Assembly (NCBI GenBank): GCA_947503765.1 | Contig: CANNFA010000005.1 | Location: 124,001 to 188,000, forward strand | Length of the DNA: 64,000 nt | DNA from: an uncultured Paracoccaceae bacterium | Lineage (GTDB): Bacteria > Pseudomonadota > Alphaproteobacteria > Rhodobacterales > Rhodobacteraceae | Reading direction: 5' to 3' | Translations under genes and position numbers: made by a program | The notes under the pieces: generated by a model | Told to the model about the DNA's origin: nothing | Seen by the model: only the letters and a program-made list of their open reading frames with translations | Databases searched by the model: none | Shown here: one piece after another, positions 1 to 64,000 of the stretch | How positions within the stretch are numbered: the stretch's first letter is position 1 | How the letters are laid out: every line of letters starts with the position of its first letter

Positions 1-84
1 ACGATAGAGGCGGCGGATGCCAGCGAAGAGAACCTGCTGCGCGCGGCCTACGGGTTGACCGAAACTGCGGATGTCCCGGCATGA
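1..84 (+). CDS. Sugar ABC transporter ATP-binding protein, C-terminal end (partial)
   Basis: Only the last 27 codons are in the window, reading in frame 1 to a TGA at 82-84. The segment EENLLRAAYG resembles the extreme C terminus of RbsA/XylG/MglA-type double-domain ATPases, which usually end with an acidic EE-x-(I/L)-(M/L)-x-A-A-x-G stretch. The stop overlaps the next ATG (81-83), a coupling typical of ATPase-permease pairs in sugar importers, and two RbsC-like permeases follow directly. No catalytic motif is visible, so the call rests on the tail motif and context. Confidence 0.6.
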   Translation, partial: TIEAADASEENLLRAAYGLTETADVPA

Positions 85-1031
85 ACCGGGTCCTCGGCAA
101 ACACGGCTGGACGCTGGGCCTGCTGGCGCTGCTGGTGCTGCTGTTCGGCATCACCCGGATCATCCAGCCGAATTTCGGCGCCTCGGGGCTGGACAGCCTG
201 TCGCGCGCGGCGCTGCCCTTTGCCTTTGCCACGGCGGCGATGGTGATCGTCGTGATCGCCGGCGGCATCGACCTGTCGGTCGCCTCGATGATGGCGGTGG
301 CGGGGGTTACGGCGGCGGTGCTGATGGAGGGCGCGGGAACCGGCGGCACGCTTTTCGCGGTCGCCGTGGTGCTGGTGGCCGGTCTGGCCATGGGGGCGCT
401 GAACGGCGCGCTGATCGTGGTGACGCGGGTGCCCGATATCGTGGTGACGCTGGCAATGCTGTTCGTCTGGGAAGGCGTGGCGCTGCTGATCCTCAAGGCG
501 CCCGGCGGCACGGCGACGCCCTGGCTGCGCGAGATGATCGTGGGGCCGCTGGTCTTTGCCTGGCTGCCCAAATCGCTGGTCTTCCTTGCCGTGTGCCTGG
601 CGGCGGTATGGGTGCCGCTGAAACGCTCGAAGCTGGGCCTGTCGATCTATGCCATCGGCAGCGACGAACTGGCCGCCTATCGCTCGGGCGTGTCGGTCGG
701 GCGCACGCGGATCGCGGCCTATGCGCTGTGCGGGCTGCTATCGGCCATCGGCGGGCTGACCCTGACCATGAGCACCGGCAACGGAGAGCCGATCCCCGGC
801 CCCTACCTTCTGGCCAGCGTGGCGGCGGCGGTGCTGGGCGGCGCGGTGCTGGGCGGCGGGCGCGGCGCGCTGCTGGGCCCGGTGATCGCGGTCTTCGTGC
901 TGCGGCTGGTGCGGATGGACCTGACGCTGGCCTCGGTCGATCCCAACGTGACCACCATCGTCGAGGGCACGATCATGGTCGCGGTGGTGATGCTGGGCGG
1001 TGTACTCGCGATGCGAAGGAGACGCGCATGA
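81..1031 (+). CDS. Sugar ABC transporter permease (RbsC/BPD_transp_2 family)
   Basis: Inner-membrane subunit of a ribose-type sugar importer, 316 residues. The protein is almost entirely hydrophobic segments and carries the family hallmark GGIDLS near residue 60, plus a Gly-rich GGAVLGGGRG element near residue 255. The ATG overlaps the stop of the upstream ATPase and its own stop overlaps the next permease by ATGA (1028-1031), so three or more genes form one unit. Two different permeases in a row suggest a heterodimeric channel. The substrate is not readable from sequence; the downstream Gfo/Idh/MocA enzyme points to a sugar or polyol. Confidence 0.88.
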   Translation: MNRVLGKHGWTLGLLALLVLLFGITRIIQPNFGASGLDSLSRAALPFAFATAAMVIVVIAGGIDLSVASMMAVAGVTAAVLMEGAGTGGTLFAVAVVLVAGLAMGALNGALIVVTRVPDIVVTLAMLFVWEGVALLILKAPGGTATPWLREMIVGPLVFAWLPKSLVFLAVCLAAVWVPLKRSKLGLSIYAIGSDELAAYRSGVSVGRTRIAAYALCGLLSAIGGLTLTMSTGNGEPIPGPYLLASVAAAVLGGAVLGGGRGALLGPVIAVFVLRLVRMDLTLASVDPNVTTIVEGTIMVAVVMLGGVLAMRRRRA

Positions 1032-2017
1032 CCCAGGCTGAAAGCACCGCCCTGGCCCGCGATCCCGCGCTGAAACGGATCGCCCGGTTCCTGGGCGACA
1101 ACCCGATGATCCCGCTGATCGTGCTGCTGCTGCTGCTGGTCGGGGTGTTGGAATTCATGCGCCCCGGCATCGTCAACGAACGCTGGATCGCCAACACGGT
1201 GAAATTCGCCATTCCGCTGGCGATGCTGGCGGCCTGCCAGACCATGACCATGCTGACCGGCGGCATCGACCTGTCGGCGGCGGTGGCGGCGACGATCACC
1301 GGCTTTGTCATGGCCACGCAGGTGCCCATCGTCGGCGTGCCCTGGGCGATCGTCATCGGGTTGATACCGGCGATCCTGATCGGGCTGGTGAACGGGTTCG
1401 GCGTGGCCTTCTGCCGGGTGCATCCGCTGATCATGACGCTGGGCACCGGGCTGATCGGCACCGGCTGCCTGCAGGTCTATCAGCGCTTCGTCCTGTCCAC
1501 CGGGTCGGTGGTGCCGGACAGCCTGGCCTGGCTGGGCACCGGGCGGACATGGGGCTGGCCCAATTCGCTGCTGCTGTTCGTGCCCTTCGCCGCGCTGCTG
1601 ATCTGGGGCCAGAAGCGCACCGGGTTCGGCCGCCTGCTTTACGCGCTGGGATCGAACGAGACGGCCTCGCGCATCTCGGGCGTGCGGGCATGGCAGGTGT
1701 ACCTGGCGCTCTACGCGCTGTCGGGGCTGGTCGCGGGGATCACCGGGCTGCTTTATGTCGGGCTGATCCGGGCGCCGTCGCTGTCGCTGGTGAACCCGCT
1801 CATGCTGCCCTCGGTTGCCGCGGCGGTGATCGGCGGCACCTCGATCTTCGGCGGGCGCGGCGGCTATTCGGGCACGATCCTAGGGGCGCTGATCCTGACG
1901 GTACTGGGCACGCTGCTGACGCTGCTGCAGATGCCCGAGGGCGCGCGCCGCATCCTGTTCGGCGCGATCATCCTGGTCGTGACCACCATCTATGTCCGCC
2001 TGACGGACCAACGCTGA
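1028..2017 (+). CDS. Sugar ABC transporter permease (RbsC/BPD_transp_2 family), second subunit
   Basis: A 329-residue polytopic membrane protein starting at the ATG that overlaps the preceding stop. The hallmark GGIDLS lies near residue 78 and the C-terminal GGTSIFGGRGG element near residue 270. It belongs to the same family as the preceding permease but is clearly diverged, so the two probably form a heterodimer. The gene is followed after 15 bases, with a GAGGGGAC ribosome-binding region, by a Gfo/Idh/MocA oxidoreductase. Substrate unknown. Confidence 0.88.
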   Translation: MTQAESTALARDPALKRIARFLGDNPMIPLIVLLLLLVGVLEFMRPGIVNERWIANTVKFAIPLAMLAACQTMTMLTGGIDLSAAVAATITGFVMATQVPIVGVPWAIVIGLIPAILIGLVNGFGVAFCRVHPLIMTLGTGLIGTGCLQVYQRFVLSTGSVVPDSLAWLGTGRTWGWPNSLLLFVPFAALLIWGQKRTGFGRLLYALGSNETASRISGVRAWQVYLALYALSGLVAGITGLLYVGLIRAPSLSLVNPLMLPSVAAAVIGGTSIFGGRGGYSGTILGALILTVLGTLLTLLQMPEGARRILFGAIILVVTTIYVRLTDQR

Positions 2018-2032
2018 CCGAGGGAGGGGACA

Positions 2033-3109
2033 ATGGCCGGATACCGCATCGTCGGCATCAGTTTCGATCACATGCATATGGGCGATCTGCTGCGCATGGT
2101 GCATGACCATCCGGGGGCCGAGATCGCGGGCATCTTCGATCCGGACCGTTCGCGGATGGCCGATGCGATTGCCGCCTTCGACATTCCCGAGGATCGGGTA
2201 TTTACCGATCTCGATGCCTGCATGGCAGCGGCCAAGGCCGATCTGGCGATCCTGTGCGCCGCGCCGGCCGATCATGCCGCCTATACCGAACGGCTGGCCG
2301 CGCATGGCGTCGATGTCCTTGTCGAGAAACCCTTCGCCGCCAACGTCACCGATGCAAGGCGGATGATCGCGGCGATTGACAAGGCCGGCCGGCGCCTCGC
2401 GATCAACTGGCCGCTGGCCTGGGTGGAAAGCCATGTTACCGCCAAGCGGCTGATCGACGAGGGCACCATCGGCGACCTGATCGAGGTGCATTTCCACGAC
2501 GGCAATCGCGGCCCGCTTTATCACCTCGCGGACAAGGTCGAGGTCAGCCCCGAAGAGGTCGAGCGGCAGAAGCCCGACAGCTGGTGGTACAAGAAGGCGG
2601 CGGGCGGTGGCAGCCTGCTGGACTACCTGGGCTATGGCGCGACGCTGGGCACCTGGTACATGAACGGCACGGCCCCTTTGGAAGTGACCTGCGTGGTCGA
2701 CGAGACGCCGGGGATCGAGGTCGACCAGCATTCGATCACCATCTGCCGCTATGCGCGCGGCCTGTCGAAGATGGAGACCCGCTGGGGCACCTTCACCGAT
2801 CCCTGGACGATCCAGCCGCAGCCGACCTGCGGCTTTGTCTTCGTCGGCAGCGACGGCACCATCGCCAGCCCCGATTATGCCGATCACGTCACCGTCCAGA
2901 CCCGCGCCCGGCCAGAGCCGACCCCGGTGCCGGCGGATCCTCTGCCGGAGGGACGGCGCAACCCGGTCGAATACGTGCTGGGCTGCCTGGCTGGGGGCGA
3001 GGCCATCGCCGGCCCGCTGGCCCCGGACCTGTGCCTGACCGCGCAGAGGATCGTCGACACCGCATACCGTTCGGCCAAGGAAAAGCGGACGCTCGCCCTT
3101 TTGCCGTGA
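2033..3109 (+). CDS. Gfo/Idh/MocA family oxidoreductase
   Basis: Cytoplasmic NAD(P)-dependent sugar or polyol dehydrogenase candidate, 358 residues. The N-terminal Rossmann half starts with RIVGISFDHMHMGD, so the usual GxGxxG turn is replaced by GISFDH. The family motif EKP occurs near residue 102 (VLVEKPFA), which in this family supplies the catalytic-site lysine. The C-terminal half is the usual alpha/beta substrate domain, and the length is normal. It is the last gene of the first ABC importer unit, which suggests it oxidises the imported compound. Substrate and product cannot be read from sequence; the N-terminal variant may mean altered cofactor binding. Confidence 0.85.
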   Translation: MAGYRIVGISFDHMHMGDLLRMVHDHPGAEIAGIFDPDRSRMADAIAAFDIPEDRVFTDLDACMAAAKADLAILCAAPADHAAYTERLAAHGVDVLVEKPFAANVTDARRMIAAIDKAGRRLAINWPLAWVESHVTAKRLIDEGTIGDLIEVHFHDGNRGPLYHLADKVEVSPEEVERQKPDSWWYKKAAGGGSLLDYLGYGATLGTWYMNGTAPLEVTCVVDETPGIEVDQHSITICRYARGLSKMETRWGTFTDPWTIQPQPTCGFVFVGSDGTIASPDYADHVTVQTRARPEPTPVPADPLPEGRRNPVEYVLGCLAGGEAIAGPLAPDLCLTAQRIVDTAYRSAKEKRTLALLP

Positions 3110-3166
3110 GGGGCGGCGATGGAGGGCGGCGACGCGCCCCCCAAGCCGTAAAACGCCTGCCCGCGC

Positions 3167-4486
3167 CTACCTGTACCAGAGCGCGATCTGCGGAAACGCG
3201 ATCACCAGGGCCAGTGCCAGTATCTGCATGCCGATGAACGGCAGCAGAGAGCCAAAGATCGTGCCCAGCGAGATGTCGGGCGGGGCCACGCTTTTCAGGT
3301 AGAACGCGGCCGGGCCGAAGGGCGGCGACAGGAACGACACCTGCATGTTCAGCGCGAACAGCACCCCGAACCAGATCGGATCGTAGCCCAGCGAGGTCAC
3401 GATCGGCGCGAAGATCGGGATCGTCAGCAGCGCGATCCCCACCCAGTCGAGGAACATGCCCAGCACCGCCAGGATCACCATCATCGTCAGCAGCACGAAG
3501 ATCGGCTTTTCCGACACGCCCAGCAGCAGCGATTCGATGAAGTCGATGCCGCCCATCAGGTTGTAGACCCCGATCAGCGCCGTCGCGCCCACGCCGATCC
3601 AGACGATCATGCCGCAGGTCCGCAAGGTCTGCAGGGACGAGTCGATCAGCATCTTCATGGTCAGCTCGCCGCGCACCAGCGTCGACAGGATCACCCCGAC
3701 AACGCCGATCGCCGACGCCTCGGTGACCGAGGCGATGCCGCCATAGATCGAGCCGAGCACGAACACCACCACCAGCAGCGGCAGGATCAGCCCGCGCAGC
3801 GGGATCAGCTTTTCCTTCAGGCTGGTATGCGATTCCTCTTCGGTCGGGACCGGCGCCTTGTCGGGAAACAGGTTGCCCATGATCAGCACATAGGCCGCGT
3901 AGAAACTGGCCAGCATCAGCCCCGGCAGGAACGACGCGGTGAACAGCTCGGCAATCGACACGTTGGCGGACAGCCCGAAGATGATCAGCACGATGGATGG
4001 CGGGATCATCGTTCCCAGCGCGCCGCCGGCGCAGACGATGCCGATCGCCAGCCGCCGGTCATAGCCCAGCCGCAGCATCTGCGGCAGCGCGAGCAGGCCC
4101 AGCAGCACGATCTCGCCGCCGATGATGCCCGACATCGCCGCAAGGATGACCGAGACCAGCAGCGTCTGCACCCCGACCCCGCCGCGCAGCCGGCCGGCGA
4201 CGATGCGCATCGCGTTGAACAGGTCGCGCGCGATGCCGGATCGGTCGAGGATCGAGGCCATGAGCACGAACATCGGGATCGACACGAACACGTATTGCAT
4301 GATGAACGAGTAGATCCGGGTGGTGACGATGGGCACCGCCATCGGCCCGAACCAGCCAAGCGCGAAGATCAGCGCGACAAGGATCGTGACGAAGGCCAGC
4401 GGCATGCCGGTGACCAGAAGCGCCAGCAGCATGCCGAACATCGCGATGCTGCCGCCGGAAATTCCCAGGGATTGAAGGTCAAGCAT
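3167..4486 (-). CDS. TRAP transporter large permease (DctM)
   Basis: Large membrane subunit of a tripartite ATP-independent periplasmic transporter, 439 residues, nearly all hydrophobic helices. Family signatures include SGIIGGEIVLLG, GALGTMIPPSIVLI near residue 170 and a late LSPPFGPAAFYLK segment. I start it at the ATG at 4486 (MLDLQSLG), which overlaps the stop of the small permease, rather than at an upstream in-frame ATG, because of the coupling and because DctM proteins begin close to the first helix. It pairs with the DctQ and DctP genes of the same operon; energy comes from an ion gradient. Confidence 0.92.
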   Translation of the reverse strand: MLDLQSLGISGGSIAMFGMLLALLVTGMPLAFVTILVALIFALGWFGPMAVPIVTTRIYSFIMQYVFVSIPMFVLMASILDRSGIARDLFNAMRIVAGRLRGGVGVQTLLVSVILAAMSGIIGGEIVLLGLLALPQMLRLGYDRRLAIGIVCAGGALGTMIPPSIVLIIFGLSANVSIAELFTASFLPGLMLASFYAAYVLIMGNLFPDKAPVPTEEESHTSLKEKLIPLRGLILPLLVVVFVLGSIYGGIASVTEASAIGVVGVILSTLVRGELTMKMLIDSSLQTLRTCGMIVWIGVGATALIGVYNLMGGIDFIESLLLGVSEKPIFVLLTMMVILAVLGMFLDWVGIALLTIPIFAPIVTSLGYDPIWFGVLFALNMQVSFLSPPFGPAAFYLKSVAPPDISLGTIFGSLLPFIGMQILALALVIAFPQIALWYR

Positions 4487-5075
4487 CGCCGGTCTGCGTC
4501 CCCATGTCGTCGTTGCCCGCATCGGCAAGCGGATCGCGCCGGATGTGGCGGATCGTCTGCAGCGCGAATTGCACGCACATCACGCACAGCATCAGGAACA
4601 GGAACGTCTTGACGACGGCCGGGGTCGGCGGGTTCCAGGCGGTGCCTGTGGTTTCCAGCCGAAACTCGCCCGTCGGGCGGAAGAACGACTTGTAGGCCAG
4701 CGGGTAGGACGCCCAGGCCATCAGCCCGGTCGCGGCCATGCCCACCAGCGAGATCAGCACGTCCAGCACCCGGCGGGTGCGCGGGCCGACCCAGCCATAG
4801 ATCAGCACGACGCGGATATGCCGGTCGGTCGCCAGGCAATAGACCCCGCCGAACGCGAAACAGACGGCGGTCATCGCGGTGGTCGTCTCGTGGACCCATT
4901 CGGTCGGCGCGTTGAACACGTAGCGCATCAGCACCTCGTAAAAGGTGAAGGCGGTGACGAACAGGAACAGGATGCCGAACGGACGGCCCACGCGGGCCAG
5001 CCGGGCCGACAATATGTCCTGCGGGATATCGGGCGGCTCGACGCGGACGTCTTCGATGCTTGCTGTGTCGTTCAC
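4479..5075 (-). CDS. TRAP transporter small permease (DctQ)
   Basis: Small four-helix membrane subunit, 198 residues, with the DctQ-type FYEVLMRYVFNAPTEWVHE segment around residues 45-65. It lies between the binding protein and DctM and overlaps DctM by eight bases. The loop between helices three and four is longer than in minimal DctQ proteins, as in keto-acid and mannitol/chloroaromatic-type TRAP systems; that subgrouping is an inference. A strong hairpin separates it from the binding-protein gene. Confidence 0.88.
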   Translation of the reverse strand: MNDTASIEDVRVEPPDIPQDILSARLARVGRPFGILFLFVTAFTFYEVLMRYVFNAPTEWVHETTTAMTAVCFAFGGVYCLATDRHIRVVLIYGWVGPRTRRVLDVLISLVGMAATGLMAWASYPLAYKSFFRPTGEFRLETTGTAWNPPTPAVVKTFLFLMLCVMCVQFALQTIRHIRRDPLADAGNDDMGTQTGDA

Positions 5076-5103
5076 GGGCGCGTCCCTCGCGGTTCCGAAA
5101 GGC

Positions 5104-5131
5104 GGGCCGGGCGAGACGTGTCGCCCGGCCC
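5104..5131 (-). terminator. Intercistronic hairpin between dctP and dctQ
   Basis: A perfect 11-bp stem, GGGCCGGGCGA paired with TCGCCCGGCCC, encloses a 6-base loop just 3' of the binding-protein gene. No U-tract follows, so it more likely stabilises the dctP message or attenuates read-through than fully terminates. Similar hairpins lie next to other binding-protein genes in the window. Confidence 0.6.
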
Positions 5132-5156
5132 CGTTGGCATCAGTGTCGCGCCGCGA

Positions 5157-6170
5157 TCAGAGCCGGCCCTGCGACTCGAGATACGCGGTCAGCGTGTCGA
5201 ACACCTTCTGGGCGTTCCCGGACTGGTCGGCATAGCTCTTCCACTGCTCCTTACCGAAGGCGCGGAACTTCTTGCGCTCTTCCTCGGACCAGTCGTGGAT
5301 GGTCACGTCGGGATCGGCACGCAGTTTCTCGGCGACCTCGCTGTCCTTGGCGCGCATCGTGGCGATCAGGTCGGTGGCGTAATCCTTCACCGATTGCTCC
5401 ATCATCGCGCGCTGCTCGTCGGTCATCGATTCCCAGGTGTCCTTGTTGATCGACACCTCGTTGAGCGGCAGCGAGTGGAAGCCCGGATAGATCGGATGCT
5501 TGGCCACGTCGTGGATGCCGAGCGAATCATTGGTCGCCAGCGTGGTCACGTCGGCGGCGTCGATCACGCCCTTGTCGAGCGAGGTGAACACCTCGGACTG
5601 GGGAAGGTTCACCGGCGCGGCACCGGCCATGGCAAAGGCCGACTGCACCATGCCCTCGGGCGCGCGCATCTTGACGCCCTTGAAGTCGTCGACACCGTCG
5701 ATCGGGATCTTCGAGGCCATGGCTTCGGCCGGCTGCGCCGCGGGGCCGATGAAGTGGACGTTATAAGGCTCGAGGATCTCGTTATAAAGCTCCGTGCCGC
5801 CACCCTCGTTGAAGAAGGCAAGCAGTTCCTCGGGCCGCGAATAGGCGCCCACGGGGTTGCCGATCAGCGCAAAGGCCGGATCCTTGCCGGTGAAATAGGA
5901 GCTGTCGGTGATATGCCCGTCGAGGATGCCCGCGCCGAGGGCGTCCAGCGTCTCGTTGTATTCGACGATGGAGCCGGCGGGCACCATCTTGGCCTTGATC
6001 TGGCCGTCCGACATTTCCGTCAGATGCTCGGCCCAGGCTTCCTGCACCTTGTAGGCGGCGGATCCGGACGGATCGCTGCTCTGGAAGGTCAGATCGTAGC
6101 TTTGCTGCGCCATGGCGGCGGTGGCAAAGCCCCCGGCCAGCGCAGCGGCGACGATGGTTCTTGCGAACAT
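5157..6170 (-). CDS. TRAP transporter substrate-binding protein (DctP family, TakP-like)
   Basis: Periplasmic binding protein of 337 residues with a Sec signal peptide (MFARTIVAAALAGGFATA, likely cleaved after AMA). The mature protein begins QQSYDLTFQSSDPSG and contains the DctP-type region DDFKGVKMRAPEGMVQ near residue 155, where the arginine normally binds the substrate carboxylate. The LIGNPVGAYSRPEEL and GGGTELYNEIL segments resemble the TakP/keto-acid subgroup; this is an impression, not a proven assignment. The ATG at 6170 follows a purine-rich GAGGAGA site. First gene of a three-gene TRAP operon, divergent from a sugar ABC operon. Confidence 0.88.
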   Translation of the reverse strand: MFARTIVAAALAGGFATAAMAQQSYDLTFQSSDPSGSAAYKVQEAWAEHLTEMSDGQIKAKMVPAGSIVEYNETLDALGAGILDGHITDSSYFTGKDPAFALIGNPVGAYSRPEELLAFFNEGGGTELYNEILEPYNVHFIGPAAQPAEAMASKIPIDGVDDFKGVKMRAPEGMVQSAFAMAGAAPVNLPQSEVFTSLDKGVIDAADVTTLATNDSLGIHDVAKHPIYPGFHSLPLNEVSINKDTWESMTDEQRAMMEQSVKDYATDLIATMRAKDSEVAEKLRADPDVTIHDWSEEERKKFRAFGKEQWKSYADQSGNAQKVFDTLTAYLESQGRL

Positions 6171-6497
6171 GGTAGTCTCCTCTCGAGTGTGGCGGTTCGG
6201 CGCGCGGATACGCGCCGCAATGCCCCGTTTCCTCCGAAACACGGGCGAGCGTGTACGACAATTCACGGAATGGCAAGGGGACCGGCGCCGCGATGTTAGC
6301 GGAAACGAACAACGCCGTGCGCCGCCGCCCACGCCCGCCCCGGGGATGCGAGTCTTTACATGTCGGGTGACTGTGCTAACAAAACACATAGTGCATGCAA
6401 TAGTCGCACTTTTCGGCCGGACTTCCACATGACGGCACGCGCAGGCCGGGCCCGAGCGCCGGGACCGCGGTGCCGCCCATCGAGAGAGGACTTGGAG
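6171..6497. other. Divergent intergenic region between TRAP operon and sugar ABC operon
   Basis: No convincing gene lies in these 327 bases. The left part must carry the TRAP promoter (minus strand). The right part carries a TGCATGCA palindrome at 6392-6399 within an AT-rich stretch starting near 6356, the likely control site of the plus-strand sugar operon. The ribosome-binding site GAGAGGACTTGGAG precedes the ATG at 6498. Confidence 0.6.
6389..6402. promoter_or_regulatory. Candidate operator for the double-winged-helix GntR regulator
   Basis: The bases TAGTGCATGCAATA form a palindrome with one mismatched pair around an 8-bp TGCATGCA core. A closely related, perfect palindrome lies in the promoter region of the GntR gene itself (12583-12594). 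The site is about 95 bases upstream of the sugar-binding-protein gene. Binding by the GntR protein is inferred from the shared motif. Confidence 0.5.
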
Positions 6498-7517
6498 ATG
6501 ATGAAACGGATTTTGACCGCGGCCGCGCTGCTGGCCGGTGCCGGTGCCGCGGCGCCGCTGGCTGCGCAGGACACCAGGGTCGGTGTGGTGCCCGGCGGCC
6601 CGCACCCCTATTTCGCCGCGTGGGAGGATGCCGCGAAGGACGCGACCGCGCAGCTTGACCTGGTGGCCGAGTACCACGTTCCCGCCGCCTGGGATCTCAG
6701 CCAGCAGAACGCGATGATCGAATCGCTGGTCGGCCAGGGCTTCAACGCCATCGCGGTATTTCCGGGCGATGCGTCGGGCACCAATGCGACGATGTCCGAG
6801 CTGAAGGATTTCGGCATCCCCTCGGTCGCCATCGGCGGCTGCCTGCAAGCGCCGACCCCGGCCGAGTTCTGCCTTGGCACGGATGTCTACCAGTCGGCCT
6901 ATCTGGGCACGAAAGAGCTGATCGAGGCGATGGGCGGCAGCGGCAATATCGTGCATCTGACCGGGTTCCTTGTCGATCCGAATACCAGCCTGCGCATCGA
7001 CGCGGTGCAGAAGGCCGCGGACGAGGTGGACGGGGTCGAGGTGATCCAGGTGATCGCCGATATCGACGCGCCCGAACCCGCCGACGAGAAGATCAACGCC
7101 TTCCTCGCCGCGCGCGGCGCCGAGGCGGACGGCATGATCTCGACCGCCTGGGTGCCCAGCGTGGTGGCGGCGACGGCGCTGCGCAACCTTGGCGACAAGC
7201 GCATCAGGATGGTGGCGATCGACCATGACCAGGTGGTGCTGGACGCGATCCGCGACGGCTTTGTCGACGGCACGATGCTGCAGAACCCCTACGGGCAAGC
7301 CTATATCGGCGCCTATGCGCTGGACCTGGTGCGCGGCGGCTGCACGGTGAAGCCCGATGCGCCGTTCGACACGACCGCGCAGACCGACATGTTCATCGAC
7401 AGCGGCACGGCCTTTGTCGACGCCTCGGCGGTGGATACCTATCAGGACACCATGATCGCCGTGACCGACGAGATCATGGACGGGTTCAAGGACACCTACA
7501 TGGATTGCCCTGAATGA
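6498..7517 (+). CDS. Sugar ABC transporter substrate-binding protein (Peripla_BP_4-like)
   Basis: Periplasmic binding protein of 339 residues. The start at 6498 (MMKRILTAAALLAGAG) gives a clean signal peptide ending PLAAQ and sits 4-5 bases after TTGGAG; longer in-frame extensions would hide the signal peptide. The mature protein begins DTRVGVVPGGPHPYF and has the alternating beta/alpha pattern of LacI/ribose-binding folds, with DHDQVVLDAIRDGFVDG near residue 240 typical of sugar-binding members. Its stop overlaps the next permease (ATGA). It heads a four-gene importer. A rhamnose-type sugar is suggested only by the nearby mutarotase. Confidence 0.86.
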   Translation: MMKRILTAAALLAGAGAAAPLAAQDTRVGVVPGGPHPYFAAWEDAAKDATAQLDLVAEYHVPAAWDLSQQNAMIESLVGQGFNAIAVFPGDASGTNATMSELKDFGIPSVAIGGCLQAPTPAEFCLGTDVYQSAYLGTKELIEAMGGSGNIVHLTGFLVDPNTSLRIDAVQKAADEVDGVEVIQVIADIDAPEPADEKINAFLAARGAEADGMISTAWVPSVVAATALRNLGDKRIRMVAIDHDQVVLDAIRDGFVDGTMLQNPYGQAYIGAYALDLVRGGCTVKPDAPFDTTAQTDMFIDSGTAFVDASAVDTYQDTMIAVTDEIMDGFKDTYMDCPE

Positions 7518-8575
7518 CGCGGACGGACCAGCCCGCCGCCACGGGTGCTGACCGCGAACGCAAACGCGGCGGCGCCGGTATGGCGGCTGGTCCGAAACCG
7601 GGCCGCGCCGCGCTCGGCTGGCTCGCCTCGAACGAGGCGGGCCTTCTGATGATCACCCTGCTGTTCGTGCTGCTGTTCTCGCAGCTCACGGCCGGGTTCA
7701 CCTCGCTGTTCAACCTCTATGCGCTGACCCGCGTTCTGGCGATCGACGCGGTGATCGGCTTTTCGATGATGGTGGTGCTGGTCACCGGCGGGCTCAACCT
7801 GGCGGCCGGCGCCATCGGCGTCTGCGGCGCGATGGCGGCGGGCTGGTTCATGCAGGCGCTGGGGCTGCCGGTCTGGCTGGCCCTGCCGCTGGCTTTGTGC
7901 GTGGGCGCGCTGCTGGGCGCGCTGAACGGCGCGCTGACGGTGTGGATGGACGTGCACAGCTTTGTTGTGACGCTGGCCACCATGAGCATCTTTTTCGGCA
8001 CGATGATCCTGCTGACCGAGGCGCGCGCCTTCAGCGACCTGCCGCCCGGCTATGTGGCACTGGCCAAGACGCGCTATGGCTTCTGGTCGGGGCTGCTGGT
8101 GGTGACGGCGATCGTCGGCGTGCTGCTGTGGTTGTTGTTCCACCGCACCACGCTGGGAAGGCAGATCCTGATCGCCGGGGCCAATCCGCGCGCGGCGGCG
8201 ATGTCGGGCGTGCCGGCGGGGCTGACGGTGATCGTGTGCCACGCGCTGTCGGGCGGGCTGGCGGCGCTGGCCGGGCTGATGCTGACCTCGCGCAACGGCG
8301 CGGCGCTGCCCTCGATGGCGGGGCAATTGGGGATGGACTGGCTGCTGCCGGCCTTCCTGGCGCCTATCCTGGGCGGCACGCTGCTGACCGGCGGCACGGT
8401 GTCGGTGGCGGGCACCTTCCTGGGCGCGGCGCTGGTGACGGTGCTGACCAACGGGCTGCTGCAATTGCAGGTCGGTGAATTCTGGATCCAGGCATTCCTG
8501 GGGGCGATCCTGCTGATCGCGGTGGCGCTGGACCGGCTGCGCGCGGTCTGGATCGAACGGAGGCGGGTGCGATGA
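7514..8575 (+). CDS. Sugar ABC transporter permease (RbsC family)
   Basis: Inner-membrane permease of 353 residues. About 35 hydrophilic N-terminal residues precede the first helix, which is longer than usual. The family hallmark appears as GGLNLAAG near residue 93, a variant of GGIDLS, and the C-terminal half has ILGGTLLTGGTVSV. Both ends overlap their neighbours by ATGA, so it is co-translated with the binding protein and the second permease. Confidence 0.87.
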   Translation: MTRTDQPAATGADRERKRGGAGMAAGPKPGRAALGWLASNEAGLLMITLLFVLLFSQLTAGFTSLFNLYALTRVLAIDAVIGFSMMVVLVTGGLNLAAGAIGVCGAMAAGWFMQALGLPVWLALPLALCVGALLGALNGALTVWMDVHSFVVTLATMSIFFGTMILLTEARAFSDLPPGYVALAKTRYGFWSGLLVVTAIVGVLLWLLFHRTTLGRQILIAGANPRAAAMSGVPAGLTVIVCHALSGGLAALAGLMLTSRNGAALPSMAGQLGMDWLLPAFLAPILGGTLLTGGTVSVAGTFLGAALVTVLTNGLLQLQVGEFWIQAFLGAILLIAVALDRLRAVWIERRRVR

Positions 8576-9536
8576 GCGATCAGGGCGTGACCATGCCGCG
8601 CGCGGTGCTGTCCGGGCTGCGCCGGCACGAATGGCTGGGCCTTGCCGCGGTGCTGGTCCTTGGCATCGTGGCGATGGCGGCGACGCAGCCGGCCTTCCTG
8701 TCGACCTACAACATCTACATCATGCTGACCGCCTTCTCGCTGTCGGTGCTGATCGCGCTGTCGCAGATGGTGATCCTGGCGATCGGCCAGCTGAACCTGT
8801 CGGTCGGCGGGCTGGGCGGGCTGGCGGCGGTGATCTTTGCCGGCGCGATGGACGTGCTGGGCCTGCCGGTGCCGCTGGCGATCCTTGCCGGCTTGGCGGT
8901 CGGGCTGCTGGGCGGGCTGATCAACGGGATCGTCACCTGGCGCACCGGGCTGAACGCCTTCATCGTGACGCTGGCGACGCTGTCGATCTTCAAGGGCGTC
9001 AATATCGGCCTGACCGAGGCGCAGCCCTTCTACGGCATCGCCGAGCCGGTCAAGTGGTTCGGCAATGCCCGGTTGGGCGCGCTGCCGGCGCTGCTGCTGG
9101 TCAGCGGGCCGGTGGTGATCCTGACCGGCGTGATCCTGGCGCGCACGATGTTCGGGCGGCACCTGCTGGCGGTCGGCGGCAACCAGCAGGCGGCGGCGCT
9201 GTCGGGCGTGGGTGTCGGGCGGATCATCGTGCTGGCGCATGTCGCCTCGGGCGGGCTGGCGGCGATGGCCGGCATGCTGGCGGTGGCGCGGCTGCAACTG
9301 GGTCAGCCGACGATCGGCGACGACTGGCTGATCGTGTCCTTCGCCGCCCCGGTGATCGGCGGCGCGGTGCTGGCGGGCGGGCATGTGTCGGTGATCGGCA
9401 CCTGCCTGGGCGTGGCGATCATCACGCTGATCAACAACGCGCTGGTGTTGCTGCGGGTCGATCCCTTCGCGGTGCAATTGCTGCTGGGCTTCCTGATCCT
9501 GTTCGCGGTCGGGCTTGGCCGGGTCAGGAGCGGGCG

Positions 9537-9540
<4 letters not shown>
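8572..9540 (+). CDS. Sugar ABC transporter permease (RbsC family), second subunit
   Basis: Polytopic membrane protein of 322 residues. The hallmark position reads GQLNLSVGG near residue 73 instead of GGIDLS, and the late GGAVLAGGHVSVIG element is retained. It overlaps the preceding permease and the following ATPase by ATGA. With two dissimilar permeases the channel is probably a heterodimer, as in rhamnose RhaPQ and AI-2 LsrCD importers. Confidence 0.87.
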
Positions 9541-11072
<1,532 letters not shown>

Positions 11073-11087
11073 TGCCGCGCGCGCCGC

Positions 11088-11417
11088 TCAGGCGGTAAAG
11101 AACACCTCTTCCATGTAGACCCAGTGCTCGCCCGCCTTGGCGCTGTCCAGCGGCACCTGGCAGGGATCGGTTTCGGTCCACCAATCCTGTGTGACCGGAT
11201 CGGCGGCCATCGCCGCCATGTCGGCGGCCAGATCGTCGCCGTGATATTCGAAATGGCCGAACAGCAGGTTCTCCGGCTCGCGCAGGTAGATCACGAAATT
11301 GCGGATGTTGCTGGCGCGGATCTGTTTCAGCACGCCGGGCCAGGCATCGGCATGCAGGCGCTTGTATTCCTCGATCTTCTCGGGCCGGATCCCGATCACC
11401 ATGCCGACACGTTTCAT
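11088..11417 (-). CDS. rhaM: L-rhamnose mutarotase-family protein
   Basis: Small cytoplasmic protein of 109 residues that, by family, interconverts alpha and beta anomers of L-rhamnose. It shows the family pattern MKRVGMVIGIRPEKIEEYK, then RLHADAWPGVL with the conserved His near residue 21, NIRNFVIYL, LFGHFEYHGDD and a C-terminal WWTETDPCQ. Length matches YiiL/RhaM proteins. Its start overlaps the stop of the upstream enolase-superfamily gene (ATGA), so the two are one operon. Related sugars such as L-fucose or L-lyxose remain possible because homologues are annotated broadly. Confidence 0.85.
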   Translation of the reverse strand: MKRVGMVIGIRPEKIEEYKRLHADAWPGVLKQIRASNIRNFVIYLREPENLLFGHFEYHGDDLAADMAAMAADPVTQDWWTETDPCQVPLDSAKAGEHWVYMEEVFFTA

Positions 11418-12529
11418 GCGCTATCCCCCATGATGGTGACATCCAGAACCGATTGCTTGGCGATCGCCTCGAAATCCCAGGCGATGCCAAGGCCCGGCGC
11501 GTCCGAAGGATAGGCTCGCCCGCCGCGCAGGTCGATGCCGTGCTGCGTGATCAAATCGAGCTGCGGGATATATTCCAGCCAATGCGCGTTGGTGATGCCG
11601 CAGACCAGCGGCAGGTGAAGCTCCATCAGGAAATGCGGGCAGACCATGATGCCATGCGATTCCGCCATCGCCGCGACCTTCAGCCATGGGGTGATGCCGC
11701 CGATCCGCGCGACATCGACCTGCACGATGCTGGCGGCACCCTGCACCAGGTAATCCTTGAACTGCGCCAGCGAATACATGCTTTCGCCCACCGCGATGGG
11801 CACCGATGTGCTGCGGGCAAGTTGCGCATGGGCGGCGACATTGTCGGCGGGCATCGGTTCCTCGAACCAGGCGATGCCGTGATCTTCCAGCATCGCGGCG
11901 CGGCGCAACGCCTCGGACAGGGTGAAGGCCTGGTTGGCGTCGGTCATCAGCTCGAACCCGGCCCCGACCGCCTGCCGGATCGCCGACAGCCGTGCTTCAT
12001 CCTCGCTGACATGCGGGCGGCCGATCTTGTATTTCGCGCCCGCAAACCCCTCGGCCTGCTTTTCCAGCGCATCATCCACCAGCGCCTCGGTGTCCAGATG
12101 CAGCCAGCCGCCCTCGGTCGAATAGACGGCCACGCTTTGCCGCGCGCCGCCCGCGGCCTTCCACAGCGGCAGCCCGGCGCGGCGGCACTGCATGTCCCAC
12201 AAAGCGGTGTCGATGGCGGCTAGCGCCAGCGAGGTGATCGCCCCGACAGAGGTCGAATGCGTGCTCATCAGCAGGTCGTGCCAGATGCCGCCGATCCGCG
12301 CCGGATCGCGCCCGCACAGCAGCGGCGCCAGATGGTCGCGCAGCAGCGCCGCCACGGCCGATCCGCCCGACCCGATGGTATAGCTGTAGCCGGTGCCCCG
12401 CGCGCCGTCGCTGTCGGTGATCGTCACGATCGGGGTTTCCTGGCAGACGAAGCTTTGAATGGCATCCTCGCGCCGCACTTTCGGCGCCAGGTTCACCATC
12501 TGGATGTCGACCTTTTCGATCCTGCTCAT
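11414..12529 (-). CDS. Enolase-superfamily acid-sugar dehydratase (mandelate racemase group)
   Basis: Cytoplasmic Mg-dependent enzyme of 371 residues, probably dehydrating a sugar acid to a 2-keto-3-deoxy acid. Visible residues follow the mandelate racemase subgroup: K-x-K in GAKYKIG near residue 166, metal ligands in LMTDANQAF, WFEEPM and IAVGES, then QVDVARIGG and the His of CPHFLMELH as a candidate general base. It is coupled to the rhamnose-mutarotase-like gene and divergent from the GntR regulator. Specificity (L-rhamnonate, L-fuconate, galactonate or other) cannot be settled from sequence alone. It is much shorter than, and distinct from, the L-fuconate dehydratase at 27450. Confidence 0.85.
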   Translation of the reverse strand: MSRIEKVDIQMVNLAPKVRREDAIQSFVCQETPIVTITDSDGARGTGYSYTIGSGGSAVAALLRDHLAPLLCGRDPARIGGIWHDLLMSTHSTSVGAITSLALAAIDTALWDMQCRRAGLPLWKAAGGARQSVAVYSTEGGWLHLDTEALVDDALEKQAEGFAGAKYKIGRPHVSEDEARLSAIRQAVGAGFELMTDANQAFTLSEALRRAAMLEDHGIAWFEEPMPADNVAAHAQLARSTSVPIAVGESMYSLAQFKDYLVQGAASIVQVDVARIGGITPWLKVAAMAESHGIMVCPHFLMELHLPLVCGITNAHWLEYIPQLDLITQHGIDLRGGRAYPSDAPGLGIAWDFEAIAKQSVLDVTIMGDSA

Positions 12530-12582
12530 GTATTCCTCTTTCCGGCCCGTTCCGATCCGTATCGCACGGAAAGGCTACGCAT

Positions 12583-12594
12583 ATTGCATGCAAT
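12583..12594. promoter_or_regulatory. GntR operator candidate (perfect 12-bp palindrome)
   Basis: ATTGCATGCAAT is a perfect palindrome in the gap between the minus-strand dehydratase gene (start 12529) and the plus-strand GntR gene. A further TGCAA half-site follows at 12596-12600. The core TGCATGCA recurs upstream of the sugar ABC operon at 6392. This points to autoregulation plus control of importer and enzymes by the same protein. Confidence 0.55.
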
Positions 12595-12692
12595 GTGCAA
12601 TAACATCGAGGGAGCCAAGCCCCGCGGACTGCTTGAGCGCGCGCAAGTCGCCCGGTAGGACCATGGCCGCGACCCTGATCCCGGAGCCACAG

Positions 12693-13706
12693 ATGCCGAC
12701 GCAACGAACTCCCGGCAAGAAAGCCCAGCCGACGCGCCGCAACCGGCTGATCCACGATACCCTGTCGCGGGCGATCCGGGGTGGCACCCTGCCGGACGGT
12801 CTGGTGCTGACGCAAAGCAATGTCGGCCGGTTCTTTGGCGTCAGCCGCGCGCCCGCCGCCGATGCGCTGATGCGGCTGGAGGGGGACGGGCTTATCGCGC
12901 GCTTTGCCGGGCGCGGCTATGTGGTCGGCCCCTCCGATGCCGCACCGCTGCGGATCGCTCTGGACCAGACCCCGCTGGAACAGCTCGACCCCGGCGCGCT
13001 GGCGCTTGGCGCGCGCAACTGGCGCGAGACGCTGTACCCCGCGGTCGAGGCCGAAATCGCTGTCTGCACCAGTTACGGCAGCTTCGCGCTGCTCAGCACC
13101 GCGCTGGCCCGGCATTACGGCTTTTCGCGCACCACCTCGCACGAGATGCTCAGCCGGCTGGAACGGGTCGGGCTGATCGAACAGCGCGCCAATGGCCGCT
13201 GGGTCGCGCCCGCGATGACCGAGGGCGATATCCGCGACCATTACCAGATGCGCCGCCTGCTGGAGCCTGTCGCCCTGCTGAGCGCGGCCGAAAGCGCGGG
13301 CGGCGCGGCGCTGGTCGATACCGCGCGCGGCCGCATCGCCGCGCTGCGCGCCAGGGGCACGCCGCCAAGCCGCGACGACATCACCGCGCTGGAGCGTGAT
13401 CTGCATGTGAACCTGGTGCAGGCCTGCGCCAACAAGCGGATGCGCGAGACGCTGCATCGCAGCCAATTGCCGCTGATCGCCACCCATACCGCGTTTGACC
13501 GCTATCTCGATACCGCCGAGATGCACCGCGTGCTGGACGATCACGACGCCATCCTGACCGCCCTGGCCGAGGGGCGCGAGCGGGACGCGAAACGCGCCAT
13601 GCGCGCGCATCTGGCGCAGGGGCTGGCCTCGACGCTGGCCTACATGGCGCGCGATCCGGTGCCGCCGCCGGGGCTGGTGCCGCCCTACATGACGCGGATG
13701 GGCTGA
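12693..13706 (+). CDS. GntR-family regulator with two winged-helix domains and FCD-like effector domain
   Basis: Transcription factor of 337 residues. The first winged helix (about residues 15-80) reads TLSRAIRGGTLPDG then FGVSRAPAADALMRLEGDGLI. A second one (about 105-175) reads LARHYGFSRTTSHEMLSRLERVGLIEQ. The C-terminal part (MRRLLEPVALL onward, with ALERDLHVNLV) is a helical FCD-type ligand domain. Ordinary FadR/GntR proteins have a single winged helix and about 240 residues, so the duplication is unusual. I chose the ATG at 12693, six bases after GGAG; an in-frame ATG at 12663 is also possible but has a poor spacing. It probably senses a sugar acid and controls the adjacent dehydratase and importer. 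Confidence 0.82.
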   Translation: MPTQRTPGKKAQPTRRNRLIHDTLSRAIRGGTLPDGLVLTQSNVGRFFGVSRAPAADALMRLEGDGLIARFAGRGYVVGPSDAAPLRIALDQTPLEQLDPGALALGARNWRETLYPAVEAEIAVCTSYGSFALLSTALARHYGFSRTTSHEMLSRLERVGLIEQRANGRWVAPAMTEGDIRDHYQMRRLLEPVALLSAAESAGGAALVDTARGRIAALRARGTPPSRDDITALERDLHVNLVQACANKRMRETLHRSQLPLIATHTAFDRYLDTAEMHRVLDDHDAILTALAEGRERDAKRAMRAHLAQGLASTLAYMARDPVPPPGLVPPYMTRMG

Positions 13707-13713
13707 AACGGAA

Positions 13714-13739
13714 CGGCCGGGACCCGAAGGCCCCGGCCG
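13714..13739. terminator. Convergent terminator hairpin between GntR gene and glpV
   Basis: CGGCCGGG and CCCGGCCG form an 8-bp stem around a 10-base loop, between two convergent genes only 52 bases apart. There is no long T-run on either side, so it is a GC-rich hairpin that could serve both directions. Confidence 0.55.
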
Positions 13740-13758
13740 GTTGTCGCATCGGCAGGGA

Positions 13759-15465
13759 TTACTGCCAGGACTTGATCAGCTCGTCATAGCTGACGGTGAC
13801 CGGCTCCTCGTCCTCGTTGTCCAGCTTGGCTTTGGGCGATCCGTCCTGGCTCAGCCAGTATTCGGGGTCGCGTTCCTCGTTCAGCTTGGGGCCGAACTCG
13901 CCCTGGACACCGGCGCGTTCCAGCCGCGACAGCACCTGCTCCTGGTCCGCGCACAGCGCGTCAAGCGCCTCTTGCGTGGTCTTCGCGCCCGACATCGCGT
14001 CGCCGATATTCTGCCACCACAGCTGTGCCAGCTTGGGATAATCGGGGATGTTGGTGCCGGTGGGCGACCAGCGCACCCGATCCGGAGAGCGGTAGAATTC
14101 GACCAGACCGCCCAGTTTCGGCGCCCGCTCGCTAAAGCTCTCGTGGTTGATCGTCGACTCGCGGATGAAGGTCAGGCCGGCATGGGATTTTTCCACGTCG
14201 ACCGTCATCGAGGTGACGAATTGCGCGTAAAGCCAGGCGGCCTTGGCGCGCTCGTCCGGGGTGGATTTCAGGATCGTCCAGGATCCCACATCCTGATAGC
14301 CGACCTTGGTCCCCTCTTCCCAGTAGACGCCATGCGGCGAGGGGGCGAGGCGCCATTTCGGCGTGCCGTCCTCGTTCATCACCGGCAGGCCCGGCTCGAC
14401 CAGCGAGGCGACGAAGGTGGTGTACATGAACATCTGCTGGGCGATGTTGCCCTGCGCCGGAACCGGCCCGGCCTCGGAGAAGGTCATGCCGGCAGCGGCG
14501 GGAGGCGCGTATTTCTCCAGCCATTCGATCGCCTTGTTGACGGCATAGACCGCCGCGGGGCTGTTGGTCGCGCCGCCGCGCGCCACGCAGGATCCGACCG
14601 GCTGGCTGTTCTCGTTGACGCGGATGCCCCATTCATCGACCGGCAACCCGTTCGGCTCGCCCTTCGATCCCATGCCGGCCATCGACATCCAGGCATCGGT
14701 ATAGCGCCAGCCAAGGCTGGGATCCTTCTTGCCGTAATCCATGTTGCCATAAACCTCGACACCGTCGATCGTCTTGCCGGTGAAGAATTCGGCGATATCC
14801 TCGTAGGCCGACCAGTTGACCGGCACGCCCAGATCATAGCCGTACTGCTCCTTGAATTCGGCCTGGATTTCCGGATCGTTGAACCAGTCGTAGCGGAACC
14901 AGTAGAGGTTCGCGAATTGCTGGTCGGGCAGCTGGTAGAGGTTGCCATCGGGCGCGGTGGTGAAATCGAGCCCGATGAAATCGTCAAGGTTCAGCGTCGG
15001 CGACGTGACGTCCGCCCCGGTGCCCTCCATCCAGTCGGTCAGGCTGCGCGCCTGCTGATAGCGCCAGTGCGTGCCGATCAGGTCGCTGTCATTGACATAG
15101 GCGTCATAGATGTTCTCGCCCGACTGCATCTGGGTTTGCAGCTTCTCGACGACATCGCCCTCGCCGATCAGGTCGTGGGTGATGTTGATGCCGGTGATCG
15201 CGCTGAAGGCCGGGGCCAGCACGCTGGCCTCGTATTCATGCGTGGCGATGGTTTCGGACACCACGTTGATGTCCATCCCCTTGAACGCCTCGGCGGCGTC
15301 GATGAACCACTGCATCTCGGCCTCCTGCTCCTCGCGGGTCAGGGCCGAGCGGTCGATATGTTCATCGAGAAAGGCAAGCGCGGCATCCATATCCGCAAGC
15401 GCCGGCCCCCCCGTCAGACCCAGCGCAAGCGCCAGTGCCGTTGTTGTTCTGAGTGACAAGGTCAT
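13759..15465 (-). CDS. glpV: Glycerol ABC transporter substrate-binding protein GlpV
   Basis: Periplasmic binding protein of 568 residues with a signal peptide MTLSLRTTTALALALGLTGG ending near PALA. It is far longer than most sugar-binding proteins, matching the roughly 570-residue GlpV of rhizobial glycerol importers. It contains family-like segments LYQLPDQQFANLYWFRYDWF, DVGSWTILKSTPDERAKAAWLYAQF and SPTGTNIPDYPKLAQLWW. It is the last gene of the glpD-S-T-P-Q-(orf)-U-V operon; that gene content is itself diagnostic of the glycerol importer described in Rhizobium leguminosarum. A hairpin precedes it and a terminator follows. Confidence 0.92.
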   Translation of the reverse strand: MTLSLRTTTALALALGLTGGPALADMDAALAFLDEHIDRSALTREEQEAEMQWFIDAAEAFKGMDINVVSETIATHEYEASVLAPAFSAITGINITHDLIGEGDVVEKLQTQMQSGENIYDAYVNDSDLIGTHWRYQQARSLTDWMEGTGADVTSPTLNLDDFIGLDFTTAPDGNLYQLPDQQFANLYWFRYDWFNDPEIQAEFKEQYGYDLGVPVNWSAYEDIAEFFTGKTIDGVEVYGNMDYGKKDPSLGWRYTDAWMSMAGMGSKGEPNGLPVDEWGIRVNENSQPVGSCVARGGATNSPAAVYAVNKAIEWLEKYAPPAAAGMTFSEAGPVPAQGNIAQQMFMYTTFVASLVEPGLPVMNEDGTPKWRLAPSPHGVYWEEGTKVGYQDVGSWTILKSTPDERAKAAWLYAQFVTSMTVDVEKSHAGLTFIRESTINHESFSERAPKLGGLVEFYRSPDRVRWSPTGTNIPDYPKLAQLWWQNIGDAMSGAKTTQEALDALCADQEQVLSRLERAGVQGEFGPKLNEERDPEYWLSQDGSPKAKLDNEDEEPVTVSYDELIKSWQ

Positions 15466-15495
15466 TTCATCCTCCCTTTGGACAGTTACGAAACT

Positions 15496-15526
15496 GGCGG
15501 CCGGCGTCTTGTCATCGCCGGTCGCC
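15496..15526 (-). terminator. Intercistronic hairpin between glpU and glpV
   Basis: GGCGGCCGGCG pairs with CGCCGGTCGCC (11 positions, one G-T type mismatch) around a 9-base loop in the 75-base gap between glpU and the binding-protein gene. It may tune glpV message level relative to the upstream genes. Confidence 0.5.
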
Positions 15527-15540
15527 GCCGAACGGCTCGA

Positions 15541-15813
15541 CTAGACGAAGCGGAACACCGCCGCCGCGTAGACGAGACATGCAAGCAGCGCATAGGGCTG
15601 CGGGGCGGGCACCAGGCCCAGCCAGATCAGGTTGATGAAGGCCGATCCCAGAAGCGTCAGGAACAGCCGGTCGCCGCGCGTCGTCTCGATCCGCAGGATG
15701 CCGACCCGCGGGGTTTCCGGCCAGCGGATCGCCAGCACCGTGAACACGATCAGCAAGAGCGCGATGACCGCAAAGAAGATCGCGGTGGGATATGTCCAGG
15801 CCATCCATGCCAT
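15541..15813 (-). CDS. glpU: GlpU, small DUF2160 membrane protein of glycerol importer
   Basis: Ninety-residue inner-membrane protein with two or three hydrophobic helices. It starts MAWMAWTYPTAIFFAVIALL, has the conserved core RVGILRIETTRGDRLFLTLLG and ends VYAAAVFRFV, the DUF2160 pattern found only with glycerol ABC importers. Its exact role in transport is not established. The ATG at 15813 lies three bases after the stop of the inserted small gene, and its AGGA site falls on that stop codon. Confidence 0.88.
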   Translation of the reverse strand: MAWMAWTYPTAIFFAVIALLLIVFTVLAIRWPETPRVGILRIETTRGDRLFLTLLGSAFINLIWLGLVPAPQPYALLACLVYAAAVFRFV

Positions 15814-15816
15814 TTC

Positions 15817-16103
15817 CTAGGCACCTTTCTTTACGTTTAAATGCACAGGAATCTCAAATGAAACCCGGTGCATTGCCTCTCTCGATGTTCCAGCTTTTAG
15901 ATCAATCAAGTTTAACACCTGTAACCCGGCTCCATCTTCAGCGTTTACAGTTACAGCAATATCGAATTTTACAGATCTTTCTGTAAAAACGAAATTTCCA
16001 TCGACTATGCCAGGCGCCACCGCACTCGGATTTGAAATTTGCGATTTGTGGACACCATCTATAACTTCATTCATTGTTTCAGAAATGAAATCGCTAAGTT
16101 TCA

Positions 16104-16104
<1 letters not shown>
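15817..16104 (-). CDS. Small unknown protein inserted in glp operon, AT-rich, coupled to glpQ
   Basis: Ninety-five residues, MKLSDFISETMNEVIDGVHK at the N terminus, then a beta-rich half with SVKFDIAVTV and MHRVSFEIPVHLNV. There is no signal peptide or membrane helix. I do not recognise a named family; the layout (short amphipathic helix, then F-D-(I/V)-A-V-T-V and F-x-(I/V)-P-V strands) resembles widespread small hypothetical proteins of unknown role. The ATG overlaps the glpQ stop (TGATG), and glpU starts three bases after its TAG, so it is embedded without scar. Base composition is visibly AT-rich compared with glpQ and glpU, which suggests recent acquisition. Conventional glp operons lack it. 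Confidence 0.75.
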
Positions 16105-16996
<892 letters not shown>

Positions 16997-16997
<1 letters not shown>

Positions 16998-17869
16998 CAC
17001 TTGCCCTCCCGCTTGTCGAGATTCACCATCACCGTGTAGAACACGTAGGAAATCAGCAGGATGACAAGGAAGTACATCAGGCTGAACGCCGCCGCGGGGC
17101 CAAGGTCGAACTGCCCCAGCGCCATCTTCACCAGGTCGATCGACAGGAAGGTGGTGGCGTTGCCCGGCCCGCCGCCGGTGACGACGAAGGGTTCGGTATA
17201 GATCATGAAACTGTCCATGAACCGCAGCAGGATGGCGATCATCAAGACGCCCATCATCTTGGGCAGCTCGATATAGCGGAACACCTTCCAGCGGCTCGCC
17301 TGGTCGATCTTGGCGGCCTGGTAATAGGCGTCGGGGATGGATTGCAGCCCGGCATAGGCCAGCAGCGCCACCAGCGAGGTCCAGTGCCACACATCCATCA
17401 CGATCACCGTCGCCCAGGCGGCAAAGAAATCCTGCGTGTAATTGTACGAGATGCCCAGCTTGTTGAGCGCATAGCCCAGCAGCCCGATATCCACCCGGCC
17501 AAAGATCTGCCAGATCGTGCCCACCACGTTCCACGGGATCAGCAGCGGCAGCGACATGACCACGAGGCAGAAACTGGCCCAGAAACCCTTTTTCGGCATG
17601 TTCAGCGCGACGAACACGCCCAGCGGCACCTCGATCGCCAGGATGATCGCGGAAAAGGACAATTGCCGGCCCAAGGCGTTCCACATCCGGTCCGAATGCA
17701 GCATCTGCTTGAACCAGTCGAGGCCGGCCCAGAAGAAGACGTTGTTGCCGAACGTGTCCTGCACCGAATAATTGACCACGGTCATCAGCGGGATCACCGC
17801 CGAAAAGGCGACCAGCACCAGCACCGGCAGAACCAGGAACCAGGCTTTCTGATTGACGGTCTTGTTCAT
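16997..17869 (-). CDS. glpP: Glycerol ABC transporter permease GlpP
   Basis: Inner-membrane permease of 290 residues in the MalF/UgpA-like family, starting MNKTVNQKAWFLVLPVLVLV. The EAA-type loop appears around SIPDAYYQAAKIDQASRWKV near residue 200, where the usual EAA is partly degenerate. Both ends overlap neighbours (ATGA with glpT, TGATG with glpQ), consistent with equimolar assembly with GlpQ. Partner ATPases are GlpS and GlpT. Confidence 0.92.
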
Positions 17870-18954
17870 CGCGCGCCCTCCCCGTGCGGTGCGATACGCC
17901 AGTCGTCGACGTAGACGTTGATGCCTTGCGGATCGAACTCGATCCGGTCGGCGTTTTCCGGTATGCTCTCGCCCTCGGCGGCGATGGCGCTGATCCGGGT
18001 GCCGTCCACATCCAGCCGGACGATCCGGTGCCGGCCGACATCCTCGATCCGCCTGATGCGCGCCGGAACGCCGTTGCCGCCGGTCGCAAGACGGATGAAT
18101 TCGGGCCGGATACCGACCTGGACGCGCCCCGATGGCGCCTCGTAGCCGGCCCCGAGGTCGACCGTGGCACCGGCGATCTGCGCGGTGCGCCCGTCGATCC
18201 GTGCATCGAACAGGTTCATCCCCGGCGAGCCGATGAAATAGCCGACGAAGGTATGCGCCGGGCGTTCGAACAATTCCTGCGGCGTGCCGATCTGCACCAC
18301 CCGACCGTCATGCATCACCACAACCTTGTCGGCAAAGGTCAACGCCTCTGTCTGGTCGTGGGTGACATAGATCATCGTATGGCCGAATTCGTGGTGCAGC
18401 GATTTCAGCTGGGTGCGCAATTCCCATTTCATATGCGGGTCGATCACCGTCAGCGGCTCGTCGAACAGCAGGGCGTTCACGTCCTGGCGGACCATGCCGC
18501 GGCCAAGGCTGATCTTCTGCTTGGCATCGGCCGTCAGCCCGCGCGCGCGGCGATCCAGCATGTCCTCCATGCCGATCATGCGGGCGATCTCCTGCACGCG
18601 CTCGGCCACGAAGGCGGCATCGCGGCCGCGGTTGCGCAGCGGAAAGGCCAGGTTGTCGCGCACCGTCATCGTGTCGTAGACGACCGGGAACTGGAACACT
18701 TGGGCGATGTTGCGTTCCGCCGTGGGCGCCGCCGTCACGTCGACATCGTCGAACAGGATGCGCCCCTGGCTGGGCTGCAAAAGCCCCGAGATGATGTTGA
18801 GCAGCGTGGACTTGCCGCAGCCCGACGCGCCCAGCAGCGCATAGGCCTCGCCGTCCTGCCAGTCGTGGTTCAGCTCCTTCAGCGCCCAGTCGTCTTCCGT
18901 CTGCGGGTTCGGCAGGTAGGAATGCGCCAGATTGTCGAGCGTTATCTTGGCCAT
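17866..18954 (-). CDS. glpT: Glycerol ABC transporter ATP-binding protein GlpT
   Basis: Cytoplasmic ATPase of 362 residues, MalK/UgpC-like with a C-terminal regulatory TOBE region. Walker A is GASGCGKST near residue 43 and Walker B is ALLFDEPLTVID near 165. The ABC signature position reads LTADAKQKISLGRGM rather than LSGGQ, so this nucleotide site may be weak and the heterodimer with GlpS asymmetric. I start it at the ATG at 18954, which overlaps the glpS stop; a GTG one codon upstream is possible. Not the enteric glycerol-3-phosphate antiporter GlpT. Confidence 0.92.
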   Translation of the reverse strand: MAKITLDNLAHSYLPNPQTEDDWALKELNHDWQDGEAYALLGASGCGKSTLLNIISGLLQPSQGRILFDDVDVTAAPTAERNIAQVFQFPVVYDTMTVRDNLAFPLRNRGRDAAFVAERVQEIARMIGMEDMLDRRARGLTADAKQKISLGRGMVRQDVNALLFDEPLTVIDPHMKWELRTQLKSLHHEFGHTMIYVTHDQTEALTFADKVVVMHDGRVVQIGTPQELFERPAHTFVGYFIGSPGMNLFDARIDGRTAQIAGATVDLGAGYEAPSGRVQVGIRPEFIRLATGGNGVPARIRRIEDVGRHRIVRLDVDGTRISAIAAEGESIPENADRIEFDPQGINVYVDDWRIAPHGEGAR

Positions 18955-20045
18955 CACGCCGCCTCCGCATAGGGGGCCGTGGCCACCAGCGCGCCGTCCG
19001 GCGCAAAGATGTACAGATGCGCGGGATCGACATAGACCTTCAGGCCCTGCCCCTGTTTCAGATCGCGCACCCCGTGCACCAGCCCGACCCAGCGTTCGCC
19101 GTGATGATCCAGATGCAGGAACGTCTCCGATCCGGTGATCTCGGTCACTGCCAGCTTCGTGTCGAATTCCAGCGGCTGTGCGCCTTCACGCGGGTTCAGG
19201 GTGATGTGGTTGGGCCGGAACCCGGCCGTATAGCGCCCGTCCGGCAGATCGCGCAGCGTGTCCGGCACCGCCACCACCGCGCCCCCGCCAAAGCTCATCC
19301 CGTTCGCATCCTTGCGCAGATCGACGAAATTCATCGGCGGGTCGGAAAACACCCGCGCGGTAATGGTGTCGACCGGGTGCCGATAGACGCGCGGCGTCGG
19401 CCCGAACTGGGTGATGCGCCCCTCGGACAGCGTGGCGACATTGCCGCCAAGCAGCAGCGCCTCTTCCGGCTCGGTCGTGGCATAGACGAAGATGGAGCCC
19501 GATTCCTCGAAGATGCGCGGGATCTCCTGGCGCAATTCCTCGCGCAGCTTGTAGTCGAGATTGGCCAGCGGCTCGTCCAGCAGGACCAGCCCGGCATTCT
19601 TGACCAGCGCACGGGCCAAGGCGCAACGCTGCTGCTGCCCGCCCGACAATTCCAGCGGCTTGCGATCCAGCATCGGCGTCAGCTTGAGCATGTCGGCCAC
19701 TTCATGCACACGCGTCTTTATCTGGCTGGCCGATTGCCCCATCAGCTTCATCGGCGAGGCGATATTCTCGTAGACCGACATGGACGGGTAGTTGATGAAT
19801 TGCTGGTAGACCATGGCGACCTTGCGGTCCTGCACGCGCATCCCCGTCACGTCCTTGTCGTTCCACAGGATGCGGCCGGTATCGGGCACGTCCAGCCCCG
19901 CCATGATCCGCATCAGCGTGGTCTTGCCCGCCAGTGTCGGCCCCAGCAGCACGTTCATCGTGCCGTTCTGCAATTCCAGCGTCGTGGGGTGGATATGAAC
20001 CTGTCCCCCGACAATTCTGGACACCCCGTCAAGTCGCAAGGTCAT
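18954..20045 (-). CDS. glpS: Glycerol ABC transporter ATP-binding protein GlpS
   Basis: Cytoplasmic ATPase of 363 residues. Walker A is GPTLAGKTT near residue 35 (TLAG replaces the common SGCG/NGAG), the signature is LSGGQQQRCALARAL near 135 and Walker B is LVLLDEPLANLD. The C-terminal third is a TOBE-like regulatory region. It keeps a canonical LSGGQ whereas GlpT does not, so the pair likely forms one good and one degenerate ATP site. ATGA overlap with glpD upstream. Confidence 0.92.
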   Translation of the reverse strand: MTLRLDGVSRIVGGQVHIHPTTLELQNGTMNVLLGPTLAGKTTLMRIMAGLDVPDTGRILWNDKDVTGMRVQDRKVAMVYQQFINYPSMSVYENIASPMKLMGQSASQIKTRVHEVADMLKLTPMLDRKPLELSGGQQQRCALARALVKNAGLVLLDEPLANLDYKLREELRQEIPRIFEESGSIFVYATTEPEEALLLGGNVATLSEGRITQFGPTPRVYRHPVDTITARVFSDPPMNFVDLRKDANGMSFGGGAVVAVPDTLRDLPDGRYTAGFRPNHITLNPREGAQPLEFDTKLAVTEITGSETFLHLDHHGERWVGLVHGVRDLKQGQGLKVYVDPAHLYIFAPDGALVATAPYAEAA

Positions 20046-21700
20046 CGTTTTCCCCCCGATGCGGCCGCGCCCGCCGCCGCGCCCTCGTTCAGCGTGCAAT
20101 CGGCGCCCGCGCGCGCCTGCATCCAGTCGTCCAGCGCGGCGATCTGTGCCGCATCCATCCGCAGCCCCAGCTTGCCGCGCCGCCAGACGATATCGGCGGC
20201 GCTGCGGGCGAATTCGCGGTCCATCAGCCAGATCACCTCGCGCTCGGTCAGAGTGGCGCCGAAATCGCGGCCCAGATCGGCGGTGGTTTTCGCGCCGCCC
20301 AGCATGTCCAGCGCCTCGGTGCCATAGGCGCGCACCAGCCGGCGCGCCCAGGCGTCGGACACGAACGGATGCGCATCGCGCAGCCCGGCGATCAGCACCG
20401 GCACGCCGTCCACCGGGAAATCGCCGCCGGGCAGCGGCACGCCGGCCGTCCAGCGCCCCGGCAGGTCCGGCAGATGCGGCGCCAGCTTGTCCAGCGCATC
20501 CTCTGCCAGCCGGCGATAGGTGGTGATCTTGCCGCCGAACACGTTGAGCAGCGGCGCGTCCGCCCCGCCTTCGCCCGCCTCGACGTTCAGAACGTAGTCG
20601 CGCGTCGCCGCCGTCGCGCTTTTCGCGCCGTCGTCGTAAAGCGGGCGCACGCCGGAATAGGTCCAGACGATATCGTCCTCGGCCAGCTGCCGCTTGAAAT
20701 AGCGGTTCGCGAAATCCAGCAGATAGGCGCGTTCCTCGGGGGTGCATTCGGGCGGCGTGGCCGGGTCCGGGTGCGGCGCGTCGGTGGTGCCGATCAGGGT
20801 GAAATCGCCCTCGTAGGGGATGGCGAAGATGATGCGCCCGTCCTCGCCTTGCAGGAAATAGCACTTGTCGTGGTCGTAAAGCCGCCGGGTCACGATATGG
20901 CTGCCGCGCACCAGCCGCACGTCTTCGGTGGATTGGGCATGGATCTTGTCGTGGATGATGTCGCCGACCCAGGGGCCGCCGGCATTGACCAGGATCCGCG
21001 CAGAATGGTCCTGCCGCGCGCCGGTCTGCGCGTCTTCGGTGGTGATGCGCCACTGCCCGCCCTCGCGATGGGCCGCCACCACCTTCGAGCGCACCGCGAT
21101 CGCCGCGCCGCGCTCGGCCGCGTCGCGGGCATTCAGCACGACCAGCCGCGAATCCTCGACCCAGCAATCGGAATATTCGAACGCCTTTTCGAACCTGTCC
21201 TGAAGCGGCGCGCCCTCGGGCGTGCCGGGCAGGTGCAGGGTGGTGGTGCCGGGCAGGATCTTTCGCCCGCCCAGATTGTCGTACAGGAACAGCCCCAGCC
21301 GGATCAGCCAGGCCGGCCGCCGCCCGCGCATCCACGGCATGACCACGCCCAGCAGGCGCGAGGTCGGCGTCGCCGCCTCGAAGCGCATGTCCTTGTGGTA
21401 GGGCAGGATGAACCGCATCGGCCAGCTGATATGCGGCATGGCGCGCAGCAATGTCTCGCGTTCGGCCAGCGCGTGGCGGACAAGGTTGATCTCGAAATAT
21501 TCCAGATAGCGCAGCCCGCCATGGAACAGCTTGGTCGAGGCGCTGGAGGTGGCCTGGGCCAGATCGCCCGCCTCTGCCAGCCCGACGCGCAGCCCCCGCC
21601 CCGCCGCATCGCGCGCGATCCCGCAGCCGTTGATCCCGCCGCCGATGACGAACAGGTCGAACGGGCCGTCCGAAGGGGTCGCGGGCAGGGTCTCGGTCAT
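20042..21700 (-). CDS. glpD: Glycerol-3-phosphate dehydrogenase (FAD, quinone-linked) GlpD
   Basis: Peripheral inner-membrane flavoenzyme of 552 residues that oxidises sn-glycerol 3-phosphate to dihydroxyacetone phosphate and passes electrons to quinone. The FAD-binding motif is VIGGGINGCGIARDAAGRG near residue 18, followed by SSASTKLFHGGLRYLE typical of GlpD. The late ITTYRRLAEDALDKL is also family-like. First gene of the glp transport operon. A glycerol kinase gene is not in the window and must lie elsewhere if glycerol is the substrate. A GGGAGGAGCG site precedes the ATG. Confidence 0.95.
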   Translation of the reverse strand: MTETLPATPSDGPFDLFVIGGGINGCGIARDAAGRGLRVGLAEAGDLAQATSSASTKLFHGGLRYLEYFEINLVRHALAERETLLRAMPHISWPMRFILPYHKDMRFEAATPTSRLLGVVMPWMRGRRPAWLIRLGLFLYDNLGGRKILPGTTTLHLPGTPEGAPLQDRFEKAFEYSDCWVEDSRLVVLNARDAAERGAAIAVRSKVVAAHREGGQWRITTEDAQTGARQDHSARILVNAGGPWVGDIIHDKIHAQSTEDVRLVRGSHIVTRRLYDHDKCYFLQGEDGRIIFAIPYEGDFTLIGTTDAPHPDPATPPECTPEERAYLLDFANRYFKRQLAEDDIVWTYSGVRPLYDDGAKSATAATRDYVLNVEAGEGGADAPLLNVFGGKITTYRRLAEDALDKLAPHLPDLPGRWTAGVPLPGGDFPVDGVPVLIAGLRDAHPFVSDAWARRLVRAYGTEALDMLGGAKTTADLGRDFGATLTEREVIWLMDREFARSAADIVWRRGKLGLRMDAAQIAALDDWMQARAGADCTLNEGAAAGAAASGGKR

Positions 21701-22024
21701 GCGCTCCTCCCAGGCTGATGCCGAACTCGTGACATGCTTAGCAGGCGCGCCGCCATCGCGGCAAGCGAAAATGTTCGTTTATTTTCGTTTTGCGCTGATC
21801 GTCCAGGATCCATGCAGGACGTGGGGTCGTTGGCAAGGAGTAAATGAGCGAGTTTTTATGCTAAAAAACAATGTTATAAAGGATGATTTCCGAATGTCAT
21901 TGCCCTCGATGTCACCCGCCGCGCCCGCTTTCCTGTTGAGGTTTCGCGCGTGATCGCGCATCATCGCGCATGGATCGTGGCGCGGGACCGCAGCGCCGGA
22001 AGAACAGCTTAGGGGAAACCGCCC
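21701..22024. other. Divergent glpD / glpR control region
   Basis: These 324 bases hold no convincing gene. The part near glpD has the operator-like repeats at 21766-21790. The middle part (about 21835-21905) is markedly AT-rich, with runs such as GAGTTTTTATGCTAAAAAAC, and probably carries a promoter. The part next to glpR is GC-rich again. Confidence 0.6.
21766..21790. promoter_or_regulatory. Candidate GlpR (DeoR-family) operator
   Basis: CGAAAA and TTTTCG form an inverted repeat with a 10-base spacer (21766-21787), and TTCGTTT is repeated directly at 21774 and 21784, exactly 10 bp apart. The TTCG-rich half-sites resemble the enteric GlpR consensus, which contains TTCG and CGAA. Location 66-90 bases upstream of glpD fits repression by the adjacent DeoR-type regulator. 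Confidence 0.5.
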
Positions 22025-22783
22025 ATGTCCCAGACGTTCCGGCATCCGGACATCCTCGACATCGCCCGGCGCGAGGGGAAGGTCACGGTCGACGGGCTGG
22101 CCGCGCATTTCGGCGTCACGCACCAGACGATCCGCCGCGACCTGGCCGAACTGGCCGATGCGCGCAAGCTTGAACGGGTGCATGGCGGCGCGGTCCTGCC
22201 CTCGGGCACGACCAATATCGCCTATGCCGAACGGCGCAGCCTGAACGAGGATCACAAGGCGGCCATTGCCCGGCTCTGCGCGCAGGAAATCCCCGAGGGC
22301 TCGGCGATCTTTCTCAATATCGGCACCACGACAGAGGCGGTAGCGCGCGAATTGCTGCATCACCGCGACCTGATGGTCGTGACCAACAACATCAATGTCG
22401 CCGGCATCCTGCTGGGCAATCCCGATTGCCGGGTGATCCTGACCGCCGGGACGCTGCGGCAATCGGATGGCGGGCTGACCGGCGCGCTGACCATCGACAC
22501 GATCCGGCAGTTCAAGTTCGACATCGCGGTGATCGGCTGTTCGGCGCTGGACGGGGATGGCGACCTGCTGGATTTCGACGTGCAGGAGGTCGGCGTGAGC
22601 CGCACCATCATCGGGCAGGCGCGCCGGACCTACCTGGTCGCCGACCGGTCGAAATTCAGACGCCACGCGCCCGCGCGCATCACCTCGCTGTCGGGCATCG
22701 ACGCGCTGTTCACCGACACGCCGCTGCCCGATGCGCTGATGCGCAAGTGCCGCGACTGGGGAACGCGGATCGTCACGCCGTAG
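22025..22783 (+). CDS. glpR: DeoR-family glycerol-3-phosphate regulon repressor GlpR
   Basis: Transcription factor of 252 residues. The N-terminal DeoR helix-turn-helix reads VDGLAAHFGVTHQTIRRDLAEL around residues 22-44. The C-terminal sugar-phosphate-sensor domain shows NIGTTTEAVARELL, VVTNNINVA and LVADRSKF, the phosphate-binding signature of DeoR repressors. It is divergent from glpD, as in rhizobial glp loci, and the ligand is presumably glycerol 3-phosphate. The target site is proposed at 21766-21790. Confidence 0.9.
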   Translation: MSQTFRHPDILDIARREGKVTVDGLAAHFGVTHQTIRRDLAELADARKLERVHGGAVLPSGTTNIAYAERRSLNEDHKAAIARLCAQEIPEGSAIFLNIGTTTEAVARELLHHRDLMVVTNNINVAGILLGNPDCRVILTAGTLRQSDGGLTGALTIDTIRQFKFDIAVIGCSALDGDGDLLDFDVQEVGVSRTIIGQARRTYLVADRSKFRRHAPARITSLSGIDALFTDTPLPDALMRKCRDWGTRIVTP

Positions 22784-22868
22784 GGATCGCTGTTCGCACC
22801 GAAAGCGGCCCGGCGGGCTGGCATGGGGGGCACCGGTCTGGCCGGCCTGGCGATCCAAGGCGGCAAGC

Positions 22869-23669
22869 TCAGTGGTCCGCCGGCGCGCGTTCATCCACGG
22901 ACAGGTCCGCCGCCAGCGCATGCAGCCCCGCCAGCGTCTCGGCGTGGCCGATCTGGCCGGTGACGCCGGGGTGCTCGATATAGGCGCAGGTCAGCGCCGC
23001 GATGGCATCGCCGCCGGGGCCGAGCACCGGCACCGACAGGTCGACGACGCCGACCACCTGGCCCGAGGGCGCCTTGCGGTGGCCGTCGCGGCGGATGCGT
23101 GCCAGGTGCGGCTCCAGCGCGCGCAGCCGGGCGGTGCCGCCGGCATGACCCATCTGCGACAGCATCTGGTCAAGCCGGTCCGGCGGCTGAAAGGCCAGCA
23201 GTGTCTGGCCCGATCCGGTCTCGAACGGGTCCAGCACCGCGCCGACCCGCACCCGGAATTCCCAGTTGTCGACCGGTCCGGCATGGGCGATCACGATGCA
23301 GCCGCCGCGTTCGGGCACCACCAGGTGGCACGATTGCCGCGTGCGCTCTGCCAGGGTGTCCATCAGCGGCTGTGCCCGCGTCACCAGCCGGCGCAGCGGC
23401 GGGTGCCGTGTCGCCAGCACGAACAGTTTCATGGTCAGCGTGTAGCGGTCGCCGCCCGCCAGCCGCGCCACGTAGCCGCGCGCCACCAGCCGTTCCAGCA
23501 TGCGGTAGATCTCGGACGGGGAGCGGCCCATCTCGGCGACGATCTGCGCGCGGGTCAGCGCCTCGGACCGGGTGGCCAGCACCTCGAGGATGTCCAGCCC
23601 CTTGTCGAGCGCCGGCGCGCGGTAGCGTCCGCCGCCCTCCGCCGTGCGGCCAGTTTCGGTCCGGCTCAT
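22869..23669 (-). CDS. IclR-family transcriptional regulator of fucose cluster
   Basis: Regulator of 266 residues. The N-terminal winged helix ([21 protein letters not shown] then [22 protein letters not shown]) spans about residues 15-80, and the rest is the IclR effector domain with [15 protein letters not shown] and [18 protein letters not shown]. The start at 23669 follows a GGGGGG run; longer in-frame extensions are not needed. It is divergent from the fucose ABC importer and L-fuconate dehydratase genes, so a fucose-pathway metabolite is the likely ligand. That is inferred from neighbours. Confidence 0.87.
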
Positions 23670-23726
23670 GGCATCCCCCCTGTCACCCCCTGCATGCCGC
23701 GTCGAAATCGGGACTTGCGATTCCTG

Positions 23727-23749
23727 TTCACAAGTGAATACACTATTCA
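23727..23749. promoter_or_regulatory. Overlapping inverted repeats, candidate IclR operator
   Basis: TTCACAAGTGAA (23727-23738, arms TTCAC/GTGAA) overlaps TGAATACACTATTCA (23735-23749, arms TGAAT/ATTCA). The pair sits between the IclR gene and the importer, 87-109 bases before the ATPase start. Adjacent or overlapping palindromes are usual for IclR-type tetramers. Confidence 0.5.
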
Positions 23750-23835
23750 TATACGGTCCGACAAAAGCAAGCCCTTGCCCGAGTCGGACAGAGGGCGCAG
23801 GCTGGCCCACAGGTTGGTCCAACTGGGGGGAGGAC

Positions 23836-25350
23836 ATGAGCGATCTGATCCGAATGGAGCGTATCGACAAACACTTTCCCGGTGTTCACGCGCTCAAATC
23901 CGTGGATTTCGACCTGCAACCGGGCGAGGTTCACGCGCTGATGGGCGAGAACGGGGCCGGCAAGTCCACCCTGATGAAATGCCTGTCGGGCATCTACCGC
24001 CCCGAATCGGGGCGCATCCTGATCGACGGAAAAGAGGTGCGGCTGTCCGGGCCGAAGGACGCGCAGGATCTCGGGATTGGCATCATCCACCAGGAACTGG
24101 CGCTCATGCGCGATCTGAACGTCGCGCAGAACATCTGGATCGGGCGCGAGCCGCGCCGCGCCTTCGGCCGCATCGACGAGGGCAAGCAGAACCGCGACGC
24201 GGCCGAGATCTTCGCGTCGATGAACGTGCGCATGGACCCGACCATCCCGGTTTCCAGCCTGACCATCGCGCGCCAGCAGATGGTCGAGATCGCCAAGGCC
24301 CTGTCCTTCCGCCCGCGCGTGCTGATCATGGACGAGCCGACCGCCGCGCTGAACGATGCCGAGATCGCGGAATTGTTCACGATCATCCGCCGGCTGCGCG
24401 GCGAGGGCGTGGGCATCATCTATATCAGCCACAAGATGGACGAGATCAAACGCATCGCCGACCGTGTCACGGTGATGCGCGACGGCGAATATGTCGGCAC
24501 CGTCGATGCCGCGGACACGCCGATCTCGCGCATCATCTCGATGATGGTGGGCCGCGAGCTGAGCGACGAGACGGTGACGATCCCCGACCTGGAGGGCGCC
24601 GAGGTGGCGCTGGAGGTGCGCGGCATCTCGCGCGGGGGCGAATTGAAGGACATCACCTTCGATCTGAAGAAGGGCGAGATCCTGGGCTTTGCCGGGCTGA
24701 TGGGCGCCGGGCGCACCGAACTGGCCCGCGCCATCTTCGGCGCCGATCCGCGCGATGCGGGCGAGATCATCGTGCATGGCCATCATGCGCGCATCGCCAG
24801 CCCCGCCGACGCGGTGCGCGCCGGCATCGGCTATCTGTCCGAGGACCGCAAGCATTACGGCCTGGCGCTGCCGATGGATGTGCGCGCCAATATCGCCATG
24901 GCCAGCCTGCCGCGCTATTCCGACCGGCTGGGCCGGATCGACGAGCGCAAGCTGGCCGAGATCGCGGCCGATTACATCGACATGCTCGACATCCGCACGC
25001 CGCATGACGGCCAGCCGGTGCAGCTGCTTTCGGGCGGCAACCAGCAGAAGGTGGTCATCGCCAAATGGCTGCTGCGCGATTGCGACATCCTGATCTTCGA
25101 CGAGCCGACCCGCGGCATCGACGTGGGCGCCAAGGCCGAGATCTACCGCCTGCTGAACGACCTGGCGGCCGAGGGCAAGGCGATCATCGTCATTTCCAGC
25201 GAATTGCCCGAGGTGCTGCGCCTGTCGCACCGCATCGCGGTGATGTGCGAAGGGCGGCTGACCGGCATCCTGCCCGGCGGCGCCCCGCAAGAGGAAATCA
25301 TGGCGCTGGCCACGAGACGCGACAGCATGACACAAGAGGACGCCGCATGA
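23836..25350 (+). CDS. Sugar ABC transporter ATP-binding protein (probable L-fucose importer)
   Basis: Double-domain ATPase of 504 residues. Domain one has Walker [10 protein letters not shown] near residue 38 and Walker [13 protein letters not shown] near 163. Domain two has the degenerate Walker [11 protein letters not shown] near 287, signature [16 protein letters not shown] near 397 and Walker [14 protein letters not shown] near 418. The ATG at 23836 follows GGGGGGAGGAC. Its stop overlaps the permease start (ATGA). The L-fuconate dehydratase and fucose dehydrogenase downstream suggest the imported sugar is L-fucose or a close relative. Confidence 0.92.
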
Positions 25351-26372
25351 GCGATGCACCCGCAGCCAAACCCGCCACCGGCCCCGAACCGGCGCAGGCG
25401 CCTGTAAAACGGCGCGGCACCGCCCAGCAAAAGCTGCTGGCCTTCGCCAGCCTGATCGTGCTGGTCATCGGTTTCTCGCTGGCCAGTCCGAATTTCTTCC
25501 AGGTGTCGAACATCATGGCGATCCTGCAGGCCACCTCGGTCAACGGGGTGCTGGCGGTGGGCGTGACGCTGATCATCATCACCGGCGGGATCGACCTGTC
25601 GATCGGCACGCTGATGACCTTCTGCGCGGTGATAACCGGCGTGGTGCTGACCTGGGCGGGCGCGCCGCTGATCCTGGGCGTGCTTACGGCGGTGGCCACC
25701 GGCGGGCTGGTCGGGCTGCTGTCGGGCACCTTCGTCGCCAAGATGAAGATCCCGCCCTTCATCGCCACGCTGGGGATGATGCTGGTGCTCAAGGGGATGT
25801 CGCTGATCGTCACCGGCACGCGGCCGATCTATTTCAACGACACGCCCGGCTTCACGCAGATCTCGCAAGGCTCGCTGGTGGGCGAGGTGATCCCCGCCTT
25901 TCCGTTGCCCAACGGGGTGCTGATCCTGTTCCTGGTGGCGGCGGCGACGGCGTGGATCCTGTCGCGCACCGTGCTGGGCCGCTACACCTTCGCGCTGGGA
26001 TCGAACGAGGAGGCGGTGCGCCTGTCGGGCGTCAATACCGATGCCTGGAAGATGGCGATCTACGCGCTGGCCGGCGCGATCTGCGGCATTGCCGGCCTCT
26101 TGATCGCCAGCCGGCTGAATTCGGCCCAGCCCGCGCTTGGCCTCGGCTACGAGCTGGAGGCGATCGCCGCGGTGGTGATCGGCGGCACCTCGCTGGCCGG
26201 CGGGCGCGGCACCGTGCTGGGCACGCTGATCGGCGCGCTGATCATGGCGGTGCTGACCAACGGGCTGCGGGTCCTGTCGGTCGCGCCCGAATGGCAGACG
26301 GTCGTGACCGGCGCGATCATCATTCTGGCGGTTTACGGCGACCAGCTTCGCCGGGGACGCGCCAGCACCTGA
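25347..26372 (+). CDS. Sugar ABC transporter permease (RbsC family, probable L-fucose importer)
   Basis: Inner-membrane permease of 341 residues starting [19 protein letters not shown], a Pro/Ala-rich cytoplasmic tail before the first helix. Hallmark GGIDLSIG lies near residue 81 and [11 protein letters not shown] near residue 275. A single permease implies a homodimer, unlike the two-permease importers in the first 11 kb. Coupled to the ATPase by ATGA. Confidence 0.9.
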
Positions 26373-26379
26373 CCCCGCC

Positions 26380-26396
26380 CCGGGCAGGACGCCCGG
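26380..26396 (+). terminator. Short hairpin between permease and binding-protein genes
   Basis: CCGGGC-AGGAC-GCCCGG forms a 6-bp stem in the 60-base gap. It is weaker than the hairpin after the binding-protein gene and may only tune expression. Confidence 0.3.
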
Positions 26397-26432
26397 CGCG
26401 GACAACTTCGTGAACCCAAAGGGAGGTATCCA

Positions 26433-27380
26433 ATGTTCACCAGAAGAACCCTCATCGGCGCGGCAGCCGCATTGTCGCTGACGGCGATGTCATCCGGCGC
26501 CATGGCGCAGGACAACATGTATGTCGCGCTGATTTCCAAGGGCTTCCAGCACCAGTTCTGGCAGGCCGTGAAAGCCGGCGCCGACAAGGCGGCCGAGGAG
26601 CTGGGCGTCCGGGTCACCTTCGAGGGGCCGGACAACGAAACCCAGGTCGACAAGCAGATGGACATGCTGGCCGCCGCCCTGGCCAACAAGCCCGACGCGA
26701 TCGGCTTTGCCGCGCTGGACAGCCAGGCGGCGATCCCGCTGCTGCGCCAGGCCGACGAGGCCGGCATCCCGATCATCGCCTTCGACAGCGGCGTCGACAG
26801 CGACATCCCGCTGGCCACCGCCGCCACCGACAACGTCGCCGCGGCGGCCCTGGCGGCGGACAAGATGGCCGAATTGCTGGGCGGCGAGGGCCAGGTGGCC
26901 GTCGTGGCGCATGACCAGACCTCGCGCACCGGGATCGACCGGCGCGACGGCTTCGTCAACCAGATGGAAGAAGCCCATCCCGGCGTCGAGATCGTGACCA
27001 TCGAATATGGCGGCGGCGATCACCTGAAATCGACCGAGATCACCAAGGCCATCCTGACCGCCCATCCCGAGCTTGACGGCATCTTCGGCACCAACGAGGG
27101 CAGTGCGATCGGCGTCGTCAACGGCGTGCGCGAATCGGGCACCGAAGGCGTGGTCATCGTCGGCTATGACAGCGGCAAGGCGCAGAAGGATGCGATCCGC
27201 GAGGGCCTGATGGCCGGCGCGATCACGCAGAACCCGGTCGGCATCGGCTACGAGACGGTGAAGGCCGCCGTGGCCGCCGCCAAGGGTGAAGAGGTGACCG
27301 GCGATATCGACACCGGCTTCTTCTGGTATGACGCCGACAATATCGACGACCCGGAAATCGCCGCGGTCCTCTACGACTGA
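26433..27380 (+). CDS. Sugar ABC transporter substrate-binding protein (probable L-fucose)
   Basis: Periplasmic binding protein of 315 residues, RbsB-like. The signal peptide MFTRRTLIGAAAALSLTAMS contains a twin-arginine-like RRTLIG and ends near AMAQ. The mature part has ALISKGFQHQFWQAVKAGAD near the N terminus and late IVGYDSGKAQKDAIREGLM, the ribose-binding-protein hinge pattern. A strong GGGAGG site lies seven bases before the ATG. Hairpins flank the gene on both sides. Confidence 0.9.
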   Translation: MFTRRTLIGAAAALSLTAMSSGAMAQDNMYVALISKGFQHQFWQAVKAGADKAAEELGVRVTFEGPDNETQVDKQMDMLAAALANKPDAIGFAALDSQAAIPLLRQADEAGIPIIAFDSGVDSDIPLATAATDNVAAAALAADKMAELLGGEGQVAVVAHDQTSRTGIDRRDGFVNQMEEAHPGVEIVTIEYGGGDHLKSTEITKAILTAHPELDGIFGTNEGSAIGVVNGVRESGTEGVVIVGYDSGKAQKDAIREGLMAGAITQNPVGIGYETVKAAVAAAKGEEVTGDIDTGFFWYDADNIDDPEIAAVLYD

Positions 27381-27391
27381 CACCAGACGTT

Positions 27392-27418
27392 CCGGGGGCG
27401 GCCGCGTGCCGCCCCCGG
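27392..27418 (+). terminator. Intercistronic hairpin after fucose-type binding-protein gene
   Basis: CCGGGGGCGG and CCGCCCCCGG form a perfect 10-bp stem with a 7-base loop, eleven bases after the stop. Only a weak TCTT follows, so partial termination or message stabilisation is likelier than full termination before the dehydratase gene. Confidence 0.6.
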
Positions 27419-27449
27419 TCTTCCGCTCGTCCGAACGAAAGCCCCTGCC

Positions 27450-29500
<2,051 letters not shown>

Positions 29501-29715
29501 AGAGCGGCGTCCATACCGCGCGGAACAAAGGCCGGAGGCCGCCGCGCGAGCGCCTGCCCGTCCCGGCGGGCTGGCGCTTTGGCCACCTTTGCGCATCGCT
29601 CGAATGATCTACGGACTTGGCTGGTATAAAGTGCGCCGTTCCACCGTCGCTGCGCCATCCCACGGGCAGTCGCCCGCGCGGCGCGCGTCGGAACGTTTGG
29701 GGCGGGTCAGCGCCC

Positions 29716-30441
29716 CTACTCGCCCAGATAAGCCTCGATGATCGAGCTGTCCTCGCGCAGCTTTTCGGCGGTGTTCTCCATGCGGATGCGCCCGGTTTCC
29801 AGCACATAGCCATAATCGGCCAGCCGCAGCGCCACGCGGGCATTCTGTTCGACCAGCAGGATCGACGTGCCCGCCTCGTTCAGCCGTTTGACGATCTTCA
29901 TCGTCTCGGTCACGAGCTTCGGCGCAAGGCCCATCGACGGCTCGTCCAGCAGCAGCACCTTGGGTTTCTGCATCAGCGCGCGGCCCATGGCCAGCATCTG
30001 CTGCTCGCCCCCCGACAGAAGCGATCCGTCCTGCTTGCGCCGTTCCTTCAGGATCGGGAACAGGTCGAACACCTCGTCCATCTGGCGGCGGCGCGTCTCG
30101 GCCGATCTTTCGGCAAAGGCGCCCAGTTCAAGGTTCTCCTGCACGGTCAGCCCGCGCAGGATGTGCCGCCCCTCGGGGACATGCACCAGCCCCATCCGCG
30201 CGATCTGATGCGCCGGCGTGCCGGTAATGTCCTCGCCCATCAGGCGGATCGTGCCCCTGGTCGCGCGCACCAGCCCGGATATCGTCTTGAGCGTCGTGGT
30301 CTTGCCCGCGCCGTTGGCGCCCAGCAGCGTGACGATCTGGCCGCGGCGCAGCTCGATATCGATGCCCAGCAGCGCCTTGATCTCGGCATAGCCGGCCTCC
30401 AGCCCCTCGACCTGGAGCAGGATGTCGGACCCCGCGCTCAT
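29716..30441 (-). CDS. livF: Branched-chain-type ABC transporter ATP-binding protein (LivF)
   Basis: Cytoplasmic ATPase of 241 residues. Walker A GANGAGKTT near residue 40, signature LLSGGEQQMLAMGRAL near 140 and Walker B LLLDEPSMGLAP near 165. The MGLAP ending and the closing IIEAYLGE are typical of LivF. It is the last gene of the five-gene importer. In this setting the importer probably carries an aromatic acid rather than branched-chain amino acids. Confidence 0.92.
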   Translation of the reverse strand: MSAGSDILLQVEGLEAGYAEIKALLGIDIELRRGQIVTLLGANGAGKTTTLKTISGLVRATRGTIRLMGEDITGTPAHQIARMGLVHVPEGRHILRGLTVQENLELGAFAERSAETRRRQMDEVFDLFPILKERRKQDGSLLSGGEQQMLAMGRALMQKPKVLLLDEPSMGLAPKLVTETMKIVKRLNEAGTSILLVEQNARVALRLADYGYVLETGRIRMENTAEKLREDSSIIEAYLGE

Positions 30442-31232
30442 AGCAGTTCCTCCGCCTCGTCCTGGCCCAGATAGGCCTCGATCACTTTTGGATCGGCGCG
30501 AATCTCGTCCGGCCGCCCTTCGGAGATCATCGCGCCGTGGTCCAGCACGCTGATCCGTTCGGATACCTTCATCACCAATCCCATATCGTGTTCGATCAGC
30601 AGCACCGCGACGCCGCGTTCGTCGCGGATCCGGCGGATCAGGTCGATCAGCGTCGCCTTCTCGCCCGCGTTCAGCCCCGCCGCCGGCTCGTCCAGCAGCA
30701 GCAGCTTGGGCTGCGTGGCCAGCGCGCGGGCGATCTCGACCCGGCGCTGATGGCCATAGGCCAGCGTCGTGGCGATGCGGTCCGCCTCGTCGAGGATGCC
30801 GACGAAATCGAGGCATTCCTCGGACGCCTTGCGGATCTCGCGTTCCTCGCGCTGTTGCGAGGGCAGCCGCAGCACCGCCGAAATCGCCCCGGCGCGGGTG
30901 CGGCAATGCTGCCCGGCCATGACGTTTTCCAGCACCGACATCTCGCGGAACAGGCGCAGGTTCTGGAAGGTGCGCGCAATGCCCATCTGCGTGACCCGGT
31001 GCGGCTTGCGGCGCAGCAATTCCTCGCCGCCCAAGGTGATCGAGCCCGATTGCGGCCGGTAGAACCCGGTGATGCAGTTGAACAGCGAGGTCTTGCCCGC
31101 CCCGTTCGGCCCGATCAGGCTGGCGATACTGCCGCCTGCCACGCCGAAGCTGACATGATCCAGCACCGTGTTGCCGGCAAAGGACAGCCGCACATCGCTG
31201 AGGTTCAGCAGCATCTTCTGCGCGCCGCTCAT
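30438..31232 (-). CDS. livG: Branched-chain-type ABC transporter ATP-binding protein (LivG)
   Basis: Cytoplasmic ATPase of 264 residues. Walker A GPNGAGKTS near residue 43, the LivG-type GIARTFQNLRLFREMSVLENV, the signature position LAYGHQRRVEIARAL (YG replaces SG) and Walker B LLLDEPAAGLN. It pairs with LivF. Overlaps livF and livM by ATGA. Confidence 0.92.
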   Translation of the reverse strand: MSGAQKMLLNLSDVRLSFAGNTVLDHVSFGVAGGSIASLIGPNGAGKTSLFNCITGFYRPQSGSITLGGEELLRRKPHRVTQMGIARTFQNLRLFREMSVLENVMAGQHCRTRAGAISAVLRLPSQQREEREIRKASEECLDFVGILDEADRIATTLAYGHQRRVEIARALATQPKLLLLDEPAAGLNAGEKATLIDLIRRIRDERGVAVLLIEHDMGLVMKVSERISVLDHGAMISEGRPDEIRADPKVIEAYLGQDEAEELL

Positions 31233-32245
31233 TGCGTGCGCCCCGGCCAGATGCCGCTTGGCCTGAACAGCATGATCAGCAGAAGGCCGATGGCAAAGAC
31301 CAGGAGCCGCAACTCGCCCAGATCGCGCAGCAGTTCCGGCCCCAGCACGATGATGAAGGCGCCCAGGATCACGCCCGGTATCTTGCCCATGCCGCCCAGG
31401 ATCACCGCCATCAGGATCAGCACCGATTGCTCGAAGCTGAAGCTTTCCGGGCTGATCGCGCCCAGGTTCACCGCAAAGAAGATGCCGCCGATCGCGCCGT
31501 AGATCGCGCCGGTGACATAGGCCGCCAGCTTGACCGCGACGCGGTTGATGCCCATCGCCTCGGCCGCGTCCTCGTCATGGCGCACGTAAAGCCAGGCCCG
31601 CCCGATCCGCGAATCCGACAGCCGGATACTGGCGATCACCGCGCCGATGGCGAGCACGACGAAGACGTAATAGAAGTCCACCGCGCTGTCGATCGTCCAG
31701 CCGAACAGCCGCGGCTGCTGGATGCCGGACAGCCCGCTGGCCGCGCCGGTGATCTCCAGGTTGCGGGCGCTGAAGCGCACGATCTCGCCGAAGCCCAGCG
31801 TCACGATCGCCAGGTAGTCCGAGCGCAGCCGCAGCGTCGGCCCGCCGATGATCACGCCCGAAATCGCCGCCGCGACCAGCGCGACGGGGATCGAGGCCCA
31901 GAAGTTCCAGCCGAATTGCAGCGTCAGGATACCGGTCGTATAGGCCCCCACCGCGAAGAACGCGGCATAGCCCAGATCGAGCAGCCCGGCCTTGCCGACC
32001 ACCACGTTCAGCCCCAGGCACAGCACCACGTAAAGCAGCGCATTGGTCATGATGACGGTGATGTACTGGCTGAAGACGAACGGGCCGAGGATCAGCAGCA
32101 GCACGATGCCCGCCATCGCCCCGCGAAACGTGGCCGGCCGTCCGAACCATTGCTGCAGCTGGGTGATCCCGGCCAGCGGACGCGCGGGGGCGGGGTCGTT
32201 GTCCTGCGCCTCGGCGCGGCGGGCGGCAGTCTTGAACGGCAGCAT
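31229..32245 (-). CDS. livM: Branched-chain-type ABC transporter permease (LivM)
   Basis: Inner-membrane permease of 338 residues. I start at the ATG at 32245, overlapping the livH stop (TGATG), which leaves a hydrophilic N-terminal stretch before the first helix. The LivM hallmark is LNVVVGKAGLLDLGYAAFFAVGAY near residue 95, with the cytoplasmic loop AWLYVRHDEDAAEAMGIN near 225. Confidence 0.91.
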   Translation of the reverse strand: MLPFKTAARRAEAQDNDPAPARPLAGITQLQQWFGRPATFRGAMAGIVLLLILGPFVFSQYITVIMTNALLYVVLCLGLNVVVGKAGLLDLGYAAFFAVGAYTTGILTLQFGWNFWASIPVALVAAAISGVIIGGPTLRLRSDYLAIVTLGFGEIVRFSARNLEITGAASGLSGIQQPRLFGWTIDSAVDFYYVFVVLAIGAVIASIRLSDSRIGRAWLYVRHDEDAAEAMGINRVAVKLAAYVTGAIYGAIGGIFFAVNLGAISPESFSFEQSVLILMAVILGGMGKIPGVILGAFIIVLGPELLRDLGELRLLVFAIGLLLIMLFRPSGIWPGRTQ

Positions 32246-33159
32246 CACATCCTCTCCACTTCGGATTTGCCGAACAGTCCGGTCGGTTTGAACACCAGCA
32301 CCAGGATCAGGATCGAGAACGAGAACACGTCCTTCCATTCACTGCCGATGAAGGGGATCTGCGTGCCGAACGCCTCCAGCAGGCCCAGGATCAGCCCGCC
32401 CGCCATCGCGCCGGGGATCGAACCGATGCCGCCGATCACCGCCGCGGTGAAGGCCTTGAGCCCGATCAGGAAGCCCATGAAATACCAGATGGAGCCGTAA
32501 TAGGCCCCCGCCATCGTGCCCGCCGCCGCCGCCAGCGCCGATCCGATCAGGAAGGTCACCGCGATGATCTTGGTCACGTCGATGCCCATCAGGCGGCACA
32601 TGTCCTTGTCGATCGACACCGCCCGCATGGCCCGGCCGTATTGGGTGCGCGTGACGAAGGTTTCCAGCGCCAGCATCAGGATCGCCGCCATGCCGACAAG
32701 GACCATCTGGTTATAGGTGATGAACACCCCGCCAAGCGCGATGCCGCCAAAGCCCAGATTGGTCCGAAAGGCGGTGAATTCGCCGCCGGTCAGCGCCAGG
32801 ACGCTGTTCTGCAGAACCAGCGACACGGCCAGCGCGGTGATCAGGATCGACAGGCGCGGCGCGGCCAGCATCGGGTGATAGGCGATCCGTTCGATCACCA
32901 CCCCCAGGAACCCGACCGCGATCATCGACACGAACATCGACAGCGCGATCCCGCCCCAGCCGGTGCCGACCAGCCCGCCGACGAGCGACAGCACGGCGAA
33001 CCCGACGAAGCCGCCGATCATGTAGACATCGCCATGCGCGAAGTTCAGAAGTTTTATGACCCCGAAGATCATCGTGTAGCCAAGCGCGACCAGTGCGTAG
33101 AACGAGCCCAGCACCAGGCCATTGACCAGCTGCTGGGCGAGAATATCGAATGTGGTCAT
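32245..33159 (-). CDS. livH: Branched-chain-type ABC transporter permease (LivH)
   Basis: Inner-membrane permease of 304 residues starting MTTFDILAQQLVNGLVLGSF. The LivH hallmark YTMIFGVIKLLNFAHGD lies near residue 28 and the loop YGRAMRAVSIDKDMCRLMGI near 180. First of the four downstream genes after the binding protein. Confidence 0.92.
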   Translation of the reverse strand: MTTFDILAQQLVNGLVLGSFYALVALGYTMIFGVIKLLNFAHGDVYMIGGFVGFAVLSLVGGLVGTGWGGIALSMFVSMIAVGFLGVVIERIAYHPMLAAPRLSILITALAVSLVLQNSVLALTGGEFTAFRTNLGFGGIALGGVFITYNQMVLVGMAAILMLALETFVTRTQYGRAMRAVSIDKDMCRLMGIDVTKIIAVTFLIGSALAAAAGTMAGAYYGSIWYFMGFLIGLKAFTAAVIGGIGSIPGAMAGGLILGLLEAFGTQIPFIGSEWKDVFSFSILILVLVFKPTGLFGKSEVERM

Positions 33160-33191
33160 GAATTACCCTGGGCAAATGGGCGAAGGAAAAG

Positions 33192-33226
33192 GGGGCGGGG
33201 CGGCCGCAATCGCGCCGCCCCGCCCC
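33192..33226 (-). terminator. Intercistronic hairpin after liv-type binding-protein gene
   Basis: GGGGCGGGGCGGC and GCCGCCCCGCCCC form a perfect 13-bp stem with a 9-base loop in the 76-base gap between the binding-protein gene and livH. It is the strongest of the binding-protein-associated hairpins here, and no U-tract is visible. Confidence 0.65.
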
Positions 33227-33235
33227 GTTGTCATG

Positions 33236-34366
33236 TCACTCGGCCGCGCGGGTCCAGGCGCCGTCCTTGCCTTCGAGGACGATGAAGTTGGACCGCGCCA
33301 GCGTGTTCTCGTCGGTGAACGAGATCGGGCCGGACAGCCATTCGGCCTGATCGGCAGAGGCCAGCGCCTCGATCACCGCCGCATGGTCGGTGGTGCCGGC
33401 CTTGTCGATGGCCCATGCCAGCAGCTTCATCCCGTCATAGGTCAGCGGCGCATAGGGGCCGGGGGCGTTGTCGTTCGCCGCCTTGTAGCTTTCGATGAAG
33501 GATGCGGCGGCGGGCAGGAATTCGGCCGTCGGGTTCGAGAAGCCGAACACGCCCTCGGCCGCCTGGCCCGCGATCTCGAACAGCTTGGGAGAGTTGGAGC
33601 CGTCGCCCACCGCGATCACGCCCTGATAGCCGGATTGCCGCAGCTGCCGGATCAGCAGGCCGCCATCGGCGTAATAGGCCGTCCACAGCACCGCGTCGGG
33701 GTTCAGCGAGCGGATCTTGGTGGTCAGCGCGGAATAATCCTGCTCGCCCTTGTTCACGGTTTCGGTCGCCACGACCTCGTGCCCGGCTTCTTTCCAGCGC
33801 TCGGCGGTCAGGTTGGCCAGATCCTGCGAATAGGCGTCGCCCTGGTCGACGATCGCCAGCGTCTCGACCCCCTTGCCCGACAGGAAATCGACCACCTTGG
33901 TCGACTGGTCGGCACCGGTGGAGTTGATCATGAAGGCATTGCCCGGATTGGCCGGGATCAGCTTGGTCGAGTTGGACGCGGTGATGACGAAGGGAATGTT
34001 CGCGTCGCCGTAGACCTTGAGCGTCGGCAGCGTCGCGCCGGAACAATAGCCGCCCACGACACCGTCGACTTCCTGCGAGGCCAGTTTCGACGCCGCGTTC
34101 ACCGATGCCTGCGGATCACAAGCCGAATCGCCGACCGCCAGCTCGACCTGCCGGCCCAAGAGCCCGCCATCGCCGTTGATCTCCTCGACCGCGACCTTCA
34201 CCGCGTTCAGCATGTCGTTGCCATAGGTCGCCTCGGGGCCGGTCGTGGGCACCTGCACGCCGATCGTGATCGGGCCGTCCTGGGCGATGACCGGTGCCGC
34301 CAGCGCGCCGGCACCGATTGCCGCCAGCGCCAGCAGGGTGCGCCGTCTTGCAATCCTGAATTCCAT
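33236..34366 (-). CDS. Branched-chain-type ABC transporter substrate-binding protein (probable aromatic acid)
   Basis: Periplasmic binding protein of 376 residues, Peripla_BP_6 fold. The signal peptide MEFRIARRRTLLALAAIGAG has an RRRTLL motif and ends near PVIAQ. The mature protein begins DGPITIGVQVPTTGPEATYG and includes VVGGYCSGATLPTLKVY and FVITASNSTKLI, typical of LivK-type proteins. Position downstream of an aryl-CoA ligase and a 2-oxoacid oxidoreductase suggests an aromatic acid ligand; the sequence alone does not show it. The ATG at 34366 follows GGAGGAGAAC. Confidence 0.88.
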   Translation of the reverse strand: MEFRIARRRTLLALAAIGAGALAAPVIAQDGPITIGVQVPTTGPEATYGNDMLNAVKVAVEEINGDGGLLGRQVELAVGDSACDPQASVNAASKLASQEVDGVVGGYCSGATLPTLKVYGDANIPFVITASNSTKLIPANPGNAFMINSTGADQSTKVVDFLSGKGVETLAIVDQGDAYSQDLANLTAERWKEAGHEVVATETVNKGEQDYSALTTKIRSLNPDAVLWTAYYADGGLLIRQLRQSGYQGVIAVGDGSNSPKLFEIAGQAAEGVFGFSNPTAEFLPAAASFIESYKAANDNAPGPYAPLTYDGMKLLAWAIDKAGTTDHAAVIEALASADQAEWLSGPISFTDENTLARSNFIVLEGKDGAWTRAAE

Positions 34367-34709
34367 ATCGTTCTCCTCCGAATTTCGGCCGGCCGCCCGT
34401 GGCGGGGCCTTGGCGCCGACGGTGAATATTTTATCCAAAATTGTCAAAGGGAAAACTTCAGACGGTTCGGATCAGGGTCCGGCCCTTACCCGCAAGGCGA
34501 ACGGCGCGGGCGCCGGCCACACGCATCGCACGAAAACATCCCCGATCCGCTCTCGCAATCGTGGTCGCGACCCCGGATGCGGCGGTGAGGCGATAGCGGT
34601 GCGGGAAACCAAAGCCCCGCCAGCCGCGTATTGCCGGTCCGGTTTTCAGGATGGGTTCATCCCGCGGCAAGCCGCGATCAACCTGGCAATGCCGGCCCGC
34701 TTTCGGCGC
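34367..34709. other. Gap between 2-oxoacid oxidoreductase and liv-type importer genes
   Basis: A 343-base stretch without a convincing gene. The part next to the importer is AT-rich (34430-34460) with TTGACA on the minus strand at 34442-34447, but no well-placed -10 hexamer follows. An internal promoter is therefore possible but not shown. The remainder is GC-rich with no repeat that I could pick out. Confidence 0.45.
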
Positions 34710-35582
34710 CTACATCGCCGCCAGTCCGATCAGCCGCGACCAGCTGGCATCGACATCGGCCTGAAGCTCGGCGCGGTCGTCGTCCTTGAGGTGGCGATAG
34801 CGTTTCTGCTGGGCCAGATAATCGTCCAGCGGATGCTTCTTTTCGTCCTGCGCGACCTTGTAGGTCAGCCCGTCCTCGACCTCGATCAGCGGAAACACCC
34901 CGCTTTCCACGGCAAGCCGCGCGGTTTTCACGGCGGCATTGTCGGCCACGCCCCAGCCGGGCAGGCAGGGGATCAGCACAATGATGACCTTCATGCCGCG
35001 CATCCCCTTGGCCTTTTTCACCTTGGCCTTCATGTCGTTCAGATGCGAGGGGCTGACGGTGGCGATATAGGGGATGCGGTGCGCGGCCAGGATCTCGATC
35101 AGGTTCTTCTTCCGGGTCGTCTTGCCCAGGGGCGTGCTGCCGGTCGTGGCGCTTTTGGGGGTGGAGGAGCTCTTCTGCCCGCCGGTGTTCATGTAGCCTT
35201 CATTGTCGAAACAGACATACAGGATATCCTCGTTGCGCTCTGCCGCCGAGGATAGCGATTGCAGGCCGATATCGTAGGTGCCGCCATCGCCGGCCAGGCA
35301 CAGCACGGTGGTGTCGTCGCGCCCCATCGCCCGCAGCGCGCGTTTCACGCCCGCGGCAGAGGCGGCGGCGCTTTCCAGCGTGCCGTGCAGGAACGGGATC
35401 TTCGCCGAACTCATCGGATGGCCGCCCAGGATCACCGCCGTGCAGGACGGCACCACGACGCCGACCGCATCGGTGCCGACCTCGTTCAGAATCACCCGCA
35501 TCGCCAGCGCCTCGGCGCAGCCGGCACAGGCCACATGGCCCGAACAGAACTGGCCGGTATCGGTATAGTCGATCTTTTCCAT
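34710..35582 (-). CDS. 2-oxoacid oxidoreductase beta subunit (TPP-binding; phenylglyoxylate/pyruvate-type)
   Basis: Cytoplasmic beta subunit of 290 residues of a CoA-acylating 2-oxoacid oxidoreductase. It carries the Fe-S pattern GHVACAGC (Cys13, 19, 22) plus a distant Cys206 in IPCLPGWG. The thiamine-diphosphate motif is GDGGTYDIG at 99-107 with DNEGYMNTGGQ at 126-136, the PorB pattern. Its partners follow the order gamma, FAD/Fe-S, alpha, beta. Substrate is unclear: pyruvate-like acids or phenylglyoxylate. The surrounding aromatic genes favour the latter, or a role in supplying electrons to 4-hydroxybenzoyl-CoA reductase. Confidence 0.87.
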   Translation of the reverse strand: MEKIDYTDTGQFCSGHVACAGCAEALAMRVILNEVGTDAVGVVVPSCTAVILGGHPMSSAKIPFLHGTLESAAASAAGVKRALRAMGRDDTTVLCLAGDGGTYDIGLQSLSSAAERNEDILYVCFDNEGYMNTGGQKSSSTPKSATTGSTPLGKTTRKKNLIEILAAHRIPYIATVSPSHLNDMKAKVKKAKGMRGMKVIIVLIPCLPGWGVADNAAVKTARLAVESGVFPLIEVEDGLTYKVAQDEKKHPLDDYLAQQKRYRHLKDDDRAELQADVDASWSRLIGLAAM

Positions 35583-35586
35583 GTCT

Positions 35587-36753
35587 CTACTCCACCCAGA
35601 TCGGGTCTGGCGATGTCGGGGCGCCGAGATGCTCGCGCGCCAGGGCTTCGAGGGTTTCGACCGGCACGCTGACACCGCCGACCCCGGCCAGCAGCCCGTG
35701 CAGGCCCGGCGCGTCATCCATGCCGAAAAGGGCGGCCTTGATTTCCTGATGCAGCACGCCGCCGGTGCCCGGCGAATAGTTGCGGTCAAGAACCAGGGCG
35801 GTGCCGAACCGCGCCAGCGCGGCGCGCAGATCGGCCAGGGGCAGGGGCCGGAACAGCCGCAGCTTGAGCAGGCCGGCCTTGACGCCATCCGCGCGCAGCC
35901 GGTCCACCGCGTCGCGGGCGGTGCCGGTCATGCTGCCCATGGTGACAAGGACGATCTCGGCGCCCTCGGTCTTGTAGAATTCCAGCGGCGCCGATTTGCG
36001 CCCGGTCAGCGCGGCCCAGTCCTGTCCGGCCTGCACGGTCAGATCGGCGATGCCGGCCATCGCGATCTGCATTTCGCGCCGGGTGCGGTTCCATTGCACC
36101 TGATCGACCGGCGCCCCGACCGACCGGCCGATCGTGGTATCGAGCTTGATTTCGCGTGCCTGGCGCGGCAGGTACGATTGCACCAGATCGGCCGAAGGCA
36201 GGCTGACCGGTTCCACCGAATGCGACACGTAGAAGGCATCGTGATTGACCATCACCGGCAGGCCAGCACTCTCGGCGATGCGGAAGGCCTGGATCACGGT
36301 ATCGAGCGAATCCTGCGGGTTCTCGGTGTAAAGCTGCACCCAGCCGGTATCGCGCTGCGACAGGCTGTCGATCTGGTCGGGCCAGAACCCCCAGGGCGCG
36401 GCGGGGGTGCGGTTGACGTTGAACATCACGATCGGCATCCGCGCCCCGGCCGCGTAATGCAGCAATTCGTGCATCAGCAGCAGCCCCTGCGAGGAGGTTG
36501 CGGTGAAGACCCGCGCCCCCAGCGCCGAGGCGGCGATGCAGCCCGCCATCGCCGAATGTTCGCTTTCGGGGGTCAGAAGCTCTGCCTTGAACTGGCCCTG
36601 GCTCTGGAATTCGATCAGCTTTTCCAGGATCGGCGTCTGCGGCGTGATCGGATAGAGCGGGGCGACATCGGGAACGGCCAGCCGCACCCCCCAGGCGACG
36701 GCGTGATTGCCGTTCATCAGGCGCATGTCTTCGTTCAGAACGGGGGCATTCAT
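35587..36753 (-). CDS. 2-oxoacid oxidoreductase alpha subunit
   Basis: Alpha subunit of 388 residues. It starts MNAPVLNEDMRLMNGNHAVA and carries the PorA hallmark APLYPITPQTPILEKL near residue 32, then SEHSAMAGCIAASALGARVFTATSSQGL. The C-terminal domain has VTMGSMTGTARDAVDRLR and VLDRNYSPGTGGVLHQEI. Starts by ATGA overlap with the FAD/Fe-S subunit and is followed after four bases by the beta subunit. It supplies the pyrimidine-side site of the thiamine centre in this enzyme class. Confidence 0.9.
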   Translation of the reverse strand: MNAPVLNEDMRLMNGNHAVAWGVRLAVPDVAPLYPITPQTPILEKLIEFQSQGQFKAELLTPESEHSAMAGCIAASALGARVFTATSSQGLLLMHELLHYAAGARMPIVMFNVNRTPAAPWGFWPDQIDSLSQRDTGWVQLYTENPQDSLDTVIQAFRIAESAGLPVMVNHDAFYVSHSVEPVSLPSADLVQSYLPRQAREIKLDTTIGRSVGAPVDQVQWNRTRREMQIAMAGIADLTVQAGQDWAALTGRKSAPLEFYKTEGAEIVLVTMGSMTGTARDAVDRLRADGVKAGLLKLRLFRPLPLADLRAALARFGTALVLDRNYSPGTGGVLHQEIKAALFGMDDAPGLHGLLAGVGGVSVPVETLEALAREHLGAPTSPDPIWVE

Positions 36754-38402
36754 CGTGCCTCATCCTCTTGCATGTGGATCGAGCCTGTGGGGCATTCGGC
36801 GACGCACAGCCCGCAGCCCTTGCAATAGTCGGTTTTCACGCTGTAGCCGCCGTCTTCCAGCTTGGTGATCGCCATGTCGGGGCAGTAGAAATAGCAATTG
36901 TCGCAGAAGATGCAGGTGCCGCAACTGAAGCAGCGCGACGCTTCCTTGCGGGCCTGCGCCTCGGTCAGGGGTTCCTGCACCTCGTCGAAGCTGGCCAGCC
37001 TTGCCACCACATCGGCGACGGGCTGATGCGTGCGGGCGTGGTCCTCCTGGTAGGCGGGGTTGATCCGGTCATAGCCGACCTGCGGCGCGATTTCCGGCAC
37101 CGGGGCGGCAATGCCCGTTTGCAGGAAACCGGCAATGGCATGGGCGGCCTCCTTGCCCATGCCGACCGCCTCGGTCACGAAGCGTTCCATGCTGGCCACG
37201 TCGCCGCCGGCGAAGAGGCCCGGCGCGCTGGTCTGCCAGCCCGGCGCGGTGGCGATCACCGGGCCGTTCGCGTCCAGCAATTCGGCCCAGCGGGCAAGGT
37301 CGGCATCCTGGCCGATGGCCGGAATGATCGTGTCGGCATTCAGGGTGAATTCGCTGCCGGGGACGGGATCGGCGCGGAACTGGCCGCGTTGCGCACCCGG
37401 CTGGAATTCGACCCTGATGCAGTGCGCAGTGACGCTTTCTCCCTCGAAGCTGGCCGAATGCAGCATCGCGGCGCTGACGAAACCGATGCCTTCCTCGGCG
37501 CCCTCGTCCAGCTCGACCTTCTGCGCGGGCAGGCGGCCTTCGGGTTCCAGCGTCAGCACGGTGACGGCACGGCCCAGCCGCCGGCAGGTGCGCGCCACAT
37601 CCATCGCGGCGCTGCCGCCGCCGATCACCACCACATGCGCGCCGGTGCGGGCGATCTGTTCGTCCTGCGGCGCGGCCAGGAAATCGGCGCTGTCGACGAT
37701 CCAGTCCTGATCGTAATCGAGCGTGGGCAGGCGTTTGGGCCTGCTGGCCCCGGTCGCCAGGAACACCGCGTCATGTTCGGCGCGCAGGCGTTCCAGCGCC
37801 GCTTCGTCCATCACCTCGGCATTGAGGCGGATGTCGATGCCCATCGCGGCGATGCGGTTCACCTCGCCGTCCAGCACGGCCCGGTCCAGCCGGTAGGAGG
37901 GGATGCCGTGCCGCATCAGCCCGCCAAGCTGCCCGCTGGCCTCGAACAGGGTCACGGCATAGCCCTGGCGGCGCAGCTGATAGGCGGCCGACAGCCCGGC
38001 CGGCCCGCCGCCGATAATGGCGACCGATTGCGCGCGTTCCTCTTCGGGGGCGGGAAAGGCCCAGCCCTGATCCAGCGCCGCGTCACCGACGAATCGCTCC
38101 AGGCTGCAGATGCCCACCGTCTCGTCATGTTCGACCCTGTTGCAGGCGGTTTCGCACGGATGATGACAGATGCGCCCGGCAATGGCTGGGAAGGGGTTGT
38201 TGTCGGCCAGCGTGACGAAGGCGCCGTGGATATCGCCGTTCTTGACCTGGCCGATCCAGGTGGCGATGCGCCCGTTGACGGGGCAGGCGCCCAGGCAGGG
38301 CGACGGCTGATCCTGGTAATTCGGCAGCGCCGCGCGCCAGGTGCCGGTCAGGCGGTTCTCGCTCGACAGGTGGGTCCAGAGCGGGGAAAGCTGTTCGTTC
38401 AT
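36750..38402 (-). CDS. FAD/NAD(P)-binding Fe-S subunit fused to ferredoxin domain (PadH+PadF-like)
   Basis: A 550-residue protein linking the 2-oxoacid oxidoreductase to a pyridine nucleotide. The N-terminal Fe-S region has Cys36 and Cys40 (CLGACP) and CHHPCETAC near residue 80, as in glutamate-synthase small subunits. FAD motif AIIGGGPAGLSAAY lies near 130, NAD(P) motif VVVIGGGSAAMD near 260 and GLFAGGDVAS near 395. The last 75 residues hold two [4Fe-4S] motifs, CFSCGTCIFCDNCYFYCP and CKGCGLCVAECP. In phenylglyoxylate:NAD oxidoreductase the flavin subunit and the ferredoxin subunit are separate proteins; here they look fused. Function as electron exchanger is inferred. Confidence 0.87.
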   Translation of the reverse strand: MNEQLSPLWTHLSSENRLTGTWRAALPNYQDQPSPCLGACPVNGRIATWIGQVKNGDIHGAFVTLADNNPFPAIAGRICHHPCETACNRVEHDETVGICSLERFVGDAALDQGWAFPAPEEERAQSVAIIGGGPAGLSAAYQLRRQGYAVTLFEASGQLGGLMRHGIPSYRLDRAVLDGEVNRIAAMGIDIRLNAEVMDEAALERLRAEHDAVFLATGASRPKRLPTLDYDQDWIVDSADFLAAPQDEQIARTGAHVVVIGGGSAAMDVARTCRRLGRAVTVLTLEPEGRLPAQKVELDEGAEEGIGFVSAAMLHSASFEGESVTAHCIRVEFQPGAQRGQFRADPVPGSEFTLNADTIIPAIGQDADLARWAELLDANGPVIATAPGWQTSAPGLFAGGDVASMERFVTEAVGMGKEAAHAIAGFLQTGIAAPVPEIAPQVGYDRINPAYQEDHARTHQPVADVVARLASFDEVQEPLTEAQARKEASRCFSCGTCIFCDNCYFYCPDMAITKLEDGGYSVKTDYCKGCGLCVAECPTGSIHMQEDEAR

Positions 38403-38407
38403 TGGTG

Positions 38408-38956
38408 TCAGGCCTCCTCGGCGATCGCGGCCATCAGGTCATGTGCCTCGCGGCAGGCGGCGACATTCTCGGCCTTACGGGCCGGGGCGGATTGTTCGAT
38501 GATGCGGCACATCGTGTCGATGTCGGGCTGGCCCAATGCAGCGACGAAACCGCCCAGAAGCGCGGAATTGACCACCTTGCCCATATCGTTGCGCCGGGCG
38601 ATGGCGCGCCCGTCGACCGGGATGATCCGGTGCGGGCCGGTGCCGGTCAGATCCTGCGACGTGCGCGGCGAATTGACCACGATCCGCGCGCCGGGGCGGG
38701 CAAGCGCCAGGAAATCGGCGTCAAGCAGGCTGTCGTCGAAACATAGCAGCGCGTCGGCCTGCACGATGTTGCAGCGCAGCCGGATCGGGCCGTCATCGAC
38801 CCGCAGCGACGACATGACCGGCGTGCCGCGCCGCGCGCCGCCATAGGTCGCGAAGGTCTGCACCTGCCGGCCCATCGCAAAGAAGGCCTGCGCCAGCAGG
38901 TTGCCGGCCGTCTGGGCGCCCTGTCCGCCGCGCCCCAGGATGATGATCTCGATCAT
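38408..38956 (-). CDS. 2-oxoacid oxidoreductase gamma subunit
   Basis: Gamma subunit of 182 residues. It opens with IIILGRGGQGAQTAGNLLAQ, the GRGGQG hallmark of PorG/VorG, then TYGGARRGTPVMSSLRVDD. The start at 38956 overlaps the stop of the aryl-CoA ligase gene by ATGA, so ligase and oxidoreductase are translated together. Order gamma, electron subunit, alpha, beta resembles the phenylglyoxylate oxidoreductase locus of Azoarcus. Confidence 0.88.
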   Translation of the reverse strand: MIEIIILGRGGQGAQTAGNLLAQAFFAMGRQVQTFATYGGARRGTPVMSSLRVDDGPIRLRCNIVQADALLCFDDSLLDADFLALARPGARIVVNSPRTSQDLTGTGPHRIIPVDGRAIARRNDMGKVVNSALLGGFVAALGQPDIDTMCRIIEQSAPARKAENVAACREAHDLMAAIAEEA

Positions 38957-40623
38957 GATGCGCCTTTCTGTGCCAGTGTCAGGGCCGGCTTGCGGGCCGC
39001 CGGAGTCGTGCCGGAGGCCGGTTCGGATGCCGCGTCCGTTCGGGGGGCCGCGCAGGGGGGCGTGCCGCCCGCCATCTCGCGCAGACGGTACCGCTGGATC
39101 TTGCCGGTCGCGGTTTTCGGAAGCAAGTCCAGCGCGACGATCCAACGCGGATATTTCCACAGGCCGGCCGTTTTCTTGACATGGGTCTTCAGCTCGTCGA
39201 ACAGCGTCTCGGCCGTCTGGCCGGGGGCCAGCACGACAAAGGCGCGCGGCTTGACCAGCCCCTCGTCATCGGTATCGGCGATCACCGCCGCCTCGATCAC
39301 CGCCGGGTGCGAGACCAGCGCCTGTTCCACCTCGGCCGGAGAGACCCAGCGGCCGGCGACCTTGAACATGTCGTCGGCGCGCCCGGCATAATGGTAATAG
39401 CCTTCCGCGTCGCGGGTATACTTGTCGCCGGTGCGCACCCAGTCGCCGGCAAAGGTGGCGCGGGACTTGTCGCGCTGGTTCCAGTAGCCATCGCCGGCAG
39501 AGCCGCCCGAGACCAGCAATTCGCCCAATTCGTCATCGGCCACGTCGCGGCCGTCTTCGTCCACCAGCCGCAGCCGGTAGCCGGGAAATTCGCGCCCCAC
39601 AGTGCCATAGCGGATATCGTCCGGCCGGTTGGAGATGAAGGCATGCAGCATCTCGGTCGAGCCGATGCCGTTCAGGATGCCGACCCGCATGCGCTTTTCC
39701 CAGGCCAGCCCGACATCTTCGGGCAGCGCCTCTCCGGCCGAGACACAAAGGCGCAGACGGTCGGATCCGTTCTCTTGGCGGCAGGCGGGATCGGCCAGCA
39801 TCGCGGCGTAAAGCGTGGGTACCCCGAAGAACAGCGTCGGACGCGCGCGCGCCAGCACCGACATCACTGTGGCGGGCGAAGTGCGGTCCGGCAGCAGCAC
39901 GGTGGTGGCGCCGACCGACATCGGCAACGCCATGCTGGCCCCGTGCCCGTAGGCAAAGAACATCTTGGCGGCGGAAAAGCAGATATCGTCGTGCTGGATG
40001 CCCAGAACATGCCGGCCATAGGTGTCGGCGATGTATTGCGGGCTGGTATGGACGTGGCGCACCCCCTTGGGCGCGCCGGTCGAGCCCGAGGAATAGAGCC
40101 AGAAGGCGGTTTCGTCGCTACAGGTGGCGGCCGTGTCGAACCTGTCGCTCGCGCGCGCCATCAGGATCTGAAGTCGCGGATAGGGATCGTTTTCGATCGC
40201 TCCGGTATCGTCGCCGGCGACGATGACATGACGCAGCGCCGGAAGCTGGTCCAGCAGCGGGGCGATCACCTCCAGCAGCGGCGCGGACAGGACGATCGCC
40301 TCGGCGCGGCTGTCCTTGAGCATGTATAGGTAATTATCGGCCGTCAGCAGGGTGTTCAGGCAGACCGGCACGATCCCGGCCCGAATCGCCCCCCAGAAGA
40401 CCGAAGGATAATCGACATCGTCCAGCATCAGCACGGCAACCCGCGCCTCGGGGCGGATTCCCAGCCCGGTCAGCAGGTTGGCGACGCGCATCGTGGCGGC
40501 CTGAAGCTGGCCATAGGTCAGCGACCGCGCGGGATCGACGAAGGCGATCTCGTGGCCGTAGCCACAAGAGACATTGCGGTCCACCATTTCGGCGGCGGCA
40601 TTGTACTCCCTCGGCTTTCCCAT
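38953..40623 (-). CDS. Aryl-CoA ligase (benzoate/4-hydroxybenzoate-CoA ligase family)
   Basis: AMP-forming ligase of 556 residues activating an aromatic acid with CoA. The AMP motif is YSSGSTGAPKGVRHVH near residue 165, with the benzoate-ligase-type AAKMFFAYGHGASMALPM near 205, GIGSTEMLHAF near 305 and the C-terminal catalytic lysine region PKTATGKIQRYRLRE near 510. A Pro/Ala-rich tail of about 40 residues follows, absent from its paralogue at 44870. The start at 40623 follows GGGAGAAGG; an in-frame ATG nine codons upstream is less well placed. Heads the operon with the 2-oxoacid oxidoreductase. Substrate may be 4-hydroxybenzoate or another ring acid. Confidence 0.87.
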   Translation of the reverse strand: MGKPREYNAAAEMVDRNVSCGYGHEIAFVDPARSLTYGQLQAATMRVANLLTGLGIRPEARVAVLMLDDVDYPSVFWGAIRAGIVPVCLNTLLTADNYLYMLKDSRAEAIVLSAPLLEVIAPLLDQLPALRHVIVAGDDTGAIENDPYPRLQILMARASDRFDTAATCSDETAFWLYSSGSTGAPKGVRHVHTSPQYIADTYGRHVLGIQHDDICFSAAKMFFAYGHGASMALPMSVGATTVLLPDRTSPATVMSVLARARPTLFFGVPTLYAAMLADPACRQENGSDRLRLCVSAGEALPEDVGLAWEKRMRVGILNGIGSTEMLHAFISNRPDDIRYGTVGREFPGYRLRLVDEDGRDVADDELGELLVSGGSAGDGYWNQRDKSRATFAGDWVRTGDKYTRDAEGYYHYAGRADDMFKVAGRWVSPAEVEQALVSHPAVIEAAVIADTDDEGLVKPRAFVVLAPGQTAETLFDELKTHVKKTAGLWKYPRWIVALDLLPKTATGKIQRYRLREMAGGTPPCAAPRTDAASEPASGTTPAARKPALTLAQKGAS

Positions 40624-40662
40624 CGCGCCCTTCTCCCAAAACGCTTCCATTTGGATAATAAG

Positions 40663-40680
40663 TATTGTAGTACTCTTATG
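40663..40680. promoter_or_regulatory. AGTACT-centred palindrome upstream of aryl-CoA ligase operon
   Basis: TATTGTAGTACTCTTATG; on the minus strand it is 40 bases before the ligase ATG and overlaps a TACAAT that could serve as -10. It shares the TAT-x-x-TAGTACT-x-x-x-AT core with sites before the hcr operon (58122) and the hemerythrin gene (63530). The binding protein is unknown; the local Rrf2 regulator is the best candidate. Confidence 0.6.
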
Positions 40681-40789
40681 CGTATTTGGGTATTCTTGCA
40701 ATCGGAGAATCTCTGAACGCGGCGTTCCGTCATCCTGATGCGGGCCCGGTGCGGGGTTTGCAGCGAAACGAAAAAAATGGGGAAACGGA

Positions 40790-41707
40790 TTGGGACAGAG
40801 CTTGCTGAAGGACAAGGTCGCGCTGGTGACCGGGGCGGGGCGCGGTGTCGGGCGCGATATCGCGCTGATGATGGCGGCGAATGGCGCCAGTATCATCGTC
40901 AATGATCTGGGCAGCGATGGCGGCGGCGAGGGCAGCGACGACGCGCCCGCCCGCGACGTGGTCCGCGAGATCGAGGCGGCGGGCGGCCGGGCAGAGGTCA
41001 ATTTCGGATCGGTTGCCGATTACGATCAGGCGCGGGCCATGGTCGATCAGGCGACCGGCAGTTTCGGCCGACTGGACATCGTGGTGAACAATGCCGGGAT
41101 CCTGCGCGATTCGATCTTTCACAAGATGACCGAACGCGATTTCGACCTGGTGATCGGCGTTCACCTGAAGGGATCGTTCAATGTCAGCCGCTGCGCCGCC
41201 GATCTGTTCCGCGCGCAGCAATCGGGCTGTTTCATCCACATGACCTCGACCTCGGGGCTGATCGGCAATCTGGGCCAGGCAAATTACATGGCCGCCAAGC
41301 TGGGCATCGTCGGGCTGTCGAAATCCATCGCGCTGGACATGGCGCGCTATAACGTGCGGTCCAACTGCATCTCGCCCTTTGCCTGGAGCCGGATGATCGG
41401 CTCGATCCCCGAGGATTCGCCCGAACAGGCCGCGCGGGTCGAAAAGATGCGGCAGATGACGCCCGACAAGATCGCGGTGATGGCGACAGCACTGGCCGCG
41501 GATGCGGCCCGGGACGTCACCGGGCAGATTTTCGCGGTGCGCAACAACGAGATTTTCCTGATGGGGCAATCGCGCCCCCTGCGCGGGATGCAGCGATCCG
41601 AGGGCTGGAGCGCGCAAAGCGTGCTGGATCATGCCTTTCCCGCGCTGCGGCCGAATTTCTATCCGCTCGACCGGACCGCCGACATCTTCGGATGGGACCC
41701 GGTCTGA
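40790..41707 (+). CDS. SDR-family dehydrogenase (3-hydroxyacyl-CoA dehydrogenase-like) with C-terminal extension
   Basis: Short-chain dehydrogenase of 305 residues. Cofactor motif GAGRGVGRDIA lies near residue 16, VNDLG follows as in multifunctional-enzyme type 2 hydroxyacyl-CoA dehydrogenases, then NNAGILRD near 100, and YMAAK supplies the catalytic Tyr/Lys near 165. About 50 residues after the usual end (MQRSEGWSAQSVLDHAF onward) are extra. The start is a TTG at 40790; no in-frame ATG lies before residue 24, so the initiation codon is uncertain. It is divergent from the ligase and upstream of the TRAP importer, and may act in beta-oxidation-like steps after ring opening. Confidence 0.78.
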   Translation: MGQSLLKDKVALVTGAGRGVGRDIALMMAANGASIIVNDLGSDGGGEGSDDAPARDVVREIEAAGGRAEVNFGSVADYDQARAMVDQATGSFGRLDIVVNNAGILRDSIFHKMTERDFDLVIGVHLKGSFNVSRCAADLFRAQQSGCFIHMTSTSGLIGNLGQANYMAAKLGIVGLSKSIALDMARYNVRSNCISPFAWSRMIGSIPEDSPEQAARVEKMRQMTPDKIAVMATALAADAARDVTGQIFAVRNNEIFLMGQSRPLRGMQRSEGWSAQSVLDHAFPALRPNFYPLDRTADIFGWDPV

Positions 41708-41842
41708 TGGGATCCGCTCCGATGGATCCCGCACCACGGCACATCCCGCTGGCGCGCGACAATTCGCGTCTGGCGATATGGTGCACAGAACGTAAGCTAC
41801 CGGCACTATAATGCATCTACATAATGGTCAAGGGAGGACAAG

Positions 41843-42877
41843 ATGACCAATAGAAGAACCCTGCTTGGAGTTGCCGCCGCCGCGGCGATGGCGGCCGGAC
41901 TGCCCGGAACGGCGTCGGCGGCCGAATTCGAATATACCCTGCAAAGCTTTCTTCCGGCGCAGGCGACCATTCCGGCGATGATCATCGACGTGTGGGCCGA
42001 CAAGGTCGAGGAGGCGTCGGACGGGCGGATCGAGATCACGCGCCATGCCTCGATGCAGCTTGGCGGCAAGCCGCCCGAGCTTTACGACCAGGCGATCGAC
42101 GGGATGCTCGACATCACCTGGAACGTGAACGGCTATACGCCCGGACGGTTCCCGCGCAGCGAGGTGTTCGAGCTGCCGTTCATGGTGACCAATGCCGCCG
42201 CCGCCTCGGCCGCCTACTGGACGATGATGGAAAAGGACTTCCAGAATTCGGAATTCCAGGATCTCAAGGTTCTGGGCGTCTGGGTGCACGGGCCCGGTGT
42301 GATCCATTCCAACAAGCCGGTCACGGAAATCGCCGACATGAACGGCATGAAGATCCGCGGCCCGTCGCGGCTTGCCAATGCGCTGCTCGAAGAGCTGGGC
42401 GCGACACCGGTCGGCATGCCGATCCCGTCGGTGCCGGAGGCGCTGTCCAAGGGCGTGATCGACGCGGCCATGGTCCCGTGGGAAGTGACGCGGGCGCTGA
42501 AGACATCGGAACTGGTGGATAACCACACCGAATTCACCGGCGAGATGCCCTATACCGTGACCTTCGTGCTGGCGATGAACCAGGGCAAGTTCGATGCCCT
42601 GCCCGAGGATCTGCAAAAGGTCATCATGGACAATTCGGCCATGGGATTCTCGGTCTTTGCCGGCACCACCCAGGCCGGCGAGGATACGCCGGGCCGCGAT
42701 GCCGCGATCGCGCTTGGCAACAACGTCATCACCCTTGACGAGGCGCAATCGGACGTCTGGGCCGAGGCCGCGCAGCCGGTCTACGAGCAATGGGTCGCAG
42801 AGATGGACGCCAAGGGCATCGACGGACAGGCCCTGATCGACGAGGCCAGAGCCCTGATGGCCGAGTACGGTAAATAA
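41843..42877 (+). CDS. TRAP transporter substrate-binding protein (DctP)
   Basis: Periplasmic binding protein of 344 residues. The signal peptide MTNRRTLLGVAAAAAMAAG has an RRTLLG motif and likely ends TASA. The mature part begins AEFEYTLQSFLPAQATIPAM; the ligand-arginine region is MNGMKIRGPSRLANALLEELG near residue 170. A strong AAGGGAGGAC site precedes the ATG. Followed by DctQ and DctM, then benzoate-CoA ligase, so benzoate or a related aromatic acid is the likely cargo; that is inferred from location. Confidence 0.88.
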   Translation: MTNRRTLLGVAAAAAMAAGLPGTASAAEFEYTLQSFLPAQATIPAMIIDVWADKVEEASDGRIEITRHASMQLGGKPPELYDQAIDGMLDITWNVNGYTPGRFPRSEVFELPFMVTNAAAASAAYWTMMEKDFQNSEFQDLKVLGVWVHGPGVIHSNKPVTEIADMNGMKIRGPSRLANALLEELGATPVGMPIPSVPEALSKGVIDAAMVPWEVTRALKTSELVDNHTEFTGEMPYTVTFVLAMNQGKFDALPEDLQKVIMDNSAMGFSVFAGTTQAGEDTPGRDAAIALGNNVITLDEAQSDVWAEAAQPVYEQWVAEMDAKGIDGQALIDEARALMAEYGK

Positions 42878-42883
42878 GCGGGC

Positions 42884-42912
42884 CCGCCGCGCCGTCACAC
42901 ATGGCGCGGCGG
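42884..42912 (+). terminator. Intercistronic hairpin after dctP
   Basis: CCGCCGCGCC and GGCGCGGCGG form a perfect 10-bp stem with a 9-base loop, beginning seven bases after the binding-protein stop codon. It matches in position, not sequence, the hairpins after the other binding-protein genes. Confidence 0.6.
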
Positions 42913-42946
42913 CCATTTGCGAAACGCACAGAATCCGGGGTTCTCC

Positions 42947-43528
42947 ATGCACCGATTTATGGAACGGCTGGCCCGCGTCATGGCGGCACTGGGCGGGCTT
43001 GTGCTTTCTTCTCTGATCATCGTGACCTGCCTGTCGGTCCTGGGGCGCGTCCTGAACACCGTTCTGCACGGCTGGATCGGCACGCTGGCGCCGGGGGCGT
43101 CGCAGGCGCTGCTCGACCTGGGCGTGGGGCCGATCCTGGGCGATTTCGAACTGGTCGAGGCCGGGGTCGCCTTTGCCATCTTCGCCTTCATGCCGCTGTG
43201 CCAGATCAGTGCGGGCCATGCCAGCGTCGATCTGCTGACCAACATGCTGGGGCCGCGTACCAACCGGTTCCTGCAGATGGTGATCGACATCGTCTTTGCG
43301 GTGGCGCTGATCCTGATCGCGGTCAAGCTGTATGACGGGCTGCTGGCGAAACGCCGATACGGCGAGACGACCTTCCTGCTCCAGTTTCCGATCTGGTGGT
43401 CCTATGCGGCCAGCCTGTTCGCCGCGTCCATCGGCGCGCTGGCCGGGGTCTATGTCGCCATTGTCCGCTGTGTCGAATTCGCCACCGGCAAGAGCATTCT
43501 CAACGGCGGCAGCGGAGCCGAAGCATGA
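42947..43528 (+). CDS. TRAP transporter small permease (DctQ)
   Basis: Membrane protein of 193 residues with four hydrophobic segments and GPILGDFELVEAGVAFAIFAF in the middle, the DctQ-like acidic helix start. I use the ATG at 42947, after CCGGGGTT, rather than a TTG ten codons upstream. The stop overlaps the DctM start (ATGA). Confidence 0.86.
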   Translation: MHRFMERLARVMAALGGLVLSSLIIVTCLSVLGRVLNTVLHGWIGTLAPGASQALLDLGVGPILGDFELVEAGVAFAIFAFMPLCQISAGHASVDLLTNMLGPRTNRFLQMVIDIVFAVALILIAVKLYDGLLAKRRYGETTFLLQFPIWWSYAASLFAASIGALAGVYVAIVRCVEFATGKSILNGGSGAEA

Positions 43529-44838
43529 GCGATTTCCAGACCGGCCTGCTGTCGTTCCCGGTGCTGATGGTCCTGATCTTTCTGCGCATCCCGATCGGAC
43601 TGGCGATGTTCATCGTCGGACTTGTCGGGGTCGCGATCGTGACCGGCAACCCGAACATGGCGCTGATCCGCCTCAAGAGCGAGACCTACTCCACCTTCTC
43701 GTCCTATTCGCTGAGCATCGTGCCGATGTTCCTGCTGATGGGCTATTTCGCCACGCTGGGCGGAATGAGCACGGCGCTGTTCAAGGCGGCCGAGGGCATG
43801 CTGGGCCACCGGCGCGGCGGGGTGGCCATGGCGGCGATCGGCGCCTGTGCCGGGTTCGGCGCGATCTGCGGCTCCAGCCTGGCGACGGCGGCCACGATGG
43901 GCCGGGTCGCGCTGCCCGAACTGAAACGCTATGGCTATGCGGGCGGGTTTTCCACCGCGACCCTGGCGGCGGGCGGCACGCTGGGCATCCTGATCCCGCC
44001 CTCGGTCGTGCTGGTGATCTATGCGATCCTGACCGAACAGAACATCGCCAAGCTGTTCCTTGCCGCCTTTGTTCCGGGTCTTCTGGCCACCTTCGGCTAT
44101 TTCGTCGCCATCTCGATCTATGTGCGGGTGCATCCCGATTCGGCCGGCACAAAGCCGCCGGCGCCGATGGCCGACCGGATCCGCGCGCTGATCGACGTCT
44201 GGCCGGTGCTGCTGGTCTTCGGGCTGGTGGTGGGCGGCATCTATCTTGGCTGGTTCACCCCGACCGAAGGCGCGGCGGTGGGCGCGCTGGGAACCGGGGT
44301 AATCGCGCTGCTCAATGGCGGGCTGACATGGTCGACGCTGATGGACAGCTTCTATGTCACCGGGCGCTCGACGGCGATGGTGTTCTTCATCGTGCTGGGC
44401 GCGGCGTTCTACAACGGCTTTCTGGCGCTCAGCCAGGTGCCGCAGCAGATGTCGGAATACGTGGTCAGCCAGGGGTTCAGCCCGTGGCTCGTGCTGTCGA
44501 TCATCCTGATCTTCTACCTGATCTTCGGCTGCCTGATGGACAGCCTGTCGATGATCCTGCTGACCGTGCCGATCTTCTTTCCGGTCGTGTCGGTGCTGGA
44601 TTTCGGAATGAGCCCCGAACACCTGGCGATCTGGTTCGGCATCCTGGTGCTGATCGTGGTCGAGGTCGGGCTGATCACGCCGCCGGTGGGGATGAACCTG
44701 TTCATCATCAACACGATGGATCCCAGGACACCCATCGTCGAGACCTACAAGGCCGTCTTCTATTTCGTCGCCACCGACATCGTGCGGGTCGTCATCCTGG
44801 TGCTGTTCCCGGCGATCACGCTGTTCCTGATACCGTGA
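43525..44838 (+). CDS. TRAP transporter large permease (DctM)
   Basis: Membrane protein of 437 residues. Conserved segments include SIVPMFLLMGYFA near residue 65, GFGAICGSSLATAATMGRVALPE near 110, GGTLGILIPPSVVLVIYA near 152 and a late ITPPVGMNLFIIN. It completes the second TRAP system and is followed after 31 bases by benzoate-CoA ligase. Confidence 0.92.
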   Translation: MSDFQTGLLSFPVLMVLIFLRIPIGLAMFIVGLVGVAIVTGNPNMALIRLKSETYSTFSSYSLSIVPMFLLMGYFATLGGMSTALFKAAEGMLGHRRGGVAMAAIGACAGFGAICGSSLATAATMGRVALPELKRYGYAGGFSTATLAAGGTLGILIPPSVVLVIYAILTEQNIAKLFLAAFVPGLLATFGYFVAISIYVRVHPDSAGTKPPAPMADRIRALIDVWPVLLVFGLVVGGIYLGWFTPTEGAAVGALGTGVIALLNGGLTWSTLMDSFYVTGRSTAMVFFIVLGAAFYNGFLALSQVPQQMSEYVVSQGFSPWLVLSIILIFYLIFGCLMDSLSMILLTVPIFFPVVSVLDFGMSPEHLAIWFGILVLIVVEVGLITPPVGMNLFIINTMDPRTPIVETYKAVFYFVATDIVRVVILVLFPAITLFLIP

Positions 44839-44869
44839 TGACAGGCACGCCGGACAGGGAGGATAACCA

Positions 44870-46420
44870 ATGACCGGGTCACAGAACGCAGCCGCCTGGT
44901 TCGTCGACCGGCACCTGGCAGAGGGGCGGGCGGACAAGACCGCCTTCCGCGAGGCCGACGGCGCAAGGCGCGCCCTGACATATGGCGAATTGTCCGAGCG
45001 GAGCGCGCGCTTTGCCGGGGCGCTGGCGCGGGCCGGAATTCACCGCGAGGAACGGATCGCGCTGATCCTGCGCGACCAGATCGAGTTTCCGGTCGCGTTC
45101 TTCGGGGCGATGAAGGCCGGCGTGGTCCCGGTGCCGCTGAACACGCTGCTCTCGGGCGAGGTCTATGGCAACATCCTGAACGATTGCCGCCCCGCGCTGG
45201 TGGTCGTGTCGGCCGAGATGTGGGACGCGGTGGCCGCTGCCGTGGCCGGAAACGACCATGTGCGCGAGGTCATCGTGGTCGGCGATGCGCCGAAGGGCAT
45301 GCTGGACATGGACGGTTTCGTCCGGGATGCCCCCGCTGCCCCCCCGGTCGAGGTTTGCGGCGACGAACTGGCCTTCTGGCTCTATTCTTCGGGCTCGACG
45401 GGGCTGCCCAAGGGCGTGCGGCATGTCCATTCCAGCATGCAGGCCACGGCGGAGACCTTCGGCCGGCAGGTGATCGACATCCGCGAGGACGACACCGTCT
45501 TTTCGGTGGCCAAGATGTTCTTTGCCTACGGGCTGGGCAACGCGCTCAGTTTTCCCATGTCGGTCGGGGCCACCACCGTATTGCTGGGCGGGCGCCCGAC
45601 GCCGGATGCGGTGTTCGACATCTTCGCCACCGAAGAACCGACGGTCTTTTGCGGGGTGCCCACCTTTTTTGCCGCGCTGAACGCGGCGCGGGCGGGAAGG
45701 GACGACAAACCTGTCTCGAAACTGCGCATCTGCACCTCGGCCGGAGAGGCACTGCCGCGCGAGGTCGGCGAAAGCTGGCGCCGCGCTTGGGGGGTCGATA
45801 TCGTCGATGGCGTCGGCTCTACCGAGATGCTGCACATCTTCCTGTCGAACCGGCCCGGCGATATCGAATACGGCACATCCGGCACCGCGGTGCCCGGCTA
45901 CGAGGTGCGGCTGGTGGATGAGCACGGCGCCGAACCCGCTTTGGGCGAGATCGGCGAATTGCTGGTGCGCGGGCCGTCCTCTGCCGACGGCTACTGGAAC
46001 CGCCGCGACAAGTCGCGCACTACGTTCGAGGGGCATTGGACCCGCACCGGCGACAAGTACGAGTGCCGCGCCGATGGCCGCTATGTCTATTGCGGGCGCA
46101 CGGACGACATGTTCAAGGTCTCGGGCATCTGGCTGTCCCCGTTCGAGGTGGAACAGACGCTGGTCGAACATCCGCGCGTGCTGGAAGCGGCGGTCGTGCC
46201 GTGGCGCGGCGATGACGGGCTGGAAAAGCCCAAGGCCTATGTCGTGCTGAAACCCGGCGGCGAGGCCAAGTTTGGCGCCGATCTGGCCGAGGATCTCAAG
46301 GCTTTCGTGAAGGACCGGATCGGGATGTGGAAATATCCCCGCTGGATCGAGGTGGTCGAGGATTTGCCGAAAACCGCCACCGGCAAGATCCAGCGTTTCA
46401 GATTGAGGCAGGAGGCATGA
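44870..46420 (+). CDS. bclA: Benzoate-CoA ligase
   Basis: AMP-forming ligase of 516 residues making benzoyl-CoA. The AMP motif YSSGSTGLPKGVRHVHSS lies near residue 170, the benzoate-ligase segment VAKMFFAYGLGNALSFPM near 208, GVGSTEMLHIF near 310, and the catalytic C-terminal lysine in PKTATGKIQRFRLR at the end. It differs from the ligase at 38953 in the pocket-like stretch FAYGLGN versus FAYGHGA and lacks that protein's tail. It lies directly upstream of box genes, which need benzoyl-CoA. A GGAGGATAAC site precedes the ATG. Confidence 0.9.
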   Translation: MTGSQNAAAWFVDRHLAEGRADKTAFREADGARRALTYGELSERSARFAGALARAGIHREERIALILRDQIEFPVAFFGAMKAGVVPVPLNTLLSGEVYGNILNDCRPALVVVSAEMWDAVAAAVAGNDHVREVIVVGDAPKGMLDMDGFVRDAPAAPPVEVCGDELAFWLYSSGSTGLPKGVRHVHSSMQATAETFGRQVIDIREDDTVFSVAKMFFAYGLGNALSFPMSVGATTVLLGGRPTPDAVFDIFATEEPTVFCGVPTFFAALNAARAGRDDKPVSKLRICTSAGEALPREVGESWRRAWGVDIVDGVGSTEMLHIFLSNRPGDIEYGTSGTAVPGYEVRLVDEHGAEPALGEIGELLVRGPSSADGYWNRRDKSRTTFEGHWTRTGDKYECRADGRYVYCGRTDDMFKVSGIWLSPFEVEQTLVEHPRVLEAAVVPWRGDDGLEKPKAYVVLKPGGEAKFGADLAEDLKAFVKDRIGMWKYPRWIEVVEDLPKTATGKIQRFRLRQEA

Positions 46421-47265
46421 TGCAGATCGACTGGTCACAAACCCCGGACGCACCGCTGATCGTGGATGGCAAGAGGCTGGAACATGCCTGTCACGGGCCG
46501 GCCCCGGATACGGCTGACGCGGAATCCGACGCCGCACCCACCATCGTGCTGCTGCATGAAGGGTTGGGCTGCGTGTCGCTGTGGCGCGATTTTCCACGCG
46601 ATCTGGCGCAGGCGACCGGCTGCGGCGTGTTCGTCTACAGCCGCGCCGGATACGGGCAGTCGGATCCGGCGGATCTGCCGCGCCCGCTGGATTACATGAC
46701 GCGCGAGGCGCTGGAGGTTCTGCCGCATGTACTGGACGCGATCGGCGCGCGGCGGGTGATCCTGGCGGGGCATTCCGACGGGGCGACGATCGCCGCGATC
46801 CATGCCGGCTCGATCGAGGATTTCCGGGTGCGCGGCCTGATCCTGATGGCGCCGCATTTCTTCACCGAAGCCATGGGCCTGCAATCCATCGCCGAGGCGC
46901 GCGACGCCTATGCCGGCGGCGATCTGAAAGAACGGATGGCCCGGCATCATCGCGATCCCGACAATGCCTTTCGCGGCTGGTGCGACAGCTGGCTCGATCC
47001 CGGTTTCAAGGCGTGGAACGTGGCCGAGGTGATAGATTACCTGCGCATTCCGGTGCTGGCGGTGCAGGGGCGGCAGGACCAATACGGCACAGGCGCGCAG
47101 ATCGACGAGGTCGCCGGGCGCATCTATTCCCCGCTGGACGTGACGATGCTGGACGATTGCCGCCACGCGCCGCATCTGGACCAGCCCGAAAGGACCCTTG
47201 CCGCGATTGCCGAATTCACCGGCCGGCTGCGGCGAATCGAGGCCGAGAAGGTCGCGCCCGCCTGA
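46417..47265 (+). CDS. Alpha/beta hydrolase of box cluster
   Basis: Cytoplasmic alpha/beta-hydrolase of 282 residues. The oxyanion-loop region is LLHEGLGCVSLWRDFP near residue 50, the nucleophile elbow GHSDG near 120 and the terminal His in CRHAPHLDQPE near 250, so the triad looks complete. Coupled to benzoate-CoA ligase by ATGA. Hydrolases in this position are common in box clusters and have been suggested to open lactone or thioester side products; the true substrate is not known to me. Confidence 0.83.
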   Translation: MMQIDWSQTPDAPLIVDGKRLEHACHGPAPDTADAESDAAPTIVLLHEGLGCVSLWRDFPRDLAQATGCGVFVYSRAGYGQSDPADLPRPLDYMTREALEVLPHVLDAIGARRVILAGHSDGATIAAIHAGSIEDFRVRGLILMAPHFFTEAMGLQSIAEARDAYAGGDLKERMARHHRDPDNAFRGWCDSWLDPGFKAWNVAEVIDYLRIPVLAVQGRQDQYGTGAQIDEVAGRIYSPLDVTMLDDCRHAPHLDQPERTLAAIAEFTGRLRRIEAEKVAPA

Positions 47266-47368
47266 GCGTCGCCGCAGGGATCGGCGGGCATGAAGATGCA
47301 AGATTGTCCAAGGCAAGGGTGAAATATGCGCATCATACTGCACTTTTTCGTTGCCTCTGGCAAAAACA

Positions 47369-47384
47369 CTGCAATATAGTGCAG
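47369..47384. promoter_or_regulatory. BoxR/BzdR-type operator TGCA-N6-TGCA at boxC promoter
   Basis: CTGCAATATAGTGCAG contains TGCA, six bases, TGCA, the arrangement reported for BzdR/BoxR operators, and is also an imperfect palindrome (14 of 16 positions). It overlaps TATAGT at 47375-47380, which sits 18 bases after TTGCCT (47351-47356), so binding would cover the -10. Further single TGCA copies lie at 47297 and 47339. boxC starts 45 bases downstream. Confidence 0.65.
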
Positions 47385-47428
47385 ATATCCGAACGCGGTA
47401 TCGTGCCGAGCAACAGGAGACGCCGCCC

Positions 47429-49081
47429 ATGGCCGGAAAGATCGACTTTCAGACCGATCCGTCGCGATATCGTCATTGGCGGGTCGAATATGACGGGCCG
47501 GTCGCCAATCTGTTCATGGATGTGGACGAGGATGGCGGGCTGTTCGACGGCTACCAGCTCAAGCTGAATTCCTACGATCTGGGCGTCGATATCGAACTGG
47601 CCGATATCGTGCAGCGGATGCGGTTCGAACATCCCGAGATCCGGGTCGTGGTCCTGCAATCGGGCAAGGCCGGGGTGTTCTGCGCCGGGGCCAATATCCG
47701 GATGCTGGCCGGGGCCAACCATGGGCACAAGGTCAATTTCTGCAAGTTCACCAATGAAACCCGCAACGCGATGGAAGCGGCAGAGGCCGATTCGGGGCAG
47801 AAATACATCGCCGCGATCAAGGGCACCTGCGCGGGTGGCGGCTATGAACTGGCGCTGGCCTGCAACCACATAATGCTGACCGATGACGCGACATCCTCGG
47901 TGTCGCTGCCCGAGGTGCCGCTGCTGGCGGTGCTGCCGGGAACCGGCGGGCTGACGCGGGTGACCGACAAGCGCCGGGTGCGCCGCGACCGCGCCGATAT
48001 CTTCTGCTCCACCGAGGAGGGGGTGAAGGGAAAGCGCGCCGCCGAGTGGCGCCTGGTCGACGAGGTGGTGGCGAATTCGACCTTTGACGAAACGGTGCAG
48101 GAACGGGCGCGCGAATTCGCCGGCGAGGGGCGGGATGTGCAGGGCATCGCGCTCGGCTCGCTGGACCGGACCTTCGGCGCGGACGGATCGGTGCGCTATT
48201 CCACGCTGGAGGTGGAACTGGACCGCGCCGCGCGCAAGGCGACGATCACCATCAACGGCCCCGAAGAGGACGCGCCCGCCGACATGGAATCCTTTGCCGC
48301 GCAGGAGGGTGCCGCCTGGATGCTGCGGCTGGCGCGCGAGTTGGACGACGCGATCCTGCATCTGCGCTTCAACGAGATGGAGGCGGGGCTGTGGGTGCTG
48401 CGCAGCCAGGGCGATGCGAGCCGCGTGATCGCGCATGAGGCGCTGCTGACCGACAATGCCGACCACTGGCTGGCGCGCGAGGTGCTGCAGCTCTGGAAAC
48501 GGGTGCTCAAACGGCTCGACGTGACCTCGCGCAGTCTGGCGGCCCTGGTCGAGAACGGATCGTGCTTTGCCGGCATCCTGGCCGAGATCCTGTTCGCGGT
48601 GGATCGCTGCTACATGATGGAGGGCGAATTCGACGGCGACAATCGCCCTGGCGCAGCGGTGACGCTGACCGGGGTCAATTTCGGACGGCTGCCGATGGGC
48701 AACGGGCTGACCCGGCTGGAGACACGGTTTTTCGGAGAGCCGGGCGCGGTGGAAAGGGCGCGTGCCGAAATCGGCGTGCCGCTGGAGGCCGAAGAGGCCG
48801 AGGCGCTGGAACTGGTGACGATGATCCTGGACGATATCGACTGGGACGACGAGATCCGCATCTTCATGGAAGAGCGCGCCAGCTATTCGCCCGATGCGAT
48901 GACCGGGATGGAGGCCAACCTGCGCTTTGCCGGTCCCGAAACCATGGAAACCCGGATCTTCGGGCGGCTGACCGCCTGGCAGAACTGGATTTTCCAGCGG
49001 CCGAACGCGGTGGGCAAGGACGGTGCGCTGCAGCGCTACGGCACCGGCAAGCGCGGCGATTACAACATGGAACGTGTGTAG
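47429..49081 (+). CDS. boxC: 2,3-epoxybenzoyl-CoA dihydrolase BoxC
   Basis: Ring-opening enzyme of 550 residues of the aerobic benzoyl-CoA epoxide pathway. It uses two waters to convert 2,3-epoxybenzoyl-CoA to 3,4-dehydroadipyl-CoA semialdehyde and formate. It is a crotonase-fold protein: GVFCAGANIRMLAGANHGHK near residue 90, oxyanion region IKGTCAGGGYELALACNHIM near 132 and SLPEVPLLAVLPGTGGLTRV near 155. The long C-terminal part (NGSCFAGILAEILFAVDRCY) is specific to BoxC. ATG at 47429 after CAGGAGAC. It heads the boxC-boxB-orf-boxA-thioesterase-boxR run. Confidence 0.95.
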   Translation: MAGKIDFQTDPSRYRHWRVEYDGPVANLFMDVDEDGGLFDGYQLKLNSYDLGVDIELADIVQRMRFEHPEIRVVVLQSGKAGVFCAGANIRMLAGANHGHKVNFCKFTNETRNAMEAAEADSGQKYIAAIKGTCAGGGYELALACNHIMLTDDATSSVSLPEVPLLAVLPGTGGLTRVTDKRRVRRDRADIFCSTEEGVKGKRAAEWRLVDEVVANSTFDETVQERAREFAGEGRDVQGIALGSLDRTFGADGSVRYSTLEVELDRAARKATITINGPEEDAPADMESFAAQEGAAWMLRLARELDDAILHLRFNEMEAGLWVLRSQGDASRVIAHEALLTDNADHWLAREVLQLWKRVLKRLDVTSRSLAALVENGSCFAGILAEILFAVDRCYMMEGEFDGDNRPGAAVTLTGVNFGRLPMGNGLTRLETRFFGEPGAVERARAEIGVPLEAEEAEALELVTMILDDIDWDDEIRIFMEERASYSPDAMTGMEANLRFAGPETMETRIFGRLTAWQNWIFQRPNAVGKDGALQRYGTGKRGDYNMERV

Positions 49082-49126
49082 GGGCGGGGCCGTCCCGCCA
49101 CCCGGCAGATCACAGCGGAGAGACCA

Positions 49127-50578
49127 ATGAGCGACCTTGTGAACGTAAGCTACGACACCCGGATCCCCAACAATGTCGGGCTCAGCTCTGACCGCAAGGT
49201 GCTGAAGGCGCTGGAAAAATGGCATCCGGGCTATATCAGCTGGTGGAACGACCTGATCCCGCAAAAATTCCAGGAATCGCTGATCTACCTGCGCACCGCC
49301 GTCAGCGTCGATCCCAAGGGCTGGGCCAAGTTCGATTACGTGAAGATGCCCGAATATCGTTGGGGCATCCTGCTGGCCCCCGCCGTCGAGGATCGGCGCA
49401 TTCCGTGCGGCGAGCATCTGGGACAGCCCGCCTGGCAGGAGGTGCCGGGCGAATACCGCAACATGTTGAAGCGGCTGATCGTGATCCAGGGCGATACGGA
49501 ACCGGCCAGCGTCGAACAGCAGCGCTGGCTGGGCCAGACCGCGCCCTCGCTCTACGACATGCGCAACCTGTTCCAGGTCAATGTCGAGGAGGGGCGGCAC
49601 CTGTGGGCGATGGTCTACCTGCTGCAGAAATATTTCGGCAAGGACGGGCGCGAAGAGGCCGACGATCTGCTGCGCCGCTCGTCCGGCTCGGAAGAGGCGC
49701 CGCGCATGCTGGGCGCCTTCAACGAGGAAACGCCCGACTGGCTGTCCTTCTTCATGTTCACCTATTTCACCGACCGCGACGGCAAGATGCAGCTGGAAAG
49801 CCTGGCGCAATCCGGCTTCGACCCGCTCAGCCGCACCTGCCGTTTCATGCTGACCGAGGAAGCGCATCACATGTTCGTCGGCGAGACCGGCGTCGGCCGC
49901 ACCATCCAGCGCACCTGCGAGGCGATGAACGAGGCGGGCATCACCGATCCCTTCGACACCGACCGGATCCGCGCGCTGGGGGTGATCGACCTGCCGACCA
50001 TCCAGAAGAAGCTGAACCTGCATTACACCCTGTCGCTGGACCTGTTCGGCCAGGAGGTGTCGACCAATGCCGCCAATGCCTTCAATGCCGGCATCAAGGG
50101 CCGCTACATGGAACAGAAGATCGACGACGACCACCAGCTGGCCGGCGATACCTACCGGGTCTGGGACATGGTGGATGGCAAGCTGGTGCAGCATGACGTG
50201 CCGGCGCTGACCGCGATCAACATGCGCCTGCGCGACGATTACACCCGCGACGCGGCCGGCGGGGTCGGGCGCTGGAACAAGATCATCGAGAAGGCCGGGA
50301 TAGAGTTTCGCCTGAAGCTGCCGCATGAAAGCTTCAACCGCAAGATCGGCGTCTTCTCCGGGCATAATTTCGACCCCAACGGCAACCTGCTGGACGGCGC
50401 GGCCTATGACGCCGGTCTGGCCGAATGGCTGCCGACCCGTGCCGATGGCGATTTCATCGCCTCGCTGATGGTTCCCGTCACCGAGCCGGGTCAATATGCC
50501 GGCTGGATCGCGCCGCCCAAGGTCGGTATCGACAACAAGCCGGGCGACTTCGAATATGTTCAGTTGCATATGGCCTGA
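49127..50578 (+). CDS. boxB: Benzoyl-CoA 2,3-epoxidase oxygenase subunit BoxB
   Basis: Diiron oxygenase of 483 residues that epoxidises benzoyl-CoA with O2 and electrons from BoxA. Two E-x-x-H iron-binding motifs are visible, E155-G-R-H158 and E245-A-H-H248, with further acidic candidates between. The sequence begins VNVSYDTRIPNNVGLSSDRK, characteristic of BoxB. A separate short ORF lies between this gene and boxA. A GCGGAGAG site precedes the ATG. Confidence 0.95.
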   Translation: MSDLVNVSYDTRIPNNVGLSSDRKVLKALEKWHPGYISWWNDLIPQKFQESLIYLRTAVSVDPKGWAKFDYVKMPEYRWGILLAPAVEDRRIPCGEHLGQPAWQEVPGEYRNMLKRLIVIQGDTEPASVEQQRWLGQTAPSLYDMRNLFQVNVEEGRHLWAMVYLLQKYFGKDGREEADDLLRRSSGSEEAPRMLGAFNEETPDWLSFFMFTYFTDRDGKMQLESLAQSGFDPLSRTCRFMLTEEAHHMFVGETGVGRTIQRTCEAMNEAGITDPFDTDRIRALGVIDLPTIQKKLNLHYTLSLDLFGQEVSTNAANAFNAGIKGRYMEQKIDDDHQLAGDTYRVWDMVDGKLVQHDVPALTAINMRLRDDYTRDAAGGVGRWNKIIEKAGIEFRLKLPHESFNRKIGVFSGHNFDPNGNLLDGAAYDAGLAEWLPTRADGDFIASLMVPVTEPGQYAGWIAPPKVGIDNKPGDFEYVQLHMA

Positions 50579-50630
50579 TCTCGGGCCCGATCCGAGGCCC
50601 CAGCCACCCAGACCCAGACCGGAGGACGCA

Positions 50631-50810
50631 ATGTTGATCGACCGCGCCCAGGCCCCGACACCGCGCACCGAAGCGCTGGCCCGCGACGTGGCGCGGCTGC
50701 ACGGTCAATGCGTCGGCTGCACCGATTGCCGGGGTGTTTGCCAGGTATTGCTGGATACGCTGGTCGTGCCGGGCCTTGTCCTGGGGGCGGGGCAGGGACG
50801 CCAGGAATGA
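50631..50810 (+). CDS. Small Cys-rich ORF between boxB and boxA
   Basis: Fifty-nine residues starting MLIDRAQAPTPRTEALARD. The centre holds CVGCTDCRGVC, a C-x2-C-x2-C-x3-C pattern at about residues 27-37 that could bind a metal or Fe-S cluster. A strong GGAGGACGCA site precedes the ATG, and its TGA overlaps the boxA ATG (50807-50810), so boxA translation probably depends on it. I do not recognise a named family; similar short QCVGC-type proteins may exist in related bacteria. Ribosome-binding site, coupling and Cys spacing argue for a real gene. Confidence 0.68.
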   Translation: MLIDRAQAPTPRTEALARDVARLHGQCVGCTDCRGVCQVLLDTLVVPGLVLGAGQGRQE

Positions 50811-52000
50811 CCAAGCCGCTGAAACAGCACCTGATCGACCCGGAAATCTGCATCCGCTGCTATACCTGCGAGATGACCTGCACCGTGGGCGCGATCAGCC
50901 ATGACGACAACAATGTCGTGGTCGATGCCGACAAATGCGGCTTCTGCATGGATTGCATTCCGGTCTGCCCGACCGGTTCCATCGACGAATGGCGCGTGGT
51001 CGAAACCCCCTATTCGCTGGAGGACCAGTTCGGATGGGAGGAATTGCCGGGCCAGCAGGAGATCGGCGAAAGCGCGGGCGAGGCCGAAACCGGGCTGGAG
51101 GCCTTCGACGAGGCGATCGCGGCCCTGCTGGCCGATGCGCACAAGGGGGCCGGCGGCAAGGCCCGCGCCCCGGCCAGCGCGGCCAAGCCGACCATCAACA
51201 TGTACAACCTGGCCAAGCCGGCCGAGGCCACCGTTCAGGGCAATTACCGCCTGACCCAGGATCCCGACCATGACGTGCGCCATATCATCCTGAATTTCGG
51301 CACGCTGCCCTTTCCGGTTCTGGAAGGGCAGAGCATCGGCATCATCCCGCCCGGACAGGATGCCGAGGGCAAGCCGCATCTGCCACGACTTTATTCCGTG
51401 TCCAGCCCGCGCGACGGCGAGCGGCCGAATTTCAACAACCTGTCGCTGACCGTCAAGCGCGAGCCCGGCGGGCTGTGCTCGAACCATGTCTGCGATCTGG
51501 CCAAGGGCGACAAGGTGCAGGTGACCGGCCCGTTCGGCGCGACCTTCCTGATGCCCGAGGATGCGCGCGCGCGGCTGCTGATGATCTGCACCGGCACCGG
51601 TTCGGCGGCGTTCCGCGCCTTTACCATGCGTCGCCAGCGCAGCACCGGCGCGAAAAGCGGCGGAATGACCATGTTCTTCGGCGCGCGCAATCCCGAATGC
51701 CTGCCCTATTTCGGCCCGCTGGCCAAGGTGCCCGAGACGCTGCTGTGCAAGCACATGGTGTTCAGTCGGACACCCGGCGCGGCCAGGGAATACGTGCAGG
51801 ACCGGATGCGCGCCCAGTCCGGGGCGGTGGCCGATCTGCTGGCCGATCCGAACACTCATATCTATATCTGCGGTCTGCGCGGGATGGAGGAGGGCGTCGA
51901 AGCCGCCCTGACCGGCATCGCCGAAGGGATCGGCCGCGACTGGACGACATTGCGCGACGAAATGCGCGGCGAGGGCCGCTATCATGTGGAGACCTACTGA
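50807..52000 (+). CDS. boxA: Benzoyl-CoA 2,3-epoxidase reductase subunit BoxA
   Basis: NADPH-dependent reductase of 397 residues feeding electrons to BoxB. Two [4Fe-4S] motifs sit at the N terminus: Cys15-18-21-25 and Cys44-47-50-54. An Ala-rich linker (about 95-130) leads to a ferredoxin-NADP reductase domain with RLYSVSSPRDGE near residue 190 (FAD) and ICTGTGSAAFRAF near 262 (NADP). It ends in EGRYHVETY, typical of this reductase fold. Start overlaps the small Cys-rich ORF. Confidence 0.95.
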   Translation: MTKPLKQHLIDPEICIRCYTCEMTCTVGAISHDDNNVVVDADKCGFCMDCIPVCPTGSIDEWRVVETPYSLEDQFGWEELPGQQEIGESAGEAETGLEAFDEAIAALLADAHKGAGGKARAPASAAKPTINMYNLAKPAEATVQGNYRLTQDPDHDVRHIILNFGTLPFPVLEGQSIGIIPPGQDAEGKPHLPRLYSVSSPRDGERPNFNNLSLTVKREPGGLCSNHVCDLAKGDKVQVTGPFGATFLMPEDARARLLMICTGTGSAAFRAFTMRRQRSTGAKSGGMTMFFGARNPECLPYFGPLAKVPETLLCKHMVFSRTPGAAREYVQDRMRAQSGAVADLLADPNTHIYICGLRGMEEGVEAALTGIAEGIGRDWTTLRDEMRGEGRYHVETY

Positions 52001-52002
52001 CC

Positions 52003-52485
52003 ATGGATGCACGGCCCGAAAGCCAGACCGATACCGAAACCGGGACCGGCAGCGCGCCCGCGCCCTTCATCCACGAGGTCCGCGTCGGCTGGGGCCATTG
52101 CGACCCGGCGCGCATCGCCTATACCGGCCATATTCCCGGCTTCGCGCTGGAGGCGATCGACGCCTGGTGGCAGGCGCATCTGGGCGGCGACGGCTGGTTC
52201 GAGATCAACATGGACCGCAATGTCGGCACGCCCTTCGTGCATCTGAGCTTCGATTTCAGCGCGCCGATCACGCCGCGTCACATGCTGATCTGCGAAGTGG
52301 CACCGATGCGGCTGGGCACCAAATCCATCGAGTTCCGGGTGATCGGCCGGCAGGACGGCAGGCAATGTTTCATCGGCCGGTTCGTCTGCGTCTTCGTGAT
52401 CTCTGACCGGCACGGCGTGTCGATCCCGGCGCCGCAGGACATCCGCGCCATGGTCGAGCCGCTATTGCCCGGCGCCGCTTCGTGA
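52003..52485 (+). CDS. 4-hydroxybenzoyl-CoA thioesterase-family protein
   Basis: Hotdog-fold thioesterase of 160 residues. The active-site segment GWGHCDPARIAYTG near residues 29-42 matches the GHCDP(A)xIxY pattern of Pseudomonas-type 4-hydroxybenzoyl-CoA thioesterases, whose Asp is catalytic. The first 20 residues are a Glu/Thr/Pro-rich tail. It lies between boxA and boxR and overlaps boxR by TGATG. It probably releases CoA from dead-end or excess aryl-CoA; the actual substrate is inferred. Confidence 0.85.
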   Translation: MDARPESQTDTETGTGSAPAPFIHEVRVGWGHCDPARIAYTGHIPGFALEAIDAWWQAHLGGDGWFEINMDRNVGTPFVHLSFDFSAPITPRHMLICEVAPMRLGTKSIEFRVIGRQDGRQCFIGRFVCVFVISDRHGVSIPAPQDIRAMVEPLLPGAAS

Positions 52486-53390
52486 TGGACCGCAAAGGCG
52501 GCATCGCGGCCCCTGCGCCGGACCCGGATCCGGTGCCCGACCCCGCCGATCTGATCGTGCGGGTGGGCGAAAGGGTGCGCCGCGCGCGCGAGGCGAAGGG
52601 CATGCCGCGCCGGGTGCTGTCGGAACGGTCCGGCGTCTCGCCGCGCTATCTGGCGCAGCTTGAAACCGGGGCGGGCAACATCTCCATCGGGCTCTTGCAG
52701 CGCGTGGCGGCTGCGCTGGATCACCGGATCGAATGGTTCGTCGGCGAGGCCGATGCCTGGACCTCGGAGACGATGCGCATCGCCGATCTGTACCACCGCG
52801 CCGACGCGCAGGTGCAGGACCAGGTGCTGGAATTGCTCGGCTCGCACCAGCCGCAGGCGCGGCGCGCCCGGCGGATCTGTCTGCTGGGGCTGCGCGGGGC
52901 CGGCAAATCGACGCTGGGCGCGCTGGCCGGCAAGGCGCTGGACATGCCGTTCGTGCAGCTCAACCACCAGATCGAGGATCAAAGCGGCATCCCCGTGGCC
53001 GAGGTCATGGCGCTCTACGGCCCCGAAGGCTATCGCAAGCTGGAGGCCCAGGCGCTGCGCCATGTCGTGGCCACGCAGGACCGGCTGATCTTGGAGGTGG
53101 CCGGCGGGGTCGTCAGCGATCCGGTGATCTTCGGCAGCCTGCTGAACGATTTTCACACGATCTGGCTGCGCGCCGCCCCCGAGGATCACATGGCCCGCGT
53201 CCGCGCCCAGGGCGACGAGCGCCCGATGACAGGCAATCCCGAAGCGATGGCGCAGCTCCGCTCGATCCTGACCAGCCGCGAGGCGATCTATGACCGCGCC
53301 CAGGCCCGGCTGGACACGGCCGGAAAAAGCGTGGAGCAATCGCTGGACGAGTTGCTGGCGCTGATCGAAACGCAGCATTTCCTGGCCTGA
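52485..53390 (+). CDS. boxR: BoxR/BzdR-type regulator (XRE domain fused to shikimate-kinase-like domain)
   Basis: Regulator of 301 residues. A Pro-rich tail precedes an XRE helix-turn-helix (about 25-85: GERVRRAREAKGMPRRVLSE, GVSPRYLAQLETG). Residues about 130-300 are a shikimate-kinase-like sensor with Walker A GLRGAGKST at 135-143. In BoxR/BzdR this domain binds benzoyl-CoA and releases the operator. Last gene of the boxC operon; the candidate operator is at 47369-47384. The start at 52485 overlaps the thioesterase stop; a GTG one codon upstream is possible. Confidence 0.93.
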   Translation: MDRKGGIAAPAPDPDPVPDPADLIVRVGERVRRAREAKGMPRRVLSERSGVSPRYLAQLETGAGNISIGLLQRVAAALDHRIEWFVGEADAWTSETMRIADLYHRADAQVQDQVLELLGSHQPQARRARRICLLGLRGAGKSTLGALAGKALDMPFVQLNHQIEDQSGIPVAEVMALYGPEGYRKLEAQALRHVVATQDRLILEVAGGVVSDPVIFGSLLNDFHTIWLRAAPEDHMARVRAQGDERPMTGNPEAMAQLRSILTSREAIYDRAQARLDTAGKSVEQSLDELLALIETQHFLA

Positions 53391-53439
53391 GCAAGGCATT
53401 ACGGGCCGGCATTTTCCCCATTCTACGAGGTTTCCATCC

Positions 53440-55563
53440 GTGAACAGACAAAGGCAGGGCAAAGCGCAAGGCAGGGTCGCATTCGAGATGCACGGCCGGA
53501 TCGCAATCCTTGAAATCGACAATCCGCCGGTCAATGCCGGATCGCATGCGGTGCGCACCGGCATCGCCGAGGGCATCGCCCGCGCCACCGAAAACCGCGC
53601 CGAGGGGGCGGTACTGCTGGGCGCCGGGCGGTGTTTCGTGGCCGGGGCCGATCTGCGCGAATTCGGGCAGAAGCTGGCACCGCCGGACCTGCCGCAGGTG
53701 ATCGCCCTGATCGAGGCGGCGCCGTTCCCGGTCGTCGCCGCGCTGCATGGCGTGGCGCTTGGCGGCGGGCTGGAGCTTGCCCTGGGCTGCGATTACCGGT
53801 TGGCCGATCCGGCGGTGGAACTGGGCCTGCCCGAGATATCGCTGGGCATCATCCCCGGCGCCGGCGGCACCCAGCGTCTGCCGCGCCTGATCGGCGGCGC
53901 CCGCGCCATCGAGGTGATCTGCGGCGGCGCGCGGATTAGCGGGGCCGAGGCGCTGGAGCTGGGGCTGGTCGATGTGCGTGCCGATGGACCGCTGCTGGAA
54001 GCCGCGCTTGCCTTTCTTGCCGAAACGCCCCGGCCCAAGCGGCGCACGCTGGACCTGCCCCCGCCGGGCGAGGTGCCGGGGACACTCGACGCGGCCGAAC
54101 AAAGGGCGCTGCGGCGCGGCAAGGGCCGGCCCAACGTCACCGAGGCGATCCGCCTGATCCGCGCCGCCATTTCCGGGGATGCGGGCACATCCGCCGCGCT
54201 TGCCGATGAACGCGCGGTGTTCCAGAGACTGCGCGTCGGCGCGGATGCGAAGGCGCTGCGTTACCTGTTCTTTGCCGAACGCCGCGCCGGGCGGGTCGAG
54301 GGGCTGGACATGGGGCTTGCGCGCCGCATCGACAGCGTCGCGGTGATCGGCGGCGGCACGATGGGGCAGGGTATCGCCCGCGCCTTTCTGGCCGCCGGCC
54401 TGTCCGTGACGCTGGTCGAACAGGACGCGGCCGCGCTGGAAAGGGCGCTTGGCGGCATTGCCGCCAGCCTTGACGCGCAAGTCAGAAAGGGCCGCCTGGG
54501 CGCCGATGCGCGCGCCGAACGGGCCGCGCTGCTGACCGGAACCATCGAGTATGACGCGCTTGCCGGCTGCGATCTGGCGATCGAGGCGGTGTTCGAGGAC
54601 ATGAAGCTCAAGCAGGACTTGCTGGCCCGGCTGGAGGCGGCGCTGCCCGCCGGCGCGATCATCGCCACCAACACCTCTTACCTGGATATCGACACGATGG
54701 CGGCGCATCTGGACGATCCCGGCCGCGTGATCGGCCTGCATTTCTTCAGCCCTGCCGATATCATGCCCCTGCTGGAACTGGTGCGTGCCGCGCGGACCTC
54801 GGACACCGCGCTGGCCACCGGGCTGAAACTGGCGCGCAGGCTGGGCAAACAGCCGGTCGTGGCCGGCGTCGCCGAGGGCTTCATCGGCAACCGGATCTAC
54901 GCCGCCTATCGCCACCGCGCCGAATTGCTGGTGCTGGACGGCGCCGCGCCCGAGGCGGTGGACCGCGCCATCGAGGATTTCGGCTTCGCGATGGGGCCTC
55001 TCGCCGTGTCCGACCTGTCGGGGCTGGACATCGCCTGGGCGCGGCGCAAACGGCTTGCCCAGGAGCGCGAACAGGCGGGGCAGGCCGCCGCGCCGCGCGA
55101 TCCGCTCGTCGCCGATCTGCTCTGCGAGGCCGGACGGCTGGGGCGCAAGACCGGCAAGGGCTGGTACGATTATTCGGGCGCCGAAAAGGGCGGCAGACCC
55201 GCGCCGCGCCCCGATCCGGATGTTGCCGCGCTGATCGACCGTGCCCGCGAGGAGGCCGGGATCACCAAGCAGGAATTCGATCCGCGTAGCATCCAGCGCC
55301 AGCTTCTGGCCGCCATGGTGAACGAGGCTGCCTGTGTGATGGCCGACGGTATCGCGCAGCGCGCCTCGGACGTGGATGTGACGCTGGCCAATGGCTATGG
55401 CTTTCCGCGCTGGCGCGGCGGGCCGCTTTACTGGGCGTCGGGGCAGGATCGCGGCGCATTGCTTGCCGATCTGGATGCGCTGGCGCAGGCGATGGGGCCG
55501 GGCCACCGCACCGGGCCGGTCGATGCCATCCTGAACGATTTTCAAACCCGCAAAGAGGGCTGA
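53440..55563 (+). CDS. Enoyl-CoA hydratase / 3-hydroxyacyl-CoA dehydrogenase fusion (FadB/FadJ-like)
   Basis: Bifunctional beta-oxidation enzyme of 707 residues. The crotonase domain (about 1-190) has CFVAGADLREFG, ALGGGLELALG and ELGLPEISLGIIPGAGGTQR; both catalytic-position glutamates are present. The dehydrogenase domain has the NAD motif VAVIGGGTMGQGIARAF near residue 305, FEDMKLKQ near 388, GLHFFSPADIMPLLE with its His near 434 and NRIYAAYR near 485. It starts with GTG at 53440. It would convert dehydroadipyl-CoA to 3-oxoadipyl-CoA, feeding the thiolase downstream. Confidence 0.92.
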   Translation: MNRQRQGKAQGRVAFEMHGRIAILEIDNPPVNAGSHAVRTGIAEGIARATENRAEGAVLLGAGRCFVAGADLREFGQKLAPPDLPQVIALIEAAPFPVVAALHGVALGGGLELALGCDYRLADPAVELGLPEISLGIIPGAGGTQRLPRLIGGARAIEVICGGARISGAEALELGLVDVRADGPLLEAALAFLAETPRPKRRTLDLPPPGEVPGTLDAAEQRALRRGKGRPNVTEAIRLIRAAISGDAGTSAALADERAVFQRLRVGADAKALRYLFFAERRAGRVEGLDMGLARRIDSVAVIGGGTMGQGIARAFLAAGLSVTLVEQDAAALERALGGIAASLDAQVRKGRLGADARAERAALLTGTIEYDALAGCDLAIEAVFEDMKLKQDLLARLEAALPAGAIIATNTSYLDIDTMAAHLDDPGRVIGLHFFSPADIMPLLELVRAARTSDTALATGLKLARRLGKQPVVAGVAEGFIGNRIYAAYRHRAELLVLDGAAPEAVDRAIEDFGFAMGPLAVSDLSGLDIAWARRKRLAQEREQAGQAAAPRDPLVADLLCEAGRLGRKTGKGWYDYSGAEKGGRPAPRPDPDVAALIDRAREEAGITKQEFDPRSIQRQLLAAMVNEAACVMADGIAQRASDVDVTLANGYGFPRWRGGPLYWASGQDRGALLADLDALAQAMGPGHRTGPVDAILNDFQTRKEG

Positions 55564-55566
55564 GCC

Positions 55567-56769
55567 ATGCAATCCGTGTTCATCTGCGATTACATCCGCA
55601 CGCCGATCGGCCGCTATGGCGGCGCCCTGTCGGGCATCCGCAGCGACGATCTGGCCGCGCTGCCGCTGCGCGCGCTGAAGGACCGGCATTCCGGCCTCGA
55701 CTGGGAAGCGGTGGTCGACGTGATCTATGGCTGCAGCAACCAGGCGGGCGAGGACAACCGCTGCGTCGCGCGCATGGCGCTGCTGTTGGCGGACCTGCCC
55801 GAAACGCTGTCGGGCACCACGATCAACCGGCTTTGCGGGTCGGGGATGGATGCGGTGCTGACCGCCTGGCGAAGGCTTGCGGTGGGCGAGGGCGATCTTG
55901 CCATCGCCGGCGGTTCGGAAAGCATGAGCCGCGCGCCCTTCGTCATGCCCAAGGCCGGCGTCGCCTTTTCGCGCCAGACCAGCATCGAGGACACGACGAT
56001 CGGCTGGCGCTTCGTCAATCCGCTGATGCAGCAGAAATACGGCACCGAATCGATGCCCGAGACGGCCGAGAACCTGGCCGAGGATTTCGCCATCTCGCGC
56101 GAAGACCAGGATGCCTTTGCCCTGCGCTCGCAACAGCGGGCGGCGGCGGCGATCGCTTCGGGCACCCTGAGGGGCGAGATCATGCCCGTGCCCATCCCGC
56201 AGCGGCGCGGCGATCCGGTGATCTTCGACACCGACGAACATCCGCGCGCCACCACGGCCGAGAAGCTAGCCGCGCTGCCCGCGCCGTTCCGCAAGGGCGG
56301 AAGCGTGACGGCCGGCAATGCGTCGGGCGTCAATGACGGGGCGGCGGCGCTGATCCTGGCGACCGAGGCGGGGGCGCGGCGGCACGGGCTGACCCCGCTG
56401 GCGCGGATCACCGGCGGCGCCACGGCGGGCGCGCCGCCGCGCATCATGGGGATCGGGCCGGTCCCGGCGACGCAAAAGCTGTGCGCGGCGCAGGGCCTGG
56501 CACCGGGCGATTTCGACGTGGTCGAATTGAACGAGGCCTTCGCCGCCCAGGCGCTTGCGGTACTGCGCCAGCTTGGCCTGCCGGACGATGCAGGCCATGT
56601 GAACCCCGATGGCGGCGCCATCGCCTTTGGTCATCCGCTGGGCATGTCGGGCGCGCGGATCACCGGAACCGCCGCGCGGCGGCTTGCCGCCGGCGGGGGC
56701 CGCCGCGCGCTGGCGACGATGTGCATCGGCGTGGGGCAGGGCATCGCGATATCGCTGGAGGCGGTCTGA
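55567..56769 (+). CDS. pcaF: 3-oxoadipyl-CoA thiolase
   Basis: Thiolase of 400 residues cleaving 3-oxoadipyl-CoA to succinyl-CoA and acetyl-CoA. Nucleophile Cys90 lies in [10 protein letters not shown], His356 in [10 protein letters not shown] and Cys386 in MCIGVGQG, a complete thiolase set. The N terminus [16 protein letters not shown] and [21 protein letters not shown] are typical of beta-ketoadipyl-CoA thiolases (PcaF/PaaJ). It lies three bases after the fused hydratase/dehydrogenase gene. Confidence 0.92.
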
Positions 56770-56843
56770 TGCGGGCGCCGAAGGCTGAAATCGCCACCGC
56801 GCAAGGCTTCGGCAATCCAGCAGAGCAGCGGGCATAGCTTGTA

Positions 56844-56864
56844 CGGGGCCGTAAATTCGCCCCG
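56844..56864. terminator. Possible terminator hairpin between convergent thiolase and Rrf2 genes
   Basis: CGGGGC and GCCCCG form a 6-bp stem with a 9-base loop in the 129-base gap between converging genes. No T-run follows, so support is weak. Confidence 0.35.
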
Positions 56865-56898
56865 GTAAGCAGAATTATGTTATCTCATCTATGTGGCA

Positions 56899-57345
56899 TC
56901 AAGCGCCGGCGGCGGCCGCGACCTCTTCCTTGCGGGCCATGGCGCGGCCGTGCCGCTCGACCTGTTTGAGCATCGTGGCCAGCGTGATCGAGCTGTAGGT
57001 CGACATGACGATATCGTTGATCTCTTTCGACACCTCGAATAGCACCCATTCCTCGGCCGTCGCCTTTGACGGATCGGACAGCTTGCAGGTGGTGGAGGTA
57101 TCCTCGAACAGGCTGACGATATCGAACAGCGTCGTGCGCCGGGCATTGCCGGAAAAGCTGTAGCCGCCGCCGACGCCGCGGATCGACTGGACCAGACCGG
57201 CGCGGCCAAGCGTCAGCAGCACCTTGGCAAGGTGATGCGCCGAAACGCGGTATTTCGCGCCGATCTCGGCGGCGGAAATCTGGCGCTCGGGGTTCGAGGC
57301 CAGTTCCATCAGGGCGTAGATGGCAAGGCGGCTGGATTGTTGCAC
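56899..57345 (-). CDS. Rrf2-family regulator (BadM-like)
   Basis: Regulator of 148 residues. The N-terminal winged helix reads SSRLAIYALMELASNPERQ, AAEIGAKYRVSAHHLAKVLLTLGRAGLV and RGVGGGYSF, the Rrf2 pattern. Only one cysteine (TTCKLSDPSK) is present, so it lacks the three-Cys Fe-S set of IscR and NsrR. The start is GTG at 57345 after AAAGGAAA. The neighbouring acetyltransferase gene and aromatic genes recall BadM and BadL of Rhodopseudomonas palustris, where BadM represses anaerobic benzoate genes. Likely targets are the AGTACT palindromes; that is inference. Confidence 0.85.
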   Translation of the reverse strand: MQQSSRLAIYALMELASNPERQISAAEIGAKYRVSAHHLAKVLLTLGRAGLVQSIRGVGGGYSFSGNARRTTLFDIVSLFEDTSTTCKLSDPSKATAEEWVLFEVSKEINDIVMSTYSSITLATMLKQVERHGRAMARKEEVAAAAGA

Positions 57346-57398
57346 GATGTTTCCTTTGCGATCAGGCGGGACGCGCCAGGCGATGGGCCGCGGCGCTT

Positions 57399-57890
57399 TC
57401 AGTCTTCCAGGGTCATTTCCAGTTGAATGTAGGGGCCGGCGGTCATGCCTTCGCCGCGAAAGAACGACATGTGCAGCGGGTTCTGGCGCGGCACCATGGT
57501 GCGGACCTTGGTGATGCCGACCTGCCGGAACTCGTTGCACATCGCCTGGAACAACCGCTCGCCGATATGCTGCTGGCGGTGATCGGGATCGACCGAGACG
57601 GCGAAGATCCAGCCGCAGGGTTCCGAGCCGAATTCCCAGACCCGCACCTCGCCGGCGATCAGGCCGAGGATCCGCGAGCTGTCCGGCGTGTCGGCATGTT
57701 CGGCGATCAGGAAGAACCGTTCGTCCAGACGCCGCGATCCGTAGCGTTCATAGATGTCGTGCCAGTATTCGGGCTTGGCCTGTCCGGTGACACGCGCATC
57801 CAGATCGACGACCTGGTCCAGATCCTCCGCCGTCGCCCGCCGGATGCGAAGCGTCGGGGCCAGGGACGGGTCCGTGACGTTGACGTTCAT
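57399..57890 (-). CDS. GNAT acetyltransferase (BadL-like)
   Basis: GNAT-fold acetyltransferase of 163 residues. It begins with LRIRRATAEDLDQVVDLDAR, and the acetyl-CoA loop is VDPDHRQQHIGERLFQAM near residue 105, with NPLHMSFFRGEGM near 142. I use the ATG at 57890 after GAGGAGC. It lies upstream of and co-directional with the Rrf2 gene, 53 bases apart, as BadL is with BadM. BadL has been linked to acetylating aminobenzoates; here the substrate could be an aromatic amine or an enzyme lysine, such as those of acyl-CoA ligases. Confidence 0.82.
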   Translation of the reverse strand: MNVNVTDPSLAPTLRIRRATAEDLDQVVDLDARVTGQAKPEYWHDIYERYGSRRLDERFFLIAEHADTPDSSRILGLIAGEVRVWEFGSEPCGWIFAVSVDPDHRQQHIGERLFQAMCNEFRQVGITKVRTMVPRQNPLHMSFFRGEGMTAGPYIQLEMTLED

Positions 57891-58121
57891 GTGCGCTCCT
57901 CTCATTCGATGGCACCCGGACCGGCCGATATGCCTGGCGGGGGTGCGACCCTTTAGCCCGCGCGCGGCGCGATTTGCAACTGAACCCCCCGGCATGGTGG
58001 CAAGCGCAGACCCGGCCCGTACCCGGCCCCGTGCCTAGCCCGTTCGAGGCGGATCCTGGTCAGGGGTGCGCGATTTTCACCGTCCGGCAATCTATTCCCT
58101 ATACGCCGAATTCATTTTAGG

Positions 58122-58139
58122 TATAATAGTACTGGAATA
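58122..58139. promoter_or_regulatory. AGTACT-centred palindrome at hcr operon promoter
   Basis: TATAATAGTACTGGAATA; its first six bases are a perfect -10 hexamer, 48-54 bases before the hcrC ATG, but no good -35 lies 16-18 bases upstream. The AGTACT core and flanks match sites at 40663 and 63530. An outer inverted repeat, CTATTCC (58092) with GGAATAG (58134), may add another layer. Confidence 0.65.
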
Positions 58140-58175
58140 GCGTTTTACAAGCCGGAATGCGAAAAGGCCCATGGA

Positions 58176-58646
58176 ATGAAGCGGATCGTCAGTCTGGAAA
58201 TCAATGGTCGCACGGTCGAGGAGATCGTGCCGGACAACATGCTGCTGGTCGATCTGCTGCGCGACCGGCAGGGCCTGACCGGGACCAAGCAAGGTTGTGA
58301 CGGCGGCGAATGCGGCGCCTGCACGGTGCTGGTCGACGGGCGGCCCCGGCTGTCCTGCATCGCCCTTGTGGCAGGCTGCGACGGCAAGCGGATCGAGACG
58401 ATCGAAGGACAGGCGAAGGGCGGCCATCTGTCGGCGCTGCAACGCGCCTTTCACGAAAACCTGGGCGCGCAATGCGGGTTCTGCACGCCGGGGATGATCC
58501 TGGCCGCCGAAGGCCTGCTGCGCGACAACCCCGCCCCCGACGAGGATGAGATCCGGGTCGCGCTCGGCGGCAACCTGTGCCGCTGCACCGGCTATGTGAA
58601 GATCATCGAATCGGTGCAGGTCGCCGCGGCGGAGATGCGGTCATGA
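58176..58646 (+). CDS. hcrC: 4-hydroxybenzoyl-CoA reductase gamma subunit ([2Fe-2S])
   Basis: Small iron-sulfur subunit of 156 residues in the xanthine oxidase family. The plant-type [2Fe-2S] cluster ligands are Cys41, 46, 49 and 61; the second cluster uses Cys100, 103, 135 and 137 ([15 protein letters not shown]). It passes electrons between the molybdenum subunit and the flavin subunit. The gene order small, large, medium and the special medium subunit identify the complex as 4-hydroxybenzoyl-CoA reductase rather than a xanthine or CO dehydrogenase. Stop overlaps hcrA by ATGA. Confidence 0.92.
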
Positions 58647-60949
58647 GCGGCGCCATCGGACAGCGCGTTCCGCTGGTCGACGGGATCGAAAAGGTCACCG
58701 GCCGCGCGCAATATACCGCCGATCTGGACAGCCGCGACGCGCTGGTCGGGCGGATCCTGCGATCCCCGGTCAGCCACGGGCGGATCCTGCGCATCGACAC
58801 CGCGAAGGCAGAGGCGCTGCCGGGCGTCACGGCCGTCATCACCGGCGACGATTGCGCGCTGACCTTCGGCGTCATCCCGATCGCGATGAACGAATATCCC
58901 ATGGCGCGCGGCAAGGTGCGCTATCGCGGCGAACCGATCGCCGCCGTCGCGGCCGAGGATGCGGCCATCGCCGCCCGCGCGCTGGACCTGATCGAGGTCG
59001 AGATAGAGGAATTGCCCGCCTGCTATACCCCGGCCGAATCCCGCGCGCCGGGCGCCACGCTCTTGCATGACGACAAGCCGGGCAACCTGGAACGCGACGT
59101 GCATCACGTCTTTGGCGATGTCTCTGCCGGGTTCGCCGAGGCCGACCTGGTGCGCGAGGACAGCTTCGACTGCGCCGAGATCAACCATGCCCAGATGGAG
59201 CCGCATGCCGCCCTGGCCGAATATGACAGCACCCGCGACCGGCTGACGCTGCATTCGGTCAGCCAGGTGCCGTTCTACGTGCATCTGATGCTGGCCCGCT
59301 GCCTGGAAATGGACAGCTCGCAAATCCGCGTGGTCAAGCCCTTTGTCGGCGGTGGCTTCGGCGCCCGGACCGAGACGCTGAATTTCGAGATCATCGTCGC
59401 GCTGCTGGCCCGCAAGGTCGGGGGCAAGGTGATGATGCGCCTGACGCGCGAGGAAACCTTCCTGACCCATCGCGGCCGCCCCGCGACGCAGGTGGACCTC
59501 AAGATCGGCATGACCCGGAGCGGCAAGATCACCGCCGTCGAATGCGAGGCGGTGATGGCCGGCGGCGGCTATGCCGGCTACGGTCTGGTGACGATCCTTT
59601 ATGCCGGCGCCCTGCTGCATGGCATCTATGACGTGCCCAACGTCAAGTATGACGGCTACCGCGTCTATACCAATGCGCCGCCCTGCGGGGCGATGCGCGG
59701 GCATGGCACGGTCGATGTGCGCCACGCCTTCGAATGCCTGCTGGACCGGATGGCGCGCGAATTGGGGCTCGATCCCTTCACGGTACGCCGCGCCAACCTG
59801 CTGAGCGCGCCGATGTTCACCGCCAACGGGCTGATGGTGAATTCCTACGGGCTGGACGAATGCCTGGACAAGGTAGAACAGGCCAGCGGGTGGGCGGCGC
59901 GCAAGGGCAACCTGCCGCCGGGACGCGGCCTGGGCATGGCCTGTTCGCATTACGTCAGCGGCGCTGCCAAGCCGGTCCACTGGACCGGAGAGCCGCATGC
60001 CGTGGTGTCGATGAAGCTCGATTTCGACGGATCGGTGACGGTGCTGACCGGGGCCTCCGATATCGGCCAGGGCTCGACCACCATCGTGGCGCTGGCGGCG
60101 TCGGAAATCCTGGGCATCGGGCTGAACCGGATCCGTACCGTCACCAATGACAGCGTCATCACCCCCAAGGATAACGGATCCTATTCCAGCCGCGTGACCT
60201 TCATGGTCGGCAATGCGGCGATCGAGGCGGCGAAAGCGATGCGCGCCAAGCTGGTCGCGGCGGCGGCGAAAAAGCTGGAAGTCGATCCGGACGATATCGA
60301 ATGCGAGGGCGAGACGTTCTTTGTCCACGGCGCGTCGCAATCGGTCCTGCCATTCCAGGACGTGGTCATCGCGGCGCTGGCCGAAGAGGGCACGATCACC
60401 GTCAAGGGCACCTTTTCCACCCCGGTCGAGGCTCAGGGTGGCAAGCATCGCGGCGGCGCAGTCGGCTCTACCATGGGGTTTTCCTACGGCGCCCAGGTGG
60501 TCGAGGTCGAAATCGATCCCGATACCTGCGCGATCAGCGTCGAAAAGGTCTGGGTTGCGCTCGATTGCGGCTTTGCCATCAACCCGCTGGCGGTCGAGGG
60601 GCAGATCGAAGGCTCTGTCTGGATGGGGATGGGCCAGGGCCTGTCCGAGGAAACCCATTACATCGACGGGCTGCCGGCCCATGCCAACCTGACCGATTAC
60701 CGCTTTCCCACCATCGCCGATTCGCCGCCCATAGAGGTGCATATCGTCGAAAGCATCGACCCCTTGGGCCCGTTCGGCGCCAAGGAGGCCGGCGAAGGCG
60801 CGCTGTCGGGCTTTCCGCCCGCGCTGGTCAACGCGCTGGCCGATGCGCTGGGGATGGATGTGGATTTCCTGCCCGTGACGCCCGACCGGGTGCTTGAGGC
60901 GCTGACGAAATTCCGGCGGGCCAACCGCCGCAAGGAGGCCGCGGAATGA
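58643..60949 (+). CDS. hcrA: 4-hydroxybenzoyl-CoA reductase alpha subunit (molybdopterin)
   Basis: Molybdenum cofactor subunit of 768 residues that carries the reductive dehydroxylation site. Family segments: [19 protein letters not shown] near residue 235, [19 protein letters not shown] near 350, [19 protein letters not shown] near 475 and [20 protein letters not shown] near 715 with the Glu that approaches Mo. Length fits HcrA. The reaction removes the para-hydroxyl of 4-hydroxybenzoyl-CoA as water using low-potential electrons, giving benzoyl-CoA. Overlaps both neighbours by ATGA. Confidence 0.92.
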
Positions 60950-61947
60950 GCGAAGCCCTGCCCGAATTCCAATTGCTCGCCCCCGCATCGGTGGACGAGG
61001 CGGTTGCCGCCCTTGGCGCCAATCCCGGCGCGCTGGCAAGCGCGGGCGGCACCGATCTGATCGTGCGGCTGCGCAAGGGGCTGTCGGAAACCGGAACGCT
61101 GGTCGATCTGGGCGGCATCGCCGCGCTGAACGACATCACGCCGGGCGCCGGTGGCGGGTTGCGGATCGGCGCCGGCGTGACGCTGGCCGCGCTGGCAAAA
61201 TCCGCCCCGCTGGCCGAATATCCGGCCATCCCCAGGGCGGTAGCGACGGTCGCCGGCCCCACCCACCGAGAGGTCGCGACGCTGGGCGGAAACCTGTGCC
61301 AGGACACCCGCTGCGTCTATTACAACCAAAGCCATTGGTGGCGGCAATCGAACGGGTTCTGCCTGAAATATCGCGGCGAGATCTGCCATGTCGCGCCCAA
61401 GGGCAATCGCTGCCGCGCGGCGTTCAGCGGCGATATCGCCCCGGCGCTGATGGTGCATGGCGCGAGCCTGGAAATCGCCGGCCCCGACGGCACAAGGCAT
61501 CTGCCGCTGGCCGAGTTCTACCACGAGGACGGCGCCGCCCATCTGGGCCTTAATCCCGGCGAGATCGTCGTCGCCGTCCTGCTTCCGCCGCCCGGCCCGG
61601 TCTCGGACTATGCCAAGGTGCGGGTACGCGCCGCGGTCGATTATCCGCTGGCCGGAATCGCTGTGGCCTGCACACAGGCGCGCGAGGGCGCCCGGTTCAC
61701 CCTGGCGATCACCGGCACCAATTCGGCGCCGATGCTGGTCGATATCGCGGATGCGCTGGCCGAAGGGGCCGATGCGGATGCCTACTTCGCGGCGCTGGAA
61801 AAGCAGGTGCAGAAAGCCGTCTCGCCGCAGCGCACAAGCACGCTGGCGCCGCATTACCGCCGCTTGTCGGTCTCGGCACTGGCGGCGCGGCTGGCTCGGC
61901 AGACGGCCGGCTTCGCGCCCGAAGATTCGCAGCGGCCCGAACCATGA
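60946..61947 (+). CDS. hcrB: 4-hydroxybenzoyl-CoA reductase beta subunit (FAD and extra [4Fe-4S])
   Basis: FAD subunit of 333 residues. FAD motifs [10 protein letters not shown] near residue 32 and [10 protein letters not shown] near 111 are standard. Between them and the C-terminal domain lies an insert with Cys123, 139, 147 and 156 (TRCVYYN, NGFCLK, EICHVA, NRCRAA), matching within one position the [4Fe-4S] ligands known in Thauera HcrB. Xanthine dehydrogenases lack this loop, so it is diagnostic. The cluster lets electrons flow from ferredoxin toward the Mo site, opposite to normal family members. Confidence 0.94.
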
Positions 61948-62213
61948 GCGACGTTGTTCCGGGGCGTCACTGGCTGGCGGGCGACGGGCTGCATGTGGAT
62001 ACCCGCGGACTGGAGCCGCCCGATCCGATGGTCGCGGTGCTGTGGCATCTGGAACAGCCCGGCCAGAACGGGCCGGTGATCGTCCATCTCGACCGCAACC
62101 CGGTGCATCTGTTTCCCGAACTGGTCGAGCGCGGCTGGCTTTACCGGGTCACGCCCGAGGCCGAAGGCGCGCTGACGCTGACCCTTCTGCCCGCGCCGAA
62201 GGATCCGGCGTGA
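61944..62213 (+). CDS. DUF2249-domain small protein
   Basis: Eighty-nine residues, HVDTRGLEPPDPMVAVLWHL in the first half and IVHLDRNPVHLFPELVERGW in the second, the DUF2249 pattern, a TusA-like alpha/beta fold. Such proteins often accompany hemerythrins and denitrification or redox genes, but their role is unproven. Here the gene is coupled to hcrB by ATGA and to the next membrane protein by GTGA, so it is part of the hcr operon. Confidence 0.82.
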   Translation: MSDVVPGRHWLAGDGLHVDTRGLEPPDPMVAVLWHLEQPGQNGPVIVHLDRNPVHLFPELVERGWLYRVTPEAEGALTLTLLPAPKDPA

Positions 62214-63484
62214 GCAGTACCGGCTTTCTGGGCGGTGCAAAGGACCGGCTGCTGCCCGTCTCTGTCCCGTTCCGGTTCTTCCTGGGCGCGGTGCTGTTCC
62301 ATCTTGCCGCCTGGGCGGTTCTGTTCGGCGCGGCCGACTGGCTGGCCGGCCATGTCGGCGGGCCGGGGCCGATCCTGGCAGCGATCCATCTGGCGACGCT
62401 GGGCGTGTTCGCGATGACCGCGATCGGCGCCAGCTATCAGCTTTTGCCCGTGGCCACGCGGCGCCCGCTGGCGCGCGACTGGCCGACAAAGGTCAGCTTC
62501 TGGCTGCTGGCGCCGGGCATCTGCATTCTGACCTGGGGCATGTACGCGGCAGAGATTGCGGCGATGCAGACCGGCGCCGTGCTGGTCTGCGCCGGGCTCG
62601 TGGTCTTCGCGGTCCTGACGGCCGACAACTTGCGGCGGGCCGGCAGCGTGGCGCTGGTCGCCTCGCATGGCTGGGGGGCGCTGGCCGCGCTCATCGCCTT
62701 CGCGGTGCCGGGCCTGCTGCTGGTCTGGGATTTCGGGGCCGGGTTCCTGGACGATCACAGTGGATTGGCGGCGGTGCATATGGTGCTGGCCGCTTACGGG
62801 TTCATGGGGCTGCTGGCGCTGGGGTTCAGCCTGGTGCTGGTGCCGATGTTCGCCCTGTCGCGCAGCCTGCCGCAGCGGCCCGGCCAGACGCAGCTGGTGC
62901 TGGCCGGCCTGGCGCTGACCGGCTTTGGCCTGGGCTGGCTGACCGGCATCCCGGCGCTGACATGGGCGGCGCTGGTGGCCGGCGCGGGGGCTATCGGCGC
63001 CTATCTGTGGCTGATGCGCACGGCCATGGCGCGGCGGATGCGCAAGCGGCTGGGCCTGTCCTTCGTGCTGATCCGCGCCTCCTGGGCCTTGCTGGCGTTC
63101 AGCCTGATCCTGGGCGCGGCGGTGGTGACGGGCCTGCCCATTCCCAACGCCCCGGCCCTGTTCGGCTTTGTTCTGCTGGCGGGCTGGCTGCTGACCTTCC
63201 TGACCGGCATCCTGCAACGGATCATGCCGTTCCTGGCCTCGATGCATGCCGCCGGCGCGTCGGGCCTGCCGGCCTCGCCCTCCAGCCTGACCGCCGAGAT
63301 GCCGCTGAAAATCCATGCCTTCTGCCATTTCGGCGCGCTGGCTGTCTGTTCGGCGGGAATCGTGCTGGACCAAACGCTACTGGTGCGGCTGGGCGCCGGG
63401 CTTGGCGTGCTGGGCGCGCTGGCCTTTGCCGGGTTCGCGCTCAACGTGTTGTGGCAGCTCAAGGCGATCCGGGCCGGCGCATGA
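62210..63484 (+). CDS. Polytopic membrane protein (NnrS / haem-copper oxidase subunit I-like)
   Basis: Protein of 424 residues with about a dozen hydrophobic helices. The GTG start overlaps the DUF2249 stop. Conserved-looking histidines lie inside helices: VLFHLAAWAV near residue 32, ILAAIHLATLGVFAMTAIGASYQLLP near 62, DDHSGLAAVHMVLAAYGFMG near 186 and LKIHAFCHFGALAV near 368. The H-L-x-x-L-G plus YQLLP arrangement is reminiscent of NnrS and of oxidase subunit I relatives, so haem or copper binding is possible. I cannot assign a reaction. Fifth gene of the hcr operon. Confidence 0.7.
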   Translation: MSSTGFLGGAKDRLLPVSVPFRFFLGAVLFHLAAWAVLFGAADWLAGHVGGPGPILAAIHLATLGVFAMTAIGASYQLLPVATRRPLARDWPTKVSFWLLAPGICILTWGMYAAEIAAMQTGAVLVCAGLVVFAVLTADNLRRAGSVALVASHGWGALAALIAFAVPGLLLVWDFGAGFLDDHSGLAAVHMVLAAYGFMGLLALGFSLVLVPMFALSRSLPQRPGQTQLVLAGLALTGFGLGWLTGIPALTWAALVAGAGAIGAYLWLMRTAMARRMRKRLGLSFVLIRASWALLAFSLILGAAVVTGLPIPNAPALFGFVLLAGWLLTFLTGILQRIMPFLASMHAAGASGLPASPSSLTAEMPLKIHAFCHFGALAVCSAGIVLDQTLLVRLGAGLGVLGALAFAGFALNVLWQLKAIRAGA

Positions 63485-63529
63485 CGCGGCCTCGGGCGCC
63501 TTTCAACAGACTTGCTTTCCCTATTTCGG

Positions 63530-63547
63530 TATTATAGTACTTAAATA
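63530..63547. promoter_or_regulatory. AGTACT-centred palindrome upstream of hemerythrin gene
   Basis: TATTATAGTACTTAAATA is palindromic at 14 of 18 positions and lies 51 bases before the hemerythrin ATG. It overlaps possible -10 hexamers (TATTAT, TATAGT). An outer repeat CCTATTT (63520) with AAATAGG (63543) surrounds it. Same core as at 40663 and 58122. Confidence 0.65.
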
Positions 63548-63597
63548 GGATTATCAGGCGGCCCGCAAGAAGCCCCACAAGAAGCAAGGAACCGGAC

Positions 63598-64000
63598 ATG
63601 ACCTTTTCCCGCCGTACCGCACAGCTTTTGCACGAAGACCACCAGGCCACGATCCAGGTCATCGAGGCGCTGGACGACCTGATCGCCAAATCGCGCAAGA
63701 AGGCGCCCGATACCAGCGATCCGGCGGTGAACAAGGTGCTGCAAAGCGCCTCGACCGCGATCGAAGAGGAAATCAGCGAGCATTTCGCCTTCGAGGAGGA
63801 CGAGCTGTTCACCCGGCTCGAGGAAATGGGCGATGTCGGCATCGGCGAGCACCTGCGCGCCGAACATGCCGCCCTGCTGCCGCTGGGCAAGACGGTGGCC
63901 GACGGCGCGCGCGACGCGCTGGCGAACGGGTTCACCGATCAAAGCTGGGCAACCTTTCGTGATGCTGCGGGCGAGCTGATCGAACGGATGTTCTCGCATA
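63598..64000 (+). CDS. Hemerythrin-domain protein (3' end outside window)
   Basis: The first 134 residues are visible and the frame is open at the window edge. The four-helix hemerythrin pattern shows metal-ligand candidates: His12 and His15 in LLHEDHQ, SEHFAFEEDELF near residue 60, then HLRAEHAAL near 84 and a late FSH near 134. By family it binds O2 or NO at a diiron site, or handles iron. It has its own promoter region with the AGTACT palindrome, so it is likely co-regulated with the hcr operon. An AAGCAAGGAACCGG site precedes the ATG. Confidence 0.83.
   Translation, partial: MTFSRRTAQLLHEDHQATIQVIEALDDLIAKSRKKAPDTSDPAVNKVLQSASTAIEEEISEHFAFEEDELFTRLEEMGDVGIGEHLRAEHAALLPLGKTVADGARDALANGFTDQSWATFRDAAGELIERMFSH

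Follow-up and report, generated by a model that had tools for sequence, protein, structure and literature searches.

In Thauera aromatica, the Bcr-type gene content includes a 2-oxoacid:ferredoxin oxidoreductase. 4-Hydroxybenzoyl-CoA reductase (HCR) is an oxygen-sensitive, low-potential enzyme and is regarded as an anaerobic one. In the facultative degrader Aromatoleum aromaticum EbN1, a betaproteobacterium, benzoyl-CoA is common to an anaerobic reductase pathway and to the aerobic box pathway; this organism has two benzoate-CoA ligases, an anoxic route from phenylacetyl-CoA via phenylglyoxylate to benzoyl-CoA and a presumptive reductive dehydroxylation, which has been proposed to be common to oxic and anoxic growth and to be followed, under oxia, by the box pathway (PMC9765128). 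In Rhodopseudomonas palustris, an alphaproteobacterium, the BadM (Rrf2)/BadL (GNAT) pair controls the bad genes (PMC6191541). HCR and BoxB/BoxC genes have also been reported from the same bin group of SAR324 hydrothermal-plume bins, which are draft bins and for which a partial anaerobic pathway is described (PMC4782131); this was what the literature search for HCR with boxB retrieved, and the search for HCR with "box pathway" by name did not retrieve any report.

The window analyzed in this work is a stretch of 64,000 nucleotides from an uncultured Paracoccaceae bacterium (GCA_947503765.1, contig CANNFA010000005.1, hereinafter C5, positions 124,001 to 188,000 of the forward strand), and attention was focused on window positions 34,710 to 61,947. 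Gene content, gene order and family membership were read directly from the DNA. The window very probably corresponds to the left half of an island for facultative aromatic-acid degradation, whose routes converge on benzoyl-CoA, and the host is a marine-type alphaproteobacterium with genes for the breakdown of benzoate-like compounds both with and without oxygen. This organization is an already known type (Aromatoleum, Thauera), and not a new hybrid pathway. The locus is comparable to EbN1 in all the traits listed above, of which the dehydroxylation common to both regimes and the phenylglyoxylate route are putative here; unlike EbN1, a single alphaproteobacterial contig holds the box, hcr, bcr and pad-like genes in a span of about 60 kb, together with BadM/BadL-like genes.

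The genes putatively responsible for the reductive dehydroxylation form a single operon of three overlapping ORFs (58176-61947, +), in the order hcrC-hcrA-hcrB:

58176-58646, +, HcrC, iron-sulfur subunit (TIGR03193, 250.4 bits, cut-off 257.8)
58643-60949, +, HcrA, molybdenum subunit (TIGR03194, 1238.9 bits, cut-off 994.55)
60946-61947, +, HcrB, FAD subunit with a 4Fe-4S insert (TIGR03195, the NCBIfam 4-hydroxybenzoyl-CoA reductase beta model, 413.2 bits, cut-off 404.55)

For HcrC, TIGR03193 is the best family, although the score is slightly below the cut-off. HcrA matches the T. aromatica subunit 1RM6_A with 1013.7 bits, and HcrB aligns with 1RM6_B nearly end to end (287 bits). HcrB has cysteines at positions 118, 123, 139, 147, 156 and 242; residues 123, 139, 147 and 156 fall inside the insert, exactly as originally predicted, line up with those of 1RM6_B and are kept in essentially all the compared homologues, although a few of the aligned sequences have the last one displaced by one or two residues. 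By family membership, the trio is confirmed as a 4-hydroxybenzoyl-CoA reductase, predicted to perform a reductive dehydroxylation, with the same subunits and 4Fe-4S insert as the T. aromatica enzyme.

Upstream of hcr, and within 10 kb of it, lies the box cluster, preceded by a transporter whose probable role is the uptake of carboxylates or aromatic acids:

41888-42877, 42959-43528 and 43525-44838, +, TRAP-type transporter, three genes (coding-like ORFs; family by sequence reading)
44870-46420, +, benzoate-CoA ligase family protein 2, at the head of the box cluster (TIGR02262, 738 bits)
46417-47265, +, alpha/beta hydrolase (Abhydrolase_1)
47429-49081, +, BoxC (TIGR03222, 952 bits, cut-off 712)
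49127-50578, +, BoxB, oxygenase component of benzoyl-CoA 2,3-epoxidase (TIGR03225, 907 bits, cut-off 499)
50631-50810, +, 59-aa Cys-rich ORF (CVGCTDCRGVC) between boxB and boxA
50807-52000, +, BoxA, reductase component of benzoyl-CoA epoxidase (TIGR03224, 524 bits, cut-off 459)
52003-52485, +, 4HBT-type thioesterase (4HBT_2)
52482-53390, +, BoxR-type regulator with XRE and shikimate-kinase-like domains (NF006015, 366 bits, cut-off 204)
53488-55563, +, enoyl-CoA hydratase/3-hydroxyacyl-CoA dehydrogenase fusion (FadJ/FadB-like, 424 bits, under the equivalog cut-offs)
55567-56769, +, 3-oxoadipyl-CoA thiolase, PcaF-type (PRK09050, 668 bits, cut-off 605; TIGR02430, 637 bits, cut-off 597)

BoxC, BoxB, BoxA and BoxR are confirmed at 47429-53390, and the clustered BoxA, BoxB and BoxC equivalogs all score above their cut-offs, so that their predicted occurrence near hcr, like that of the thiolase and of the fusion for the lower steps, is borne out. 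Against solved structures, BoxB scores 655.6 bits with the benzoyl-CoA oxygenase 3PER, and ligase 2 scores 511 bits with the benzoate-CoA ligases 4RLF/4EAT. A motif search for BoxD (semialdehyde dehydrogenase) did not recognize any aldehyde-dehydrogenase motif in 124 kb of contig around the island; hence, the aerobic arm may use a gene located elsewhere. The 59-aa ORF did not retrieve any match in a Pfam search, and a short ORF resembling it also adjoins boxB in two other loci (L060 and L062).

According to the original prediction, no benzoyl-CoA ring reductase was visible, and the benzoyl-CoA produced by HCR would be channeled to the box enzymes. The first statement holds inside the window; on the contig, a complete class I operon (L029, C5:189409-197236) starts 1.4 kb beyond the window end. 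The reading of 40 kb of contig past this edge revealed the order ferredoxin-bcrDABC, followed by dch, oah, had and korAB, with the bcr/dch/oah/had set at 1.4-9.2 kb from the window end and the ferredoxin and KorAB on its flanks. The four reductase subunits (C5:189677-194323) all exceed the NCBIfam equivalog cut-offs (BcrB, 847 vs. 487 bits; BcrC, 698 vs. 421; BcrA, 765 vs. 578; BcrD, 444 vs. 313), as do Dch (TIGR03189, 407 vs. 293), Oah (TIGR03200, 626 vs. 464) and Had (TIGR03201, 571 vs. 339). Moreover, a search of the whole genome for HGD-D proteins retrieved two matches, both on C5 and corresponding to BcrB and BcrC. The absence of a ring reductase is therefore rejected, and a complete reductase elsewhere, used with hcr under anoxia, is what the original prediction itself had named as refuting its hybrid route; the locus looked like a hybrid because the window ends before the bcr operon. 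The reductase is of the Bcr type (not of the bzd type) and is accompanied by Dch/Oah/Had, as in T. aromatica, from which the locus differs in the gene order and in the extra DUF2249, membrane-protein, hemerythrin and GNAT genes found around hcr and before bcr:

56899-57345, -, Rrf2-family regulator, BadM-like by context (Rrf2)
57399-57890, -, GNAT acetyltransferase, BadL-like by context (Acetyltransf_1)
61944-62213, +, DUF2249 protein between hcr and bcr (PF10006; in 16/19 long loci)
62210-63484, +, multi-pass membrane protein between hcr and bcr (ORF; in 17/19 long loci)
63598-64000, +, start of a hemerythrin-like protein (sequence reading), followed by the bcr operon past the window end (C5:188000)

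Rrf2 and GNAT genes adjoin hcr in all 19 long loci (19/19), and here the pair (56899-57890) stands beside anaerobic benzoyl-CoA genes, as in the R. palustris bad island (PMC6191541), from which this locus is distinguished by Dch, Oah and Had matching their own NCBIfam equivalogs (a Thauera-type route) and by the box genes alongside. Within about 10 kb of hcr in the relatives, Bcr subunits occur in 13-14 out of 19 long loci and box genes in none of them (0/19). Conserved synteny across relatives thus links hcr to bcr, not to box, and the position of hcr beside BadM-like regulation and bcr suggests its expression under anoxia.

At the other end of the stretch, an operon and a divergent gene were found:

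34710-35582, -, PorB-like beta (TPP) subunit of a 2-oxoacid oxidoreductase (TPP_enzyme_C)
35587-36753, -, PorA-like alpha subunit of a 2-oxoacid oxidoreductase (POR_N, PFOR_II)
36750-38402, -, GltD-like NAD(P)-binding flavoprotein with a C-terminal 4Fe-4S dicluster ferredoxin domain (Fer4_20, Pyr_redox_2, Fer4_21)
38408-38956, -, PorC-like gamma subunit (POR domain; TIGR02175, 124 bits, cut-off 81)
38953-40650, -, benzoate-CoA ligase family protein 1, at the head of the Por operon (TIGR02262, 757 bits, cut-off 375)
40802-41707, +, SDR oxidoreductase, transcribed divergently to the Por operon (adh_short)

The nearest solved relatives of ligase 1 are benzoate-CoA ligases (4RM3, 4EAT, 2V7B), and that of the alpha subunit is the PFOR alpha 9BT4; the flavoprotein fusion scores 538 bits with PRK12771, above the cut-off. 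The identification of this operon as a phenylglyoxylate dehydrogenase PadEFGHI was rejected at the family cut-offs (PadG 256/700, PadI 215/700 and PadE 82/300 bits), and the generic Por models outscore the Pad ones (PorA_Arch, 362 bits for the alpha subunit; PRK11864, 317 bits for the beta subunit), these too being under their cut-offs. The divergent operon (34710-40650), with its CoA ligase and NAD(P)-coupled 2-oxoacid oxidoreductase, may, as a guess from its context, make benzoyl-CoA from phenylglyoxylate, which might be supplied by the nearby PaaK/PadBCD-like genes, i.e., a phenylacetate-CoA ligase and a PadBCD-like molybdoenzyme downstream of the bcr set. The label "PadBCD-like" is based on size, neighbors and domain layout, and the PadB-like protein (L029:15782-18463) has weak solved relatives alone (ArrA, thiosulfate reductase). 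The substrates assigned to the ligases and to the oxidoreductase are putative.

Overall, the explanation that we consider highly probable is that of a facultative island in which hcr and bcr serve anoxia and box serves oxia, the two arms meeting at benzoyl-CoA. In this scheme, the regulation and the oxygen regime, like the substrates and the flow of electrons, are deduced from the gene assignments. Under anoxia (probably denitrifying; NosZ, the one denitrification gene tested, is present in the genome), HCR would dehydroxylate 4-hydroxybenzoyl-CoA, and the class I, ATP-dependent reductase BcrCBAD encoded next to it would reduce the resulting benzoyl-CoA. Dch, Had and Oah would act on the product, and KorAB would reduce the ferredoxin. 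Under oxia, BoxBA would epoxidise benzoyl-CoA and BoxC would then open the ring. The two arms are probably under the control of BoxR and of the BadM/BadL-like pair.

A possible extension of this explanation, to which we give a minor share of our confidence, is that HCR acts upstream of both arms, supplying bcr in the absence of oxygen and box in its presence. The pobA gene, whose presence the original prediction had left to a whole-genome search, is absent from this genome and present in 12 out of 12 sampled relatives of the same family; its loss takes away the usual oxic route, so that the oxic use of 4-hydroxybenzoate might need HCR followed by Box, and such a flow could operate in this very genome. 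The known oxygen sensitivity and low potential of HCR argue against it, as does the suggested anoxic expression of hcr. The same coupling under oxia had already been proposed for A. aromaticum EbN1 (PMC9765128).

As for the original hybrid, in which the benzoyl-CoA made by HCR is mainly used by box under micro-oxic conditions and no ring reductase takes part, its enzyme assignments and the shared benzoyl-CoA stand, and its central claim fails on three counts, namely the adjoining complete bcr operon, the hcr-bcr synteny and the EbN1 precedent. Two points keep the idea alive, namely the missing pobA and the existence of other alphaproteobacterial genomes with HCR and box and without BCR; the vicinity of box to hcr and the strong co-occurrence of HCR and BoxB (21/23 vs. 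60/362 genomes) in the class sample of 385 alphaproteobacterial genomes also speak for it, and for this organism we regard it as improbable. Lastly, that the trio is a xanthine-oxidase-family hydroxylase of another substrate, as the large size of this family (seven members in this genome) and the HcrC score might suggest, is very unlikely, given that HcrA and HcrB exceed HCR-specific cut-offs, that all the insert cysteines are present and that, among solved structures, 1RM6 is the closest relative by a wide margin.

Of the HCR genomes, 51 were examined, and BcrB was found in 39 and BoxB in 45 of them. Two cultured relatives, Ruegeria marisrubri ZGT118 and Roseovarius amoyensis GCL-8, carry pobA in addition to HCR, BCR and BoxB. 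Seven other genomes of the class sample, belonging to three families (G007; G065, G185, G279 and G357; G300 and G378), possess BoxB together with an HcrB that carries the Cys insert, without a detectable ring reductase of the HGD-D family; the G300 assembly is a single contig, and G007, G065 and G378 also lack pobA. Where AFOR matches are present in these genomes, they resemble aldehyde oxidoreductases, as judged from one protein; for this protein (L092, from G185), a class II BamB was rejected, the scores being 195 bits with the aldehyde oxidoreductase 1AOR and 56 with BamB 4Z3W. In one BCR-negative genome (locus L076), no clear aromatic-acid genes were found among the hcr neighbors. In the HcrB tree, the BCR-negative lineages nest within BCR-bearing ones, which suggests repeated losses of bcr from lineages that kept hcr and box. 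On these grounds, we tentatively propose, without considering it the likelier case, that some Alphaproteobacteria may run a dedicated reductive-then-oxidative route from HCR to Box without a benzoyl-CoA ring reductase.

The result obtained for the window is a corrective one, since the seeming hybrid is a complete and compact two-regime island in an alphaproteobacterium devoid of pobA. It is outweighed by its comparative by-product, that is, HCR being repeatedly kept with box in genomes without a detectable ring reductase, and the seven BCR-negative genomes are a better place than this one to test the hybrid. If HCR works there under oxygen limitation, this would put to the test the ability of a low-potential dehydroxylation sensitive to oxygen to feed an oxygenase.

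The window comes from an alphaproteobacterial genome of 3.98 Mb (100% complete), and the closest relatives of its HcrB are found in Rhodobacteraceae/Roseobacteraceae. The genes of the island are the following (window positions, or positions on contig CANNFA010000005.1, C5, of which the window is 124001-188000):

34710-40650: four-subunit 2-oxoacid oxidoreductase with a flavoprotein/ferredoxin (GltD-ferredoxin) fusion, behind a CoA ligase (benzoate-CoA-ligase family)
38953-40650 and 44870-46420: two benzoate-CoA-ligase-family proteins
47429-53390: boxC, boxB, boxA, boxR (curated family cut-offs, solved homologues)
58176-61947: hcrCAB, 4-hydroxybenzoyl-CoA reductase, HCR (curated family cut-offs, solved homologues)
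C5:189409-189651: ferredoxin (sequence read past the window, family scan)
After the ferredoxin, up to C5:197236: BcrD, BcrA, BcrB, BcrC, dienoyl-CoA hydratase, 6-oxocyclohexene-carbonyl-CoA hydrolase, 6-hydroxycyclohexene-carbonyl-CoA dehydrogenase (family scan)
C5:197489-200004: KorAB, divergent, next after the bcr and lower-pathway genes
C5:200766-206463 (12766-18463 of L029, the stretch directly past the window): phenylacetate-CoA-ligase-like (PaaK-like) gene and PadBCD-like molybdoenzyme (Pad named from context)

The hcr and box genes of the original prediction are real, as family cut-offs and solved homologues agree; HcrC scored 250.4 bits, slightly below its own cut-off of 257.8, with no better family. 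The four cysteines of the HcrB insert lie where predicted and are retained in essentially all compared homologues. Downstream of the box genes are a hydratase/dehydrogenase fusion and then a 3-oxoadipyl-CoA thiolase. A 59-aa Cys-rich ORF (CVGCTDCRGVC; 50631-50810), possibly an unannotated small Fe-S protein, overlaps the boxA start; both Ruegeria marisrubri (L060) and a MAG of Antarcticimicrobium (L062) have a similar ORF next to their boxB.

The HGD-D family search of the genome retrieved two matches, both on the same contig shortly past the window; every Bcr and Dch/Oah/Had protein there passed its equivalog cut-off by a wide margin. Since the bcr and lower-pathway genes lie directly past the window, the reported lack of a ring reductase is a truncation artefact, and at the level of gene content the genome holds the very enzyme that the prediction had set against its HCR-box hybrid route. 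The observation of neighbouring hcr and box genes was confirmed, and its interpretation partly supported.

The island is a known kind of system, with benzoyl-CoA as its proposed hub: without oxygen, HCR and then Bcr would act, with reduced ferredoxin supplied by KorAB, and with oxygen BoxBA/BoxC would take over. The same arrangement is documented in A. aromaticum, where both enzyme sets are produced under essentially all conditions tested and a presumptive reductive dehydroxylation is listed as common to oxic and anoxic growth (PMC9765128). Denitrification fits as the anoxic mode; a NosZ gene elsewhere in the genome is compatible with this, no proof of it.

Relatives provided 19 hcr loci with long flanking sequence. 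Bcr subunits occur in 13-14 of them, and none has box genes within about 10 kb of hcr; it is therefore bcr that accompanies hcr, and box lies close to hcr here as a local feature. At every one of the 19, hcr has Rrf2 and GNAT genes as its neighbours. This pair matches the BadM/BadL logic seen in R. palustris: there, acetamidobenzoates made by the GNAT lift the Rrf2-type repressor off the bad operon (PMC6191541). Between hcr and bcr (61944-64000 and L029:1-1154) lie DUF2249, multi-pass membrane, hemerythrin-like and double-GNAT proteins; this block, present at 16-17 of the 19 loci, possibly serves oxygen or NO sensing, or protection of the reductases. The Por-type operon with its benzoate-CoA-ligase-family gene recurs near hcr in the relatives' loci L032-L034, L036 and L042. 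Because of this linkage and the PadBCD-like genes, phenylglyoxylate is a plausible substrate, with at best an even chance of being the right one. The PadBCD-like enzyme (DMSO-reductase family, Fe-S/anchor subunit fused) resembles phenylacetyl-CoA:acceptor oxidoreductase.

The aerobic hydroxylase gene pobA was not found in the window's genome and is present in four genus relatives and eight other family relatives sampled. Those four of the same genus have no HCR: it looks as though the window's genome exchanged the oxic 4-hydroxybenzoate route for the reductive one. HCR may accordingly also serve oxic 4-hydroxybenzoate use.

In the class sample of 385 genomes, HcrB occurs in 23 and BoxB in 81; BoxB accompanies HcrB in 21 of these 23 and is present in 60 of the 362 others (Fisher p about 1e-13, the genomes not being independent). 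Across 51 examined HCR genomes, 39 carry BcrB and 45 BoxB; G210 (L080; 98% complete) has HCR, with BcrB and BoxB both undetected.

Seven genomes of the class sample (G007, G065, G185, G279, G357, G300, G378; loci L076-L089) keep HCR and BoxB, and neither BcrB nor any HGD-D protein was found in them. AFOR hits in the f65 and f8 genomes are, judging from the one tested, of the aldehyde-oxidoreductase type and not BamB; the f104 genomes gave none. Missing contigs could explain some of the BCR-negative cases, not G300, which is a single contig; G007, with 7% contamination, is the weakest. pobA is present in G185, G279 and G357, was not found in G007, G065 and G378, and appears in G300 as a weak pobA-like frame containing a stop. 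The HcrB tree places BCR-negative rows amid BCR-positive ones, and the label changes six times, a pattern compatible with repeated bcr loss. These seven are candidates for an HCR-box hybrid in earnest, and such BCR-negative genomes retaining HCR and box are the lead of most interest, one that lies outside the window.

Follow-up and report, generated by a model that had tools for sequence, protein, structure and literature searches.

A conserved four-cysteine microprotein gene linked to boxB in Rhodobacteraceae

The aerobic benzoyl-CoA (box) pathway has so far been described with BoxA and BoxB as its epoxidation components. For the BoxAB chemistry no third reaction component has been described besides BoxC, the contact between BoxA and BoxB is transient, and BoxA is needed in small amounts (PMC4498308). 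The homologous epoxidase served by PaaD needs this protein in vivo, whereas in vitro it is dispensable; a function in maturation is assumed for PaaD (PMC4498308; PMC9493321). Here we analysed a window of 64 kb, the whole stretch of DNA under study, in which a small Cys-rich open reading frame (ORF) lies between boxB and boxA, and compared this locus with other genomes.

A small coding gene between boxB and boxA

The ORF had been singled out in an earlier note on this DNA. The coordinates, strand, length of 59 aa, ribosome-binding site, CVGCTDCRGVC sequence and overlap of its stop with the boxA ATG given there agreed with the sequence, and its position between boxB and boxA was confirmed by the TIGR03225 and TIGR03224 matches of the flanking genes (Table 1). 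A profile of the family matched the small ORF in its own genome with E = 1.6e-21. Six-frame translation of the window contained the C..C..C.G.C motif once.

Table 1. Features of the box cluster and of the small gene in the window.
Feature	Position	Strand	Basis and remarks
Probable TRAP transporter large permease	43396..44838	+	Name from sequence
Probable benzoate-CoA ligase, upstream cluster gene	44870..46420	+	Name from sequence and context
boxC	47429..49081	+	TIGR03222, E = 8e-287
boxB, benzoyl-CoA 2,3-epoxidase di-iron subunit	49127..50578	+	TIGR03225, 907 bits (cutoff 499), E = 2.3e-273
Shine-Dalgarno GGAGG	50621..50625	+	5 nt ahead of ATG 50631
Small Cys4 protein gene	50631..50810	+	59 aa, MLIDRAQAPTPRTEALARDVARLHGQCVGCTDCRGVCQVLLDTLVVPGLVLGAGQGRQE; conserved ORF, purifying selection
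CVGCTDCRGVC, a C-x2-C-x2-C-x-G-x-C motif	50709..50741	+	Cys 27, 30, 33, 37; Gly 35
Predicted second helix, conserved L40, P47, L51	50736..50789	+	Family pattern LI[DE]xxxLPDxVL; alignment and AlphaFold2
ATGA, overlap of small-ORF TGA stop and boxA start codon, 4 nt	50807..50810	+	Sequence
boxA, 2x[4Fe-4S] FAD reductase	50807..52000	+	TIGR03224, 524 bits (cutoff 459), E = 2.1e-157; both CxxCxxCxxxC motifs intact
4HBT_2 thioesterase	52003..52485	+	PF13279, E = 3e-08
BzdR/BoxR-type regulator (HTH and shikimate-kinase-like domain)	52482..53390	+	NF006015, E = 1.3e-109

Orthologues of the ligase gene of the window precede other box clusters and share 63-69% identity with it. Judged from its sequence, the TRAP permease gene together with positions 41843-43528 likely encodes an aromatic-acid uptake system. 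On the minus strand, positions 47333-50668 hold an open frame of 1111 aa antisense to boxC-boxB, which is probably a mirror ORF arising from high GC and not a gene.

A family search, a set of 80 boxB loci taken from genome contigs and a scripted survey returned a homologous ORF directly 3' of boxB in 81 non-redundant boxB loci, with a median length of 57 aa. The start codon was ATG in 79 of these 81 loci and a Shine-Dalgarno match of at least 4 nt was found in 75 of them, while the exact ATGA overlap occurred in 49 of the 70 loci with an adjacent boxA. At two loci (L098 and L196) about 330 nt separate the small ORF from boxA, and the stretch in L098 contains an open frame (about 110 aa). Across 11 close pairs dN/dS was 0.12-0.60, and the substitutions at codon positions 1, 2 and 3 numbered 142, 95 and 263. 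The small protein is under purifying selection. Cys 27, 30, 33 and 37, Gly 35 and Pro 47 were invariant columns in a 52-row alignment (A1), the invariance of the cysteines being partly by construction because the ORF collector demanded the Cys motif. In a less biased profile search the boxB-adjacent matches kept all four cysteines, with a frameshifted copy in G009 as the sole exception.

That frameshift is a single-base change at a G run in the small ORF of a boxB genome (G009/L027) and is possibly a sequencing error. The earlier note had named an absent or frameshifted ORF at identical boxB-boxA spacing in close relatives as evidence against its reading, and this was seen at that one locus only. 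In the nearest BoxB relatives without the small ORF (L034 and L039) the gap between boxB and boxA was correspondingly short. Another frameshifted copy (L026/L146) was found in a genome without boxB (G144). A random ORF was ruled out by the dN/dS values, the Cys conservation and the retention of the ORF without an adjacent boxA; the small ORF is a genuine protein-coding gene and not a chance ORF.

Linkage to boxB and distribution across genomes

The small gene is co-translated with boxA, yet its gene order and inheritance tie it to boxB. It was retained in about ten loci without an adjacent boxA. In G081 both boxA and boxC are on another contig and the small ORF remains with boxB, and in G581 boxA is on a contig separate from boxB and the small ORF. 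Ten loci (L072, L076, L077, L087, L092, L100, L149, L150, L175 and L228) were found to carry, directly 3' of boxB and in the place of boxA, a flavodoxin gene (PF00258; about 152 aa). A Cys4 variant, C-x3-C-x2-C-x-G-x-C, lies between boxB and the flavodoxin gene in six of these ten. No BoxA above the cutoff was detected in the eight flavodoxin-type genomes tested (six together with G140 and G056), an absence that is provisional for those that are metagenome assemblies. The flavodoxin loci suggest a different electron donor for BoxB. As the Cys4 variant is kept beside the flavodoxin gene, the small protein is independent of which reductase serves BoxB, and since the small ORF follows boxB where boxA is elsewhere or replaced, an accessory of BoxB is favoured over a partner of BoxA. 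A partner subunit of BoxA would be linked to boxA, but in G081, G581 and the flavodoxin loci the small ORF is with boxB. The tie to the box operon drawn in the earlier note holds for a genuine, conserved and co-translated Cys4 protein, but the link is to boxB and not to boxA.

Among 387 Rhodobacteraceae genomes, boxB was found above the cutoff in 80, one of which (G748) has its boxB cut by a contig end. The profile placed the small ORF directly downstream of boxB in 58 of these 80 genomes, and a divergent Cys4 variant behind boxB in G643 raises the boxB-linked total to at least 59. Strong profile matches were present in 56 genomes with boxB and 8 without, and lacking in 24 with boxB and 299 without, which corresponds to a co-occurrence with a Fisher p of 2e-39. 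The small ORF was thus absent from 299 of the 307 boxB-less genomes of the family, and it lies directly behind boxB in 59 of the approximately 67 genomes that carry the gene. Up to 21 of the 80 boxB genomes of the family, about a quarter, showed no small ORF next to boxB.

In 385 genomes sampled across the class, the small ORF had no convincing match outside Rhodobacteraceae, and all sampled boxB loci of Rhizobiales, Bradyrhizobium and Granulosicoccaceae were without it. In searches of plasmids, the only boxB genes came from Mycetohabitans and actinobacteria, and the small ORF had no homologue there. Among the genomes sampled here the family is confined to Rhodobacteraceae. The statement of the earlier note that standard box operons do not contain such a gene was correct for the sampled Rhizobiales, Bradyrhizobium and Granulosicoccaceae, but in Rhodobacteraceae its presence is the norm. 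A BoxB tree was built rapidly with FastTree from 111 rows, and many of its forks are weak; on this tree presence and absence of the small ORF switch at least 16 times, so the gene has seemingly been lost or gained repeatedly. Alignment columns of BoxB that track the presence of the small ORF were dropped, as they look phylogenetic (Bradyrhizobium and kin). A core component of the box pathway would be present wherever boxB is, and the small ORF is not, in the family or in the sampled loci outside it. The small protein is not essential to the box pathway.

Seven intact copies were found in genomes without detectable boxB. Three of them (G107, G194 and G671) come directly after orthologues of the TRAP genes of the window, the permease orthologues adjoining the copies. 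The others follow an AraC regulator (G642) or an HpcH-type aldolase (G620), adjoin tungstate ABC transporter-like genes (G736), or lie between ileS and an isocitrate-dehydrogenase-like gene in a genome of the same genus as the window (G153); except for the AraC regulator and DUF309 neighbours, the names of the neighbouring genes at the boxB-less copies were read from sequence. PaaA is encoded in four of the seven genomes. A search for boxC in all seven gave no match, but the controls were also silent, so that its absence is not proven. In G787 a second cluster without boxB (L169) consists of TRAP-PQM, SDR and AMP-forming ligase genes, a Cys4 small ORF, BzdR and a FadB fragment. The boxB-less copies may be left over from box clusters that were lost, or they may point to a wider role. 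Because seven of them are intact, BoxB cannot be the sole possible target of the small protein.

Motif and predicted fold of the small protein

No family in Pfam, NCBIfam or PHROG covers the small protein, and a DUF59/SufT-like domain was not matched in it with Pfam or NCBIfam. The literature on the box genes, in the portion covered here, contains no mention of such a protein. It appears to represent a previously unnamed and apparently undescribed family of 50-60 residues. The motif weakly matched individual halves of [4Fe-4S] ferredoxins and of PsaC, with 15.5 bits for Fer4_21 (cutoff 35) and 13.3 bits for Fer4_2 (cutoff 24.5), and the best ferredoxin E-values across the family were 0.002 or weaker. 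A 2[4Fe-4S] ferredoxin of the Fer4 clan was rejected, since one motif is present and not two, no Pro follows the fourth Cys and the scores are below the curated cutoffs checked.

The small protein has four conserved cysteines as candidate ligands, a conservation that is in part by construction of the search. The proposal of the earlier note that this is a small metal or Fe-S binding protein is consistent with the ferredoxin-like motif, and a single [4Fe-4S] cluster or some other iron or metal site at the four cysteines is the most likely reading. AlphaFold2 predicted helices at residues 11-22 and 36-52 with a mean pLDDT of 68. A second member was modelled with the same layout of helix, Cys loop and helix, both models being of low confidence (pLDDT 66-68). 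A deeper alignment made with another query did not improve the model confidence, and the low-confidence model matched nothing in a fold search of the PDB.

Possible role beside the di-iron epoxidase

We tentatively propose, by analogy with PaaD, that the small protein is a metal or Fe-S accessory that helps the di-iron centre of BoxB to mature or maintains the redox state of this centre. It would be an accessory of the epoxidase and not a catalytic subunit, and in vivo it would load iron into the di-iron centre, or keep this centre reduced or repair it, in the way supposed for PaaD and the related phenylacetyl-CoA epoxidase. We favour such an accessory since the gene accompanies boxB whichever reductase is present and many lineages do without it, and a non-catalytic helper fits with the lack of a described third reaction component. 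The narrower version, in which this half-ferredoxin microprotein family would be devoted to maturing or repairing BoxB as a lineage-specific extra component working with BoxA or flavodoxin, is more doubtful. Against a strict BoxB role stand the boxB genomes without the gene, about a quarter, and the seven intact boxB-less copies.

A ferredoxin-like carrier with a single cluster, supplying BoxB with electrons taken from BoxA or, at loci lacking boxA, from flavodoxin, would agree with the Cys spacing, with the position of the gene between those of oxygenase and reductase and with its retention beside both reductase types. We nevertheless regard such a carrier as unlikely. BoxA already has two [4Fe-4S] clusters and small amounts of it suffice for BoxB turnover (PMC4498308); with a transient BoxA-BoxB contact and little BoxA needed, the known facts call for no further carrier. 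Many close relatives that have both boxB and boxA lack the small ORF. In a canonical ferredoxin site the fourth ligand comes from a second motif, which the small protein does not have. It is comparably improbable that the small protein has a wider target, such as another di-iron enzyme (for example PaaA) or iron and Fe-S homeostasis, and was recruited into the box operon in most lineages. The intact boxB-less copies with their diverse neighbours, the extra copy beside BzdR in G787 and the presence of PaaA in four of seven boxB-less genomes point in this direction. However, most genomes with the gene (59 of about 67) carry it directly behind boxB, several of the boxB-less copies adjoin remnants of box clusters (TRAP, BzdR) and may be relics, and the boxB-less copy of G144 is frameshifted.

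An even smaller chance is given to a regulator of the pathway, which might for instance sense redox state or iron and act on BzdR/BoxR or on uptake. A small Cys4 protein with BzdR or TRAP neighbours at some boxB-less loci could be read in this way, but a DNA-binding domain was not found in it and of all its neighbours boxB, and not bzdR, is the strongest and most constant. That the ORF is only a leader for translational coupling of boxA, with an irrelevant peptide, is very improbable. The frequent ATGA overlap would suit a leader, whereas the amino-acid conservation with dN/dS below 1 and the persistence of the ORF in loci without an adjacent boxA do not, and RNA folding at both junctions was no better than in shuffled sequences, with no significant structure. 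The leader peptide was rejected on dN/dS, Cys conservation and this persistence.

The preferred reading, an accessory of BoxB, suggests a so far unrecognised accessory step in the box pathway, which may be di-iron loading, repair or electron supply. Close relatives that differ in having the gene or not, or in having BoxA or flavodoxin, offer a natural comparison for its function. The parallel is with PaaD. Both are small extra proteins encoded with a CoA-ester di-iron epoxidase, but PaaD (of paaABCDE) has about 170 aa and a DUF59 (DUF59/SufT-like) domain, whereas the small protein has about 57 aa and belongs to another family. With bacterial 2[4Fe-4S] ferredoxins and PsaC it shares the C-x2-C-x2-C-x3-C spacing and usually a Gly before the second Cys, but it has a single motif and no Cys-Pro after the fourth Cys; in contrast to the ferredoxin beta fold it is helical in the low-confidence models, and it scores below the curated cutoffs. 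The N-terminal ferredoxin domain of BoxA (CIRCYTCEMTC) has the same Cys spacing and is encoded in the same operon. BoxA, however, has two complete motifs and an FNR-like module, and no similarity to the small protein was seen other than in the Cys spacing.
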